Shown one piece after another: positions 1-53,042 of a stretch of DNA of 53,042 nt. The position numbers and the translations under genes are program-made. The notes under the pieces were generated by a model. That model was not told where the DNA came from and ran no database searches. It worked only from the letters and a program-made list of their open reading frames with translations. Every line of letters begins with the position of its first letter. The stretch's first letter is position 1. Source of the stretch: Agrococcus sp. KRD186 (lineage in GTDB: Bacteria > Actinomycetota > Actinomycetes > Actinomycetales > Microbacteriaceae); NCBI RefSeq assembly GCF_017168255.1, contig NZ_JABFAP010000001.1, forward strand, positions 13,739-66,780, read 5' to 3'.

Positions 1-214
1 TCGTCAAACACCGGGCACGGATCCTCGCCGCGATCGAGCACAACCTCTCCAACGGCCTCATCGAGTCGACCAACACCAAGATCCGACTCATCACCCGGAT
101 GGCATACGGCTTCAAATCACCCGAAGCACTGATCGCCCTCGCCCTGCTCAACCTCGGCGGCCACCGCCCCACCCTCCCAGGCCGAAACTGACCCACAGGT
201 ACGTCAGGAGAGCC
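1..214 (+). mobile_element. ISL3-family insertion sequence, right end only
   Basis: The window opens inside an ISL3-family element. The last 63 residues of its transposase are followed by a terminal inverted repeat at about 190-214, which matches the repeat of the complete ISL3 copy at 12832-14266. The two copies look roughly 90% identical at nucleotide level, so they are related isoforms and not a fresh duplicate. The element ends at 214. From 215 the reading frame is that of a glycosyltransferase, so this IS has split that gene. The expected 8-bp target duplication would start at 215 but its partner lies outside the window. Confidence 0.88.
3..191 (+). CDS. ISL3-family transposase, C-terminal part
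   Basis: Partial DDE transposase whose 5' part lies before the window. The visible residues include the ISL3 C-terminal signature with LIESTNTKIRLITRMAYGFK and end in GGHRPTLPGRN before TGA at 189-191. It matches the C-terminus of the transposase at 12855-14153 almost residue for residue. The family catalyses cut-and-paste or replicative movement of its own IS. Whether the whole protein is intact cannot be judged here. Confidence 0.9.
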   Translation, partial: VKHRARILAAIEHNLSNGLIESTNTKIRLITRMAYGFKSPEALIALALLNLGGHRPTLPGRN

Positions 215-769
215 ACAATTGGCAGGAGCCAGGGTCTCGAAGTTTTGATCCGAGCCACACAGCGTGCTCGCCAGCGGGGAGTGGATGTCAGGACTCGCAT
301 CGTCGGTCACGGAGCGGATGTGCGCCGCCTAGTCGCGTTGAATGAAGCGCTCGGATCGCCGGTCGAGTTGCTGCCCCATGTGGCAGCTGATGAAGTATTC
401 GGCCACTACACATGGGCCGATACGACCGTCGTGTCCCTTCGAGACTGGGAGCCGTTCCAATGGACAGTGCCGTCAAAGTTGTATGAGCTCATGGCGACGG
501 GCAAGCACGTCACAGCGGCAGTCGCGGGAGAGGCGGCCGAGCTGGTCCGGCAGAGCTGTAGCGGCGATGTCGTAGCACCGGGCGACGTGGAGGGGATCGC
601 GGAACTCTGGGTGCAGCTCGCTGCCGATCGCGCGCGCGTCGCCAGCCGAGACGGCGGGCGCTCCTGGGTCGCCGCGAACGTTGACTACGACGTGATCGCG
701 AAGCGATACCTGCAAGTCATCCAGGAGGCGCTCGCCAACTTCACGGCTGCGCGACATCCTCGATCGTGA
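215..769 (+). pseudogene. Glycosyltransferase family 4 (WbuB-like), C-terminal fragment cut by ISL3
   Basis: An open frame runs without a start from the IS boundary at 215. It begins TIGRSQGLEVLIRATQRA, the start of the second Rossmann half of WbuB-type GT4 enzymes (compare GTLGRINGVGYLAEVAARA in the gene at 11385). The sugar-nucleotide region with PSKLYELMATGKHV follows. The N-terminal acceptor-binding half is missing, evidently separated by the ISL3 insertion. A TTG at 245 could start a 174-residue product, but that would lack half of the fold. The end overlaps the convergent wecB by 29 bp. It probably once added a sugar to the lipid-linked repeat unit. Being broken is a confident call; the exact sugar is unknown. 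Confidence 0.85.
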
Positions 770-1907
770 ACTCGGGCAGGCGCTCACCGACACCAAGCAA
801 CTCGGCGATTGCAGCCACGCTGCGTGCAGACGCCTGCCCATCGCCGTAGGGGTTCACGGCGCTCGACATCGCAGCGTAGGCGTCCGGATCCGAGAGTAGG
901 TGGTTCGCCTCGAAGAGGATCCGCTCGTAGTCGGTTCCGACCAAGCGCACCGTCCCGGCTTCGACTGCCTCGGGCCGCTCGGTGTTGTCGCGCAAGACCA
1001 GCACAGGTTTGCCCAGGCTGGGCGCTTCTTCTTGCACACCGCCGGAATCCGTGAGGATGATGCGGGATGCAGCCATCACCTTCGTGAATTCGGCGTACGG
1101 CAGCGGCTCTGTGACGACCACGTTTGGCTTGTCCGCAAGGTGAGGCACGATGGTCCGCCGAACAGCAGGGTTGCGATGGATCGGGAGCAAGACGATGTGG
1201 TCGGCATGCTGGTCGGCGAGTGTCGTCAGCGCACGGCCGATGGCATCCATGCTGTCGCCGAGGCTCTCGCGACGATGCGTGGTGGCGAGGATGATTGGCC
1301 GGCCGCTGGCGATCGCCTTTGCGACGGCAGGATCCGATGGCACCGTGTCCCAGCGAGACGCCTCAAGCAGGGCATCGATCACCGTGTTGCCGCTCACGAC
1401 GATCGTGTCCGGGTCGAACGACTCGTGCAGGAGGTTGGCTCGGGAGCCCCGTGTCGGAGCAAGGTGAAGGCGTGCGACCTGCCCAATGAGCCGGCGGTTC
1501 GCCTCTTCGGGGAACGGTGAATCGAGGTCGCCGGTTCGCAGCCCCGCTTCGAGATGCACGACCGCCACCTGCCGATTGAACGCCGCGATTGCTGCGGCCA
1601 TCGCTGTTGACGTATCGCCTTGCACCACCACGACGTCAGGACGTTCGATTTCCAGTAGCTCATCTAGGCCAGCTATCGCACGAGATACCAGGAGATTGAG
1701 CGGCTGGCCGTGAGCCATCAGGTTGAGATCATGCTTTGGCGTGATGCCGAACATCTCGTTCACCTGATCCAGCATCTCGCGGTGCTGACCCGTGACGACT
1801 GCCAACGATTCGAAGCGATCATCGCGTTCCAGCGCGTCGATCACGGTGGCCACCTTGATGGCCTCCGGTCGAGTGCCGTAGACGGTCATGATCTTGAGCT
1901 GGGACAT
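741..1907 (-). CDS. wecB: UDP-N-acetylglucosamine 2-epimerase (non-hydrolysing)
   Basis: A 388-residue protein of normal family length that interconverts UDP-GlcNAc and UDP-ManNAc in the cytoplasm. Visible family motifs are GTRPEAIK near residue 11, the substrate loop HLEAGLRTGDLDSPFPEEAN, and TDSGGVQEEAPSLGKPVLVL with RDNTERPEA near residues 285-310. The ATG is preceded by AGGAG eight bases upstream. It is the last gene of a minus-strand operon with a glycosyltransferase and an ABC exporter, 22 bp after the ATPase gene. UDP-ManNAc is normally oxidised by a WecC-type dehydrogenase or used directly by a transferase. The only matching dehydrogenase I see is the relic at 10825-11069, so this enzyme may now feed a different product, or its partner lies elsewhere. 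Confidence 0.95.
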   Translation of the reverse strand: MSQLKIMTVYGTRPEAIKVATVIDALERDDRFESLAVVTGQHREMLDQVNEMFGITPKHDLNLMAHGQPLNLLVSRAIAGLDELLEIERPDVVVVQGDTSTAMAAAIAAFNRQVAVVHLEAGLRTGDLDSPFPEEANRRLIGQVARLHLAPTRGSRANLLHESFDPDTIVVSGNTVIDALLEASRWDTVPSDPAVAKAIASGRPIILATTHRRESLGDSMDAIGRALTTLADQHADHIVLLPIHRNPAVRRTIVPHLADKPNVVVTEPLPYAEFTKVMAASRIILTDSGGVQEEAPSLGKPVLVLRDNTERPEAVEAGTVRLVGTDYERILFEANHLLSDPDAYAAMSSAVNPYGDGQASARSVAAIAELLGVGERLPEFTIEDVAQP

Positions 1908-1929
1908 GGAGCTCCTGTGCTGCGTGGGT

Positions 1930-2772
1930 TTAGTTGGTCGAGAGTCTCGGGGGATGGGCTTCCGTCGCGCTCACCAGCGCCCGCTTGGCTGCCTCGTTCT
2001 TGCCGATCGCAATGCTGTGGGCGTAGTAGCGGTACATGTTTGCGACCTCGCCGGCGGGTCCGTCGGCAATGAGTGTGCCCGCATCGAGCCAGAGCGCTCG
2101 TGTGCACATCTCCTCGATCGTCTGCGCAGCATGGCTGACCAAGAAGACCGTGCCGGCACGAGCGATGAGCCCGTGCATGGCCTCTTTCGAACGCTCGTGG
2201 AACGATGCGTCACCGGTCGCCAGCGCTTCGTCGATCATGAGGATCTCAGGGTCGGCGGCAACCGAGATAGCGAAGCGCAGCCTTGCCGCCATGCCTGACG
2301 AATAGGTCTTCATCGGCTGATTGATCGACGCCCCTAGGCCGGCGAGTTGCTCTACACGCTCCTTGGCGAAATAGGCGTCATCGGGCGTCATGCCCATCGC
2401 AAGCGTGCCGAGCCAGATGTTCTCCGCCCCCGACAACTCGGGCACCAGAGCGGCGCTGACGCCCAAGAGCTGCGGTTGCGCGGAAGCGACCACGGTGCCG
2501 GAGGTCGCCGGCTGCAGGCCCGCGAGGACACGTAGCAACGAGCTCTTGCCCGAACCGTTCAAGCCGACGAGGCCGACCATCTCGCCTTCGCGAGCGGCAA
2601 GCGTCACCCCGCGAAGCACCGGTCCGGTGACCGCCGTCGCCTGCCCGCGACGCCACCAGCGGCCGCCGGAGGTGCGTTGCACGGTGTAGCGAAGCCTCAC
2701 ATTCTCAGCGGCGATCGTGAGCTTGGGTTCACCGCTCAGGCGCCAGCCCGCGGCTGTATCACTCGCGGCCAT
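1930..2772 (-). CDS. Polysaccharide ABC exporter, ATP-binding subunit (TagH/Wzt-type)
   Basis: A 281-residue ATPase. The Walker A motif GLNGSGKSS is at about residues 70-78, the signature YSSGMAARL at 157-165, Walker B EILMIDEAL at 176-184 and the switch histidine in FLVSHAAQTI near 214. The short length, with no C-terminal glycan-binding domain, fits TagH/Wzt-like ATPases that power export of lipid-linked polysaccharide or teichoic acid. The frame is open further upstream, but ATG 2772 is chosen because it overlaps the permease stop by 14 bp and everything before it belongs to the permease in another frame. With the permease (2759-3721) it forms a complete ABC-2 exporter at the inner membrane. 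Confidence 0.93.
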   Translation of the reverse strand: MAASDTAAGWRLSGEPKLTIAAENVRLRYTVQRTSGGRWWRRGQATAVTGPVLRGVTLAAREGEMVGLVGLNGSGKSSLLRVLAGLQPATSGTVVASAQPQLLGVSAALVPELSGAENIWLGTLAMGMTPDDAYFAKERVEQLAGLGASINQPMKTYSSGMAARLRFAISVAADPEILMIDEALATGDASFHERSKEAMHGLIARAGTVFLVSHAAQTIEEMCTRALWLDAGTLIADGPAGEVANMYRYYAHSIAIGKNEAAKRALVSATEAHPPRLSTN

Positions 2773-3721
2773 AGCGTTCCTCGTCTCGCCAGAACAGGGT
2801 GAAGCCGACGAGCAGCAAGCCCGCCGCCCAGAGGATGAGCTCGAGCCAATCACCGGCGGCCGGTGCAGCCCCGTCGATGAGCACGGTGCGGTACATCTCG
2901 AGCACGACATAGAGCGGGTTCGCCTGCACGATCCCCAACGCGACAGGGTGGTCGATGAAGCGCTCGATTGGGAAGATGACCGCCGACGCGTACATCAATA
3001 GCCGCGAGGCGAAGCTCATGGCCTGCGACAGGTCGGGCATCACCGACCCGAGCCATCCGAAGAGCAGCGCGAACCCGAGGTTCAACATGAGCTGGAGCAA
3101 CAGGATGATCGGGAAGAACGACCACGCTGCCGACGGCATCTCGTGCGGCGGGATCGCGACGATCGCGATGAACATCACGCCCATTGCCGGGATGGAACTG
3201 AGCAGGTCACGCAGCACGAGGGAGACGGCGAGCGACGCACGTGGGAACGCGAAGGCCCGGATCATCGACTTCGAGTTGCGGATGAGTGAGGACCCCGAAG
3301 TGATCGCCCTCGAGGTCGGCTGGAACATGAACACGCCGATGATGATGAACGCGACGAAGTTGTCCATGCCGAGCCCCATCTGCAGCACGACGCCGAAGAT
3401 CACCCAGTAGAAGGCCGCATCGAGGACGGGCCGCAGCACGTACCAGGCGACGCCCAATCGCTCGTTCGCGTAGCGCGTGACCGCTTCACCGCGTGCACCA
3501 GCCCAAATGAAGTGCCGGCGGTCGAACAGCTCGGTGAAGTACTCACGCAACGGCGGTCGGCTGCCGACACGGCGAAGGTGGCTCAGGTCGCCGTACTGCT
3601 CCTGCAGCTCACTCCGAAGGGAGGCCGAGAGCAAGTCGGCACCGGCGTCGCGCGTCGACCACGCGCGGCGCCACTTCTTTCGGAGTCCCCTGGGCTCAGG
3701 GCGCTGTGACGGGGATGCCAT
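2759..3721 (-). CDS. Polysaccharide ABC exporter, permease subunit (ABC-2 family)
   Basis: A 320-residue membrane protein. A charged cytoplasmic N-terminus of about 65 residues precedes roughly six hydrophobic segments (for example VLRPVLDAAFYWVIFGVV and the last one, LILWAAGLLLVGFTLF), ending in FWRDEERYGRE. This is the layout of TagG/Wzm permeases. ATG 3721 is preferred over longer in-frame starts because AGGAC sits about 6 nt upstream and the longer extension is Arg-rich shadow sequence over the neighbouring gene. It partners the ATPase at 1930-2772. Together they would move a finished undecaprenyl-linked glycan across the membrane, a route separate from the Wzx/Wzy pair at 17.9-20.5 kb. 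Confidence 0.9.
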   Translation of the reverse strand: MASPSQRPEPRGLRKKWRRAWSTRDAGADLLSASLRSELQEQYGDLSHLRRVGSRPPLREYFTELFDRRHFIWAGARGEAVTRYANERLGVAWYVLRPVLDAAFYWVIFGVVLQMGLGMDNFVAFIIIGVFMFQPTSRAITSGSSLIRNSKSMIRAFAFPRASLAVSLVLRDLLSSIPAMGVMFIAIVAIPPHEMPSAAWSFFPIILLLQLMLNLGFALLFGWLGSVMPDLSQAMSFASRLLMYASAVIFPIERFIDHPVALGIVQANPLYVVLEMYRTVLIDGAAPAAGDWLELILWAAGLLLVGFTLFWRDEERYGRE

Positions 3722-3779
3722 TCGCGGTCCTGGGCGTTCCTTTTCAGAGAAGGGAGGCGACGTGCGAGAGCGCGCCTCG

Positions 3780-5573
3780 TCAATCTTCCCACATTCCGAG
3801 TTTTGCTCCGATTGCGTCGAAACGCTCGCGATACGTCGTGCCCACCGAGCGCCAGGTCCGCGCCGCCGCTCGCGTCCTGCCGAGAGCCGCGAGGCGAAGC
3901 CGTGCGGCTTCGTCCACCGAGAGTTCGACGATCCGCGCGGCAAGGGCGCCAGCGTCGCCCGCGGGCACCGAGGCGCCCAACGTCTGCAGCTCTTCACCGA
4001 TCGAATCGAGCAACGGCGGCAACGCGCTGACGAGTAGCGGCCGGCCGCTCGCCATCGCTTCGATGGGCTTGAGCGGCGACACAGTTCGAGTTACGGCTCT
4101 ATCGTGGCGCGGGACGACGAAGACATCGAGTGCGTCGCGGTAGGCCGCTACCGCGTCCGTGGGCACACGGCCGGTGAAGACCACAGTTCCTTCGAGCCCT
4201 GAGCGCTGCGCCTGCATTTCGAGCGCCTTCCGCGCCGCACCGTCTCCCACGAGCAGGGCTCGCACATCGTGCCCATCCGCGCGAGCGAGCCGCACCGCAT
4301 CCAGCAGCACATCGAAGCCTTCATAGTCGACCAGGGATGATGTCGAACCAACCCAGAACCCTTCTTGAGGCAAGCCGACGGCGGCGCGCGCGGCGGCTGG
4401 CGTCGGGAGCGCGCGCTCGAGGAGTGCTGGGTCAATGCCGTTGGGCACGAGATGGATGCGCTCACGTGGCACGCCGCGCTCCGAGAGATCATCGCGCATG
4501 CTCCGCGACAGCGTGAAGACAACATCGGCGGCGCTCGCCATTTCCGCCTCTCGCTCGCGCGTCAGGAGGAACCGCTCGCTGGCCATCGCGCGCTCGCGGG
4601 CTTCATCGCTGCCCAGCCCAGCCACCCACGTCTGCTCGAGCATCCCGCGCACCTCGTAGGCCCACGGCAGCCCGAGGGCTTCCGCAACCTCGCGCACCAC
4701 GAGAGCGTTCGGGTAGTGGGTCGTGGTCTGGAGGACGGCGGGGCGGACGCGTCCCGCGAGCTTCGCCAACGCATCCGCCTGCTGCACAAGTCGACCATCG
4801 GGTGTCGAGGCGAGGCGGGCGGGAAGCGCGCGGTGGTACTCGATGCCGTCGACCACGTCGAGCGCTGCGGCCCTGAGCCCTCCGACGACCACAGGGTAGC
4901 CGACGCGCGTCATGGCTGTGGGGGAGAGCCCGGCTTCGCGCTGCGCCTTCAGTACCTCGTGGGAGCGCACGGTGTAGCCCGATTGCGTGTGGGGGAGCGA
5001 GTTCGTCAGCAGGTGCAGTACACCAGAGGCGGATGCGTTCGGTCGCGCGTCGCGGTCGGGGGTCCATCGGAGGCGCGTGCCTGGGGTCATCAGCGCGAGT
5101 TCCGCGCGGAGGGCGCGATGCAGTCGAGAGCCGGGAGCGTGCGTTGCGAGCAACGCGATCGCCGAGGAGGCCTGACCGAGCTGCCACGCTGCACGTGCAC
5201 GTGAGACCGGGTGGACACGCGCGTCGTCGACGACCAGCTCGGGCCTGCCGGCCGCCTGAGCCACTTCAGCGGCGAGACGGCTGAAGCTGCCGCGCCTGGC
5301 GTGCTCGTCCAACTGGTCGCGCGTCGCCCCGAGATCGCCGCCTAGCCAGGTCTCAAGGAGTTCGCGGTCGTCAGCGCGCGTAGATCGGGCGAGGGCGAGC
5401 AGCGCAGGACGGGCACCTGGGAATCGCCGGGCGAGTTGGATGCCGAACGTCAGCGGGTCGTCTGCCACCGACCGGAGTGCGGTCGAGGCCGCCATGGATA
5501 TGTTCCCCAGTAGGCGGGGCGCGGCTGCCGCACGAGAACCGTGGGATCGAACCTGCGAAGCGGCGGTGGGCAT
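3780..5573 (-). CDS. Glycosyltransferase family 4 with N-terminal extension
   Basis: About 597 residues. The C-terminal 400 residues carry the GT4 fold: HTQSGYTVRSHEVLKAQREA in the acceptor half, then IHLVPNGIDP and GSTSSLVDYEGFDVLLDAV at the domain junction, and the donor-site motif PLKPIEAMASGRPLLVS near the end. The first 190 or so residues are Ala/Arg-rich and helical, and I do not recognise them. ATG 5573 is taken as the start; an in-frame GTG-type start 30 nt upstream is possible. It is the first gene of the operon with the ABC exporter and wecB and is divergent from the phosphatase at 5671, so the 97-bp gap should contain both promoters. The sugar transferred is not predictable. Confidence 0.9.
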   Translation of the reverse strand: MPTAASQVRSHGSRAAAAPRLLGNISMAASTALRSVADDPLTFGIQLARRFPGARPALLALARSTRADDRELLETWLGGDLGATRDQLDEHARRGSFSRLAAEVAQAAGRPELVVDDARVHPVSRARAAWQLGQASSAIALLATHAPGSRLHRALRAELALMTPGTRLRWTPDRDARPNASASGVLHLLTNSLPHTQSGYTVRSHEVLKAQREAGLSPTAMTRVGYPVVVGGLRAAALDVVDGIEYHRALPARLASTPDGRLVQQADALAKLAGRVRPAVLQTTTHYPNALVVREVAEALGLPWAYEVRGMLEQTWVAGLGSDEARERAMASERFLLTREREAEMASAADVVFTLSRSMRDDLSERGVPRERIHLVPNGIDPALLERALPTPAAARAAVGLPQEGFWVGSTSSLVDYEGFDVLLDAVRLARADGHDVRALLVGDGAARKALEMQAQRSGLEGTVVFTGRVPTDAVAAYRDALDVFVVPRHDRAVTRTVSPLKPIEAMASGRPLLVSALPPLLDSIGEELQTLGASVPAGDAGALAARIVELSVDEAARLRLAALGRTRAAARTWRSVGTTYRERFDAIGAKLGMWED

Positions 5574-5670
5574 AGTGCCGAGTCTGACACTGATGGCGCC
5601 CACTCAGCATTGGCTGAAGACACGCACCTGGAGTCTGATACCGGTTGCCGGCCGCTCTAGTCTTTCGACC

Positions 5671-6390
5671 ATGCCGATCCCCAGCCGGCGCCACCTCTTT
5701 GCGCGCCCTCCTTCAGGTGCATTCCGTGTGCTCACCGTCTGCACCGGCAACATCTGTCGCTCGCCGCAGGCCGAGCAGCTGCTGCGCCTGCGCATCCCGC
5801 AGGCGTTCGATCGCACGGCGATCGCTAACCTCGAGGTCACGAGCGCGGGCACTCGGGCGATCGACGGCGACACGATGGACCGGTACGCCGCCGCCGAGGC
5901 GGTACGTCTCGGAGTGCCCGACGCGGCAGCGCATCGTGCCCGGAAACTGCGTCGCGCCCAGATCGCCGATGCGGACCTGATCATCACCATGACCGTCGAC
6001 CACAGACGGGCGGTCGCCTCCCTCTCGCGCCGCGGTCATGCGAAGACCTTCACGCTGGTCGAGTTCGCCATGATCGTCGAGGCGCTAGCCGACGGCAGCG
6101 CCGCCGAGCGCATCGATCCGCTCGGAACTGACGGATTCGCCGCTTTCATGCGTCGCGTGGTGCAAGCTTCCGCGCGTGTCCGCGCGCGTGTCGAGATGCC
6201 GAAACCCGCCATGCTGCTCGATGTCGTCGACCCCTACGGCTACCCGATCGAGGTCTACCGCCGTTCAGCCGAGACGATCGACCGCAAGACGGGGCGGCTC
6301 GCCGACGCGCTCGCAAGCCTGGCAGAGGGCGCGCTCGCACAACATAAACCGCTGCCCGGCCATCGGCCGCGACCGCTGTCGCCGCAGTAG
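5671..6390 (+). CDS. Low-molecular-weight protein-tyrosine phosphatase (Wzb-like)
   Basis: A 239-residue protein with the phosphatase P-loop CTGNICRS (nucleophile Cys24, Arg30) following the strand FRVLTV. A DPYG motif at the position of the general acid lies near residue 190. LMW-PTPs are usually 150-200 residues; the extra length includes an insert around residues 115-165. Such enzymes dephosphorylate the tyrosine tail of the BY-kinase that governs chain length and export. A paralogue with the same layout lies at 7745-8416, just upstream of the BY-kinase. The start is the ATG at 5671; longer frames run into the divergent gene. Confidence 0.92.
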   Translation: MPIPSRRHLFARPPSGAFRVLTVCTGNICRSPQAEQLLRLRIPQAFDRTAIANLEVTSAGTRAIDGDTMDRYAAAEAVRLGVPDAAAHRARKLRRAQIADADLIITMTVDHRRAVASLSRRGHAKTFTLVEFAMIVEALADGSAAERIDPLGTDGFAAFMRRVVQASARVRARVEMPKPAMLLDVVDPYGYPIEVYRRSAETIDRKTGRLADALASLAEGALAQHKPLPGHRPRPLSPQ

Positions 6391-6497
6391 CGGAACAAAG
6401 GTCGCGGATGTGCCGGCTCGCGCCCCGTGCGCCCGTCACGTCGCGCAGGCGGTCGTCCAGCCACCCGGACTGGGCACCGCTCGAGTCGCGTAGCGCC

Positions 6498-6655
6498 TCA
6501 GCCTGAGTACCCCCGCGGGTTCTGCTCCTGCCGCCGCCACGCATCCCGCACCGCGTCGTGGAGCGTGCGGGTGGCGCGCCATCCGAGTGGCTGTGTCTCT
6601 GCGGCTTCGGCCTCCGCCTGCGATGTAAGCGAGCCGTTGGCGGGGTGGCCTGCTG
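6498..6655 (-). pseudogene. UDP-glucose 4-epimerase (GalE-like) C-terminal remnant
   Basis: About 50 codons on the minus strand end in LGWRATRTLHDAVRDAWRRQ followed by QNPRGYSG and TGA. This is the typical tail of GalE-type epimerases (LGW, then a DAV.DAW helix, then QNP.GY). Upstream the frame degenerates into low-complexity shadow sequence, and no NAD-binding motif or catalytic YxxxK is present. The gap between the phosphatase and the next gene therefore holds only this relic. It is one of several decayed sugar-pathway genes in this locus. Confidence 0.7.
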
Positions 6656-6708
6656 CACTGCAAGAGCAGCGAGATGAAGTGGTACCAGCTCCGGGCGGCG
6701 GAGTAAGG

Positions 6709-7656
6709 CTACGGTACCTCTGGGTCGACGGGCGAGTCGGCTTCGCTACCGGCTCCAGGCTCAGTCGGGTCGGACTGAGTCGGCTCCGGCTGCGGCGCCG
6801 GTCGCGGATCCGGCGCCGGTTGCGGCTGCTGCGCAGGAGCCTGCTGCTCCTGCGCAGCGTCTTCGGCCGCGATCTCCGCCTGCCGTCCGAGGGCCGCGTT
6901 CGCATGCGCAGTGAGCGCCTCAAGCACGTCGATCGTTGCCGACGGATCTGCGGCTGACCGCAGCGCGTCAGCCGTCGTCCGCACTGGCTCTTGTGTCGCG
7001 GCAAGCCGATTGACGTTCACGACCTCGTCCGCCGCTGCCAGGACAGCGGGCGAGAAGGCGGCGATCGCGGCGTCGAGGGCGTCAAGGCGAGCGGTGTCGG
7101 GTGCGGATGCGTCACCCAACCCTGTCACCTCCGCCTCGATCGCGTCGACGTCTGCTTGGGTCGGTGCGCTAATCGATGGCGGCACCGTGTCGCGCGGTGC
7201 CGACATGCAGGCAGCAACGACATCCTCAACGCCTTCGTATTGCGTAGCGATGGCCTCGTCTTCGGGAGTGGTGAATCCGCTTCCGAAGAGCTCGACGGTC
7301 GCTACGCGCTCGGCCTCGAATGCCGCGCGCGGTGCCGGATTGATGATGAGCCACGCATCGGCGACGAGGGCGGCGTTCTCGAGGGCGGCGTCCATGCGCT
7401 GCTCGACGCCGACGGCGCTCACGATGCGGCCATCGACCTCACAGAGCGACTGCTGGTGGTCGGTCGCCCAGGACTCGATCGTTCCCGCGGCAGCGGAGTA
7501 GCGCTCCTGCAACGCGGTGCTCGAGCTGCCCGCATTCTCAGCGCCGACCTCGCGTTGCTGGGAGACGAGCGTGACGGCGACAACCGAGCCGATGGCGAAG
7601 AGCGCGGCCGCGCCCAGGCCGATGAATGCCCAGAGCCGGGTGCCTTCGATCGGCAT
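6709..7656 (-). CDS. Hypothetical membrane-anchored exported protein
   Basis: A 315-residue protein. Residues 8-30 form a single hydrophobic segment (WAFIGLGAAALFAIGSVVAV), so the rest should lie outside the membrane. The middle is Ala/Glu-rich and probably helical, with two cysteines (near 72 and 149) that could pair. The last 60 residues are rich in Pro, Gln, Asp and Glu (PAPDPRPAPQPEP), a typical wall-spanning or disordered tail. I do not recognise the family. It lies between the two tyrosine phosphatases and points away from the second, so a role at the cell surface linked to polysaccharide is plausible but only inferred. Confidence 0.8.
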   Translation of the reverse strand: MPIEGTRLWAFIGLGAAALFAIGSVVAVTLVSQQREVGAENAGSSSTALQERYSAAAGTIESWATDHQQSLCEVDGRIVSAVGVEQRMDAALENAALVADAWLIINPAPRAAFEAERVATVELFGSGFTTPEDEAIATQYEGVEDVVAACMSAPRDTVPPSISAPTQADVDAIEAEVTGLGDASAPDTARLDALDAAIAAFSPAVLAAADEVVNVNRLAATQEPVRTTADALRSAADPSATIDVLEALTAHANAALGRQAEIAAEDAAQEQQAPAQQPQPAPDPRPAPQPEPTQSDPTEPGAGSEADSPVDPEVP

Positions 7657-7744
7657 GGAGGCGCAACCTTTCGTTCGTTCGGTGCGGAGATCGCCTGACA
7701 GGCTACCTGGCTAGTGTCGAAGCGACGCTCGATAGTGTGATTGC

Positions 7745-8416
7745 ATGCCGCTGCCGAGCCGTCCGTCCTCTGAGCCGACGATAGTCGACGGCGTCTTCCG
7801 CATCCTCACGGTGTGCTCTGGCAATCTGTGCCGCTCCCCCCAGGCCGAGCAGCTGCTGCGCGCGCGGATTGCCGCGGCGTTCGGCCGCAGCGCGATTCCT
7901 GCGCTGGCGGTGGCGAGCGCCGGCACGAAGGCCCGCGACGGCGATCCCATGGACAAGCATGCCGCTGCAGAAGCGGTGCGACTCGGTGTCGCAGACTCGC
8001 TCGATCATCGTGCGCGCCGCATAGTTGAGCAGTACGTCGCCGAGGCGGATCTGATCCTCGGCATGGCGCGCGAGCATCGCGGCGCGGCTGCGAGTCTCGT
8101 GCCGAGCGCGAACCGTCGCGTCTTCACGCTGGTCGAGTTCGCGCGCATCGTGGAGGCACTGGCGAGCGGGAGCGGCGTCGACATCGAGGTGACGCCGCTC
8201 GGTGCCGACGGCTTCGCGGCGTTCATGCGCAGGGTCGTCGCGGCAGCGGTGACGGCGCGTGGCCTCATGCCCGTACCCGAAGACCCGCTCGAGCTCGACG
8301 TCGAGGACCCCTACCGCCTCGAGCCGGAGGTCTATCGCCGATCGGCGGATGCGGTCGAGGCGCACATCGAGCGAATGGCCGTCGGCCTGCGTTCGCTTGC
8401 AAGAGGCACCCACTGA
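7745..8416 (+). CDS. Low-molecular-weight protein-tyrosine phosphatase (Wzb-like), second copy
   Basis: A 223-residue paralogue of the protein at 5671. It has P-loop CSGNLCRS (Cys24, Arg30), the same inserted segment with FTLVEFARIVEAL, and DPYRLEPEVYRRSADAV near the end in place of DPYGYPIEVYRRSAETI. It lies 77 bp upstream of the BY-kinase on the same strand, so it is the more likely cognate phosphatase, reversing kinase autophosphorylation to reset chain-length control. The spacer contains AAGATAT, a possible -10 element, so the kinase may also have its own promoter. Confidence 0.92.
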   Translation: MPLPSRPSSEPTIVDGVFRILTVCSGNLCRSPQAEQLLRARIAAAFGRSAIPALAVASAGTKARDGDPMDKHAAAEAVRLGVADSLDHRARRIVEQYVAEADLILGMAREHRGAAASLVPSANRRVFTLVEFARIVEALASGSGVDIEVTPLGADGFAAFMRRVVAAAVTARGLMPVPEDPLELDVEDPYRLEPEVYRRSADAVEAHIERMAVGLRSLARGTH

Positions 8417-8493
8417 GCGCAATCCTCAGTGTGACAAGATATCTGGGGCGTGCGCCCTTTCTTGTCGCGCCCAGCCACGCGTAGGGAGTCAAG

Positions 8494-9906
8494 TTGGAGC
8501 TTTCGGATTACATCCGCATCATCAGGAAGTATTGGGTGCTGCTGGTGGCCGCAACGCTCGTCGGCGTCGGGGCAGGAGCGGTCGCTTCGCTCGTGCAGAC
8601 GCCGACATACTCGGCTTCGACGCAGGTGTTCGTCTCGGTGCAGTCTGGCGACACGACCGCTGAGCTGGCACAGGGCAATACCTACACACTCTCCCGCGTG
8701 GCGACCTACGCGAATCTGGTCGATTCGCAGCGAGTGCTCGACGGCGTCGTCCAGTCTCTCCAGTTGGACGAGACCAATGCAGACCTCGACTCCCGCATCA
8801 GCGCCTCGACGGTGCCGGAGACGACGATTATCGAGATCACCGCCACTAGCGACGAGCCGGCCGAAGCTGCTGCGCTCGCGGATGCCACGGCGGCGAGCCT
8901 TGCAGAGACGGTGAGCTCGATCGAAGCTCGCCCCGAACTCGCAAGCCCTGTGCAGCTCGCGGTGGTCGAGCAGGCGACGGTCCCGACTGCGCCAATCAGC
9001 CCTCGCACGATGATCAATGTGGCGCTTGGCGCTCTGATCGGCTTCGCACTCGCTGCGGGATTCGCGCTGCTGCGGGAAGTGCTTGACACCCGCATTCGCA
9101 ACGAGCGCGACGTCCGCGCTGTGACACCAGCCCCGCTGCTCGGTGCCATTGCTTTCGACCCGAAGGCGAAGCAGCGTCCGCTGATCGTGCACTCTGACCC
9201 GCAAAGCCCGCGCTCGGAGTCGTTCCGAACTCTGCGCACCAACTTGCAGTTCATCGAAGTCGATGACGGTTCGCGCACACTCGTTGTCACCTCCTCGATG
9301 CCCGGTGAGGGCAAGAGCACCACGACCGCGAACCTCGCGTTGGCGCTCGCTGACGCCGGTCAGACAGTGATCCTCGTCGACGCAGACCTCCGCAAGCCAA
9401 AGATCGCTGACTACATGAACCTCGACGGCGGTGTCGGTCTGACCGACGTCCTCATCGGTCGGGTCGAGCTCGTCGACGCCGTGCAGCAGTGGGGCACGAA
9501 GTCGCTCTACGTGCTCCCCGCGGGGCGGATTCCCCCGAACCCGTCCGAGCTTCTGGGTTCCAAGGCAATGGCGACGCTGATCAAGGATCTGCAGGCGGAA
9601 TTCGACTGGGTGATGTTCGACGCGCCACCGTTGCTCCCGGTGACTGATGCCGCTGTGCTCTCCAAGCACGTCGAGAGCGTCATCGTGGTTGCGTCGGCTG
9701 GTAAGGCGACGAAGGGGCAGCTGGAGAACGCGATGCAGCTGCTCGAGACGGCCGATTCAGAGATCTCAGGGGTTGTGCTTACGATGGTGCCCACGCGCGG
9801 CGCCGACGCCTACGGCTATGGCAACTACGGCTACGGCCACTACGGCTATGTCGAGCGCAAGGAGCAGCAACGAAAGACGCGGTTCGCCCTGCCCAAGGTG
9901 CGGTGA
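8494..9906 (+). CDS. Wzz-type chain-length regulator fused to BY-kinase (Wzc/CapAB-like)
   Basis: 470 residues from a TTG start with TAGGGAG 6-7 nt upstream. An N-terminal transmembrane segment (about 13-35) and a second one near 175 bracket an extracellular Wzz domain. The cytoplasmic kinase follows: Walker A PGEGKSTTTAN, Walker A' VILVDADLRKPK and Walker B WVMFDAPPLLPV. A tail has repeated GYG/HYGY tyrosines (about 435-452) as the autophosphorylation cluster. It controls polymer length and export with the phosphatases at 5671 and 7745. The stop overlaps the start of the next gene (TGATG), so the two are co-translated. Confidence 0.95.
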   Translation: MELSDYIRIIRKYWVLLVAATLVGVGAGAVASLVQTPTYSASTQVFVSVQSGDTTAELAQGNTYTLSRVATYANLVDSQRVLDGVVQSLQLDETNADLDSRISASTVPETTIIEITATSDEPAEAAALADATAASLAETVSSIEARPELASPVQLAVVEQATVPTAPISPRTMINVALGALIGFALAAGFALLREVLDTRIRNERDVRAVTPAPLLGAIAFDPKAKQRPLIVHSDPQSPRSESFRTLRTNLQFIEVDDGSRTLVVTSSMPGEGKSTTTANLALALADAGQTVILVDADLRKPKIADYMNLDGGVGLTDVLIGRVELVDAVQQWGTKSLYVLPAGRIPPNPSELLGSKAMATLIKDLQAEFDWVMFDAPPLLPVTDAAVLSKHVESVIVVASAGKATKGQLENAMQLLETADSEISGVVLTMVPTRGADAYGYGNYGYGHYGYVERKEQQRKTRFALPKVR

Positions 9907-10745
9907 TGCGTCAGCTCATCGGCCAGGGGAGGAACCGGCGCAGATTGCTGCTCGGAGTTATCGCGATCGCCGTCCTGCTTGTCGTCGATGCGGTGCTGAT
10001 CTTTTGGGCGCTCGGCGCGCATCGTCAATCCGGGGAGTTGGGCGAAGCGCCGCAAACTCCGGCGCCCTCGGAGTCACAGCCCGTCGGCGAGACTTCCATC
10101 CCAGCGCCATCAGGGACGGCCGAGACCGCAAGCACGTCCGTCCGGCTGCTGAGCGCGGTCTCAGGCTCAGTCGCGTGGCGGGCGGTCTCCGGAATCTGCG
10201 GCGAGCCGGGCTCGGTCGAGGTGACCTCCGATTCTGGACGAACGTGGACCGCGGCTGGCCTCCAAGTGCAGGGCGAGGTGCTGTCACTCGAGCCGAATCC
10301 TGATGGTCGGCGTGGCGTGGCCGTTGTCGGCAACGCCGACTGTGAGCCCGTTGCCCACCGCACGTTCACAGCTGGCGTCGGATGGGAAGAATCGCCAGAC
10401 CAGGGCATTGGCAACTGTATCGCGCCTGACGGGCAACTCGTCCTTCAGGGGCAACGGGCGGATTCGCCCTGCGACGAGCCAGTTGCTTTGGCTGGTGCGG
10501 GCGGCGGCGTCGTTCTGTGTGATGACATGGCGCAGGCTCGCACCGGCGCGGGTGCTTGGGTTGCTGTCGCACAGAATGTGACCGCGCTCGGACCGTCATC
10601 GGCTGGCGTAGCCATCGCGATGAGATCTGAAGCCTGCGAGGGTCTTGAGATCGGCGTCGTCACTGGAGGCGAGACTCGGACCACGTGCAGCGATGTGCCT
10701 GCGGACACGGTCGTGGCGGTCAGTGCATTTAATAGCGTTGTCTGA
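9906..10745 (+). CDS. Hypothetical membrane-anchored protein with Asp-box-like motif
   Basis: 279 residues, ATG overlapping the TGA of the BY-kinase. After an Arg-rich start, residues 14-36 form one transmembrane helix (LLLGVIAIAVLLVVDAVLIF). A Pro/Ser/Thr-rich linker of about 50 residues then leads to an extracellular domain with TSDSGRTWTA, which resembles the S.D.G.TW of BNR/Asp-box beta-propeller repeats, and several cysteines. I do not recognise a family. Coupling to the kinase suggests a surface partner of the export machinery, for example a sensor or wall-side scaffold; this is inference. Confidence 0.8.
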   Translation: MRQLIGQGRNRRRLLLGVIAIAVLLVVDAVLIFWALGAHRQSGELGEAPQTPAPSESQPVGETSIPAPSGTAETASTSVRLLSAVSGSVAWRAVSGICGEPGSVEVTSDSGRTWTAAGLQVQGEVLSLEPNPDGRRGVAVVGNADCEPVAHRTFTAGVGWEESPDQGIGNCIAPDGQLVLQGQRADSPCDEPVALAGAGGGVVLCDDMAQARTGAGAWVAVAQNVTALGPSSAGVAIAMRSEACEGLEIGVVTGGETRTTCSDVPADTVVAVSAFNSVV

Positions 10746-10824
10746 ATCTGGTCGCTTGATGGCGTGCAGTTAATGCCGCTCTGAGCGTCAATCTCCAACC
10801 TGTAGCTATAACGAGGGGCCATCG

Positions 10825-11069
10825 ATGAGAATGCAAAGGAAACTCGTCGTCGTCGGGCAGGGTGCGTCGGTTTTCCGGTAGCCACGCGAGCGGTGCAGCA
10901 GGGCTTCAACGTCGCGGGTTGCGACCTCGACTCGTGCAGGGTCGCGGCGCTCTCTCATGGTAGGTTGTGCGTCCACGACACTAGCGACGCCGAACTGTGC
11001 GACGCGAGTAGGAGCGGACGCTACGAAGCGAAGGATGACTACGACCTAGGGTGTGCCTTCCATACGTGA
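10825..11069 (+). pseudogene. Nucleotide-sugar dehydrogenase (WecC/UDP-ManNAc dehydrogenase-like) N-terminal relic
   Basis: From ATG 10825 the frame reads MRMQRKLVVVGQG, the start of the Rossmann NAD site. A one-base loss after GQG shifts the frame. Reading on gives VGFPVATRAVQQGFNVAGCD, then LDSCRVAALSHGR, then DTSDAELC and SGRYEAKDDYDL, which follows the family pattern closely until TGA 11069. Only about 80 of roughly 420 residues remain and the catalytic cysteine region is absent. This type of enzyme oxidises UDP-ManNAc to UDP-ManNAcA, the step after the intact WecB at 741. The relic therefore suggests that a ManNAcA branch has been lost. Confidence 0.8.
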
Positions 11070-11120
11070 GCCGTTTCACGCGCGATTCCGCCGGGATGAC
11101 TGCTGCGGTTTCGATGCTCG

Positions 11121-11240
11121 TTCTCGTCGATCGAGAGTGATGCGCAGTGGGCGCGGATCGCGCCGCTACTGCCATCGAACGTGGGTCGGCGTGGTCGCCT
11201 GTCCCGGGACGATCCGATCTGGACAGCCGATCTGGCCTAG
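11121..11240 (+). pseudogene. IS5-family transposase N-terminal remnant
   Basis: About 39 codons with no start. They read SDAQWARIAPLLPSNVGRRG followed by RLSRDDPIW and a stop at 11238. DAQWARIAPLLP followed by GRRGR is the usual N-terminus of IS5-group transposases. No DDE residues or inverted repeats are visible. Together with the dehydrogenase relic this fills most of the 640-bp gap between 10745 and 11385; nothing else in that gap looks coding. Confidence 0.65.
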
Positions 11241-11336
11241 GGCGGTCAGTGAACGCTTTCGAGACAACCGCGCACGCTCAAACGGCCCCGCGAGTCACAG
11301 AATGCCCGAAGAGCCTCTCAAGGTCGGGGAACACGA

Positions 11337-11342
11337 TATACT
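11337..11342 (+). promoter_or_regulatory. Possible -10 element for glycosyltransferase 11385
   Basis: TATACT lies 43 nt upstream of the GTG start, in a locally AT-rich stretch just after the relic-filled gap. No good -35 hexamer stands at the expected distance, so this is tentative. Confidence 0.3.
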
Positions 11343-11384
11343 AATGGCTGAGACATGGACCTCAATGACGGAGAGACCACTACT

Positions 11385-12623
11385 GTGAAGAGATCTCGCA
11401 CTCGACTTGTCTACCTGCACCAGTACTACCTTGGACCGGAATCCGGAGGAGGTACTCGAACCCACGAATTCGCCAAGCGGCTGGCGCAATCCGGACTGGA
11501 CGTGCAGATAGTAACAAGCCGTCGCTCGCCTGAATCCGAACCAGGCTGGACGACGATAGAGCGGGACGGCTACGTCGTTCATTCAGTCCGAGTGCCGTAT
11601 TCAAACCAGATGACTTATGCCAAGCGCATTTGGGCCTTTCTAGCATTCGCGTGGTTGTCCTCTTTCAAAGCAAGGCGCTTGCGAGCCGATTTATTGTTCG
11701 CGACAAGCACACCTCTAACGATCATCATGCCTGCAATCGCGGCCAAGGCTTTCCGCAACACGCCATTGGTCTTTGAGGTCCGCGACCTCTGGCCGGAGTT
11801 GCCAATCGCCATTGGGGCACTTCGAAGCAAGCCAATGATTTGGCTTGCACGACGGATGGAGAGTGTCGCATATCACTCCTCTGAACGCATTGTCGCATTG
11901 TCTCCAGGCATGCGAGATGGCATCGTCCGCACCGGAATCGATGGGGAGCGGATTGACATGATCCCCAACTCGGCGGACCTACAGCTCTTTGGTGCAGCAC
12001 ATAACGACCCGAACCCATGGCTGGAAAGCAAGCCCGAACTCAATGATCGCAAGATCATCCTCTATTGCGGGACGCTAGGAAGGATCAACGGTGTCGGCTA
12101 CCTTGCGGAAGTCGCTGCCAGGGCAAGATCGATCGACCCAACCGTCGCGTTCGTCGTAGTCGGGAAGGGTCGAGAGCGCGCCACGATCACTAAGAGGGCA
12201 ATTGACCTGCAGGTCCTCAACAACAACTTTTATATGTACGACCCCGTACCTAAACGAGTCGTGGCCCAGGCATTCGCTGCATCAACAATCACCACGTCTC
12301 TTTTCCTCCCAGTGCCCGAGATGGAGGCAAACAGTGCGAACAAGTTCTTCGATGGTTTGGCTTCAGGGCGCCCTGTCGCCATCAACTACGGCGGCTGGCA
12401 ACGTGATCTCCTCGAGGAGAATGAAGCCGGCATCGTAGTTTCGCCGACGGACTTCGAGGCCGCAGCGAGGGCGATTGTGTCGCTTGCGAACGATCCCGAC
12501 CGAGCGAGACGGTTGGGGTCGAATGCTCGCCGGCTCGCCGAGACTCAGTTTGACCGTGACGTGCTTGCGGCAAAGTTGATCGCGGCCTTGCAGGCTGTCA
12601 CCGAAAGGCCCGGTCAAGGCTGA
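11385..12623 (+). CDS. Glycosyltransferase family 4 (WbuB-like)
   Basis: 412 residues from GTG 11385, chosen because GGAGAG lies 9 nt upstream and the conserved start RTRLVYLHQYYLGPESGGG follows directly. An ATG at 11355 would add ten residues but has no Shine-Dalgarno. GT4 landmarks are VFEVRDLWPELP near 135, DMIPNSADLQLF, GTLGRINGVGYL near 237 and the donor motif EANSANKFFDGLASGRPVAI near 320-340. WbuB-type enzymes add N-acetyl-fucosamine-like or related sugars, but specificity cannot be read here. GC content is lower than in the flanks. It is isolated between relics: a dead dehydrogenase before it and a dead wzy after it. Confidence 0.9.
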   Translation: MKRSRTRLVYLHQYYLGPESGGGTRTHEFAKRLAQSGLDVQIVTSRRSPESEPGWTTIERDGYVVHSVRVPYSNQMTYAKRIWAFLAFAWLSSFKARRLRADLLFATSTPLTIIMPAIAAKAFRNTPLVFEVRDLWPELPIAIGALRSKPMIWLARRMESVAYHSSERIVALSPGMRDGIVRTGIDGERIDMIPNSADLQLFGAAHNDPNPWLESKPELNDRKIILYCGTLGRINGVGYLAEVAARARSIDPTVAFVVVGKGRERATITKRAIDLQVLNNNFYMYDPVPKRVVAQAFAASTITTSLFLPVPEMEANSANKFFDGLASGRPVAINYGGWQRDLLEENEAGIVVSPTDFEAAARAIVSLANDPDRARRLGSNARRLAETQFDRDVLAAKLIAALQAVTERPGQG

Positions 12624-12823
12624 ATTCCGATTCCTCAACGTGCTGTGCGGTACGACAGCCGCCATTATAAGGAAGAACGAGATACAAAGAGAGTCACAGT
12701 AGCCGCCTGAGGACATCGCCGCTACGCAGACGTATAGACCCGTGGCAACCGCAAGAGTTGACGCGGTGCTGCAGCCGTAACCCAATGCCGTTGTTGTGAG
12801 TATCCATAATCCGAGCTGCAACA

Positions 12824-12831
12824 GCACTTCC
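12824..12831. repeat. 8-bp target-site duplication (copy 1) of ISL3
   Basis: GCACTTCC directly flanks the IS and is repeated exactly at 14267-14274. ISL3 elements make 8-bp duplications, so this fixes the element borders and shows an unrearranged insertion into the wzy relic. Confidence 0.9.
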
Positions 12832-14266
12832 GGCTCTCCTGACGTACCTGTGGGTCATGTCCGGCCCGGGAGGGCGGGTCGGTGACCGCCGAGGTTCAGC
12901 AGCGCGAGGGCGATCAGCGCTTCGGGTGACTTGAACCCGTACGCCATCCTGGTGATCAGCCGGATCTTGGTGTTGGTCGACTCGATCAGGCCATTGGAGA
13001 GCTTGTGCTCGATCGCGGCGAGGATCCTCGCCCGGTGTTTGACGATCCGCTTCTGCAGCTTCACGAACGCGGGGATGCGGCAGCGGCGAGCCCAGCTGAT
13101 CCACCGGTCCAGCGCTTCGACGGCCTGCGAGTAGGGCAACTGGAAGACGACGCGCAGCCCCTCCTTGAGCAGGTACGCGCGGTGCAGTCTCGGGTCGGTC
13201 TTGGCGACCCAGGCGAGCTTCACCTGCTGCTGCTCGGTGAGGTTCTCCGGGTTCTTCCAGAGCGAGTAGCGGGCGCCCTTGAGCGCCGTAGCGCGCTCGC
13301 TGCCCGGCCGCGACGGCGCATCGGCGCGGGGACGTCCACGACCCCGCTTCGGCTCTTTGCGAGCCAGCTCGCGGGCGTCGTTCCACGTCTCCCGGCGGAT
13401 CTCGTCGAGCGCGTCGGTGGCCCACGAGACGACATGAAACGGGTCAGCGACGCGGACCGCGGCCGGGCACTTCTCGGCGACGATCGCGTCGATGAACTCG
13501 GCGCCGTCAGCGGAGACGTGGGTGATCTGCGCGCACCGTTCGGGGCCGAGCAGGTCGAAGAACTGCCGCACCGTGGCGCGGTCGCGTCCGGGCGCGGCCC
13601 ACACCAGCCGGCGCTGGTCGTGGTCGACGACGACCATCAGGTACTTGTGGCCCTTCTTGTAGCTGATCTCGTCGATCCCGATCCGCCGCAGACCCGCGAA
13701 CCGGTCGGTGCCGGCCTCCACGTCGGCCCAGACGCGAGTGATGATCGAGCCGACCGTGCGCCAGGCGATCCGCATCAGCGCGGTCACGGTGGACTTCGCC
13801 GACTGGGTCGCCAGCCAGGCGACGGTCTCGTCGAAGGCGTACGTATGGCCGGCATCGTGACGGGCCCACGGCACCGAGGCCACCACCACCCCGTGCGTGC
13901 GGCACCGCACCCGTGGCGACTCCGCCTCGAGCTCGGCACGCACCGTGGCCAGATCCAGCGCCCGCCAGCGACGCCGACCCGGCCCGGCGTCATAGCCAGG
14001 GCTGCGGCGCCGGCAGATGCCGCACCGGCCCCGCTGCCGCTTCGTCGGCCGCACGTGCGCGACCAACAGGTCGGCGTCCTCGTCGAACTCGACTCGCTCG
14101 ATCACCGTCTTCTCGACGCCCAGCAGGCACCGCCATAGGCTGACATCACGCACGCCGTTCTCCTGACCACTCGTTTCCGTTCCTTTGACAGTTCAGAAAC
14201 TAGGCAGGGAGCGGCGTGCGGCCGTCACGGCACGCTCAATCCGCCCACAGGTAGGTCAGGAGCGCC
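12832..14266 (-). mobile_element. Complete ISL3-family insertion sequence (1435 bp)
   Basis: The borders are set by imperfect inverted repeats (about 23 bp, two mismatches, GGCTCTCCTGACGTACC against GGCGCTCCTGACCTACC at the outer ends) and by identical 8-bp flanks. It carries one intact transposase gene. The insertion site is inside the Wzy relic, which had possibly already died of a 17-bp duplication. A related copy forms the left edge of the window. Confidence 0.93.
12855..14153 (-). CDS. ISL3-family transposase
   Basis: 432 residues, uninterrupted. The N-terminal zinc-finger-like part has CGICRRRSPGYDAGPGRRRW near residues 45-60. The DDE core includes GIDEISYKKGHKYLMVVVD (first Asp), THVSADGAEFIDAI (second Asp) and the C-terminal ESTNTKIRLITRMAYGFKSP (Glu). 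Length and motifs match active family members, and the IS has intact ends, so it may be mobile. Confidence 0.95.
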   Translation of the reverse strand: MRDVSLWRCLLGVEKTVIERVEFDEDADLLVAHVRPTKRQRGRCGICRRRSPGYDAGPGRRRWRALDLATVRAELEAESPRVRCRTHGVVVASVPWARHDAGHTYAFDETVAWLATQSAKSTVTALMRIAWRTVGSIITRVWADVEAGTDRFAGLRRIGIDEISYKKGHKYLMVVVDHDQRRLVWAAPGRDRATVRQFFDLLGPERCAQITHVSADGAEFIDAIVAEKCPAAVRVADPFHVVSWATDALDEIRRETWNDARELARKEPKRGRGRPRADAPSRPGSERATALKGARYSLWKNPENLTEQQQVKLAWVAKTDPRLHRAYLLKEGLRVVFQLPYSQAVEALDRWISWARRCRIPAFVKLQKRIVKHRARILAAIEHKLSNGLIESTNTKIRLITRMAYGFKSPEALIALALLNLGGHRPALPGRT

Positions 14267-14274
14267 GCACTTCC
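14267..14274. repeat. 8-bp target-site duplication (copy 2) of ISL3
   Basis: GCACTTCC, identical to 12824-12831, on the other side of the element. Its last base is also the first base of the 17-bp tandem duplication. Confidence 0.9.
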
Positions 14275-14307
14275 CCGGCAATGCCGCCTTCCCGGCAATG
14301 CCGCCTT
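14274..14307. repeat. Perfect 17-bp tandem duplication inside the wzy relic
   Basis: The unit CCCGGCAATGCCGCCTT occurs twice without a break (14274-14290 and 14291-14307). Because 17 is not a multiple of three it breaks the Wzy frame exactly where the conserved EGG motif continues into the next membrane helix. It is a recognisable inactivating mutation. Confidence 0.9.
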
Positions 14308-14631
14308 CCGCGGCAGTTACCAAGACCAAGTTGTGGGGATGCTTGAACTGGTGACCGTCCTGAAGTGGGACAGTATCCGTCGACGCCTACTCCGAGCGAA
14401 AACAGTCGCCTGCGAAGTGTTCAGGTCGCGGCCTGACGAATGCTGTTCAGGCAACAGCTGCTTGTAGAATCGGGTGCACAGGTGGTCCACGAGCGCGGCG
14501 CGTATCGCGTCGGGGAAGGGTGATACAGCGACGACGAATGTTCCCACGATTACAGCAACCCGTTTTGTTCCGAGTCGGCGCGCGACCGGAATCACAAAGG
14601 CTACGGCCACCTACCCGGTTGCCAACATCCC

Positions 14632-16034
14632 GGGTGACGTCCCGCTGAGTGGTGGAGTTTCTCAACACCGTGCGGGTCAGTTGGTTCATTATGCAGCGGC
14701 GAGTTCGGGGATGGCCACCTCCTCGTCTTGGGCGGTCAGCAGTGCCATGGAGCGTTCGCTGAAGTAGCGGCGGTCTGCGCCGTCCCATTCGTCGTGCTGC
14801 TCGATGAGGACGTGGCCTGCCAGGCGCAGCAGCGAGGCGGGGTTGGGGAAGGTGCCGACGACGTCGGTGCGGCGCTTGATCTCCTTGTTGACGCGCTCGA
14901 GCGGGTTCGTGGACCAGATCTGTCGCCAGTGCGCGACCGGGAACTGCGTGAACGCGAGCAGGTCGTCGCGGGCGTCGTCGAGCATCGCGGCGATCTTCGG
15001 ATGCGAGCGGGTGAGCATCGTGGCGACCTCGTCGAACTGGCCAAGCACGTGCTCGGCGTCGGGCTGGGCGAAGATCGTGCGGATGATCGAGGCGACCATC
15101 GGCCCGGCCGTCTTCGGCACGTTCGTGAGCACGTTCCGCATGAAGTGGACGCGGCAGCGCTGCCAGGAGGCGCCGGCGAAGACGGTCTCGATCGCCGCGA
15201 TCAGGCCCGTGTGCGCGTCGGAGATGACCAGCTGCACGCCGCCGAGGCCACGCGCCTTCAACGACCGCAGGAAGGCGGTCCAGAACGGCTGCGACTCGGT
15301 CTCACCGACCTCGAAACCGAGGATCTCGCGGCGACCATCCGCGGCCACGCCGACGGCGACGACGATCGCCTGCGACACCACCCGCCGGCCGACACGGGCC
15401 TTGCAGTAGGTGGCGTCGAGGAACACGTACGGGTAGGCCTGGTCGGCCAGCGGCCGGTCGCGGAACGCGGCGACGTCCTCGTCGAGGTTCGCGCAGATGC
15501 GGGACACCTCGGACTTCGAGATCCCGGTATCGGCACCGAGCGCCTTGACGAGGTCGTCGACCTTGCGGGTCGAGACGCCGTGCACGTACGCCTCCATCAC
15601 CACCGCGAACAGCGCCTGGTCGACGCGGCGGCGCCGCTCCAACAGCGACGGGAAGAACGTCCCCTGCCGCAACTTCGGGATCCGCAAGTCCAACTGGCCG
15701 GCGGTGGTCGTGAGCGTGCGCGGCCGGGTGCCGTTGCGCTGCGCCACCCTGTCGGGGTTGCGCTCGAACGGGGCAGCGCCGATGAACGCGGCCGCCTCCG
15801 CATCGATCAGCTCCTGGTAGAGCGTCTCGGTCGCGGACCGGATCCGATCGGTGACATCGGTGAGTTTCAGTTCCCCGAGGAGCTCGAGGAGGGCAGACTG
15901 GTCAAGAGCCATCGTGCGTTGTGTCTTTCTGTGAGTAGCTTTAGTCGGTTCTCACTGACCATCGCACGATGGCTCACCACGTCAACGACGTGACACTCAG
16001 CACCGAGAACTACACCACCCCAGGGGACGTCACC
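14632..16034 (-). mobile_element. IS256-family insertion sequence A
   Basis: It contains one intact transposase. The left end (GGGTGACGTCCCGCTGAG at 14632) and the right end near 16008-16034 are imperfect inverted repeats. The first 21 bp of the left end also recur exactly, inverted, at 17454-17474 beyond element B, which suggests that B and extra end sequence were inserted into, or recombined with, the right end of A. The outer flanks do not show a shared 8-bp duplication, so the block has rearranged after insertion. Confidence 0.82.
14689..15912 (-). CDS. IS256-family transposase (element A)
   Basis: 407 residues with typical IS256 layout. The N-terminal region has FIGAAPFERNPDRVAQRNGT, then [19 protein letters not shown]. 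The catalytic motifs are YVFLDATYCKARVG (Asp), LVISDAHTGLIAAI (Asp) and VNKEIKRRTDVVGTFPN (Glu). Full length and uninterrupted. It shares the fold but little close identity with element B's transposase. Confidence 0.95.
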   Translation of the reverse strand: MALDQSALLELLGELKLTDVTDRIRSATETLYQELIDAEAAAFIGAAPFERNPDRVAQRNGTRPRTLTTTAGQLDLRIPKLRQGTFFPSLLERRRRVDQALFAVVMEAYVHGVSTRKVDDLVKALGADTGISKSEVSRICANLDEDVAAFRDRPLADQAYPYVFLDATYCKARVGRRVVSQAIVVAVGVAADGRREILGFEVGETESQPFWTAFLRSLKARGLGGVQLVISDAHTGLIAAIETVFAGASWQRCRVHFMRNVLTNVPKTAGPMVASIIRTIFAQPDAEHVLGQFDEVATMLTRSHPKIAAMLDDARDDLLAFTQFPVAHWRQIWSTNPLERVNKEIKRRTDVVGTFPNPASLLRLAGHVLIEQHDEWDGADRRYFSERSMALLTAQDEEVAIPELAAA

Positions 16035-16039
16035 GCGGA

Positions 16040-17455
16040 GAGTTGAGTCCCGCATAGTGGTGTAACGCCGGTGGCGCGGCTCGTCACGATGACGTAGACG
16101 CGGTCACCGTGTGATCCTTCGAGGAATCTCCTACAACCCACTCGAATGGAGTCATCACGATGACCGCTCCTCATATTGTCGACCCTGCCGGCGTGCTGGC
16201 AGAAGCCCTGACCGACGCGTTGCCGGATCTGATGCGCTCGCTGTTGCAGACGATGATCAACGCGTTGCTGTCTGCCGACGCCGACGCGGTCGTCGGCGCC
16301 GAATGGGGCCAGCCCAGCCCCGACCGCACGACGCATCGCAACGGCTACCGGCACCGCCCGCTCGACACGCGCGTCGGCACGGTCGATGTCGCGATCCCGA
16401 AGCTGCGGCAGGGCACCTACTTCCCTGACTGGCTGCTCGAGCGGCGCAAGCGTGCCGAGACCGCGCTGATCACCGTCGTCGCCGACTGCTACCTCGCCGG
16501 CGTCTCCACCCGGCGGATGGACAAGCTGGTGAAGACGCTCGGCATCCACTCGCTGTCGAAGTCGCAGGTCTCGCGCATGGCGGCCGATCTCGACGAGCAC
16601 GTCGAGCAGTTCCGGCACCGGCCGCTGGATGAGGCGGGACCATTCACGTTCGTCGCCGCCGACGCGCTCACGATGAAGGTCCGCGAAGGCGGGCGCGTGA
16701 TCAATGCCGTCGTGCTGGTCGCTACCGGCGTCAACGCCGACGGGCGCCGCGAGGTGCTCGGCATGCGCGTGGCCACCAGCGAGACCGGGCCGGCCTGGAA
16801 CAGCTTCTTCGCCGACCTTGTCGCCCGCGGCCTGACCGGCGTGCGACTGGTCACCTCCGACGCCCACCAGGGCCTGGTGGAGGCGATCGCCGCGAACCTC
16901 CCAGGGGCCAGCTGGCAGCGCTGCAGAACGCACTACGCGGTGAACCTCATGTCCGTCACGCCCAAGAACCTCTGGCCAGCCGTGAAGGCGATGCTGCACT
17001 CCGTCTACGATCAGCCAGACCGAGACGCCGTCCACGCTCAGTTCGATCGACTGCTCGACTACGTCGACGGGAAGCTGCCCGACGCGTTCGAGCACCTCGA
17101 CGCGGCGCGCGCCGTCATCCTCGCCTTCGCGCAGTTCCCCGAAGGCCTCTGGCAGCAGATCTGGTCGAACAACCCGAACGAGCGCCTGAACCGCGAGATC
17201 CGTCGCCGCACCGACTCCGTCGGCATCTTCCCAAACCGCGACGCCATCACCCGCCTGGTCGGCGCGGTCCTGGCGGAGCAGACCGACGAATGGGCCGAAG
17301 GGCGCCGCTACCTCGGCCTCGAGATGCTCGCCAAGAGCCGCCTCACACTCGTGGCCGACACCGGAAGCGAGGTGACCACCGAACCCGCCCTCCAGCTCTC
17401 CGCCTAACCAGCCAGAACGAAGGACACCGCTACACCACTACCGGGGACTTGACCC
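16040..17455 (+). mobile_element. IS256-family insertion sequence B
   Basis: One intact transposase on the plus strand between imperfect inverted ends: GTTGAGTCCCGCATAGTGGT at the left and a matching inverted copy at about 17430-17455. It is oriented opposite to element A and lies only a few bases from it. No 8-bp direct repeat is visible around it. Borders are uncertain by about 5-20 bp because of sequence left from element A. Confidence 0.8.
16160..17407 (+). CDS. IS256-family transposase (element B)
   Basis: 415 residues. [20 protein letters not shown] and [20 protein letters not shown] form the N-terminus. The DDE residues lie in [30 protein letters not shown] and [20 protein letters not shown]. 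Complete and apparently functional. Element A's transposase is a distinct subtype, so these are two separate arrivals. Confidence 0.95.
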
Positions 17456-17474
17456 ACTCAGCGGGACGTCACCC
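17454..17474. repeat. Detached inverted end of IS256 element A
   Basis: These 21 bp are the exact reverse complement of 14632-14652, the left end of element A, but lie beyond element B. They are best read as the original right tip of A, displaced by insertion of B, or as a scar of a third related copy. Confidence 0.75.
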
Positions 17475-17475
17475 A

Positions 17476-17765
17476 GCGATGGGGCGGCCGGTGAGGCTGC
17501 TCTAGCGCAAGCGCCAATGGTGCTGCCAAGAGCTCACCTGCGAAGTGGTGACGTTCCTCGAGCAGGACGAGCGCATCGCGGCGCCGCGATCGAAGCTGAT
17601 GAGGCGGGCTTCGTGGTGGGCGATCGAGCAGATCCGCTCTGAGCACGCGTCTGTGAGCGGCATCCGGCGGCAGCTGGGCACCGCCTGGCGGACCGTCTGG
17701 CAGCGGCCGCTACTGGAAGCGGCCGAGGCGGACCCTGCCCGGTTCGACGACGTGACGATCCTAGT
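17476..17765 (+). pseudogene. ISL3-type transposase, N-terminal relic
   Basis: Degenerate frame starting GRPVRLL, one stop codon (TAG 17503), then RKRQWCCQELTCEVVTFLEQ, DERIAAPRSKLMRRASWWAI and GTAWRTVWQRPLLEAAEADP followed by ARFDDVTIL. This is the zinc-finger and helix-turn-helix part of an ISL3 (IS1001/IS204-type) transposase. It stops just before the first catalytic Asp. The missing next part of the same kind of protein is found on the same strand at 22480-22605. Confidence 0.8.
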
Positions 17766-17854
17766 ATCCGAGCCTCATCTTTGTGAAGTGGATACTGCTC
17801 GTTCCACTTGCGGTGCTCAATGACCGGCCGTTGCGGCCTAGCCTTCGCTCGTCA

Positions 17855-19108
17855 CTACCCGTTAGTTTCATCCGGAGCGCTTTGGCCGAGAGGGCGTCCG
17901 CCACTTCGACCTCGCAATCCCGCTGTGATCCCAGCCAATAGCGCGAAAGTGTATCCGATCACTGATCCCCAAGCCGCTCCGAATGCTCCGAAAATTGGGA
18001 TCAGGACGACATAGGAGATCACGGACGCTACCATGCCAGTGACCTCGACGAACGACGCAGATCGTGTGCGATCTTCAGCGATAAGCATACCCTGTTGCAC
18101 CCGCGTGCAACTGTAAATTGCTGCAGCCACGATGAGCGGCGGAAGTAGCGCCAGTGACTCACGATAATCCGGCAGCCACCGTGAAATTACCAGCCAGCAC
18201 ACAAGCGCGGCACAGGTCGCCATTGCTGCACCAAACAGACCCGCGACAAAAATAGACCAAAGAAACCTGGAGCGCGTCGGAGGATTCCTCTTCCACTGAC
18301 GCAATGCGGCGTCAGCGTACTGCTTTACTGGGGCACTAGCCAGCTCCGTCGCTGTCGCGACCAGCACGTAAAGCCCTAGTTGCGAACTAGAACTAAGAAA
18401 CGGCAGTAGCAGCCGGTCAGAGCGAAGCATGGCGGTATTGCCAAGGCTTGCCGGCAACAGTTCGAGACCCAGCCGCGAGAGTTTGCCGGGCGGAAGATCG
18501 AGGCTGGCGGGCGCCGCGCGACCTGCTGCTCCACTCAGGAGCAAAACCAACGCAGTGATGGCCGCGCTCGTGACATATACGGTCGCCCAAGCTGTGACAC
18601 CCGAGACATCCGCCATCGCCAAGACACCGGCACCCAGAAGGAGGCATACCTGAATCAGAACCGTAATGCCTACAAAGGGCTTCCATTGACCGCTAATTAT
18701 GTAGCTGACTCGCGCGGTCCGTCCCCAAAGACTCACCAAAGCGAAGACAGCTCCAAGCGCAATCAGCGCCAGAAGTGTGTAGTTGACTCCCGTTAGGACT
18801 GCCAGCATGCCCACAGATAGGACCAACGCCGCAAGTGTGGCGATTGAGGGACTGAGAAGCCGTATCTGCAATCGATTGACAGCGTGGAAGTTGCCGTCGA
18901 TGTGCACTGTTGCGGGTCGTTCAAGTCCCAGCATCGCAAGAGTAGTCGCGAGATAGCCCAATTGCAGCCATAGAGCGAGATCCCCGCGTTCCGCTGGTGT
19001 CATCACGAAAGCAGCGAGGAAGCTGACGCCGAACGCTGCAACGGCTGCTACCATCTGCGACGCGAACAGCAGGGCTGTAGGGATCGAAGCGCCCCTCACG
19101 CTACTCAT
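17855..19108 (-). CDS. wzx: Polysaccharide flippase (Wzx/MATE-like)
   Basis: About 417 residues and roughly 12 hydrophobic segments, starting SIPTALLFASQMVAAVAAFG and ending in GSVIGYTFALLAGITAGLRG with a charged tail. There is little sequence motif beyond the membrane pattern, as usual for Wzx. ATG 19108 is taken as the start; an in-frame GTG at 19156 is possible. It lies 161 bp downstream of the wzy gene on the same strand. Together they would translocate and polymerise lipid-linked repeat units made by the operon at 22.8-29.5 kb. GC content is slightly lower than in the flanks, consistent with exchange of the cassette. Confidence 0.85.
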   Translation of the reverse strand: MSSVRGASIPTALLFASQMVAAVAAFGVSFLAAFVMTPAERGDLALWLQLGYLATTLAMLGLERPATVHIDGNFHAVNRLQIRLLSPSIATLAALVLSVGMLAVLTGVNYTLLALIALGAVFALVSLWGRTARVSYIISGQWKPFVGITVLIQVCLLLGAGVLAMADVSGVTAWATVYVTSAAITALVLLLSGAAGRAAPASLDLPPGKLSRLGLELLPASLGNTAMLRSDRLLLPFLSSSSQLGLYVLVATATELASAPVKQYADAALRQWKRNPPTRSRFLWSIFVAGLFGAAMATCAALVCWLVISRWLPDYRESLALLPPLIVAAAIYSCTRVQQGMLIAEDRTRSASFVEVTGMVASVISYVVLIPIFGAFGAAWGSVIGYTFALLAGITAGLRGRSGGRPLGQSAPDETNG

Positions 19109-19269
19109 TGTCGTCCCATCGAGTGAAATTTCGATTCCTAGCCCTCGAGATGTCACTCCTCGCCGGGGCCGCTAAACAGCGTATCGCGCTAAGGCTCCGG
19201 GCTCGGACATGGTCAAGTGAAGGCTGCAGACACAGCCTCGGCGTACCGAGCTCGATCTCGGTTCGGCGC

Positions 19270-20532
19270 CTACGTTCGTTGCAGATCGCGCTCCTCAAGC
19301 CTGTCTTCGATGTGGTCGCGTTGACTGGTTGTGACGGTCGCCGCGACAGCGAGGAAGAACCACATGAACCGTGAGTCGTAGTAGTCGCCCGAGAACATTG
19401 ACGCGAAGAGCAGGTATGCACCGGCGAGGAGCGCAGTGAACGCTGCGGGCTGCATCGGGCGCACTCTGGTGGCGGCGATCGCGAATGCGGCCAGTGTGCC
19501 GATCAAAAGGGCTGCCCCGATTGAACCACCTTCTCCTGCAGTCGCGAGGAGCAGATTGTGTGGGTATTCGAAGACGCTCCCTCTGGGCTGCAACGCGTAG
19601 TATCCGTCAAGCCCGACGCCACCGACCGGGTTCTGGTTGTAGAGGACGAGGATCTGTTCGAAGATGCTCGTGCGCCCCGACGTGTAACCCTCGACGATGG
19701 TTTGCTGGATGTAGCGGTCCTGTACGAACCGAAAAATCGCGCCGCCGTCCGAGGCGGCAGCAATCGCGGCAACGACGCCAGCTGCAAGGCCGAAGCGCAG
19801 GAAACGCTTGCCGCCGAGCCGTTGTACGATCGGGATCAAGAAGAGAACGACGACGATGGCGGCCGACAGTAGCCCGCCACGACTACCGGAAAGCGCCGCG
19901 CCAACCGCAAACAACGGGACTGCGAAAAGAGGCCATGACTTCTTGCGGCTGGCGGTCAGGAACAGCGCAGCGATGGCAGCGAGCAGCATGATTCGCACGA
20001 ACACGTTGGGGCCGCCACCGAACGCCGAGTAACGGCCCTGCGCCCCGGGCCCCTCAAGCATTGCTGCGGCAAAGTAGATGACTCCAGTCCAAAACACCCA
20101 CGTCCATAGCCGCGCAACGACCTGTGCCGGCAACGCGGCCATCAAGTGGAACCCGAGCAAAAGGAAACCCGCGAGCAGTCCGAGGTCGAGCAGATTGTCG
20201 GCGGTGCGTGCGCCAGCAGGCGCCCATCCGGCCGACATCGCCATCCATGAGAGCCAAGCGAGGAAGAACGCGATGCTCGTATGCGGCAACCGCGTCTTAA
20301 CGTACCGGTGTGCGACCGCAAACCACCACATCCATGCCAGGCCGATTGCGTAGATTGCCGCCAAACGAAGGTCGAGCGCTGGAAGTGAAGAGCTGATCCG
20401 GTCGAGCGTGAACCTACCCGCCAGTAGTGCGACGTAGAGACCGAACAGCAGTGCTGTCCCGAGGTGGACGTGGAAGGGTTCACGCGCGAGCGGTGCGGGC
20501 GGCACATGAGCTTGCTGGGTCGTCGCAGTCAT
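19270..20532 (-). CDS. wzy: O-antigen polymerase/ligase (Wzy-like)
   Basis: 420 residues from ATG 20532 with about 11 membrane helices. A large external loop carries the family motif VFEYPHNLLLATAGEGGSIG near residues 325-345 and, before it, SGRTSIFEQILVLYNQNPVG. This is the O-antigen ligase/polymerase (Wzy_C-type) pattern. It links lipid-borne repeat units into polymer on the outer face of the membrane. A dead relative lies at 12640-14631, so this copy may have replaced that one. The frame is open for 150 nt further upstream but that stretch lacks coding character. Confidence 0.88.
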   Translation of the reverse strand: MTATTQQAHVPPAPLAREPFHVHLGTALLFGLYVALLAGRFTLDRISSSLPALDLRLAAIYAIGLAWMWWFAVAHRYVKTRLPHTSIAFFLAWLSWMAMSAGWAPAGARTADNLLDLGLLAGFLLLGFHLMAALPAQVVARLWTWVFWTGVIYFAAAMLEGPGAQGRYSAFGGGPNVFVRIMLLAAIAALFLTASRKKSWPLFAVPLFAVGAALSGSRGGLLSAAIVVVLFLIPIVQRLGGKRFLRFGLAAGVVAAIAAASDGGAIFRFVQDRYIQQTIVEGYTSGRTSIFEQILVLYNQNPVGGVGLDGYYALQPRGSVFEYPHNLLLATAGEGGSIGAALLIGTLAAFAIAATRVRPMQPAAFTALLAGAYLLFASMFSGDYYDSRFMWFFLAVAATVTTSQRDHIEDRLEERDLQRT

Positions 20533-20751
20533 TGTGCCGAATCTATCGGATGATGGCTCACCGCGACCTGCCACCGCCGCGTGGTCGACCGGCTTACAAT
20601 CCCGTCCCAGTGAGTGATGGAGCTCCTCAATGGCGTGCGGGCCAACTGAATCGATCCGATTACGCGTCAGCCTGTATCCCACGACTGTTGACCGAGCCCT
20701 AGACGAAGGGGCCGAGACGGGAAGACGCTCGTGGTGTCAGTGGAGAAGAAG

Positions 20752-21003
20752 TGTCAACGGCCAGTAGGAATTGCCCATTGGCGGCCAGCAGAAGTGCCCG
20801 CTGGTGGCCATGAGAACTGCCCGTTCGCGGCCAGGAGTTCTGCCCACCGGGTTGTGGTGGCCCTGGCCGCGTAGGGCGCGCGACGACGCGCGGAGCGGAA
20901 CCATCAGACGTGGGCAGAACTCGTGGCCACCAGCGGGCAGATCTGCTGGCCATCTACGGGCAGTTCTCGTGACCGCCTACGGGCAGTTTCACATGGCCGC
21001 CAA
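20752..21003. mobile_element. IS21-type MITE-like element with fourfold terminal repeats
   Basis: About 250 bp with no gene. At the left, four 23-24-bp direct repeats run in tandem (20759-20852), each GGCCA, then a GAA-type core, then TGCCC (for example GGCCAGCAGAAGTGCCCGCT). At the right (20911-21000) four more occur in inverted orientation. The centre of some 55 bp is GC-rich. Multiple terminal repeats at both ends are typical of IS21-family elements, and here istA and istB are missing, so it looks like an internally deleted, non-autonomous derivative. Confidence 0.7.
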
Positions 21004-21114
21004 CAAAGAAGGCCGCAGTAGTCCTGAACGCGCTGACCGAGGAGGTCGGGTCGCGGGTCTGCTGCACGTGTAGATGACATCTGATCTGGCCTGCCCGATG
21101 GGCGAGCCTGGAAG

Positions 21115-21160
21115 GATGCCATCGTGCCAAGCCCTACCCGAGTGAGTTCCGTGACGTGAC
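21115..21160 (+). pseudogene. IS3-family OrfA start remnant
   Basis: After a short ATG-like beginning the frame reads AKPYPSEFRDVT, the common start of IS3 OrfA proteins (KPYPSEFR). It ends within about 12 codons at the IS30 border. The IS3 OrfB tail at 22640-22810 on the same strand may be the other end of the same old element. Confidence 0.45.
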
Positions 21161-21185
21161 GGCGCTCAGCGAAGTTCCCCAGAGT

Positions 21186-22461
21186 TGCTCGGCGGATTCC
21201 AGCGGTCGTAGCTACACGGCCGTGGCCTGAAGGTTAGCGAACAGGTCGTGGGGTGTGTGCCAGCCGAGCGTTTTCCGGGGGCGACGGTTGAGCTCGTTGC
21301 TCACTCTCTGAAGGCCTTCGACGCTGTGCACGCGGAGGTTCGTACCCTTCGGGAAGTAGTCGCGCAGTAGGCCGTTCGTGTTCTCATTGGTGGGCCGCTG
21401 CCAGGGCTTCCCGGGGTCGCAGAAGAACACCGGCATGCCGACGGCTTGCGCCACGGTGTGGTGGTGGCTCATCTCGCTGCCCTGGTCCCAGGTCAGCGAC
21501 TTCCGCATCGACGGCGGCAACGCACTGAACGTCGCGATGAGTTGGTCGCGAATCGCGCCAGCGCGTGAGTCGCCATCGAGGTGGAGCAGGATCGTGTAGC
21601 GGAATGTGCGTTCGACCAGTGTGCCGATTGCGGAGCGGTTGAACGCGCCCACGATGCAATCGCCTTCCCAATGGCCGGGCTCGATGCGATTCAGGACCGT
21701 TGCGGGCCTCTGGTCGATCGGGGTGATCGGCACCACGAACCGTGGTCGACGCTGATCGCCACGACGACGCGGACGTCGATGGAGCCGCCCGGTGCGTAGC
21801 ACCGCGCCTGCATCGCGGGCGATCACCTTGCTCGGGGAGTAGAGCGCCTGGTAGATCGTCTCGACCGCGATGCGCTCACCATGCTGGGCGGCGAGGTCGT
21901 GGACGATCTGCTCGGGGCTCCAGCGCTTGTCCAGATACGCCAGCACCAGCAGCCGCAGCCGGTCGTCGGTCTCGAGCCGTCGACGTTTGGGACGTGGCCG
22001 ACGTGCCCGCATCAAAGCCTGCGCGGTGTACGGGTGGTAAGCGCCGTCGCTGGCGCGGTTGCGGGTCAACTCACGCGCCACCGTGGAGACGGCCCGGCCG
22101 AGTTCCGCGGCGATCGCGCGGGCAGACTTGCCAAGCCGGGTGCCATCCGCGATGAGCACTCGCTCCGCCTCGCTCAGATACCGGCCAGAGTCGGGCGCAC
22201 GCTGGTAGCGTCCGACGACGGGTTCGACGACGCGAGAGCCGGTCTCCGTGACGATCACTCCGCCGTTCTTCCACCAGTGCCCGGTCTTGCGGTCGATCCC
22301 GAGACGCCGACACGCTTCCGAGATCGAGACACCCTGCTGCAGCAACTTCGCGAATGCGCGCTGCTTGTCCACCATCGGCTGTCGTCCAGGACGACGTGTT
22401 GAACCAGATCGCATACCTACCTACCTCAGGTGTAGCTACGACCGCTGGAATCCGCCGAGCA
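21186..22461 (-). mobile_element. IS30-family insertion sequence (1276 bp)
   Basis: Bounded by exact 31-bp inverted repeats at 21186-21216 and 22431-22461 (outer bases TGCTCGGCGGATTCCAGC). It holds one intact transposase. The short flanks do not show an obvious 2-3-bp duplication. It separates fragments of IS3 (left and right) and lies about 20 bp from an ISL3 fragment, so it probably landed in an older IS nest. Confidence 0.92.
21212..22414 (-). CDS. IS30-family transposase
   Basis: 400 residues. An N-terminal helix-turn-helix (GVSISEACRRLGIDRKTGHW) is followed by the IS30 second HTH (KSARAIAAELGRAVSTVARE) with LTRNRASDGAYHP. The DDE core has EPGHWEGDCIVGAFNRSAIG, LTWDQGSEMSHH and the closing PTNENTNGLLRDYFPKGT. 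Complete, so the element may be active. Confidence 0.95.
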   Translation of the reverse strand: MRSGSTRRPGRQPMVDKQRAFAKLLQQGVSISEACRRLGIDRKTGHWWKNGGVIVTETGSRVVEPVVGRYQRAPDSGRYLSEAERVLIADGTRLGKSARAIAAELGRAVSTVARELTRNRASDGAYHPYTAQALMRARRPRPKRRRLETDDRLRLLVLAYLDKRWSPEQIVHDLAAQHGERIAVETIYQALYSPSKVIARDAGAVLRTGRLHRRPRRRGDQRRPRFVVPITPIDQRPATVLNRIEPGHWEGDCIVGAFNRSAIGTLVERTFRYTILLHLDGDSRAGAIRDQLIATFSALPPSMRKSLTWDQGSEMSHHHTVAQAVGMPVFFCDPGKPWQRPTNENTNGLLRDYFPKGTNLRVHSVEGLQRVSNELNRRPRKTLGWHTPHDLFANLQATAV

Positions 22462-22479
22462 GAACTGGGGAATTTCAGT

Positions 22480-22605
22480 GAGCGCCGTCATCACCGCGGA
22501 CGCGGCCCCAAGGCATGGTCGATCTCACCCACGACGTCCACGGCCGGACGCGGGCGAGGCTGCTGGATCTGGTCCCTGGCCGCTCCGGCGGGGCCTACCG
22601 TTCCT
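22480..22605 (+). pseudogene. ISL3-type transposase, internal relic
   Basis: Two overlapping frames read HHRGRGPKA and then MVDLTHDVHGRTRARLLDLV followed by PGRSGGAYRSY. This is the segment after the first catalytic Asp in ISL3 proteins. It begins only some eight residues after the point where the relic at 17476-17765 ends, so both could be parts of one gene separated by 4.7 kb. Confidence 0.7.
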
Positions 22606-22639
22606 ACGGCTTCGGTGGGCGACGCCGACGAGACGCCGC

Positions 22640-22810
22640 GTCGACTGGGTTGCAGGTAGTCGCGAACAAGACCCAACTCATCCGCCGTAAGGGATCCTGG
22701 CGCGACGTCGGGCAGGTCGAGCTCGAAACCCTTCACTGGGTGCGTTGGTTCAACGGCCAGCGGACACACGGCCCGATTCACGACCTGATACCGGCCCGAG
22801 AGGACCCGAT
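22640..22810 (+). pseudogene. IS3-family OrfB C-terminal remnant
   Basis: The frame reads NKTQLIRRKGSWRDVGQVEL then ETLHWVRWFNGQRTHGPI, the C-terminal pattern of IS3 integrases (K.ELI, W....ELAT..WV.WFN..R.H). The preceding catalytic residues are missing. It is followed by an unusual G-rich run (22813-22827). Confidence 0.7.
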
Positions 22811-22841
22811 CCGGGGGGGGAGGGGGGACATCGCCGATGCG

Positions 22842-23534
22842 TCATACGTACTCGAGAACTGATCGGAGTTGACTCAACTCGCGAATCTCGATGTCGGCCT
22901 CGGCGCCGGGTTCGGGCTCGCTGCTAGCGTGCAATTGGCCAGCCGTGCGAAAACGGATAGCGGCCATGCCAGCGAGGTGTGCAGCTAGAAAATCCTTGGC
23001 AGGATTGTCGCCCACATACACCGCGTCGCGAGGGAGTATTCGCATCCGGCGGCATACCTCCAGCATCCCTGCAGGAGAGGGCTTCCACGCAGCACGACCA
23101 CCTAATTCATCACTCAGAACGACATGGAGCCCTTGCTCTGCCAGTCCAAGCGCACGAGCCTTTGCGGACTGCATCCCTAGTGGACCATCCGAAACCACTC
23201 CAACCGGCCCCTGGCTGCGGCACCAGGCGAGAACGTCCTGGACAGATTCCGCGAGCTTCACATCAGGGGCATGCTCTCGGTATATCTGCACACACTCTTG
23301 CGCCAGAAGAGCGTCGTCAATTCCATGGATCTCCAATAGCCGATTGTAGGCTCGACCACGGTGCTCCGAGTCAAAAATAGCCCACAACTCACCTTGCAGC
23401 TGGTTCGCTTTCAGCGAAATTCTGGGCGCCAACCAATTGGAAACGTGCTCGTAGCCACTCCGAACGTACTCGCGCTCTGGCATCAAAGTGTCGTCGATGT
23501 CAAAGACGACTGCGCGCACCTTTAGGATTGTCAC
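22842..23534 (-). CDS. HAD-family hydrolase
   Basis: 230 residues. Motif I is VVFDIDDTLMP (nucleophile Asp12, acid Asp14), motif II is in VGVVSDGPLGMQ, motif III Lys is in AAWKPSPAGM and motif IV is VYVGDNPAKDF. A helical cap lies between 30 and 100. This is a cytoplasmic phosphatase of the subfamily I type. GTG start overlaps the TGA of the ATP-grasp gene by 4 nt, so the two are translationally coupled. In this setting it probably dephosphorylates a sugar or precursor of the repeat unit; the substrate is unknown. Confidence 0.9.
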   Translation of the reverse strand: MTILKVRAVVFDIDDTLMPEREYVRSGYEHVSNWLAPRISLKANQLQGELWAIFDSEHRGRAYNRLLEIHGIDDALLAQECVQIYREHAPDVKLAESVQDVLAWCRSQGPVGVVSDGPLGMQSAKARALGLAEQGLHVVLSDELGGRAAWKPSPAGMLEVCRRMRILPRDAVYVGDNPAKDFLAAHLAGMAAIRFRTAGQLHASSEPEPGAEADIEIRELSQLRSVLEYV

Positions 23535-24475
23535 GGCCTATAGAACAACGAGTCGTCAAAACGAACCATGTGAAGACCAACATCTAGGGTCTTGACGGCC
23601 TCAGGTTCTCGACCTAACCAGCTGTCGACCAGAAGCCTGGCGACTGGCACGCCTGCAGCGACGGCCAGCGGGATGCCGCCTCCCATGCGAGCATTGATCT
23701 CGGTGACGCGAAAGGAGCCGTCGCTCGCGTACATTCCCTGGACCGTTATCGGACCCGATGGTTGCAAGGCTGTGACGACTTTGCCCACGATTTGTGTCAC
23801 CTCGGGGTCGTCGACGACCATGCCGCGGCTGACTTCGCCTCCTCGAATGGCCAGGCGCATGCGTTGAGCTGTCGCGAGAACCTCGCCACGTGCGCCGACC
23901 ACGACGTCCACTGTGATTTCAGATCCGGAAAGCGAGCGCTGAACAATCGGCGAATCGATGAAACTCGAAAAGAAAGCAAACTCATTCTCGGAGTTGACTT
24001 GAAAAGCATCGACGCCACCGCTGCCACGCCGTGGCTTAATAAAAAGCGGAAAATCCACTTCGCCTATAGACCCCGGAAGCCACGATTCCACGGTAGGTAT
24101 CCCGTGCTCGTTTAGCCATTGATAGGTAAGCCACTTGTCGGAAACGATTACGGCAGCATCAGGACCGACAGACGCCAGGGGTAAACGCGACGCGGTTCCA
24201 AGCGTATATACGTCCGGATCGATGAGAGGGAAGATCACGTTTACACCCCGCTCGTGGCAGATGTCGGAAATCACCTGCAGATACGCTGGATCGTCGGCTC
24301 GCGGCACTTTGATGACTGCGTGCTTCAATACTTGAGCGGCGGGCGAAAAAGGATCAATTTCAGTTCCCAGGACAGACAGATCCTCAGGATGCGCGCTTGC
24401 GTACTCCAAGAAGTGGCGAATCAGTTCAACTCGTCGCCCCACAGATGTGAAGAGAACGGTCAAGGCGGCAGTCAT
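23531..24475 (-). CDS. ATP-grasp enzyme (carbamoyl-phosphate-synthase-like)
   Basis: 314 residues from ATG 24475, selected because GGGGAAG stands 6 nt upstream. VLFTSVGRRVELIRHFLE forms the N-terminal Rossmann-like part. The ATP-binding core follows with FPLFIKPRRGSGGVDAFQV (lysine and glycine loop near 145-165), then ITVDVVVGARGEVLA and the metal site FRVTEINARMGGGIPLAVAA near 265. ATP-grasp proteins in glycan loci join an amino or carboxylic acid to a sugar or make carbamoyl-like links. It is coupled to the HAD phosphatase downstream and follows the sugar transferase upstream. Exact substrate unknown. Confidence 0.9.
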   Translation of the reverse strand: MTAALTVLFTSVGRRVELIRHFLEYASAHPEDLSVLGTEIDPFSPAAQVLKHAVIKVPRADDPAYLQVISDICHERGVNVIFPLIDPDVYTLGTASRLPLASVGPDAAVIVSDKWLTYQWLNEHGIPTVESWLPGSIGEVDFPLFIKPRRGSGGVDAFQVNSENEFAFFSSFIDSPIVQRSLSGSEITVDVVVGARGEVLATAQRMRLAIRGGEVSRGMVVDDPEVTQIVGKVVTALQPSGPITVQGMYASDGSFRVTEINARMGGGIPLAVAAGVPVARLLVDSWLGREPEAVKTLDVGLHMVRFDDSLFYRP

Positions 24476-24490
24476 TGCGTGCTTCCCCAA

Positions 24491-25129
24491 TCAAATATGC
24501 TTCAGATAGCCGACGTCACCGTGTTCGCTAAGGGCGTCATGCTGAGTGAAGACTTGTCCGTCGGACGAGAGGATGGCATGAGCAGTCCGCAGCAGGATCC
24601 TCAGATCTGTCTTAAGCGTGAGATTGCGGCAGTACTCGACATCTAGGGCAATCTTTTCGTCCCAGGTCAGGCTGTTGCGTCCGCTGACCTGCGCTAGCCC
24701 GGTGAGACCAGGTCGGACTGTCAATCGAACGCGTTGTTGGTCGGTGTATCTCTCGACCTGGTAGGGGAGAGCTGGTCGTGGCCCAACGAGCGACATTTCC
24801 CCGCGCCACACATTGCACAACTGCGGGAGCTCGTCAAGGCTCACTCGGCGCAGTATTCGACCCACATTCGTAACGCGCTCCGAGTTAGTCATCTCAGTGC
24901 CGTCCGCCTTGATGCTCTGCTGCGGATCCAACATGCTCCGAAACTTGAGCACCCGAAAAACCTCGCCCTCCTTACCAACACGCGATTGAGAAAATAGCAC
25001 GGATCCCCGAGACTCAACCTTGATGGCGACTCCTATAGCTGCCAACAGCGGTGAGAACACCAGGACCGCGATCCCGCTGACGATCATGTCGAGCGGCCGC
25101 TTAGCACGGCGGGCGTACATATTCCTCAT
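24491..25129 (-). CDS. Initiating sugar-phosphate transferase (PglC/WcaJ-like)
   Basis: 212 residues, the short bacterial sugar-transferase form with one N-terminal hydrophobic segment (MIVSGIAVLVFSPLLAAIGV). Motifs: VFRVLKFRSM, LDELPQLCNVWRGEMSLVGP followed by RPALPYQVERY, and RPGLTGLAQVSGRNSLTWDE. It transfers a sugar-1-phosphate from a UDP sugar to undecaprenyl phosphate, starting each repeat unit. With the 4,6-dehydratase and aminotransferase upstream, the substrate may be a diamino- or 4-amino-trideoxy sugar. ATG overlaps the preceding TGA (ATGA), so it is coupled to the pyruvyltransferase. Confidence 0.93.
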   Translation of the reverse strand: MRNMYARRAKRPLDMIVSGIAVLVFSPLLAAIGVAIKVESRGSVLFSQSRVGKEGEVFRVLKFRSMLDPQQSIKADGTEMTNSERVTNVGRILRRVSLDELPQLCNVWRGEMSLVGPRPALPYQVERYTDQQRVRLTVRPGLTGLAQVSGRNSLTWDEKIALDVEYCRNLTLKTDLRILLRTAHAILSSDGQVFTQHDALSEHGDVGYLKHI

Positions 25130-26337
25130 GCTGCGAATATCCTTTCAACCATGTTCATCCGCGCAACGCGTGTCCGGTCGAAATGCTGAACCGACGCTGC
25201 GTACGATTGCGTCTGGCGCTGTACTAGCAGGTCCAGCTCATTCTTGTTCGACGGCACGTTTGCCCATTCCAGAGCGATAAAGTCAGTCTCTGTGTAAGAA
25301 CCCGGGGCGAGTCGCCATTCGAGAGCGCCTGCATTCTTGCGGTAATAGTAGTCCAACGAACCACGAACTGGTCGGATGATGCTCACTACCGGTGCCGATA
25401 AACCGAGTGCTGCGACTAGGCCATGGTACCGATCGGTCACGGTCAGCCGCGCGCCACTAATTAGGTGTAGCGCATCTTCGACCGGGAGGTAGCCTTCACT
25501 AGAGATCGGATAAAGATGAGAGTTTGGGAGGATTCGACTCAAAGCCTCCGCCTGATCTTCGCCACCATGCGCCCGATTCATGGGTAGGAGAACTACCTCG
25601 GCACCAATCGAGTCCTGCAGCGCAAGCAACGATTTCATATTGATCTCGAGCTCTTGAACTGGTCGGTACGTCTCCACCACGAGATAGTCTTTCGACGTCG
25701 GAATGTTCAGGCGCGACGGTCGGCAAGCGAGGTCGCGCTCGACCAGCAATAGGTCGTCGGGGGCGAGATAAATGCTATTCTCGGCCACGCCTATCCGTCG
25801 CAGCCAAGACGGAGACCCTAGCGCGTCGCGGCAAGTGAAGCTGGCTGAGTGCATTCTCGCGAACAAGGACGCAAACATCTCCGCACTCTCGGAAAACGGT
25901 CCGAAACCGTTGGCCGTGAAATGAATCGTTTTACCCTGCTCGACTGCGACAACGGCAGGTGCAAGAATCGCTAACAAACGGCGCATGCGATGCGGGCGTG
26001 CCCAAAGATCATTCATGTAGCCGCCACCGTTCACTACGACGACGTCAAGTCCGGACACGATCGCTCTGAGATGGTCAATGTTACCAATGTGTCGAATCAA
26101 TTCAATAGGAGTTAGCGGTAGGTTTGGGGACAAGTCGGCCGCTTCCTGCGCAACCTCAACATGGACTATCTGTGCATCCGGCGCCAGATCGTAGTCGCGA
26201 AGCATTCTTCGCAGGAATCCATCATCGAACGAAAAGATCACGGCCGGCGGCTGTGGGAACGCAGCCAGGTTGTTGGGCAGCATCGCATAATCGCCGAAAT
26301 TCACGTCACAATAGGGTCCCGCGATGGCATATTTCAC
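25126..26337 (-). CDS. Polysaccharide pyruvyl transferase family protein
   Basis: 403 residues from GTG 26337. The beginning AIAGPYCDVNFGDYAMLPNN matches the family (G...N.GD.), as does the central VVVVNGGGYMNDLWARPHRM. Late in the chain TVTDRYHGLVAALGLSAPVV is the signature RYHG motif near 320. Members transfer pyruvate from phosphoenolpyruvate to a sugar as a ketal, giving the polymer acidic charge. The GTG lies one base inside the stop of the small ORF upstream (TAGTG), and the end overlaps the sugar transferase by 4 nt. Confidence 0.9.
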   Translation of the reverse strand: MKYAIAGPYCDVNFGDYAMLPNNLAAFPQPPAVIFSFDDGFLRRMLRDYDLAPDAQIVHVEVAQEAADLSPNLPLTPIELIRHIGNIDHLRAIVSGLDVVVVNGGGYMNDLWARPHRMRRLLAILAPAVVAVEQGKTIHFTANGFGPFSESAEMFASLFARMHSASFTCRDALGSPSWLRRIGVAENSIYLAPDDLLLVERDLACRPSRLNIPTSKDYLVVETYRPVQELEINMKSLLALQDSIGAEVVLLPMNRAHGGEDQAEALSRILPNSHLYPISSEGYLPVEDALHLISGARLTVTDRYHGLVAALGLSAPVVSIIRPVRGSLDYYYRKNAGALEWRLAPGSYTETDFIALEWANVPSNKNELDLLVQRQTQSYAASVQHFDRTRVARMNMVERIFAA

Positions 26338-26495
26338 TATTGGGCCTCTCCGACTTCGTGTGTTTCGTGATAGACCCGATTGAACGTCGGTAGCGTGAGC
26401 GGCTTCTCAATAGTGTCGGTCGCCTCTGAGAACAAGCTGCTGGCAACAACGGCAGCGTGACTTCGTCGCGGGGCTTGACCGCTTCGCTCGCTCAT
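26337..26495 (-). CDS. Small 52-residue protein between aminotransferase and pyruvyltransferase
   Basis: This ORF fills the only apparent gap in the operon. Its ATG overlaps the aminotransferase TGA (ATGA), and its TAG shares one base with the GTG of the pyruvyltransferase (TAGTG), so it is coupled on both sides. It begins MSERSGQAPRRSHAAVVA and ends TLPTFNRVYHETHEVGEAQ. There is no signal, membrane helix or motif I recognise. It could be a genuine small protein or the surviving tail of a larger gene lost by deletion. The tight coupling argues that it is still translated. Confidence 0.6.
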   Translation of the reverse strand: MSERSGQAPRRSHAAVVASSLFSEATDTIEKPLTLPTFNRVYHETHEVGEAQ

Positions 26496-27625
26496 CGGAG
26501 GTTGCTCAGGAATTCCTCGATCCTGCCAGTGACTCGTCGGATCTGCGGCTCCTCAAGCGCCGATCCGGAGGGCAGTGTGAGGCCGGTCTCGAAAAGAGCC
26601 TGTGCATTTCCGTTCGTGAATGCGCGCTCCATAGCGAACACGGGCTGGAGATGCATGGGCTTCCATAGCGGCCGGCTTTCGATATTGTGCGCAGCCAAAT
26701 AGGTTTGCAGTTCGGTGGGAGAGAAGCCAGCGCGGGTCTCATCCACGATGATTCCCGTGAGCCAGCAGTTGTCTTCGGCGGCGCTACCGCCGAAGATTGA
26801 AACACCGGCGACTCTCGCGAATTTCTCGGAGTAGTGCAACCGTAGCGCGCGTCGCTTCGCAATCATCTCGTCAAGCCGCAACAGCTGCGCTCGTCCTAGC
26901 GCAGCAAGTAGATTCGAAAGCCTGTAGTTGAATCCAATGTCAACGTGCTCGTAGTGTGCTACGGGCTGCCGGGCTTGCGTGGCGAGGTAGCGCGTGCGTT
27001 GCGCCAATATTTCGTCGTTAGTAAGCAGCATGCCGCCGCCTGACGTTGTCATGATCTTGTTGCCGTTGAAGGAAACGACGGATGCATTCCCGAACGATCC
27101 AGCTGCGCGGCCTCGGTGTGTCGCGCCGAGCGACTCGGCCGCATCGGCCAGCACCAATAGCCCGTGCCGCGCGGCGATTGCCTCGACAGCGGTGTAATCG
27201 ACTGTCTTGCCCAGTAGGTCGACTGGGACGATTGCCTTCGCGGGGGTGCCTTCCGCCTCAAGCGTCTCAATCGCTTCCTGGAGGAGTTCGACGTCGATAT
27301 TGCCGGAGGCGAGTTCGCTGTCCACAAAGACCGGTTTCGCCCCCGTGTACCTGATCGCGTTCGCAGTAGCGGCGAACGTCATCGAGGAGGTGAGTACATG
27401 ATCTCCTGGACCGATATCGAGGCCCAAGAGCCCTAGGTGCAGTGCCGCGGTCCCGGTGGAGAGCGCCACGCCGTGAGCAACGCCGACGCGCGCCGCAAGA
27501 TCCTGCTCGAACCCATCAACGTCCGGACCGAGCGGTGCGATCCAGCCGGAATCCATCGCCGCGCGGACTGCCAGCTTCTCTGCCTCGCCAATGTCGGGCG
27601 AAGACATGTAGATCCTCTCGCTCAC
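26492..27625 (-). CDS. DegT/DnrJ/EryC1 PLP-dependent sugar aminotransferase (PglE-like)
   Basis: 377 residues from GTG 27625, which overlaps the upstream TGA (GTGA). The protein starts SERIYMSSPDIGEAEKLAV, typical of the family. Other signs are ALSTGTAALHLGLLGL, the PLP-phosphate region LADAAESLGATHRGR and the Schiff-base lysine in VSFNGNKIMTTSGGGMLL near residue 190. C-terminal RPLWKPMHLQPVF shapes the substrate pocket. It converts a 4-keto-6-deoxy UDP-sugar, made by the dehydratase next door, to the 4-amino sugar using glutamate. A longer frame upstream is Arg-rich shadow sequence. Confidence 0.95.
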   Translation of the reverse strand: MSERIYMSSPDIGEAEKLAVRAAMDSGWIAPLGPDVDGFEQDLAARVGVAHGVALSTGTAALHLGLLGLDIGPGDHVLTSSMTFAATANAIRYTGAKPVFVDSELASGNIDVELLQEAIETLEAEGTPAKAIVPVDLLGKTVDYTAVEAIAARHGLLVLADAAESLGATHRGRAAGSFGNASVVSFNGNKIMTTSGGGMLLTNDEILAQRTRYLATQARQPVAHYEHVDIGFNYRLSNLLAALGRAQLLRLDEMIAKRRALRLHYSEKFARVAGVSIFGGSAAEDNCWLTGIIVDETRAGFSPTELQTYLAAHNIESRPLWKPMHLQPVFAMERAFTNGNAQALFETGLTLPSGSALEEPQIRRVTGRIEEFLSNLR

Positions 27626-29508
27626 TGTGCCGACCCCTGCCCGGACTGAAGGCGCATGACGGGTGCGGTCGCGCCGGCGACGTTTCCTTCCTTGCTGCTG
27701 TGCTCGCGCAGGTTGCGCTCGTGCTCGCTTGCCCAGTGGGCGTCCCAACGCGACTTGTTCAGCTCTGCCGAGTCCACCGGCTCTCCTTGCGCATGCGTGA
27801 TCTTTGGATGGAACGGTCGGTCGTCATGCTCGCCAGCGCCGATGAGCTCCTCGTGCAGCTTCTCGTGCGGCCGTAGCCCGGTATACACGATCTCGATTGG
27901 CTTGCCCGACATGCGGATCATGCGCTTGGCTACGTCGAGAATCTTGACTGGCTGACCCATGTCGAGGATCAGCACCTCCCCGGGCCGCCCGATGCCGCCC
28001 GCCTGGACGACCAGTTGGCATGCCTCTGGGATCGTCATGAAGTATCGCGTGATGTCCGGGTGCGTGACTGTCAACGGCCCACCGGCTTCGATGAGCGCGG
28101 TGAACGTGGGGAGCATCGAGCCGCGACTGCCCAGCACGTTGCCGAATCGGACGGAGAGGTAGCGGCCTTTGCCGCGCTCTGCGACCGATGCGGTGAGGCG
28201 CTCGGCGAGCCGCTTCGAGTGACCAAGCACGCTCGTCGGATTCGCTGCCTTGTCGGTTGAGATGTTGACAAAGGTCTCGACGTCTGCGGCGAACGCGGCT
28301 TCCAGTACGTTGCGTGAGCCGAGAACGTTCGTCTTCCATGCCTCGTCGGGGTATTGCTCGAGCATCGGCAGATGCTTCAGCGCTGCGGCGTGGAAGACGA
28401 CCTGCGGGCGGCGTTCATCCATAACCTCACGCATAGTTTCGGCGTCGCGGATGTCTGCCAGCAGGACATCTTTGGTATGCAGCAGCCCGTGGCCGGCGAT
28501 GGAGATCTGCACCGCCTGCAGCGCCGACTCGTCGCGATCGAGCATCATAAGCTCAGCCGGCCCGAACTTGGCGATCTGGCGGCAGAGTTCGGCACCGATC
28601 GAGCCGCCCGCGCCGGTGACTAGCACGCGCTTGTCGGTGAGATATCCGGCAACCGTTGCAACATCCGTGTCGACTGGGTGGCGACCGATGATGTCTTCGA
28701 TGGAGATTTCGCGCAGATCTCCCATGCCGCGACGACCGTCGAGGATGTCATCAAGGGGGGGCATGACGAGCACCCGCAGGTCAGCCTCGACTGCGTAATC
28801 GGTGATGCGCTGAAACAGCGTCGCGTCGGCCCGGGCGATCGCGATGACGACTGCAGTAGCGCCGGTAGCCTGCGCGATCCGTGGGAGGTCAACGCCGCTA
28901 CCTAGCACGTGGACGCCTGAACGGACGGCATTTGCCTGCTCGGGCGCATCGTCGATAATGCCGACGGGGTTGAAGCGCGACTTGGAATCTGTGCGCATCC
29001 GCTTGACGAGGCTCGAGCCGACGAAGCCTGCACCGTAGACCAGCACCGGTGCCGCATCATCTGTCGGGCGACTCGACCGCTCAGTGACCACGCGACGGAA
29101 GTAGCGGGTCAAGGCCATCGCAAGGAAGGCGAGGGGCGCAGCGATCAACGGAGTGCTGCGGGGGATGCCGATCTCAGCGCCGAAGATGACGATCGGGATA
29201 GCGATCACGATGAACGTCAGCACCACCGAGCCGACCAGGCTGAGAACCTCGTCGAAGCTCCCCACCTGATAGCGACGCCGGTAGAGGTTAAGGATGAGGC
29301 CCGCGCCGAGCTGCACCAAGACAGCGGTTGCGACGATCGCCAACAGGCTGATCCAGTTCGTGTTACCGAACGCGAACTCGTAGCGCAGCCAGATGGCCAC
29401 GATGATCGCGACGATCCACGCGATGGCATCGAAGAGGTACTGATAGACACGCATGCCCGCGCGGATCGACCCAAATGTCGCGGTTCGTCCAGGTGCGTTC
29501 GACGCCAC
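27622..29508 (-). CDS. Membrane UDP-sugar 4,6-dehydratase (CapD/PglF-like)
   Basis: 628 residues. Four hydrophobic segments in the first 135 residues anchor it. A CoA-binding-like Rossmann domain follows (VLVYGAGFVGSSLVKRMRTD near 155), then the catalytic SDR domain starting VLVTGAGGSIGAELCRQIAK near 293 with FHAAALKHLPMLEQYPDEA and STDKAANPTSVLGHSKRLAE. The C-terminal half ends GLRPHEKLHEELIG. Such enzymes convert UDP-GlcNAc to UDP-4-keto-6-deoxy-GlcNAc, the first step to bacillosamine-type sugars. It is the first gene of the operon, divergent from galU with about 195 bp between. No PglD-type acetyltransferase is visible nearby. Confidence 0.95.
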   Translation of the reverse strand: MASNAPGRTATFGSIRAGMRVYQYLFDAIAWIVAIIVAIWLRYEFAFGNTNWISLLAIVATAVLVQLGAGLILNLYRRRYQVGSFDEVLSLVGSVVLTFIVIAIPIVIFGAEIGIPRSTPLIAAPLAFLAMALTRYFRRVVTERSSRPTDDAAPVLVYGAGFVGSSLVKRMRTDSKSRFNPVGIIDDAPEQANAVRSGVHVLGSGVDLPRIAQATGATAVVIAIARADATLFQRITDYAVEADLRVLVMPPLDDILDGRRGMGDLREISIEDIIGRHPVDTDVATVAGYLTDKRVLVTGAGGSIGAELCRQIAKFGPAELMMLDRDESALQAVQISIAGHGLLHTKDVLLADIRDAETMREVMDERRPQVVFHAAALKHLPMLEQYPDEAWKTNVLGSRNVLEAAFAADVETFVNISTDKAANPTSVLGHSKRLAERLTASVAERGKGRYLSVRFGNVLGSRGSMLPTFTALIEAGGPLTVTHPDITRYFMTIPEACQLVVQAGGIGRPGEVLILDMGQPVKILDVAKRMIRMSGKPIEIVYTGLRPHEKLHEELIGAGEHDDRPFHPKITHAQGEPVDSAELNKSRWDAHWASEHERNLREHSSKEGNVAGATAPVMRLQSGQGSAQ

Positions 29509-29665
29509 TCATTCCTCCGTGCACTTGTGCGCAGGCGCGCACCGATCATCGGATTCACATGCGCGTCTGTCGTCTCTCTGCGTTCAATGGTAGTCCTGAC
29601 CGCCGCCAGGGGGCGGCACGCGACGTCTTGCGGTCGCTGAACAGACAGTGAATCATCTCGGAAGA

Positions 29666-29686
29666 GGGAGGGCGTTCAACCCTCCC
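29666..29686 (+). promoter_or_regulatory. Perfect hairpin in the galU leader
   Basis: GGGAGGG (29666-29672), loop CGTTCAA, then CCCTCCC (29680-29686): a 7-bp perfect stem ending 17 nt before the galU ATG. There is no T-run, so it is not a standard terminator. No clear Shine-Dalgarno precedes the ATG. The hairpin could affect translation or mark a protein site; function is inference. Confidence 0.4.
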
Positions 29687-29703
29687 GGGCTAGCCTGATC
29701 TCC

Positions 29704-30597
29704 ATGCGGCATCCCGTCACCAAGGCTGTAATCCCTGCGGCGGGGCTCGGCACCCGGTTCCTTCCCGCGACCAAGGCGCTTCCGAAGGAGATGCTGCCGG
29801 TCGTCGACAAGCCGGCGATTCAGTACGTGGTGGAAGAAGCGGTTCGAGCCGGCATCCGCGACGTGCTGTTCGTCACGGGTCGCAACAAGAATGCGTTGGA
29901 GAACCATTTCGACAGGGCGACTGAGCTCGAGATGATCCTCCGGCGCAAGGGGGATGAGGCGAAGCTCCTACGCGTCGCCGAGTCGACGGATCTGGCGAAC
30001 GTCCATTACGTGCGGCAGGGTGATCCGAAGGGGCTTGGCCATGCGGTGCTGCGTTCGAAGGCGCACGTGGGGGGCGACTCCTTCGCGGTGCTGCTGGGCG
30101 ATGACATCATCGACAGCCGCGACCCTCTGCTCGAGCGCATGCTCGAGGTGCACGATCAGCGCGACACCTGCGTAGTGGCGCTGATGGAGGTCGACACGGA
30201 CCAGGCGCATCTCTACGGCATCGCGACGGTTGACGCGACCGAGGAGGAGGACGTCGTGCGCGTGCGCGGGCTGGTCGAGAAGCCCGAGCCGGGCACGGCG
30301 CCGTCGAACCTGGCGATCGTGGGTCGGTATGTGCTCAAGCCCGAGATCTACCCGGTGTTGGAGCAGACGGCGCCCGGGCGAGGTGGTGAGATCCAGCTGA
30401 CGGACGCTCTGCTGACGATGGCGGACCATCATGCGCAGGGCGGCCTGCACGGAGTGGTGTTCCGCGGTCGCCGCTATGACACGGGCGACCGGCTCGACTA
30501 CATCAAGGCGAATGTGCAGCTGGCGGTGGAGCGCGAGGACCTCGGACCAGGGCTGCGGGCTTGGCTGAAGGAGTTTGTCGGCACCTTCGGCGACTGA
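29704..30597 (+). CDS. galU: UTP-glucose-1-phosphate uridylyltransferase
   Basis: 297 residues. The N-terminal signature AVIPAAGLGTRFLPATKALP then KEMLPVVDKPAIQYVVEEAV is diagnostic. FAVLLGDDIIDS carries the metal-binding Asp, and VRGLVEKPEPGTAPSNLAIV and RYDTGDRLDYIKANVQLAVE close the active site. It makes UDP-glucose from UTP and glucose-1-phosphate in the cytoplasm. This feeds the UDP-glucose dehydrogenase 114 bp downstream and, through other enzymes, glycolipids and polysaccharides. It is divergent from the dehydratase operon. Confidence 0.96.
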   Translation: MRHPVTKAVIPAAGLGTRFLPATKALPKEMLPVVDKPAIQYVVEEAVRAGIRDVLFVTGRNKNALENHFDRATELEMILRRKGDEAKLLRVAESTDLANVHYVRQGDPKGLGHAVLRSKAHVGGDSFAVLLGDDIIDSRDPLLERMLEVHDQRDTCVVALMEVDTDQAHLYGIATVDATEEEDVVRVRGLVEKPEPGTAPSNLAIVGRYVLKPEIYPVLEQTAPGRGGEIQLTDALLTMADHHAQGGLHGVVFRGRRYDTGDRLDYIKANVQLAVEREDLGPGLRAWLKEFVGTFGD

Positions 30598-30710
30598 GCT
30601 GCGGGCCGGGACCGGGTCGGCGACTTTCGGTCAACGGTTAAGGTTATGCAGGCGTTCGACCTGCGCCGATCGTGTTGCTGATGTCGTGTCAGCAGGGAAT
30701 GAGAGAAACA

Positions 30711-31877
30711 GTGAAGATCGTCATCGTCGGGACGGGATACGTCGGGCTCTCGAACGCTGTGGTGCTCGCACAGCACCACGATGTGGTCGCTGTCGACATC
30801 AACGAGCGTAAGGTCGAGCTCGTGAACAGCCGTGTATCGCCCATCATCGACGCGGAGCTTCAGGACTATCTCGCGACTGGGAGCCTGAAGCTGACTGCGA
30901 CGACGGAGGCTGCGGCAGCCTTTGACGGGGCGGCACTTGTGGTCGTTGCGACACCGACCGATTATGATCCCGACGAGAACTACTTCGACACCTCGTCGGT
31001 CGAATCGGTGATCTCGCAAGTCCTCGCGATCAACTCGACGGCCACCATCGTGGTGAAGTCGACCGTGCCCGTCGGATTCACTGCGCGCATGCGAGAACTC
31101 CACCCAGGCGGCCAGATCATCTTCTCGCCCGAGTTCCTGCGCGAGGGCCGTGCTCTCTACGACAATTTGCACCCAGCGCGGATCGTCGTCGGTGACGCTG
31201 GCGAGCGCGGTCGTCAGTTCGCTGATCTCATGGTGGAGGGGGCCGAAGACGAAGACATCCCCGTGTTGCTCACCGACGCCACCGAAGCCGAGGCCATCAA
31301 ACTCTTCGCCAACACCTTTCTCGCGCTGCGCGTTGCGTACTTCAATGAGCTCGACACCTACGCGGCCACCCATGGGCTCAATGCGGCGCAGATCATCGAG
31401 GGCGTCGGCCTCGACCCCCGCATTGGCTCCCACTACAACAACCCGTCGTTCGGCTATGGGGGCTACTGCTTGCCGAAGGACACGAAGCAGCTGCTCGCCA
31501 ACTACGAGTCCGTGCCTCAGAACCTCATAGGCGCTGTCGTCTCGGCGAACACGACGCGCAAGGACTTCATCGCCAATGACATCCTGCGTCGCCAGCCGAA
31601 GGTGGTCGGCATACACCGGCTGATCATGAAGTCAGGCTCCGACAATTTCCGGGCCTCGTCGATCCAGGGCGTCATGAAGCGCATCCGTGCCAAGGGCGTC
31701 GAGATCATCCTCTACGAGCCGGCACTCGAGGACGACGAATTCTTCGGATCTGAGGTGCTGCGCGACCTCGACGAGTTCAAGCGACGCGCGGATATCATCG
31801 TAGCGAATCGACGCTCCGAGGAACTCGACGATATCGCCGACAAGGTGTACACCCGTGACATCTACGGTCGCGACTGA
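30711..31877 (+). CDS. ugd: UDP-glucose 6-dehydrogenase
   Basis: 388 residues from GTG 30711; the family start is [18 protein letters not shown] immediately after. NAD is bound by GTGYVG. Further motifs are [33 protein letters not shown] and the catalytic cysteine in [18 protein letters not shown] near residue 255. Length is the short class, about 390 residues. It oxidises UDP-glucose twice to UDP-glucuronate, giving an acidic sugar for polymer. An in-frame ATG 12 nt upstream is possible but would put the start directly on the AGGGA sequence. Confidence 0.94.
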
Positions 31878-31964
31878 CGATCAGCGAGTTGTTCGACCGT
31901 CGACGTGTTGCAACCGGCGAACTCGCGGTGAATTCTCAGAGGAACTTGCGCTACATTCTCTGCC

Positions 31965-32300
31965 ATGGCAAAGAAGACTTTCGTTCAGCTCGTCGATGAC
32001 TTCTCGGGTGAGAGCATTGCGGACGGCACAGGCCGCACCGTGCGCTTCGCATTCGATGGAGCAGAGTACGAGATCGACCTTTCCAACGAGCACGTCGAGG
32101 AGTTCTCGAACGTGCTCGAGCGCTACGTGCGTGCGTCACGTCGGGTCTCCGGACGTCGCAAGGGCGGCGCCAGCGTTGCTCGCAGCGGCGGGAACTCGGA
32201 GACCGCGGCTATTCGTGAGTGGGCTGAGTCGCAGGGCATCAAGGTCGCCTCGCGTGGCCGGATCTCCGCTGACATTGTGGAGCAGTACAAGGCTCGCTGA
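31965..32300 (+). CDS. lsr2: Lsr2-family nucleoid-associated protein
   Basis: 111 residues. The N-terminal beta-rich dimerisation domain begins AKKTFVQLVDDFSGESIADG and has VRFAFDGAEYEIDLS. The C-terminal DNA-binding domain has IREWAESQGIKVASRGRISA with the RGR minor-groove hook near residue 98, and ends DIVEQYKAR. Lsr2 is the actinobacterial counterpart of H-NS. It coats AT-rich, often horizontally acquired DNA and keeps it silent. Its place at the border of the polysaccharide locus and the accessory region is suggestive but may be accidental. A terminator follows at once. Confidence 0.95.
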   Translation: MAKKTFVQLVDDFSGESIADGTGRTVRFAFDGAEYEIDLSNEHVEEFSNVLERYVRASRRVSGRRKGGASVARSGGNSETAAIREWAESQGIKVASRGRISADIVEQYKAR

Positions 32301-32316
32301 TCTATTGGAACGCTGA

Positions 32317-32350
32317 AGAGCGTCGCCCGAAAGGGCGGCGCTCTTTGGTT
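32317..32350 (+). terminator. Rho-independent terminator after lsr2
   Basis: AGAGCGTCGCCC, loop GAAA, GGGCGGCGCTCT, then TTGGTTT. The stem is 12 bp with one mismatch, begins 16 nt after the lsr2 stop and lies 34 nt before the end of the convergent maltokinase gene, so it may serve both. Confidence 0.85.
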
Positions 32351-32383
32351 TCGATTTGCGGTCGAGCTTTGCCCGAGCGCTAC

Positions 32384-33730
32384 TCAACCAGCGGGATGGA
32401 CCATTGCGCGGATCGCCTCTAGGGGTACAGAAACCCAGGTAGGCCGATTGCTCAATTCATAGACGACCTCGTAGAGGGCCTTGTCGAGCATTAGCGCGCT
32501 GAAGACTGGGTCCTGCTCATCGACGGGACCCAGCGCATCCGCATAGCCCGACAGGAACTCGGCGCGGCGCTGGGCCACCCAGTCGCCGGCTGCCGCGGGG
32601 TCGCCGCCGGGGTTCTCCTGCAGGGCAGAGCCCGCCGCGTAGTCGAACGAACGCAGCATGCCGACGATGTCGCGCTGGCGGGGCTCGCGCACCATGCGCT
32701 CGTGGAGGGGCCGGAGTGGCTCGCCCTCGAAGTCGATCAGCGCCCAGCTGCCGTCGGTCGCGCGCAGCACTTGGCCGAGGTGGAGATCTCCGTGGATCTG
32801 CTGCAACTGGCCGAGCGCATGGATCTCCCGGAGACGCTCCGCCGCTGCGGAGAGGTCGCCCTCGAGCTCCGAGAGCACACTCGCGCCCTGCTCGCGTGCC
32901 CACGCGAGCCGCTGCTCGAGGCCGGTGATGAAGCGCAGGGTGTCGGCGTCGGTCGCGTCGGCCGTGCCCAGTGCATCCGCCAGATCTTTGTGCACGGTCG
33001 CGACCGCTGCGCCGAGCGCCGATGCATCGGGTAGGTCGCGCTGCTCGCCGCGCAGGGTGGCGAGTGCGTGCTGACGGAAGAGCTCCCAGCCGTCCTCGCC
33101 GCCGGAGACGAAGGACGAGACCGCCAGCAGGTGCCCGCTGACAAACGCGTCGCCTGCCGGCCAGGTGGCCGTCATCGCCGCCAGCAAGTTCGGCACCGGC
33201 TTGCAGCCGGCGCGTGTCAGTGCACCGGTGACGACGACGTCCGGGTTGTCGCCGGGGGAGACGACGCGGAAGACCTTCGCAATCCACGGGTGCTCGCCGC
33301 CGCCGATGATGGAGGTGTTCGACTGCTCGCCGGAGATCACACGTATCTCGCCCGCAGGCTCCGGCGGACTCGTCGCTTCGCCGCTGAGGCCGTCGACCGC
33401 ACGGTTGCCGGAGGCGACGTCGATGAGTGCCTGCACCGCATCCGCATCGTGACACGCGTCGACGAGCCAGCGGCCGTCGAGTTGTGCGATGGCCGCAGTG
33501 CCCGGTTCGTCGCGCCAGGCGACCGGCACCTGCAGCAGGGTGTCGCCCGCGCGCAGGAGCAGGATGGCCGCTTCGCCGAGATCGTAGGCGCGCTCGAGCG
33601 TGACATCGACCACCTGGCCCTTCAGCGGGTACCAACGGGTGGTGGGCATCCAGGCGGCGATCGCGTCGATGACTTGCTGGTCGCCGAAGTCGGGAGCGTC
33701 GGTCGGGGTGGTTGCGCTCATGGGGGCCAT
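32384..33730 (-). CDS. mak: Maltokinase (Mak/Pep2-type)
   Basis: 448 residues. The N-terminal cap begins VIDAIAAWMPTTRWYPLKG. The kinase-like fold follows with IIGGGEHPWIAKVFRVVSPG, the catalytic loop LQQIHGDLHLGQVLRATDGS near 305 and the metal site WALIDFEGEPLRPLHERMV. Mak phosphorylates maltose to maltose-1-phosphate for the GlgE alpha-glucan pathway in actinobacteria. ATG 33730 is chosen over in-frame upstream codons because the latter lie in non-coding sequence; ATG 33721 is possible. Its first 165 codons and about 30 bp of leader are duplicated at 36112-36640, beyond an accessory gene. Confidence 0.9.
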   Translation of the reverse strand: MAPMSATTPTDAPDFGDQQVIDAIAAWMPTTRWYPLKGQVVDVTLERAYDLGEAAILLLRAGDTLLQVPVAWRDEPGTAAIAQLDGRWLVDACHDADAVQALIDVASGNRAVDGLSGEATSPPEPAGEIRVISGEQSNTSIIGGGEHPWIAKVFRVVSPGDNPDVVVTGALTRAGCKPVPNLLAAMTATWPAGDAFVSGHLLAVSSFVSGGEDGWELFRQHALATLRGEQRDLPDASALGAAVATVHKDLADALGTADATDADTLRFITGLEQRLAWAREQGASVLSELEGDLSAAAERLREIHALGQLQQIHGDLHLGQVLRATDGSWALIDFEGEPLRPLHERMVREPRQRDIVGMLRSFDYAAGSALQENPGGDPAAAGDWVAQRRAEFLSGYADALGPVDEQDPVFSALMLDKALYEVVYELSNRPTWVSVPLEAIRAMVHPAG

Positions 33731-33884
33731 GATGCCGCCCGCAGGTGAGTACTGGCTATGGGCGGTGTCACCGCCTTCGGTTCCAACAAGTTGCTCTACC
33801 CCGGAGGTACTGAGGGTGAGAGCCGAGCGAAATCCTAGATGGATGGTGCAGGTACCACACGCTCGTGCAGCCACGGAGACCTTC

Positions 33885-34085
33885 CTGACTCACGCGACCG
33901 TCCCTTTTGCGAACCGGGAAGACTCACGCGCGTGCAGCTCATCGGCGACCACGGCTGGCCCGTGGAGCGGTTCGCTGACCGGTTGCAATGCGGCTGCGGC
34001 ACCTTCCGCCGTTGGGCAGCGCGGTATCGGGCGCGAGTCGATGACGGATCGACCCTCCGGCCGCTACGGTCACGGAATGCGATCC
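33885..34085 (+). pseudogene. IS481-type transposase N-terminal remnant
   Basis: Frames together read THATVPFANRE then LIGDHGWPVERFADRL, TFRRWAARYRARVDDGSTLR. This follows the helix-turn-helix start of IS481 transposases (THANA.LT, GWPV..AAE, T..RW..RYR). There is at least one frameshift and no DDE core. The remainder of the 33731-34184 gap shows no other gene. The remnant sits between maltokinase and the PP-loop gene. Confidence 0.55.
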
Positions 34086-34184
34086 CGGCGGCATCGTCGG
34101 ACTGCAGCGCCGGCACGCGACTCGTGTGCCGATCGTCTCCAGTAGTATCTGTACGACATACATCAATGAGGAGAGGGCGACATC

Positions 34185-35714
34185 GTGCAGGTCGAGCGCT
34201 TGGAAAGCATGCCGCTACTGGCTTGGGTGGCGCACGTAAGACCCGATCGCTCCATCGAGACGTACGTAGGCGAGTGGGTCGAAGCCAAGGACAATGCCGT
34301 CTTCGAGGGTGCATGGAACGGCGCCCTCGAAGACGCAAGTTTCGATGCGTCCTATTCATTTATGGGTTCGGGTATCATTGAGCATGAGTGGGGTGGCCTC
34401 GCCGTAACGCCGTGCCACACCACAGAAATCTTGTACTCCGTCACGACGCCTTCTCACGGAACGCACGTTTCGAACTCCATCGCGCTGCTCCTGAAAGCAT
34501 GCGGAGCAGAGTTGGACATTAACTATCTTGACTATGAACGGGATGCTCTGAGCATCTCGCACGGCCTGCGGACGCTGGCCAAGAGCATCCCGCTCGCGGA
34601 CAACCGCAAGTTGAATTTGCATGCCTATTGTAATGTGCGAATCGGGTACGACGGATCAATCAGCGAGTCTCCGAAACCAAACCCGCCGGTACCTACTGAC
34701 TTCGCAGAGTACAAGTCATTTCTGCTCACCGAGGTTGGGGGAATCCTCGCAAACGCTGCTCGCGTCTCGCGGCGTGCCTCCTACTCGCCGATCGTGTTCT
34801 GTTCAAATGGCTACGATTCCACGCTTTGCGCAACAATCGGGCGCGAACTCGGATGCGAGGAGGCAGTCGCATACGAGTCAAAACGCGCGGGTCGCTCTGA
34901 CTCGGGTTCCCCGGTTGCACGCGCGCTCGGCTACCCAGTGATTTACGAGAAGGATGAGTTGGAGTACCTGGACTACCCGGTGGCGCATCTGTTTACCGCG
35001 AATGGTGAACTCGGCACGTCGATCTTTTTCGCATCCGCCCAGCCGCTACTCAAGGGGAAGGCTCTGTTGAGTGGCGTCCACGGCGATAAGATGTGGGACC
35101 GCCACTATGTAGAACAAGGCGGGCCGATTGTCCGCTCCTTCGTCCCTGACATGGCCAGGACCGAGTTTCGGCTCGCAGCGGGCTACGTGAATATCCCACC
35201 GGCGTTCCTCACCGCAACCGTCCAGCCTGCAATAAATGCATTATCGAACGCGCCGGAGATGGCCTCTTGGACCCTGGGCAACGATTACGATCGCCCGCTC
35301 CCGCGGCGCATCGTGGAGGAAGCTGGCGTGCCCCGCGAACTGTTCGGACTCGCGAAGCCAGGCGGTGCGGCGAGTAGCTTGCGCTTCGGAAACAAGTGGC
35401 GTGTGAAAAGAGTCATGCCGCGCGGCAGTTGGGACCGATTCGAGCGATATCTGACGACAGCCAAGAGGACTCGGCGACGCACGCTTCAATGGCACTTCCG
35501 AAGCGCGGTATATCTGGCCTTCCTGGCTGCGACTGTTTCGTCTCAACGGGTACCCTTCGTCCGCCCAATTCTTCGTCCTCACCGATGGCCGACCAAACTT
35601 ACATGTAGTCCATTCGCGCCGTCGTTCCTCTTCCCGTGGGCGATATCTGAGTTGCAGGAACACGCCTACCAGGACGTTCCGCGAACAGTGTCCGGTGCGA
35701 ATGTCGCGCCTTAG
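34185..35714 (+). CDS. PP-loop ATPase, asparagine-synthase-like
   Basis: 509 residues from GTG 34185 with GAGGAGAGG 8 nt upstream. The central SPIVFCSNGYDSTLCATIG, near residue 205, is a PP-loop (S.G.DS) for adenylation as in asparagine synthase and related ATP pyrophosphatases. It is followed by VAYESKRAGRSDSGSPVARA. The first 190 residues, with GGLAVTPCHTTEILYSVTT, could be a degenerate N-terminal domain; there is no N-terminal cysteine for glutamine hydrolysis. GC content is clearly lower than in the neighbours, a sign of transfer. It lies alone between two copies of the maltokinase 5' region. Activation of a carboxylate followed by amide formation is a reasonable guess; substrate unknown. 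Confidence 0.8.
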   Translation: MQVERLESMPLLAWVAHVRPDRSIETYVGEWVEAKDNAVFEGAWNGALEDASFDASYSFMGSGIIEHEWGGLAVTPCHTTEILYSVTTPSHGTHVSNSIALLLKACGAELDINYLDYERDALSISHGLRTLAKSIPLADNRKLNLHAYCNVRIGYDGSISESPKPNPPVPTDFAEYKSFLLTEVGGILANAARVSRRASYSPIVFCSNGYDSTLCATIGRELGCEEAVAYESKRAGRSDSGSPVARALGYPVIYEKDELEYLDYPVAHLFTANGELGTSIFFASAQPLLKGKALLSGVHGDKMWDRHYVEQGGPIVRSFVPDMARTEFRLAAGYVNIPPAFLTATVQPAINALSNAPEMASWTLGNDYDRPLPRRIVEEAGVPRELFGLAKPGGAASSLRFGNKWRVKRVMPRGSWDRFERYLTTAKRTRRRTLQWHFRSAVYLAFLAATVSSQRVPFVRPILRPHRWPTKLTCSPFAPSFLFPWAISELQEHAYQDVPRTVSGANVAP

Positions 35715-35914
35715 CCTGACTTAGTTCCTCGAATGGAGGTTGCTACCGCGCTGACAGTCGCATCGGCAAGCGAGCGGTGAGTGCCCTGCAGAACTTGCGA
35801 CGCGTGGTTTTGCCTCGAGCCTTGTCGGCTTGATGCAAGGCAGATGTTGCAGCAACCCGCCATGCTCGGTCGTGACAATCAGGACGCAATGGTGAGCCAA
35901 CGCATGCGCTCGCC

Positions 35915-36608
35915 TTACGGGCGATTCGCGGTGTGCAGCTGCATGCCGTGCACCTTGGACTCCAGCTGAGAGATGGGCGCGATGAGGCCCTGGGTCGAGC
36001 AGTTGCCGGTGAGCGGCGAGTGCAACCCGGAGACGACGCCGACAGCAATCGCGCCCTCGGTGGTCGGCTTGCTGACGACCCGACCCCCCGAGTCGCCGAA
36101 GCAGCCGGTGACGACGACATCGGGGTCGTCGCCGGGGGAGACGACGCGAAAGACCTTCGCGATCCACGGGTGCTCGCCACCGCCGATGATCGACGTGTTC
36201 GATGCCGCCCGAGACGACGCGGATGTCGCCCGCGAGCTCCGGCGTGCTTGTCGCCTCGCCGCTGAGGCCCTCGACCGCGCGGTTGCCTGACGCGACGTCG
36301 ATGAGCGCCTGCACCGCATCCGCATCGTGACACGCATCGATCAGCCAGCGGAGGTCGAGCTGCGCGATGCCTGCCGCACCCGGCTCGTCGCGCCAGGCAA
36401 CCGGCACCTGCAGCAAGGTGTCGCCCGCACGCAGCAGCAGGATGGCCGCGTCGCCCAGGTCGTAGGAGCGCTCGAGCGTGACGTCGACCACCAGGCCCTT
36501 CAACGGGTACCAGCGAGTGGTTGGCATCCAGGCGGCGATCGCGTCGATGACCTGCGGGTCGCCGAAGTCGGGAGCGTCAGTCGGGGTGGTTGCGCTCATG
36601 GGGGCCAT
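35915..36608 (-). pseudogene. Chimera of maltokinase 5' copy and S1-protease 3' copy
   Basis: From 36608 the sequence copies the first 165 or so codons of mak (VIDAIAAWMPTTRWYPLKG and on). Near 36205 one base is lost and the frame shifts. In the new frame IIGGGEHPWIAKVFRVVSPG continues to DPDVVVTG, then at about 36112 passes without a break into CFGDSGGRVVSKPTTEGAIA and on to HTANRP and TAA. That tail is the active-site serine region and C-terminus of the protease at 40467. So mak and protease fragments were joined in frame. The product has no complete domain. The 200 bp before the next gene hold nothing else recognisable. Confidence 0.85.
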
Positions 36609-36640
36609 GATGCCGCGTGCAGGTGAGTGCTGGCTATGGG

Positions 36641-37639
36641 CTACGGGACGTAGTCGGTGCCGTTGGCGTCGACGTAGGGTGCGATGTCGCCCGCGCGCAG
36701 CGCTTCGCCGAGCGCTGCGGTCTGCGCCTGATCGACGACGTTGACCGACTGCCCGCCCTGATTGCCGAAGCCTGTGATCGGCGCCATCAGGCTCACGACG
36801 TCGTCGCGTTCGAGGTTCTGGCTCAGCGCTGTGAGCGCGATCATGTCGTCGATCGAGAGATCGCCGGTGATCTTCGTGCGGCTCGCGATATGGGTGAAGA
36901 GCTCGAGCAGCGCGCCGGCATCGCCGCTCGAGGCGATCTCATCCATGCGCTCAAGCATGCCGGCCACGGCCGCCCGCTGGCGCTCAGCTCGGTCGAGGTC
37001 GCCGGCAGGCAGCCCCTTGCGCTGCCGCACGTAGATGAGCCCGTCGGTAGCAGCAAGGTGCACGGGGTCAGCGGTGAAGTCGACGACGCGGCCGGTGCTG
37101 ATCACCGTGACCTGCGTGGGGTACTGGTTCTCGGCGTCGAACCCGTCGAGCGCACGCGTCATGCCGATGTAGCCCTCGAAGTCGGTCTGCACCACGTAGT
37201 CGATCTCGAGGCCGCCGAACATGTGGGAGACGGTGTCGCGCATCACCGAGGTGCCGCCGCGTGCGAACGCGGAGTTGATCTTGCCCGAACCCCAGCCCGG
37301 GATCTCCACCCACGAATCGCGGGTGATGGAGACGAGCGTGAGCGACTCCCTGTCTGCAGAGATCTGCGCGAGCATGATCGCGTCTGCATTGCCCGTCATG
37401 CTGCCGGGCGTGCGTGAGTCGGTGCCGAGGAGCAGGGCCGTGACCGCGCCGTCGGGCAAGGGGTCGACGGGGCCGGTGGGCGTCGGCGTCGGCGTCGACG
37501 TGGCGACGGGGGACGGTGCTGCGGCCGTTGGCGTCGGCGTCGCACTCAGTGTCGGTTCTTGGGGACCGCAGCCGGTGATCGCGAGTGCGACTACCAAAGA
37601 GATGGCGATCAGATTGGCGCGCGTGCGGCGTCGTGGCAT
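36641..37639 (-). CDS. LytR-CpsA-Psr (LCP) family lipoprotein
   Basis: 332 residues. An Arg-rich start and hydrophobic stretch lead to the lipobox LAITGCGP (Cys near 24), so it is probably a lipoprotein, unlike most LCP proteins, which have a transmembrane anchor. A Thr/Pro-rich linker follows. The LCP domain shows LLLGTDSRTPGSMTGNADAI, LVSITRDSWVEIPGWGSGKI with NSAFARGG, and IYVRQRKGLPAGDLDRAERQ with RAAVAGM. LCP enzymes attach undecaprenyl-linked polymers to peptidoglycan on the outer face of the membrane. It could fix the polysaccharide made upstream to the wall. Its 3' end adjoins the duplicated maltokinase leader. Confidence 0.9.
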   Translation of the reverse strand: MPRRRTRANLIAISLVVALAITGCGPQEPTLSATPTPTAAAPSPVATSTPTPTPTGPVDPLPDGAVTALLLGTDSRTPGSMTGNADAIMLAQISADRESLTLVSITRDSWVEIPGWGSGKINSAFARGGTSVMRDTVSHMFGGLEIDYVVQTDFEGYIGMTRALDGFDAENQYPTQVTVISTGRVVDFTADPVHLAATDGLIYVRQRKGLPAGDLDRAERQRAAVAGMLERMDEIASSGDAGALLELFTHIASRTKITGDLSIDDMIALTALSQNLERDDVVSLMAPITGFGNQGGQSVNVVDQAQTAALGEALRAGDIAPYVDANGTDYVP

Positions 37640-37733
37640 GTGATGAGCTCTCGGGTCGGCGTGCTTGCGCTCAAACGTATCTGATGTCGCTGAATCGACG
37701 GTGGTCTGGAGCCGCGTCTGGAGTGCGTGCTGG

Positions 37734-38246
37734 CTATGGGCGGTTCGCGGTGTGCAGCTGCAGGCCGTGCACCGTGGACAGCAGCTGCGAGACGGGAGCG
37801 ATGAGCCCCTCCTGCGAGCAGCGCACGCTGATCTTCGACTTTATGCCCGAGACGACGCCGACAGCGATGGCGCCCTGGGAGCTCGGCAGGCTGACGATCG
37901 GGCCGCCGGAGTCGCCGAGGCAGAACGCGCTCGCGCCGCTCGAGCGCACGATCTGCACGTGCATGCATTCGCTGCCGCGGCTGGTGCCGTAGCAGGTGAC
38001 GTAGGCCTCGCCGGCGGTCAGGTCGCACTTCCAGCCGGTGACCTGGCCGGAGGAGCAGAGGCGGTAGCCCGACGGCGGCCAGGTGGTCTGCGTGCCGACG
38101 ATGGTGACCGTCGAGGTCTCGCCCGTGTAGATGCGGGGGAGGGTGCGCGCGTCGTAGGAGGCGGCGATGACGCCCAGGTCGTACGGGCGGGCGCCGTCGT
38201 TCAGCTCGCGCACCAGATCGCTCGTGCCGATGCGGGTGCCGTTGGC
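37734..38246 (-). pseudogene. S1-family serine protease, 3' partial copy
   Basis: About 170 codons nearly identical to the C-terminal part of the full protease at 40467-41780. They include the Asp region ARPYDLGVIAASYDARTLP, WPPSGYRLCSSGQVTGWKCD and the serine site FCLGDSGGPIVSLPSSQGAI, ending HTANRP. Similarity stops abruptly at about 38246 with the codons for RIGT; the signal peptide, prodomain and catalytic His are missing. It lies just beyond the AAA/TOPRIM gene, so that gene is flanked by two copies of the protease 3' half. Confidence 0.9.
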
Positions 38247-38258
38247 CTGGAGCGACTC

Positions 38259-40166
38259 CTACTCCTGCGACTCGGGGGCAATGCTGTCCCGAATGGGCAC
38301 CTCGCCGGTGAGGATGTAGCCTGCGACCTTGCCAAGTAAGGTCCGAGTGTCAGCCTTAAATTCGTCCTTGATGGCCTTCCCGTCTTCGGTTAGCAGGCCC
38401 TTAACTGATCTCGAACTGAACGCTGGTTTGTCACGAATGTCCGGCGCCGGAATCTCAGCGACGAAGACATCGTAATGCGCATCGCGGATCTTGTTTGCGA
38501 TGTCAGGTACGTTATTGTCGAGAACTACCGCTACGCGACGGAATCCGAGTTCCTTCAGGAGATTCGTGATCTTCAGAACGTTGCCCGAGCCGCCGGAACC
38601 CCAACCAAAAACTGTGCCGGCCGGCTGCACCCCGGATAGTTCGAATGCGGAGGGCAGAAGGGCGGCGTCCTCTTGCCCCTCAACGACGATGATGCCGTCG
38701 TCAAGAAACAACGCCTCGTTGGCGTCAACTCCCAACGTGTGCGGATTACGCCATCCACCACGAGACGCTGGAATTTGGTCGATCGTTGTGCGGGTAGCTT
38801 GCGCAAGCTTCGAGTCTGTCCCGTCCTTGAAGACTCGCGCGATCGCTGCGCCGGACTGGATGTCGGCCCATGACACTAGTTGGGGAGAATGAGTGAAGAC
38901 GACGATCTGGCGGGTAGCCGCAAATCTCGCGAACACCTCGCGGAGACGTCGTACAAGTTGTGGGTGGAGCGAGAGTTCGGGTTCATCGAAGACTAGGAGC
39001 GTGCCACTCTCCGAGTCGTAAAGTGCATTGAGTATGTACAGGAGACTGATGATCCCGTCACCCAGTCCCTCGCTCGTGTGTTGGACTCCTTCGCCGGTTG
39101 TGACTTTCAGATAGTAGGACTGGCCCTGCTGACCCTCGCCTAGTTCGATCGCCCATTCCAGGCGATGCCCGAGCACTTCCGCCATGAGCTCATCGAACTT
39201 TGCCTTCTTCTGTTCGTTGTTGTGAAGGTCGAAGAGGCGACCAGTGAACTGGTCGTGTTGCCGAAACCTGGTGAAGTCCGAACCATCGTGCATCCAGTCG
39301 CGTTGCGCGCCTCCTCCCCTGCCAAAGCTGGCCTGAAACTGCCGACGGGAGGGCACCGTAATGATCTCGAGCGCCGTTGGGTGCTCTTCCGTCGACCAAC
39401 TGCCCTTCGTTTCGCTAGTCTCCGCATGGCGACTCTGCACGCAGTAGCGCGAGCCGTCCGCCCGGGATAACTCGATTCGTATCCCGCCGGACGTGGCCCG
39501 GTTTCGACGGCCCTCAGAGAACGAGACGTCAGATTTCAGTTTGCGAGCTATGGCGTCGAAAGACTCCCAAACCGTCGATTTCCCAGTGTTGTTCGCTCCG
39601 ACAACGAATGTCAGCCCGCTACCGTCTTCTCCGTTTGGCTGCGCGAGTTTCAAGAGGGCTGGCTCACGGAATCCTCTGAACCCTTCGACGGAGATGCTCT
39701 CTAACCAGACCTGTTGCTCTGTCGCCATGGCTGTGCGATTTCCTTCCCGCTCTGAACGCAGACGCTGTCGGATGTCCCAGCGATTCAGCCGGGGCACTCG
39801 TCGACGCATAGAGAGTAGGCCTGCGGTCATAGGCTGGGCAGAGTCGTGGACGTAGGCAGCGAGTGCACGGGCAGCCGTGCCAACGGCCATGATCGGCGCC
39901 AACCCGGCAGCACGGTCTTCGTGCGTCCAAACAACCCAAACCTCGCCAGGTGCGGGTTGGCCGTTGACTCGCTCCCACACCATCCGGATGACTCCGGGTT
40001 GGTTGGGCCCGATCTCGATGCAATGTGCATGCTCGAGCGGCGCGTGCCGCGCGGATTCAAGGCGTGTATCGCGGACGAAGACATCAATGCTGTTAGAGGG
40101 GCCCAGGCGCAAGCTCCCGACGCCGGCGGCACCAAAGGCCTTAAGGGTGTCGTCCACGGTCGCCAT
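38259..40166 (-). CDS. AAA ATPase with TOPRIM (OLD-family-like nuclease) and N-terminal extension
   Basis: From ATG 40166 the frame encodes 635 residues; ATG 39728 would give 489. The OLD-like part starts LESISVEGFRGFREPALLKL and has Walker A FVVGANNTGKSTVWESFDAI, signature SEGLGDGIISLLYILNAL, Walker B LLVFDEPELSLHPQL and IVVFTHSPQLVSW. A TOPRIM domain follows with DGIIVVEGQEDAALLPSAFE and VAVVLDNNVPD. The first 146 residues are well coded (high GC3) and include GEVWVVWTHEDRAAGLAPIM; I do not recognise them. Stand-alone OLD proteins act in phage defence (class 2 OLD, Gabija GajA). No helicase partner is adjacent. Confidence 0.85.
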   Translation of the reverse strand: MATVDDTLKAFGAAGVGSLRLGPSNSIDVFVRDTRLESARHAPLEHAHCIEIGPNQPGVIRMVWERVNGQPAPGEVWVVWTHEDRAAGLAPIMAVGTAARALAAYVHDSAQPMTAGLLSMRRRVPRLNRWDIRQRLRSEREGNRTAMATEQQVWLESISVEGFRGFREPALLKLAQPNGEDGSGLTFVVGANNTGKSTVWESFDAIARKLKSDVSFSEGRRNRATSGGIRIELSRADGSRYCVQSRHAETSETKGSWSTEEHPTALEIITVPSRRQFQASFGRGGGAQRDWMHDGSDFTRFRQHDQFTGRLFDLHNNEQKKAKFDELMAEVLGHRLEWAIELGEGQQGQSYYLKVTTGEGVQHTSEGLGDGIISLLYILNALYDSESGTLLVFDEPELSLHPQLVRRLREVFARFAATRQIVVFTHSPQLVSWADIQSGAAIARVFKDGTDSKLAQATRTTIDQIPASRGGWRNPHTLGVDANEALFLDDGIIVVEGQEDAALLPSAFELSGVQPAGTVFGWGSGGSGNVLKITNLLKELGFRRVAVVLDNNVPDIANKIRDAHYDVFVAEIPAPDIRDKPAFSSRSVKGLLTEDGKAIKDEFKADTRTLLGKVAGYILTGEVPIRDSIAPESQE

Positions 40167-40466
40167 TTCAATGCTGACGCCCTCGAGTCGATTGTTGCGC
40201 CGGGTCCGGATTGTTATGAAGTCGGAGGGAAAAAAACTCCGATTGAGCCGGATCGTGACGGGCGCGCGCCTCACAGCGGAGCTCGACGAAGCTCGGAGGA
40301 GTTCACGCAATTTTGCCTCACGAGGTATAAACCAGCGAGGAGCGCGGCTACCAAATCAAGGCCCGGAGGACGAGGACTTGGCTGTAGTCGTAGACATGGA
40401 CCGCGATGACAGGCGCCCCGGGGCCGTCGGCCCGCTTGCTCGGGCCTGGCGAGCGCCTCACCAGTG
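40167..40466. other. Gap of 300 bp upstream of AAA/TOPRIM gene
   Basis: The minus frame is open to 40310 and beyond but its codon use is irregular, so I treat it as leader and promoter sequence of the AAA/TOPRIM gene. No repeat, RNA gene or other ORF is convincing. The right edge is where similarity to the protease copies begins. Confidence 0.4.
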
Positions 40467-41780
40467 TCATGGGCGGGGCGCGTGGTGCAGCTGCAGGCCG
40501 TGCACCGTGGACAGCAGCTGCGAGACGGGCGCGATGAGTCCCTCCCGCGAGCAGCGCACGCTGATCTTCGACTTGATGCCCGAGACGACGCCGACAGCGA
40601 TGGCGCCCTGGGCGGTCGGCAGGCTGACGACCGGGCCGCCCGAGTCACCCAGGCAGAACGCGCTCGTGCCGCTCGAGCGCACGATCTGCACATGCATGCA
40701 CTCGCTGCCGCGGCTGGTGCCGTAGCAAGTGACATAGGCCTCGCCGGCGGTCAGGTCGCACTTCCAGCCGGTGACCTGGCCGGAGGAGCAGAGGCGGTAG
40801 CCCGACGGCGGCCAGGTGGTCTGCGTGCCGACGATGTTGACCGTCGAGGTCTCGCCCGTGTAGATGCGGGGGAGGGTGCGCGCGTCGTAGGAGGCGGCGA
40901 TGACGCCCAGGTCGTAGGGGCGGGCGCCGTCGTTCAGCTCGCGCACGAGATCGCTCGTGCCGATGCGGGTGCCGTTCACGTTGCGCACCGCGCGGCCGTC
41001 GGCGTAGTCGCTGCAGTGCGCGGCGGTGATGATGAGCGGGCGGTGGCCGTAGACGCCCGTGAAGCCCGAGGTGCAGTTGACCCAGCCGCTCGACCACTGC
41101 GTCTGCACGCGCATGCCGCCGGAGAGCACGGATGTGTCGTTCGAGCGGCCCGCGTGGAGGTTGGCGGCCGCGGTCAAGGGCGCGGCGCCTGCGTGGAGCT
41201 GGGTCTGCGCGGTGTTGACGGGGGCGCTGTCGGTCTCTTCGACCGTGACGGTCGCGCCCAGGCCCTCCGCAGCTTGCTCGGCCGCGCTGATCACGTCGAG
41301 CACCTCGCCCTCGAGCGGGATGTGCTCCGTGCCGACCGACTCAGCCACCTGCTCGGTGGGCACCTCGACCGCGAGCTCGTCGGCGTTCAGCGCGATCGCG
41401 AAGGCGCCGTCGCTCGGCATGCTCGCGGCAATGCCGTAAGCGATGTCGAGCATCTCCTGCTCGCTCGAGCGCTGCGGCACGAACGTGACGTCGATGCCCT
41501 GGTCCCCGGCGGCATCCGCTATCTCTTGTACCTCGGTGGGCACAGCGCCGGCCCAGCCGATCGCGATGGTGCCCGCCACCGGGTCGCCCTCGATCGCGCC
41601 GAGGCGCGGGTGGGGCGTCAGCGCATCCCACTGGGCGATCTGGTCGATGACCGCGAAGTGCGCCTCCTGCACCTCGGCGAGGTCGTCGGCAGCGGCGGTG
41701 GGCGCGACGGGTGCGAGGGCGACTGCCGAACCGAAGGCGAAGACGCTGATGGCTGACAGGAGCATGGAGCGGCGGCGCAA
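40467..41780 (-). CDS. Secreted S1-family (trypsin-like) serine protease, full copy
   Basis: 437 residues from TTG 41780 (ACGAGG just upstream; ATG 41765 is the alternative). RRRS and the hydrophobic LLSAISVFAFGSAVALAP ending in TAAADD form a signal peptide. A 170-residue prodomain-like region follows. The protease domain has the His in PLIITAAHCSDYADG, the Asp in ARPYDLGVIAAS and the Ser in FCLGDSGGPVVSLPTAQGAI, with paired cysteines as in streptogrisin-like enzymes. It should be exported and act outside the cell. Partial copies of its 3' half occur at 37734-38246 and 35915-36112. Confidence 0.92.
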   Translation of the reverse strand: MRRRSMLLSAISVFAFGSAVALAPVAPTAAADDLAEVQEAHFAVIDQIAQWDALTPHPRLGAIEGDPVAGTIAIGWAGAVPTEVQEIADAAGDQGIDVTFVPQRSSEQEMLDIAYGIAASMPSDGAFAIALNADELAVEVPTEQVAESVGTEHIPLEGEVLDVISAAEQAAEGLGATVTVEETDSAPVNTAQTQLHAGAAPLTAAANLHAGRSNDTSVLSGGMRVQTQWSSGWVNCTSGFTGVYGHRPLIITAAHCSDYADGRAVRNVNGTRIGTSDLVRELNDGARPYDLGVIAASYDARTLPRIYTGETSTVNIVGTQTTWPPSGYRLCSSGQVTGWKCDLTAGEAYVTCYGTSRGSECMHVQIVRSSGTSAFCLGDSGGPVVSLPTAQGAIAVGVVSGIKSKISVRCSREGLIAPVSQLLSTVHGLQLHHAPRP

Positions 41781-41879
41781 GCGGGACCTCGTGACGGTTC
41801 GGCTGGGGTGGGGGACTCTGCAGAGTGTACCCCGGAGTCTCAACTGACGGTAGAGGGTTTCGGGTCCGAGCCCGCGGAC

Positions 41880-42125
41880 TCAGATCGCGCGCTGCCAGAC
41901 CTGATCGCGCATCATCAGCACGATGGGCGCGCCCTCATGGTCGTGCGCGCGCAGCCGCAGATAGGTGAGGTCAGCGCCGGCGACGATCTTGTCGACCGGC
42001 ACGGTGGCGGTCTCGGCCCACTCGTGCAGGCTCGTGGCGCCGTTGACGGTGGACTGGAGGTCGGCGAGGATCGCGGCGATGTCGGTGCTGGTGTAGGCGG
42101 CTGGCCGCGGGAGATCGGTCTGCAT
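41880..42125 (-). CDS. Small hypothetical protein
   Basis: 81 residues starting MQTDLPRPAAYTSTDIAAIL, with ATSLHEWAETATVPVDKIVA in the middle and a basic end DQVWQRAI. There is no signal peptide, helix-turn-helix or membrane segment. Codon use is typical of real genes here, with strongly G/C third positions. Family not recognised. It points towards the protease and lies 129 bp from the divergent EcsC gene. Confidence 0.65.
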   Translation of the reverse strand: MQTDLPRPAAYTSTDIAAILADLQSTVNGATSLHEWAETATVPVDKIVAGADLTYLRLRAHDHEGAPIVLMMRDQVWQRAI

Positions 42126-42254
42126 GCTCGGAACGTACCCCGAACGTGTACCCCAATGGCTGGGAAGTCGGTGGGTGAACGCTGAGGGCGCCGGCGCTGA
42201 TCAGACTGGCATGATGTGAGGAAAACTGGCATATGCCTGAGACGAGGTTGTCGC

Positions 42255-43522
42255 ATGTCTGAAGAGATCCACGCTGACGAAACTGCTGTTGAACGTGCTT
42301 CCACCGAGCGCGGCAATCTGCCAGCTGCCGTTGCCGAGCACGCGAAGGACGTAGCCAAGTCGCAGGGCTTCCAAGCCCAGATGTTCAAAGCGATCGCAGT
42401 TCAGCGACCGCTGGTCATGGAGTACCTGCGGTCGGTGCGCCGCGACAAGCCCGACGCTTCGCCCGCAGACGTGCTGAAAGAACTCGACAACCGCTATGTC
42501 GCGAGTGTGACGCTGGCGAGCTCTGGGGTCGGCGCCTCCGCGATGATCCCCGGTGTCGGTATTCCGGTCGCGCTGGTCTCGGCGTGGCCGACCTGCTCTT
42601 CTTCTACGAGACGAGTGCCCTCTACGTGCTCGCCGTGGCGGAGATGCACGACATTCCCGTGACGGATGCTGAGCGCGCACAACCGCTCGTGCTCGGAATG
42701 CTGCTTGGTCAGCGTTCGCAGAGCCAGGTGAGCAAGATCGTCATGTCCGCTGCCGGTGTCGGCGCCGTAGATCAGGCTCGCGCGAAAGCCGCCGGCGCCG
42801 TCGGCAAGAAGATTCCGAATGGTTGGGGTGAGGTGCTCACGCAGCACCTGCCTGAATCGTCGCTCGCACCGCTGACCCTGGTGCTGGGTCGCGAGTCGGC
42901 GAAGGCAGGAGGCAAGGTCGCCGCCGGAACCTTCGGCAAGGCGATCCCCTTCGGCATCGGTGCCGTCATCGGTGGAGTCGGAAGCTTCACGTTCGGTCGG
43001 GACGTCGTGAAGGCATCGCACCTGGCATTCCCGGAACGGCCGACTGCCTTCCCGGAGTGGCTCAATGACTTCGAGAAGCCCGACCGAGTGTCAGCGGAGC
43101 CGCCTCGAGCACTGGTTGCACTGCAGAGCGCCGGAGCCACCGCCAAAGACTTCGGAGAGGAGGTCTGGGACAAGGTCGGCAAGGCGACGGAGGCATTCCG
43201 CTCGGTTGACCTCGATGGTGACGGGATTCCGGACGAAGCGAGAGCCCTGACAGCGGTCAAAGGCGCGGGTCGAGCAATCGCCGACACGGCCGGTGCCGCG
43301 GGCGGCAAGGCCGCGGGAGTGTTCCGTTCGGTCGACCTCGATGGTGACGGTGTGCCGGACGAGCCTCAGGCGTTGACGGCTGTCAAGGGCGTCAGCGGCG
43401 CAATTGCCGGTACCGCGGGCCTTGTCGGAGGAAAGGCCGCGTCGCTCTTCAGGCGCAACAGACGAGCAGAGGATGCGGACCCCAAGTCGAGCAGCGATTC
43501 CGCAGCGCCGGCTGAGGAGTAG
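42255..43522 (+). pseudogene. EcsC-family protein with DxDGDG repeats, frameshifted
   Basis: ATG 42255 has GAGG upstream. The first frame gives SEEIHADETAVERASTERGN and reaches GASAMIPGVGIPVALVSA near 42583; the second continues VADLLFFYETSALYVLAVAE and on to residue 420. Restoring one G in the run TCGGCGTGG would join them, so a single-base loss (or a sequencing error) breaks the gene. EcsC proteins are poorly understood membrane-associated factors. The C-terminus has two tandem units, each FRSVDLDGDG, then PDE, ALTAVKG and a glycine/alanine-rich stretch. D.DGDG is a calcium-binding loop pattern. Confidence 0.8.
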
Positions 43523-43543
43523 ACGCGTGCAGGTGCGCTCCTC

Positions 43544-43820
43544 GACCGGCGCCGGCTCCTTCGCGCCCACCGGGTTGACGACCTTCGCGCCCTCGACCGG
43601 GGTGGTGCGTGCCGGCATCCGCTTCATGATGCGACGGATGTTGAGCCAGGCGATGAGGCCGGCGATGGCGAGGATGACGAGCGCCGGCATTACCACCAGC
43701 TCCTCGAGCGAGCGCTGCTCCGAGAGCAGGCTCTCGAGCTCGCCGGTGCGCTGCGTCGCTGCGCCTCGACCTCGAGCAGCAGCGTCTCGGCCGCGGTCGT
43801 CAGCGGCTCGGCGACTCAGC
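43544..43820 (-). pseudogene. DUF4349 gene, 3' partial copy 1
   Basis: Reads LESLLSEQRSLEELVVMPAL then VILAIAGLIAWLNIRRIMKR and the tail VVNPVGAKEPAPVE, matching the end of the full gene at 47527-48504. Relative to it about 46 codons are missing in frame (STLEVQ to GLGQAM), and the start is degraded. It ends next to hipA, so hipBA lies between this fragment and copy 2 (45612-45980). Confidence 0.85.
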
Positions 43821-43862
43821 CCCGGTACCCCCGCGAGTGGCGCGGGCGAGAGCGGGCCGGCC

Positions 43863-45257
43863 TCAGGTGTCTTGCGAGCCGCGCGTGAAGCGGCCGCCCG
43901 ACGGTGTGCCTGCTGGAGACCGTCGCCGGAGCGCCGCGTGGTCATCCGAGCCAGACCGATCGACCGTGTTCGGCTCGTGCGTGATGACGAGATTCGACCA
44001 CTGCATGATGCCATCCACAGTGGAAGCGATCAGCGGATGGCGGAGGTTCTGTTCGCCGAGCGCCCGCTGTGCATCGAGAAGGGCATCGCCGAGCGGTTCG
44101 ACGATGTTGGCGATCAGGAGCCGAGCATGTTCCTCGCGTATGCCAAGCCGACGAGCTTCTTTGACCAATCCGTCGGCATTGATGCTGTGAAAGGCGTATT
44201 CGCCGTCGACCGACATCGCCGACAGCCGTCGCTTCGAGCCGGGGTCGTAGCCCGCCGTGGAGACGAGGTCGTACAGCGGCGAGAGGCGTGCGCTGGGGCC
44301 CTCGAGCAGCAGCGAGTAGTTCTTCGCATGCGCGTCTGTCCCGAGCACGGCCACGTTGAACACGAGTCCCTGGAAGAACGCCTCGGCGGCGCGGGTCCGG
44401 TCATCGCGTCGCAGGCTCGCCGACAGCAGCTGGCCGATGGCGGCGACGCCGGGGCCGCCATCCTCGCGCTGGTACTTCTTCGACGTTGGTAGCCCCAGCG
44501 ACTGCAGGAGATCCTCCTGATGGATTCGCCGCACCAGTTTCCCATCGGTGCGACGGTCGAAGCGTTCGATGACCAGCGCGCGGAGTTCGCCGTCGGGGCT
44601 CTGCCAAGGCTCGGTGCGCGCGACGTCGAGGCCGAGGCTCGCGGCCGCCATCATCGTGAGCCGCTCGGGGATGTCGAGTGCGTAGAGCTGCGCGTTCGCC
44701 GAGGTGTCGGGTTTGAGGATGTGCGTGGTGGCCACGCCCCGATCGGCGAAGTACCAACCGCCTGCACTGCGGGCGAGTGCGATCTTTGGCTGCGCACCAG
44801 CCAGACTGAGTCGGAAGGCGTGTTCGGGGGGCGGTGCGCCAGTTTCGTATGTGGCGACCGCCCGGCGCAGTGCGTCGGCCATGCGCTCGTCGTCGACGGG
44901 ATCACCGCCGGGGCGCTGTGACGGGTCGTCGTCAGGCTCTTCGCCTGCCGGGACGAGCTGCATCGCCCCTGCGGTGTCGCGGCCGATGTGCTGCAGCATC
45001 GAGAACGGGTTCCGCGGGGAGACGCCGTGCTCGCGCGCGATCGCCTCCCGTGCCTTGTCGTTGTCGGGCAGCAGGCCGTCGAGCCAAGCGAGCGGTGCCT
45101 TGCCGGAGTGTTCGCGTGTGTACGTCGGCATCGACAAACTGAGCGGCGTCGCATGCTCGTCGCGCCCGGGTGTGTACTCGAAGCGCACCGCGCCTCCAGC
45201 GCTCATGGTGAAGGCGCCCGCGAGTTCGCCGTCCATGTAGGCGTCGAGTTGCTTCAT
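43863..45257 (-). CDS. hipA: HipA-type serine/threonine kinase toxin
   Basis: 464 residues from ATG 45257, overlapping the hipB stop by 4 nt (ATGA). The N-subdomain has MDGELAGAFTMSAGGAVRFE and LAWLDGLLPDNDKAREAIA. The kinase core shows RLSLAGAQPKIALARSAGG (P-loop-like), ATTHILKPDTSANAQLYAL, the catalytic loop FNVAVLGTDAHAKNYSLLLE near 320 and SPLYDLVSTAGYDPGSKR. HipA kinases phosphorylate aminoacyl-tRNA synthetases and induce dormancy; the antitoxin HipB binds and represses. The last 40 residues are basic and unusual. The module lies between two DUF4349 fragments. Confidence 0.93.
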   Translation of the reverse strand: MKQLDAYMDGELAGAFTMSAGGAVRFEYTPGRDEHATPLSLSMPTYTREHSGKAPLAWLDGLLPDNDKAREAIAREHGVSPRNPFSMLQHIGRDTAGAMQLVPAGEEPDDDPSQRPGGDPVDDERMADALRRAVATYETGAPPPEHAFRLSLAGAQPKIALARSAGGWYFADRGVATTHILKPDTSANAQLYALDIPERLTMMAAASLGLDVARTEPWQSPDGELRALVIERFDRRTDGKLVRRIHQEDLLQSLGLPTSKKYQREDGGPGVAAIGQLLSASLRRDDRTRAAEAFFQGLVFNVAVLGTDAHAKNYSLLLEGPSARLSPLYDLVSTAGYDPGSKRRLSAMSVDGEYAFHSINADGLVKEARRLGIREEHARLLIANIVEPLGDALLDAQRALGEQNLRHPLIASTVDGIMQWSNLVITHEPNTVDRSGSDDHAALRRRSPAGTPSGGRFTRGSQDT

Positions 45258-45478
45258 GACCGAGCATCCGCGCCGGGGTGCACCGAGAGCTCGAGCCCGA
45301 GCACGTCGAGCACGTCGAGCAGGAGTCGGAGATCGAGGGCCGGTTTGCCGCGCTCGACTGCCGACACCCACTCTCTGCTGACACCGGCCTCATCTGCGAG
45401 CCGCTGCTGCGACCAGTCTCGTTCGAGACGGGTTCGACGCACCGCAGCTCCAGCGGCCTTCGTGGTCGGTATCCGCAT
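45254..45478 (-). CDS. hipB: HipB-type antitoxin and autorepressor
   Basis: 74 residues. The XRE helix-turn-helix is RLERDWSQQRLADEAGVSRE followed by WVSAVERGKPALDLRLLLDV. A short C-terminal tail (HPGADARS) may reach HipA. GAGGGAGC lies upstream of the ATG. The operon start is preceded by three related inverted half-site pairs (45494-45563), which fits autoregulation. Confidence 0.92.
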   Translation of the reverse strand: MRIPTTKAAGAAVRRTRLERDWSQQRLADEAGVSREWVSAVERGKPALDLRLLLDVLDVLGLELSVHPGADARS

Positions 45479-45493
45479 CGCCGCTCCCTCGCA

Positions 45494-45563
45494 TGTGCAT
45501 GATCGAACTCACACCGTCACGTGTACGTTCATGCACATTACGGGATGTGCACGATCAAGCACA
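45494..45563 (-). promoter_or_regulatory. Multi-site operator upstream of hipBA
   Basis: Three related sites. TGTGC ATGATCGA ACTCA is at 45494-45511; TGTAC GTTCAT GCACA is at 45522-45537; TGTGC ACGATCAA GCACA is at 45546-45563, the last a perfect 5-8-5 palindrome. All share TGTGCA(T/C)GA-like halves on one strand or the other. They cover the region just before hipB, as expected for cooperative HipB binding. Confidence 0.6.
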
Positions 45564-45611
45564 AGTCTCAGGTTCTCGAGTCTCCTCGACCCGCGACGTC
45601 GGCGGGGTTAC

Positions 45612-45980
45612 TCAACCGGCGCCGGCTCCTTCGCGCCCACCGGGTTGACGACCTTCGCGCCCTCGACCGGGGTGGTGCGTGCCGGCATCCGCTTCATGAT
45701 GCGACGGATGTTGAGCCAGGCGATGAGGCCGGCGATGGCGAGGATGACGAGCGCCGGCATCGCCTGACCCAGGCCGAACAGGAAGGTGGCGCCCCAGGCG
45801 AGGAAGCCCTGCCAGCCGTTCACCAGGCCGTCGAGGAAGCTGGGCGTGCCGGTCGGGCCCTCGACGGTCGTCGAGCGGATCTGCACCTCGAGCGTCGACA
45901 TCGCCACCAGCTCCTCGAGCGAGCGCTGCTGCGAGAGCAGGCTCTCGAGCTCGCTGGTGCGCTGCGTCAGCTGCGCCTCG
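45612..45980 (-). pseudogene. DUF4349 gene, 3' partial copy 2
   Basis: Almost identical to the last 120 codons of the full gene at 47527: SQQRSLEELVAMSTLEVQIR, then TPSFLDGLVNGWQGFLAWGA and the tail VVNPVGAKEPAPVE. Similarity stops at about 45980, where the unrelated plus-strand gene 45988 begins. It lies between hipBA and the unknown three-gene operon. Confidence 0.9.
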
Positions 45981-45987
45981 ATAGCGC

Positions 45988-46398
45988 ATGGCTACGATGG
46001 CGTTCGTGGAGGCGGGGCACGCAGACGATGAGGCGATAGTGCGCCTCTGGCGCTGGGATGCGGACCGGCTGCGCATCGATGCGATCGCTGACCAGCGAGA
46101 TCGAGCAGACGACGGAGCCGATGCCATCGCGTCAATCTCTGCGTTCGCGATGCCCTTCGGGCCAGATCGGTCGCGAGAGGTTGCAGAAGAGATGGCGCTC
46201 GCGGCCGCGCTCGCAGAGCGAAGCGCAAACTGGGTGACCTTCACTTCGCGATCCAGGCTCGAGGCTGCTGGGTTCGAAGTCTTCCACGACGAACCGCCGC
46301 CGTGTCATGTCGGCGTGCGCATAGCAGATGTCGAGGATGACGAAGAACTACTGCGACTAGAGTCAGTGTTCAATGAGAGGGAGAGGAGGAAGCCATGA
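45988..46398 (+). CDS. Hypothetical protein, first gene of unknown three-gene operon
   Basis: 136 residues. It begins MATMAFVEAGHADDEAIVRL and contains DAIASISAFAMPFGPDRSRE and ANWVTFTSRSRLEAAGFEVF, with an acidic end DVEDDEELLRLESVFNERER. It is soluble and probably alpha/beta; I do not recognise a family. The stop overlaps the next ATG (ATGA), and that gene overlaps the third in the same way, so all three are translated together. The start lies only 8 bp from the DUF4349 fragment, so the promoter must be within or across the repeat. Confidence 0.7.
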   Translation: MATMAFVEAGHADDEAIVRLWRWDADRLRIDAIADQRDRADDGADAIASISAFAMPFGPDRSREVAEEMALAAALAERSANWVTFTSRSRLEAAGFEVFHDEPPPCHVGVRIADVEDDEELLRLESVFNERERRKP

Positions 46399-46781
46399 CC
46401 AGCGTTCACCTGCACACTCGACCCCGCGTCGAGGTTGACCCAAACCGGCACAGTCGTCGTCGGCCCGGTTTGCTCCCCGTGCCCTTGGAGCACACGCCGT
46501 TCGGCCTCACTCCAAACCAGCGTGTCACCGCGGTGCAATCTGATGATCGCGGCCCCGACTTCGTGGGAGTCGCACGAGTAGCCGAAATCGATGCGGCTCG
46601 TGGGCTTGTGTACTTGGATGTTGACTGGCAGTCGTTCCAAGAGGACGCGTTTCAGGTGTCGGAAGCTTCGGGGCTGAAACACATCAACTTTGTTGCATCA
46701 GGAAAGACGTTGCGCCTGATCGGCCGGGCATCGACCAGCGGTTCTGAGCGCAGTCTTTCCCATACACGGATCGCAGGATGA
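46395..46781 (+). CDS. Hypothetical protein, second gene of unknown three-gene operon
   Basis: 128 residues. A basic proline-rich N-terminus (RPRVEVDPNRHSRRRPGLLP) is followed by a probable small beta domain TPFGLTPNQRVTAVQSDDRG and ARVAEIDAARGLVYLDVDWQ. No membrane segment or catalytic motif is visible. Overlaps by 4 nt with both neighbours. Confidence 0.7.
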   Translation: MTSVHLHTRPRVEVDPNRHSRRRPGLLPVPLEHTPFGLTPNQRVTAVQSDDRGPDFVGVARVAEIDAARGLVYLDVDWQSFQEDAFQVSEASGLKHINFVASGKTLRLIGRASTSGSERSLSHTRIAG

Positions 46782-47191
46782 GACTTCTCGCTTCGTTCGT
46801 CTGTGATGCCGCAAGCATTCGCGAGAATCTCGGGCAAATTCTCGGCGCAGGTGTGAGTCGTATCAGGCCCGAGACGTACCCGGTGCCCATCGGTGTCGAC
46901 TTCTTCGCGCTGCTCGAGGTCTCGGGCATCGGCACTCAGTCGGCCACCGAGATCAGCATTGCGCTGCGTCAAGCCGCTACCCAAGTCCCAGTGAGCGAGA
47001 TCAGCGCCACTCTCGACTTTCCGGAGATTCAGCGAACCGGAGCCGAGACCCTGAACGTGCCGATGGTCTTTCCAACGCGATACATGATTGTGTCGGAACC
47101 CGGAGAGTACGAGTTCGTCCTCACTATTCCAGGCGTAGATCTCGTCGCAGTGCCGCTCACTATGCGGCCTGGCTCAGCGCACGAGGAGTAG
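46778..47191 (+). CDS. Hypothetical protein (DUF6941-like), third gene of unknown operon
   Basis: 137 residues. LLASFVCDAASIRENLGQIL then GAGVSRIRPETYPVPIGVDF and, at the end, EYEFVLTIPGVDLVAVPLTM. The order (opening strand, GK.ILGAG-type turn, P..P, then a beta-sandwich-like tail) reminds me of the DUF6941 group, small proteins often found beside phage-defence or toxin genes. This is a resemblance by eye only. ATG overlaps the preceding stop by 4 nt. Confidence 0.65.
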   Translation: MRLLASFVCDAASIRENLGQILGAGVSRIRPETYPVPIGVDFFALLEVSGIGTQSATEISIALRQAATQVPVSEISATLDFPEIQRTGAETLNVPMVFPTRYMIVSEPGEYEFVLTIPGVDLVAVPLTMRPGSAHEE

Positions 47192-47220
47192 TCGACGCTC
47201 GCGAACGGTTCTGCATCCCG

Positions 47221-47445
47221 TCAGACTTTGACTAGCCCGCGCTGCTTCGCCCACGGCCCGGGGTTCCGCAGCTGGTAGGCATTTTCGGCCGCTCGGCGGT
47301 GGCTGATTCGCGTGATTCCGCGGTTCTTGGCGTCGACGAGCGGCAGATTCTGTAGGCACACGACTGTCGGAGTGTCGGACTGGGAACTGAGGCCGATACG
47401 CCGGTCCGAGCCGACCCTGTAGTAACACGACCCCCACACGCCCAA
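47221..47445 (-). CDS. Possible small hypothetical protein or gene remnant
   Basis: 74 codons containing TPTVVCLQNLPLVDAKNRGI and ISHRRAAENAYQLRNPGPWA, ending LVKV. The composition looks protein-like but the start (TTG) has no ribosome site and no family is recognised. It may be the tail of a deleted gene. It lies in the 335-bp gap between the unknown operon and the DUF4349 gene, where I see nothing else. Confidence 0.3.
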   Translation of the reverse strand: MGVWGSCYYRVGSDRRIGLSSQSDTPTVVCLQNLPLVDAKNRGITRISHRRAAENAYQLRNPGPWAKQRGLVKV

Positions 47446-47526
47446 CCGTCAACTTCCGCGCCACCGCGCGGAATCCCGGGCAACGTGTGCTCACCAGTTG
47501 CGGAACTCCGGACGGCGTGGAGCAAT

Positions 47527-48504
47527 CTATTCGACCGGCGCCGGCTCCTTCGCGCCCACCGGGTTGACGACCTTCGCGCCCTCGACCGGGGTGGTGCGTG
47601 CCGGCATCCGCTTCATGATGCGACGGATGATGAGCCAGGCGATGAGGCCGGCGAGGGCGACGATGACGAGCGTCGGCATCGCCTGACCCAGGCCGAACAG
47701 GAAGGTGGCGCCCCAGGCGAGGAAGCCCTGCCAGCCGTTCACCAGGCCGTCGAGGAAGCTGGGCGTGCCGGTCGGGCCCTCGACGGTCGTCGAGCGGATC
47801 TGCACCTCGAGCGTCGACATCGCCACCAGCTCCTCGAGCGAGCGCTGCTGCGAGAGCAGGCTCTCGAGCTCGCTGGTGCGCTGCGTCAGCTGCGCCTCGA
47901 CCTCGAGCAGCGTCTCGGTGTCGGCCGCGGTCGTCAGCAGCTCGGTGAGGCGCTCGACGGATGCCCGTGAGGCGTTCACTCGCACCTCGAGATCGCGCAC
48001 CTGGTTGGTGACGACCTCTTCGCCCAGGTCGAGCGTGGCGACCTCGCCGAGGCCGCGCAGCGCGTCGAGCATGCCGGGCACCTCGGTGGCCGGCACCCGC
48101 ACGGTGAGGATGGCCCAGGCGGGCTCGAAGTCGGTCGAGGCGCCTTCGGCCCGGCGGTCGATCGTGCCGCCACGTGCCACCGCGGCGTCAGAGACCGCAT
48201 CCGCCACCTGGAGGGGATCGCCGGCGCGCATCGAGACGCTGCCGGTGACGATGACCGCGCGATCCTCGTCGACTGCGGCCTCGGGCTGGCCGCCGCCGGA
48301 GGCGCTCATATCGGAGCCGTCGCCGGCGGCGCCCATGTCGCCGCCGCTCTCTTCCTGCGGCATCTCGACGACGGGCCAGTCGGGCGCGGACTGAAAGCCG
48401 GGTTCAGCGGCGGGGGAGACGGACGTGCCCGCAGCGGAGCAGCCGGCGAGGAGGACGGTGCCGGCGATGACGATGCCGGCCATCGAGAGGAGTCTGCGGG
48501 TCAT
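47527..48504 (-). CDS. DUF4349-domain lipoprotein, full copy
   Basis: 325 residues. The signal MTRRLLSMAGIVIAGTVLLA ends in the lipobox LLAGC, so it is lipidated and exported. A flexible Gly/Ser-rich segment leads to the DUF4349 domain: RAVIVTGSVSMRAGDPLQVA, ILTVRVPATEVPGMLDALRG, and a coiled coil around QTQRTSELESLLSQQ-like residues near 215-235. A C-terminal transmembrane helix (TLVIVALAGLIAWLIIRRIM) is followed by a basic tail. Function unknown; it may sense or brace the envelope. Its 3' third is duplicated at 45612-45980 and 43544-43820. Confidence 0.9.
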   Translation of the reverse strand: MTRRLLSMAGIVIAGTVLLAGCSAAGTSVSPAAEPGFQSAPDWPVVEMPQEESGGDMGAAGDGSDMSASGGGQPEAAVDEDRAVIVTGSVSMRAGDPLQVADAVSDAAVARGGTIDRRAEGASTDFEPAWAILTVRVPATEVPGMLDALRGLGEVATLDLGEEVVTNQVRDLEVRVNASRASVERLTELLTTAADTETLLEVEAQLTQRTSELESLLSQQRSLEELVAMSTLEVQIRSTTVEGPTGTPSFLDGLVNGWQGFLAWGATFLFGLGQAMPTLVIVALAGLIAWLIIRRIMKRMPARTTPVEGAKVVNPVGAKEPAPVE

Positions 48505-48640
48505 GCTTCCAGCGTGCGCGCAAACTTTCTGAAGCACAGCCCAACCTTTGCGATGACTTGGGCGTCAGCGGTGTTTGGACTGTCCCGTTGTGTGGGCGCG
48601 TCTCTCCCGCGCGTCGGTGGATGCTGGTATATTTCCTGGT

Positions 48641-49252
48641 ATGAATTCCGAAGGACATCCGGACAGCGAGCGCGTGTTGGCCGACTTGGGCGACGGCTTT
48701 GTCCACTCGTTCATCGAGGCTGTCGACGGTGCGCGCGAAGACTTCGTCGCACTGAGGGATTGGCAACCGGGATGGTTTCCGAGCTTCACGGGCCGATTCA
48801 CAGCCAACTTCCTCCACGAGCGGATCTGGGATCGGCTCATCCGGGCCGTCCATGGCATGGAGGGGATTCACATCGTCGATCGCGAACCCGTGCGCGAGGT
48901 CCGCAGCGGCACCAGATACCTCATCCGGATCAAGCGTCATCACCCGGGCGACCGCATCTCGGCGTATCCCACGGAGGGCTCGAGCGCCTTTTGGTCGAAC
49001 AGTCTGCTGACGCTCGACGGCTTGGAGTCGTTCGGACTCGCAGTGGGTTACTTCTGGGACGCCGCCCTGCACGCCGTCGGAGACCCGATCCTGTCCTTTC
49101 GCGACGGCAAGGACAACCCGATCTGGGCGATCCGACTTCGTCGCGACGCAGGCAACGCCACTGGCTTCTCCTGGTCGCCTGTCGAGCCCGATCTCCCGGA
49201 GCTCGACCTCAGCGGTGTCATGGATGAGGCAGCGGACGAGACTGGCTCATGA
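48641..49252 (+). CDS. Hypothetical protein coupled to ImmA/IrrE protease
   Basis: 203 residues from ATG 48641. It starts MNSEGHPDSERVLADLGDGF and includes REDFVALRDWQPGWFPSFTG, RIWDRLIRAVHGMEGIHIVD and RTRYLIRIKRHHPGDRISAY-like basic strands, later LGLAVGYFWDAALHAVGDP. There is no signal peptide or membrane helix. The stop overlaps the ATG of the HTH-ImmA/IrrE gene (ATGA). Such pairs can be toxin-antitoxin or stress-switch modules in which the peptidase cleaves a regulator. I cannot name the family. Confidence 0.75.
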   Translation: MNSEGHPDSERVLADLGDGFVHSFIEAVDGAREDFVALRDWQPGWFPSFTGRFTANFLHERIWDRLIRAVHGMEGIHIVDREPVREVRSGTRYLIRIKRHHPGDRISAYPTEGSSAFWSNSLLTLDGLESFGLAVGYFWDAALHAVGDPILSFRDGKDNPIWAIRLRRDAGNATGFSWSPVEPDLPELDLSGVMDEAADETGS

Positions 49253-50292
49253 CGGGCAGTGTCGGCGATGTGATCCTGGTGCTTCGACGGGCCGCGGACA
49301 TCACACAGGTGGAGCTCGCCAGTCGACTGGGCATCACCCAAGCCGCGCTTTCGAGATACGAGAACGATCTGCGCGAACCCGACGACCAGGTCGTGGAACG
49401 CCTTGGCGATGCACTCGGAGTGACCACCGAGTTTCTCCGCCACGAGTTTCGGATGCAGGGGGCCATCGCCGCAGACGCGCATATGCGACGGCAGAAGACG
49501 ACCAAGCCCTCGGACTGGAAGCGCGTCGAGGCGCGGCTGAATGCATTTCGAATGCATTCGACGTACCTATTGGATCGTGTGCCGCTGCGGCCGCAGAACC
49601 GCGTGCTGCGGCTCGACCCCGACGAGCACACCCCATCGGAGGTTGCAGGGTTCGTGCGCGCCGCGTGGAGGATGCCGGTCGGCCCCGTGCGGAAGCTCAC
49701 CCGCTGGACCGAGTCTGCAGGCATCATCGTCATTGAAGAAGACTTTGGGACCCATCGAATCGACGGAATGTCGCAGTGGGCAGGCGACCACGCGGTCATC
49801 ATCTTGAATGCGATGTTGCCGACGGATCGCAAGCGACTGACAATCGCGCATGAGCTCGGGCACCTCGTGCTGCACGGCGACTATGTCGACGGCGACATGG
49901 AGGAGCAAGCCAACCTGTTCGCGGCCGAATTCCTGATGCCGGAGCATGTCATCGCGCCCCAGTTGATGAATCTCACGCTTGGGAAGCTGTCGGACCTCAA
50001 ATCTGAATGGGGTGTCTCGATGCAGGCGATCTTCGAGCGTGCCTATCGACTGGGAAAGGCATCTGGCGAGGAGCGCCAGCGGTTCTATCGGCAGATGAAC
50101 GCCCGGGGGTGGAAGACCCGCGAACCCGGCAGCGACCTGCTGGCGCCCGAGCATGCTGAACTGGCTGCCACGGTTGGCCGGCGTCTGGGAGAGACGGGAC
50201 TGACAAGAGCGGAGATCTTGCGGCTGGTCGGAGCACGCGATGGCTACGCGACGCCGTTCCTGCCGCCGGCGCAGATCCTCCGAGCGGTGTGA
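49249..50292 (+). CDS. XRE-type HTH protein with ImmA/IrrE metallopeptidase domain
   Basis: 347 residues. The N-terminal HTH is ADITQVELASRLGITQAALS then RYENDLREPDDQVVERLGDA. The peptidase domain has the zinc motif KRLTIAHELGHLVLHGDYVD (HELGH near residue 200) and the third ligand region EEQANLFAAEFLMPEHVIAP. A C-terminal region of about 90 residues follows with ERAYRLGKASGEERQRFYRQ. Members cleave or bind repressors and act as switches in mobile elements, radiation response or toxin-antitoxin pairs. It is coupled to the gene upstream. Confidence 0.93.
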   Translation: MTGSVGDVILVLRRAADITQVELASRLGITQAALSRYENDLREPDDQVVERLGDALGVTTEFLRHEFRMQGAIAADAHMRRQKTTKPSDWKRVEARLNAFRMHSTYLLDRVPLRPQNRVLRLDPDEHTPSEVAGFVRAAWRMPVGPVRKLTRWTESAGIIVIEEDFGTHRIDGMSQWAGDHAVIILNAMLPTDRKRLTIAHELGHLVLHGDYVDGDMEEQANLFAAEFLMPEHVIAPQLMNLTLGKLSDLKSEWGVSMQAIFERAYRLGKASGEERQRFYRQMNARGWKTREPGSDLLAPEHAELAATVGRRLGETGLTRAEILRLVGARDGYATPFLPPAQILRAV

Positions 50293-50299
50293 TCGCCGG

Positions 50300-50530
50300 C
50301 GCTCGTGAACGCTTCGCCGCTCGCGCACCTGCTTGTCGCTGGTGATCGCGGTCGGCAGCCGGTCGAGGTCGTCGGCCGCGTTATCGGTGCCCTTGAGCCA
50401 GCGCTCGATGCTGCCAAGGAGACGGCTGAGGCCGAACCCGAAGCCGGTGTCGCGGTCGGTGACGGCCGGCTCGAACACGCCCGCCCGCACCGCCGGCCAG
50501 CAGTGGGAACCGCTCTCGGTGACGAGCTAG
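50300..50530 (-). pseudogene. TetR gene, internal partial copy
   Basis: About 220 bp match, at roughly 85-90% by eye, the part of the TetR-family gene at 52262-52490: AVTDRDTGFGFGLS-coding sequence, the ERWL segment and ATNTIS-like region up to SDKQVRE. There is a small deletion and several substitutions, and no start or stop. It is in the same orientation as the full gene. It marks the left edge of the block 50531-52088. Confidence 0.8.
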
Positions 50531-50585
50531 AGCGTGGGCGTGGCACTGGTCGCCCAGTGGCCGGTAGCCGAGTACCGTAGTACCT

Positions 50586-50870
50586 ATGGCTGCCGCGACA
50601 TTGAACCCCGTGAAGGTCGACGCCGAGGCCGACCGCCTCGCAACCGATGCTGCTCACTTCCTCGGGCGGACGAAGAAGGATCTCGTCAGCGTCGCAATTC
50701 GTGAATACGTCGAGAAGCATCGTAACGAGATACACGAGGCTATTCAGGAGTCGATGCGACGACTCGACGGATCCAATCGCGCCGCCGTTCGCATGCTGAC
50801 AGGATTCAGCGACGAGGAGCTCGACGATCTCGGTGGGGTACCGGAGGATGAGGCAAGCGGGCCTCGGTGA
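50586..50870 (+). CDS. Ribbon-helix-helix-like small protein (antitoxin-type)
   Basis: 94 residues. LNPVKVDAEADRLATDAAHF then LGRTKKDLVSVAIREYVEKH is the pattern of a ribbon-helix-helix DNA-binding domain (short strand, two helices). The acidic tail FSDEELDDLGGVPEDEASGP is typical of an antitoxin that wraps its toxin. No RelE/ParE/PIN-type toxin gene follows, so it may be an orphan, or the partner could be the small membrane protein at 51051. Confidence 0.7.
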   Translation: MAAATLNPVKVDAEADRLATDAAHFLGRTKKDLVSVAIREYVEKHRNEIHEAIQESMRRLDGSNRAAVRMLTGFSDEELDDLGGVPEDEASGPR

Positions 50871-51050
50871 CGGGCGAGGCGGTGCGGCCGACTCGGCCAG
50901 CGATGCAATAGTCCGGTGCTTTTGGTTTCGCCGCCGGTAGGCGCAGAACGCGCTGTGCCGCAGTCGACTCGTTGCAACCTCAGAGTTGGTTGTCCACAGG
51001 ATGCGCCGAGCGGCGCGCGCCCCTACTCGACGATTGCGTACGTTGCGCGC

Positions 51051-51605
51051 ATGCAGAGCAGGCAACGTGCGCGAAAGGCCGTTGTCGCGCTTGTCGCGAC
51101 GACGGCGCTCGCCGCGCTCCTTGCCGGGCTCGTGCTCGGGCTGCTCGTGCCGCCGATCGTCGATGACGCTGCGTTCCGGCGCGACTTCTTCACTTCGTCC
51201 GGCTTCGCCGGGCTCGCCGCGGTCGTCGCTGCGATCGTCGCGTATGCGGCGACTCGGCAATCGGTCAGGTCATCGTCAGCCCATGCTCGGGCTGATCGTG
51301 AACTCGCGGAACGTCGCGATCGAAAGGCGCAGTGGTGGGCGCGAGCGGAGTGGGCTCTCAACCAGATCACGACCGGTGACGCGGGCGCTGCTGTGATCGG
51401 ACTCGGAGTGCTCGATGCTCTCGGCGCCAGCGAGTGGGCAAACGAGCACGAGGTGGAGATTGTCGCCGTTGCACTCGACTACGCGCTTGACGTGGGAGCG
51501 TCGCCAGCCGAGACCACCAATGTCAGCGGATGCGACACATCTGACGACGGCTGGACTTCCGGCGTCGACGCAGGGACAATGCCAGCAGGAGACGACGATG
51601 CGTGA
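51051..51605 (+). CDS. Hypothetical membrane protein
   Basis: 184 residues from ATG 51051. Two hydrophobic segments, AVVALVATTALAALLAGLVL (about 9-33) and GFAGLAAVVAAIVAYAATRQ (about 50-70), precede a cytoplasmic helical domain with SVRSSSAHARADRELAERRD and AQWWARAEWALNQITTGDAG, ending in an acidic tail. No family is recognised. The frame is open upstream to 50916, but that part lacks coding character. It overlaps the next small gene by 8 nt. Confidence 0.7.
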   Translation: MQSRQRARKAVVALVATTALAALLAGLVLGLLVPPIVDDAAFRRDFFTSSGFAGLAAVVAAIVAYAATRQSVRSSSAHARADRELAERRDRKAQWWARAEWALNQITTGDAGAAVIGLGVLDALGASEWANEHEVEIVAVALDYALDVGASPAETTNVSGCDTSDDGWTSGVDAGTMPAGDDDA

Positions 51606-51795
51606 TCACCAGCAGGACCCTGCCGCCACCGTGCGACCGTCCGTGCCCGAGCCCATGTACCGGTCGCGGCTGACCGGACGGCCCGTCACGAGAGCAGAGC
51701 GGATCGCCGCCGCTCGCGCGCGAGTCACGATCGATCCGAAGCGGGGCGTCGAGACGCCGCAATGGATCGTTGAACTGGCGAAGCAGAGCGCCTGA
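51598..51795 (+). CDS. Small protein, tandem paralogue 1
   Basis: 65 residues with GCAGGAGAC 4 nt upstream. The conserved part reads MYRSRLTGRPVTRAERIAAA then RVTIDPKRGVETPQWIVELA and KQSA. The gene at 51842 encodes a close relative, so this is a tandem duplication. It is basic and proline-containing, with no membrane helix or motif I recognise. It may be a small regulator or a partner of the membrane protein with which it overlaps. Confidence 0.7.
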   Translation: MRDHQQDPAATVRPSVPEPMYRSRLTGRPVTRAERIAAARARVTIDPKRGVETPQWIVELAKQSA

Positions 51796-51841
51796 GCTAC
51801 TTCAATATCGGGCGCGAACGGCAGAATGCAAGCAGGAGGCG

Positions 51842-52036
51842 ATGATGGCTGAGCAGCAGCAGACTGCGGAGCAGACGACGGCGGAGGCGCCTGAACTGTA
51901 TCGCTCGCGCACGACCGGCCGCATCATCACTCGGGCGGAGCGCATTTTGGCCGCGCGGGTTCGGGTGACGTACGACCCGAAGCGTGGTGTCGACACCCCT
52001 GCATGGATTCGAGAGCTCGCGAAGCAGCCGCTCTGA
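51842..52036 (+). CDS. Small protein, tandem paralogue 2
   Basis: 64 residues (or 63 from the next ATG). Preceded by GCAGGAGGCG. The core LYRSRTTGRIITRAERILAA then RVTYDPKRGVDTPAWIREL matches the preceding gene at most positions, while the Gln/Thr-rich N-terminus differs. The shared segment must be the functional part. It is the last gene before the convergent TetR gene. Confidence 0.72.
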   Translation: MMAEQQQTAEQTTAEAPELYRSRTTGRIITRAERILAARVRVTYDPKRGVDTPAWIRELAKQPL

Positions 52037-52088
52037 CACGCCGCCGCACGGCGACAGAGGCACCAGACGTCGCGGCGTGGGTGGACAC

Positions 52089-53042
52089 CTACTTGCGGGC
52101 CTTCGCCTCTGCCTTCGCGGCCTTCAGGGCTGCCCTCGCGGCCTCGCGCTCGGCGGCGGCCTCGGCCTTGGATTCTGCGGCCCGAAGGCGCTCTGCGACC
52201 TTGGCCACCGCATCCGCTGCCTTCGACTCCGCCTGGCGCAGCTCGATGCGCGCCTTCTCGACGAGCTTCGCCGCCTCGCGCACCTGCTTGTCACTGGTGA
52301 TCGCGGTCGGCAGCCGGTCGATGTCGTCGGCCACGTTGTCGGTGCGCTCGAGCCAGCGCTCGATGCCGTCGAAGATGCGGCTGAGGCCGAAGCCGAAGCC
52401 GGTGTCGCGGTCGGTGACGGCCGGCTCGAACACGCCCGCCCGCACCGCCGGCGCCAGCAGCGGGAACCGCTCGTCGGTGACGAGCTCCGGCAGCGCCCTG
52501 CGCACCGCGTCGTCGACCGCCGCGTTGCTCGACGCCTTCGCGTACAGCGCGATGTAGCCGAGCAGCAACAGCAGCGTCGCCACTTTGCCGTCGTCGGGCA
52601 TCCGCACGCCCTCGAACGCTGTCAGCCCCGCCTCGATGATCGCCAGCCGGTTCGGCGTCGTCGGCGTCGAGCTCGGCGGCAGATCGGCCAGCCACGGGTG
52701 CGCGTCGTAGGCGGCCCGCACGAACATCGCCCACTCGCGCAGCCCCTTGCGCCAGCTCTCGGCTGCGCCCGGCACCGTGATCTCGCTCGCCGTGTCGTAC
52801 ATGAGCAGCAGCAGGTCGTCCTTGCCGGTGACGTAGCGGTAGAGGCTCATCGGGGCGACGCCGACCGCCGCCGCCACCTTGCCCATGCTGACCGCCTCGA
52901 GCCCGTGCTCGTCGGCCAGGGCGATCGCCGCTTCGACGATGCGCTCGGTCGTCAGCTCGCGCTTGGGTCCGCGGTGCGGCAGCGCGGCGACGCCCCACGT
53001 CACGGCGTGCGCGTGCGGCAGGTCGGGGGTCTCGGGCTGGGC
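52089..53042 (-). CDS. TetR-family transcriptional regulator (start probably outside window)
   Basis: At least 304 residues; a GTG at 53003 is possible but the frame remains open to the window edge with a protein-like AQPETPDLPHAHA, so the start may lie outside. The DNA-binding part is RGPKRELTTERIVEAAIALA then ADEHGLEAVSMGKVAAAVGV and PMSLYRYVTGKDDLLLLMYD. A TetR_C_11-like ligand-binding domain follows. The last 70 residues form a long Ala/Lys/Glu coiled coil (REAAKLVEKARIELRQAESK), unusual for TetR. An internal part is duplicated at 50300-50530. Confidence 0.9.
   Translation of the reverse strand, partial: AQPETPDLPHAHAVTWGVAALPHRGPKRELTTERIVEAAIALADEHGLEAVSMGKVAAAVGVAPMSLYRYVTGKDDLLLLMYDTASEITVPGAAESWRKGLREWAMFVRAAYDAHPWLADLPPSSTPTTPNRLAIIEAGLTAFEGVRMPDDGKVATLLLLLGYIALYAKASSNAAVDDAVRRALPELVTDERFPLLAPAVRAGVFEPAVTDRDTGFGFGLSRIFDGIERWLERTDNVADDIDRLPTAITSDKQVREAAKLVEKARIELRQAESKAADAVAKVAERLRAAESKAEAAAEREAARAALKAAKAEAKARK

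Follow-up and report, generated by a model that had tools for sequence, protein, structure and literature searches.

Partial copies of core genes beside unrelated cargo in an Agrococcus gene block, possible scars of repeated DNA import

In Agrococcus sp. KRD186 (genome G000), a conserved Agrococcus block formed by tetR, DUF4349, a trypsin-like protease gene and mak is interrupted by eight cargo segments and contains six partial copies of its resident genes. The block is probably an insertion hotspot of the genus, where pieces of the chromosomes of related strains were each fixed through a single homologous exchange in a resident gene together with a single non-homologous joint, and became stacked; this explanation, taken as a whole, is given a probability of about 0.7. 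Positions are those of the whole window, the 53,042-nt stretch analysed, and the block under study spans 32384-53042 (20.7 kb). G011 is the nearest relative (sister) of G000, and other G numbers denote congeners.

Layout of the block and its relatives

The order of the block genes is the same in relatives, where the gaps are mostly below about 730 bp (G001 is compact). In G000 the full copies of all four core genes are open frames in the ORF list, and GC content is 0.60-0.68 in cargo versus 0.70-0.72 in core genes. The features of the block are the following.

32384-33763 (-): mak (maltokinase), full copy with leader; Pfam Mak_N_cap, 92% amino acid identity to G011
33764-35912: cargo, PP-loop-like gene at 34185-35714 (+), GC 0.60; family name from the sequence-only reading
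35913-36104 (-): prot2, protease 3' end fragment; 189-bp blastn match at 35916-36104, 78% to its own protease and 87.3% to the G011 protease
36105-36641 (-): mak1, 5' part of mak; 33225-33763 versus 36105-36641, 88.9% to full mak
36642-37733 (-): cargo, LytR-CpsA-Psr (LCP) gene at 36641-37639; Pfam LytR_cpsA_psr
37734-38243 (-): prot1, protease 3' end fragment; 37736-38243 versus 40469-40976, 508 bp, 95.7% to the full copy
38244-40466 (-): cargo, OLD-like AAA ATPase gene at 38259-40310; Pfam AAA_21/AAA_15, PADLOC best match Old, GC 0.60
40467-41843 (-): trypsin-like protease, full copy; Pfam Trypsin, relation to G011 varying along its length
41844-42194 (-): small ORF of 81 aa and ancestral DUF4349-protease spacer; aligns in G011 up to 42194 and in G019 up to 42155
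42195-43536 (+): cargo, EcsC-like gene in two frames of the ORF list, 42216-42662 and 42584-43522; the name is a guess
43537-43814 (-): fr2, DUF4349 fragment, internally deleted and decayed; self-blastn pieces 43541-43690 and 43678-43814
43815-45607 (-): cargo, HipA toxin-like kinase (43863-45371) and HipB-like HTH (45254-45478, judged by eye from its translation); Pfam HipA_C, Couple_hipA
45608-45981 (-): fr1, DUF4349 3' end fragment; 45609-45981 versus 47528-47900, 98.4% to the full copy
45982-47526 (+): cargo, three ORFs within 45988-47191, the last one DUF6941 (Pfam)
47527-48537 (-): DUF4349, full copy; Pfam DUF4349, 92% amino acid identity to G011
48572-50310 (+): cargo, unknown ORF (48575-49252) and RmrA-like HTH/M78 protease (49249-50292); Pfam HTH_3 and Peptidase_M78, PADLOC RmrA 5.6e-53
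50311-50528 (-): tetR fragment, C-terminal part lacking the 3' end; 50311-50528 versus 52265-52486, 91.9% to the full copy (alignment)
50529-52088 (+): cargo, RHH-like antitoxin (50586-50870; Pfam PSK_trans_fac), a 229-aa ORF (50916-51605), a putative membrane protein in the sequence-only reading, and an 88-aa ORF (51770-52036)
52089-53003 (-): tetR, full copy; Pfam TetR_N and TetR_C_1, 93.7% nucleotide identity to G011

Self-blastn recovered every pair of full and partial copies that the sequence-only reading had claimed for mak, protease, DUF4349 and tetR, all of them in direct orientation. Its description of the mak copies as brackets of the PP-loop-like gene was right, but the far bracket is composite, made up of mak1 and of prot2, the 189-bp protease end, which it had overlooked; the two fragments abut at 36104/36105. 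The LCP gene (36641-37639) and the EcsC-like gene (42216-43522) are further cargo between core genes, beyond those it listed.

With three-way DUF4349 pairs counted singly, the 20.7-kb block contains 8 direct blastn pairs of at least 80 bp and at least 88% whose members are separated by 300 bp or more. Applied with the same cut-offs to 40 stretches of 20 kb taken at even spacing from G000, the scan, which detects only brackets fitting within one such stretch, returned 2 pairs; it returned none in 20 stretches of G006 and none in 20 stretches of G011 outside the block (19 evenly spaced, 1 chosen for its P450 gene). Against these controls, the layout is far above chance. One of the two control pairs lies in what, by appearance only, is a transposase-like end (locus L068), and the other is the P450 case described below.

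Congeners have single copies of the core genes, except for two partial ones, an 82-bp DUF4349 end in G011 and a mak piece in G017. The expectation that relatives would show single uncut copies without cargo is thus borne out at the protease/mak junction of G011, which is an uncut, empty site, but not at DUF4349 in G011 or at mak in G017. In G011 the DUF4349 locus repeats the layout seen in G000, a full gene being followed by a 28.8-kb catabolic island and by the 82-bp end copy. Elsewhere in G000, a P450 gene is accompanied by a nucleotidyltransferase cargo and a 327-bp 3' copy at 95%; copies much shorter than 327 bp would escape the P450 search, run at E<=1e-60. A weaker further case is G017, where mak is followed by 6 kb and a 224-bp copy; the bracketed stretch includes the resident gene galU, which goes partly against the pattern. 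Most cargo in relatives has no adjoining partial copy, and the EcsC-like cargo of G000 likewise lacks one.

The PP-loop-like gene had no match in Pfam, PADLOC, NCBIfam or PDB, nor in the 23 other Agrococcus genomes searched. In the same 23 congeners, the OLD-like ATPase had no match at E<=1e-20, and for the M78/RmrA-like gene nothing closer than weak relatives at 30-34% identity came up, a single one in G015, another in G012 and a third elsewhere in G000 itself. Within the genus no donor with the same cargo was thus detected for the three cargos searched. The EcsC-like ORFs had no Pfam match above cut-off, and a relative of the LCP gene sits downstream of mak in G006. Cargo with a possible link to defence comprises the OLD-like ATPase, the RmrA-like protein, HipA and the RHH-like antitoxin, with no clear defence match in the other cargo ORFs scanned. 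To call the block a defence island, as had been suggested, is too narrow, as the G011 cargo is a catabolic island, and LCP and PP-loop genes are not recognised defence genes.

Divergence and descent of the copies

An excess of synonymous changes between full and partial copies, as expected of alleles, was found in 5 of 11 comparisons (pN/pS, p values uncorrected): 0.14 for mak1 (p=5e-13), 0.29 for prot2 against the G011 protease (p=0.002), 0.31 for prot1 (p=0.004), 0.28 for the P450 copy (p=0.011) and 0.32 for the G017 mak copy (p=0.015). The results for prot1, mak1 and prot2 versus G011 survive correction for 11 tests. Values near 0.3 are weaker evidence than the 0.14 of mak1, because with a local duplicate, too, the full gene would accumulate synonymous changes. 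The remaining six comparisons were not significant; fr2 is in decay (pN/pS 1.46 and 3.70), and fr1, the tetR fragment and the DUF4349 copy of G011 show no departure from neutrality.

These data bear on the possibility that the fragments arose by local tandem duplication, followed by decay and by later insertion of cargo. The decayed state of fr2 and the neutral behaviour of fr1, the tetR fragment and the G011 copy would suit such an origin; the synonymous excess, very strong for mak1, and the fact that prot2 is nearer to the G011 protease than to its own make it very unlikely.

Of the four core genes, it is in the protease that a clear parting in descent of the full copy from its G011 counterpart is seen, near nt 390-460. 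Trees place nt 1-430 of the full protease beside G011 as its sister (support 1.0), and the 3' part groups with prot1. Among informative sites, the full protease shares the state of G011 at 36 of 45 within nt 1-450 and at 12 of 78 beyond; the corresponding figures are 6/35 for prot1 and 12/18 for prot2. By these counts, the repeats and the full protease carry alleles of different descent; trees agree for the full copy and prot1. The tree pairing of prot2 with G011 has a support of 0.495, and the 0.998 split that holds both also includes nine other congeners. The switch lies outside the repeats, which start at nt 870 and 1187. It is defined relative to G011, and either genome may have gained a foreign 3' part; if G011 was the recipient, prot2 would not be the native end. 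No G011-like protease sequence for nt ~430-1187 was found; that such a stretch would have been the resident allele is read from G011 only. As markers of donor versus resident allele, mak, DUF4349 and tetR were considered and are uninformative; in the site count, which covered the protease and mak, mak1 and full mak are about equally G011-like.

Routes of import

In the favoured explanation, a donor fragment from the chromosome of a related strain would comprise part of a resident gene together with the cargo adjoining it in the donor. A single homologous exchange within that gene, together with a single joint lacking homology, would fix it; the resident gene would remain whole, its matching end being supplied by the donor, and a second, partial copy would be left beyond the cargo, on the far side from the full gene. 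Repeated imports would build a last-in-first-out stack, with the cargo and fragment nearest to the full gene the youngest. The relevant age cues are the 98.4% identity of fr1, free of indels, versus the deleted fr2 with pN/pS above 1, and the 95.7% of prot1 versus the 78% of prot2. DNA may have entered by transformation or conjugation; Ku and ComEC genes are found in G000. We infer the exchange-plus-joint step, the order of events and the mode of entry from these comparisons. The earlier proposal is partly supported: repeated import of a resident-gene segment with its cargo, through homology and with no integrase seen, is backed by the uncut G011 site, the single copies in congeners and the five allele-like comparisons.

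An intact cargo gene ends within 58 bp at 5 or 6 of 7 joints. Random donor ends would not be expected to give this pattern, which counts against the favoured explanation. It is conceivable, though unlikely, that cargo moves between Agrococcus strains as an integrase-free unit consisting of the 3' end of a core gene, serving as an address, and one to three genes. Such a unit would dock at the matching resident gene, leave it whole and displace the old end, and the direct repeat could later allow its loss or renewed sharing. If real, it would explain why most joints lie so close to an intact cargo gene and, taking mak1 as the donor end, why every displaced piece is a 3' portion.

Two routes could underlie the import, and they are weighed about evenly, since either G000 or G011 may be the genome altered in the protease switch. 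In the Campbell model proper, which is possible but held tentatively, each donor piece closes to a circle, and a single crossover inside the repeated segment integrates it. A direct partial duplication flanking the inserts, as a Campbell-type integrant requires, is present; a partial copy is left every time by this route, and most cargos of the block do have one alongside. The mak1/prot2 joint is what a re-closed protease-PP-loop-mak piece would give. The mak1/prot2 and cargo/fragment joints are non-homologous, as both the circle model and a linear fragment would predict, and Ku is present. Among the full genes, descent clearly changes only in the protease, at nt 390-460; this point is outside the repeats and would need a separate exchange. 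A search of 72,556 plasmid and 50,697 phage records gave no near DNA match to 32384-53042, a weak test of the circle; used as a protein query, the protease had two weak plasmid matches (28-29% identity). A plasmid or phage origin of the cargo was considered and is disfavoured for want of a near-identical record, which does not bear on a transient circle.

The second route, about as tentative, is linear homology-facilitated illegitimate recombination (HFIR) only, with one homologous and one non-homologous end and deletion of the resident stretch between them. If G000 gained the foreign 3' part, a single event would cover the protease switch, the mak1/prot2 joint and the G011-like prot2, but the genome that switched may equally be G011. 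In the portion of PMC3240628 drawn on, HFIR is a rare process, and most descriptions of it involve deletion, not duplication; in the block, a large share of the cargos come with a fragment.

Site-specific integration at gene 3' ends by integrases acting in trans, with the fragments as displaced att-side ends, is the least probable origin: displaced protease, DUF4349 and P450 pieces do reach the gene 3' end, and a 15-bp direct repeat at the protease stop and the mak leader flanks the LCP cargo, but repeat lengths range over 82-539 bp with differing starts in five genes, and no integrase was found in the cargo ORFs scanned in two genomes, nor a tRNA in the loci scanned. As the sequence-only reading had noted, neither is seen at the borders: the window contains no tRNA, no integrase or recombinase was detected among the block ORFs scanned against Pfam, and none of the cargo borders coincides with any recombinase gene found. 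Likewise, 22 of 27 picked ORFs of the 28.8-kb G011 island included no integrase. The integrase or recombinase required of an integrase-borne genomic island is thus missing from the inserts, in the ORFs scanned.

Comparison with known systems

Both routes are known from other bacteria, as excerpts of PMC5361080 and PMC3240628 indicate, so that the route, which the sequence-only reading thought might be undescribed, is in general a described one. According to the latter excerpts, most of 60 recombinants obtained from non-replicating DNA in E. coli conjugation were partial duplications, explained by a single crossover of re-closed DNA, a precedent for the circle. As in the Agrococcus block, the imported DNA is flanked by a partly duplicated target gene, but these are single events in laboratory constructs, unlike the Agrococcus stack. 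Merodiploids of pneumococcus transformation also arise when imported DNA makes a duplication; by the excerpt of PMC3784515, they depend on repeats common to donor and chromosome and duplicate resident DNA, adding no new cargo. Hotspots without integrase, in the part of PMC5635113 used, likewise keep their accessory genes in one constant position, with core genes on either side; a double exchange is proposed there and no partial copies are expected, whereas the Agrococcus scars point to an asymmetric event.

With the terms tried, the open-access literature, as far as its text was available, yielded no paper describing such a layout in Agrococcus, nor any in which defence cargo is stacked behind core-gene ends that were displaced. 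Accessory-gene hotspots often have no integrase, and gene entry there is usually inferred statistically; the scars may let single events be read, with anchor gene, position of exchange and joint, and order of arrival, and the choice between circle and linear piece becomes testable in Agrococcus, a soil genus that is not known to be pathogenic.

The closest likeness is to the orphan immunity gene arrays of Vibrio type VI clusters, where, in the passages of PMC5361080 consulted, each successive import uses a homologous upstream part as its anchor, the older 3' parts are pushed downstream as a stack of remnants, and a mechanism akin to HFIR is proposed. There the anchor is the toxin region itself and the cargo an effector-immunity module; in Agrococcus, ordinary core genes serve as anchors for cargo that has no relation to them. 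Similarly, Rhs C-terminal displacement leaves a full gene followed by a series of displaced 3' ends, but Rhs genes, in the descriptions drawn on, are polymorphic toxin genes and the Agrococcus anchors are of housekeeping type. Sequential end displacement, known from polymorphic toxin genes, would thus extend to core genes of an ordinary kind, whose cargo is of toxin-antitoxin, defence-like and catabolic types; what is new here is the stacked use of known routes at such genes with unrelated cargo.

Arrangement of the block

The full and partial gene pairs listed by the sequence-only reading of the block (32384-53042) were all recovered in direct orientation by self-blastn, and the full copies are open frames belonging to the expected families (ORF list, Pfam). 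The pairs named in that inventory stood, and one partial copy had been overlooked: prot2, a 189-bp protease 3' end (35916-36104), which joins the partial mak copy, mak1, at 36104/36105. Cargo occupies eight segments of the block, and the partial copies number six (mak1 and prot2 counted apart, fr2 taken as one); the order is as follows.

Order of elements along the minus strand
tetR
RHH-like, 229-aa and 88-aa genes
tetR' (50311-50528), partial tetR
M78/RmrA-like pair
DUF4349
three ORFs
fr1 (45608-45981), DUF4349 fragment
HipA pair
fr2 (43537-43814), DUF4349 fragment
EcsC-like gene (42216-43522; guessed name)
protease, trypsin-like
OLD-like ATPase
prot1 (37734-38243), protease 3' end fragment
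LCP, cargo with a LytR-CpsA-Psr gene (36641-37734)
mak1 (36105-36641)/prot2 (35916-36104)
PP-loop gene (34185-35714)
mak

The EcsC-like gene lies in two overlapping frames, and is thus either broken or affected by a sequencing error. Two stretches of the RHH cargo close to its 88-aa ORF, 51577-51785 and 51824-52026, have 67% direct similarity (seen in locus L024). Elsewhere in the window, 1-214 and 12832-13045 are inverted copies of each other (214 bp, 90% identity) separated by 12.6 kb; they may belong to an insertion element, either as its two ends or as two copies of it.

The block is located on a 3.05-Mb contig; assembly of mixed strains is an unlikely source of the arrangement, given the divergence between copies and the presence of the same layout in a second genome, the sister G011. 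Direct blastn pairs of at least 80 bp, at least 300 bp apart and with at least 88% identity, number 8 within the 20.7-kb block. By the same thresholds, 2 pairs were detected in 40 evenly spaced 20-kb stretches of this genome, and none in 20 stretches of the congener G006 or in 20 of G011 outside its block, one of the latter being 15 kb long and picked for its P450 gene. One control pair lies in a gene transposase-like by look; the other belongs to a P450 gene arranged in the same way. Weaker pairs (75-82% identity) occur in a few stretches of each of the three genomes. In locus L068, a transposase-like gene end (2036-2162) and an identical 127-bp copy (11205-11331) flank about 9 kb, partly N, including an RmrA-like gene.

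The locus in relatives and the layout at other sites

Among 18 fetched relative loci, the order tetR-DUF4349-protease-mak is found in all other than L027, L031 and L039, where not all four genes are visible, and L028, cut at the contig start. Intergenic gaps are mostly below about 730 bp, and G001 is compact. The protease, encoded at five named Agrococcus loci (56-79% identity), has a single match in 19 of 23 congeners and two in none, the G016 match being weak (27% identity). At the protein level, DUF4349 has one match in 20/23 and two in none. One full mak match is found in 19/23, and only a weak one in G013; second mak matches occur in G017, as a partial copy, and in G012 and G021, where they are weak and probably unrelated.

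The related uncut site proposed as a check was found in G011, where protease and mak are directly adjacent; the site holding the LCP, ATPase and PP-loop cargo is therefore empty there. Core-block gaps are filled with other DNA in several relatives (2.2 kb in G004 and G019, about 1 kb in G015 and G017), and in none of these gaps was a partial copy seen. In G014 and G007, 5 kb and 12 kb separate DUF4349 from mak, and no protease match was found; the G014 stretch (L051) contains ugd and a long tandem-repeat ORF, and the G007 stretch (L052) about 12 kb of other genes.

The G011 gap between DUF4349 and the protease holds a 28.8-kb island and, on the protease side of it, an 82-bp, 90% identical copy of the DUF4349 3' end. 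The 22 scanned of 27 picked island ORFs include transporters, metabolic enzymes and regulators, and no integrase, transposase or relaxase. At C1:2529984-2533576 of this genome, a nucleotidyltransferase gene (NTP_transf_8 above, AbiEii below cut-off) lies behind P450, and beyond it comes P450', which repeats 327 bp of the P450 3' end at 95% identity. The seven other congeners having P450 show one match each (E<=1e-60), and the G011 site is occupied by a different 1.2 kb. A Fic-domain gene (L077, 8563-9903) directly behind the displaced P450 end is possibly a second cargo layer. A 224-bp mak piece 6 kb beyond mak in G017 is a weaker case, because the intervening stretch contains the resident gene galU.

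Descent and order of arrival of the partial copies

Under unconstrained decay, about three quarters of the changes in a fragment are expected to alter the protein. In eleven full-versus-partial comparisons, a significant synonymous excess was found for mak1 (pN/pS 0.14, p=5e-13), prot1 (0.31, p=0.0037) and prot2 against the G011 protease (0.29, p=0.0018), all surviving correction for 11 tests, and for P450' (0.28, p=0.011) and the G017 mak piece (0.32, p=0.015), where it was lost on correction. Values were not significant for prot2 against its own protease (0.64, p=0.098), tetR' (0.46, p=0.12), fr1 (0.47, p=0.27), the G011 DUF4349 copy (0.73, p=0.51) and two pieces of fr2 (1.46 and 3.70). Values near 0.3, taken alone, are compatible with a local duplicate, since changes in the full genes are mostly synonymous anyway; that of mak1 argues strongly against one.

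Descent changes inside the protease. Sites were counted as informative if at least four of five other congeners agree on a base that G011 lacks. The full protease has the G011 state at 36/45 of them in nt 1-450 and at 12/78 thereafter, prot1 at 6/35 and prot2 at 12/18. Trees join the full gene to G011 over nt 1-430 (support 1.0) and to prot1 over the 3' part (0.97); prot2 joins G011 with support 0.495, within a 0.998 clade also containing nine other congeners. The 3' part of the full protease and prot1 are thus of one descent, and prot2 of another, close to G011. Had the foreign protease 3' part entered this genome, prot2 would be the original protease end, displaced outward, and the mak1/prot2 fusion would mark the distal limit of the donor piece. 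Had it entered G011 instead, prot2 would have arrived with a G011-like donor, e.g. a protease-PP-loop-mak piece that was re-closed and recombined with mak. Either would yield the observed fusion, and informative-site counts in mak do not discriminate between them.

The best-preserved fragment is the one nearest the full gene (fr1 98.4%, prot1 95.7%), the outer ones being decayed or divergent (fr2; prot2, 78%), and fr1 and fr2 have common bases absent from the full DUF4349. This gradient and these bases suggest last-in-first-out stacking, as judged from two genes. ComEC and Ku genes are present in this genome; the same searches found them in 10/14 and 1/14 control genomes, and their presence demonstrates neither competence nor end joining in this genome.

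Cargo, joints and known systems

By sequence, the OLD-like ATPase, M78/RmrA-like, HipA and RHH-like antitoxin genes are classed as defence- or toxin-antitoxin-like; LCP, the three ORFs and the PP-loop gene were not recognised as such. The 509-aa product of the last, labelled PP-loop by the sequence-only reading, had no match in Pfam, NCBIfam, PADLOC or PDB, nor in the 23 other Agrococcus genomes searched. GC is 0.70-0.72 in core genes and 0.60-0.68 in cargo.

Seven cargo/fragment joints were examined from coordinates, G017 being left out.

Distance from joint to nearest cargo gene end
ATPase, 15 bp
HipA, 48 bp
RHH-like, 57 bp
P450 cargo, 23 bp
G011 island, 58 bp
first of the three ORFs, 6 bp (the ORF may itself be truncated there)

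The mak1/prot2 joint is the exception, and the best explanation leaves the close spacing unexplained. All displaced pieces are 3' portions of their genes, if mak1 is taken as a donor end; tetR' and the G017 mak piece end before the stop codon. The LCP cargo has at its borders a 15-bp direct repeat, spanning the protease stop and the mak leader, which looks like short homology or target duplication; the mak-side border of the PP-loop cargo begins at about the same place.

Passages in three papers describe comparable events. Orphan immunity arrays in Vibrio were attributed to a process resembling homology-facilitated illegitimate recombination (HFIR; PMC5361080), and hotspots lacking an integrase were connected with exchange at the core genes on either side (PMC5635113). 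Of 60 E. coli recombinants, the majority had partial duplications arising from single-crossover integration of re-closed DNA, and the same study reported 4 HFIR clones (PMC3240628). The class of mechanism is thus already known; what seems new is that it acts in stacked fashion, at ordinary core genes and with cargo unrelated to them.
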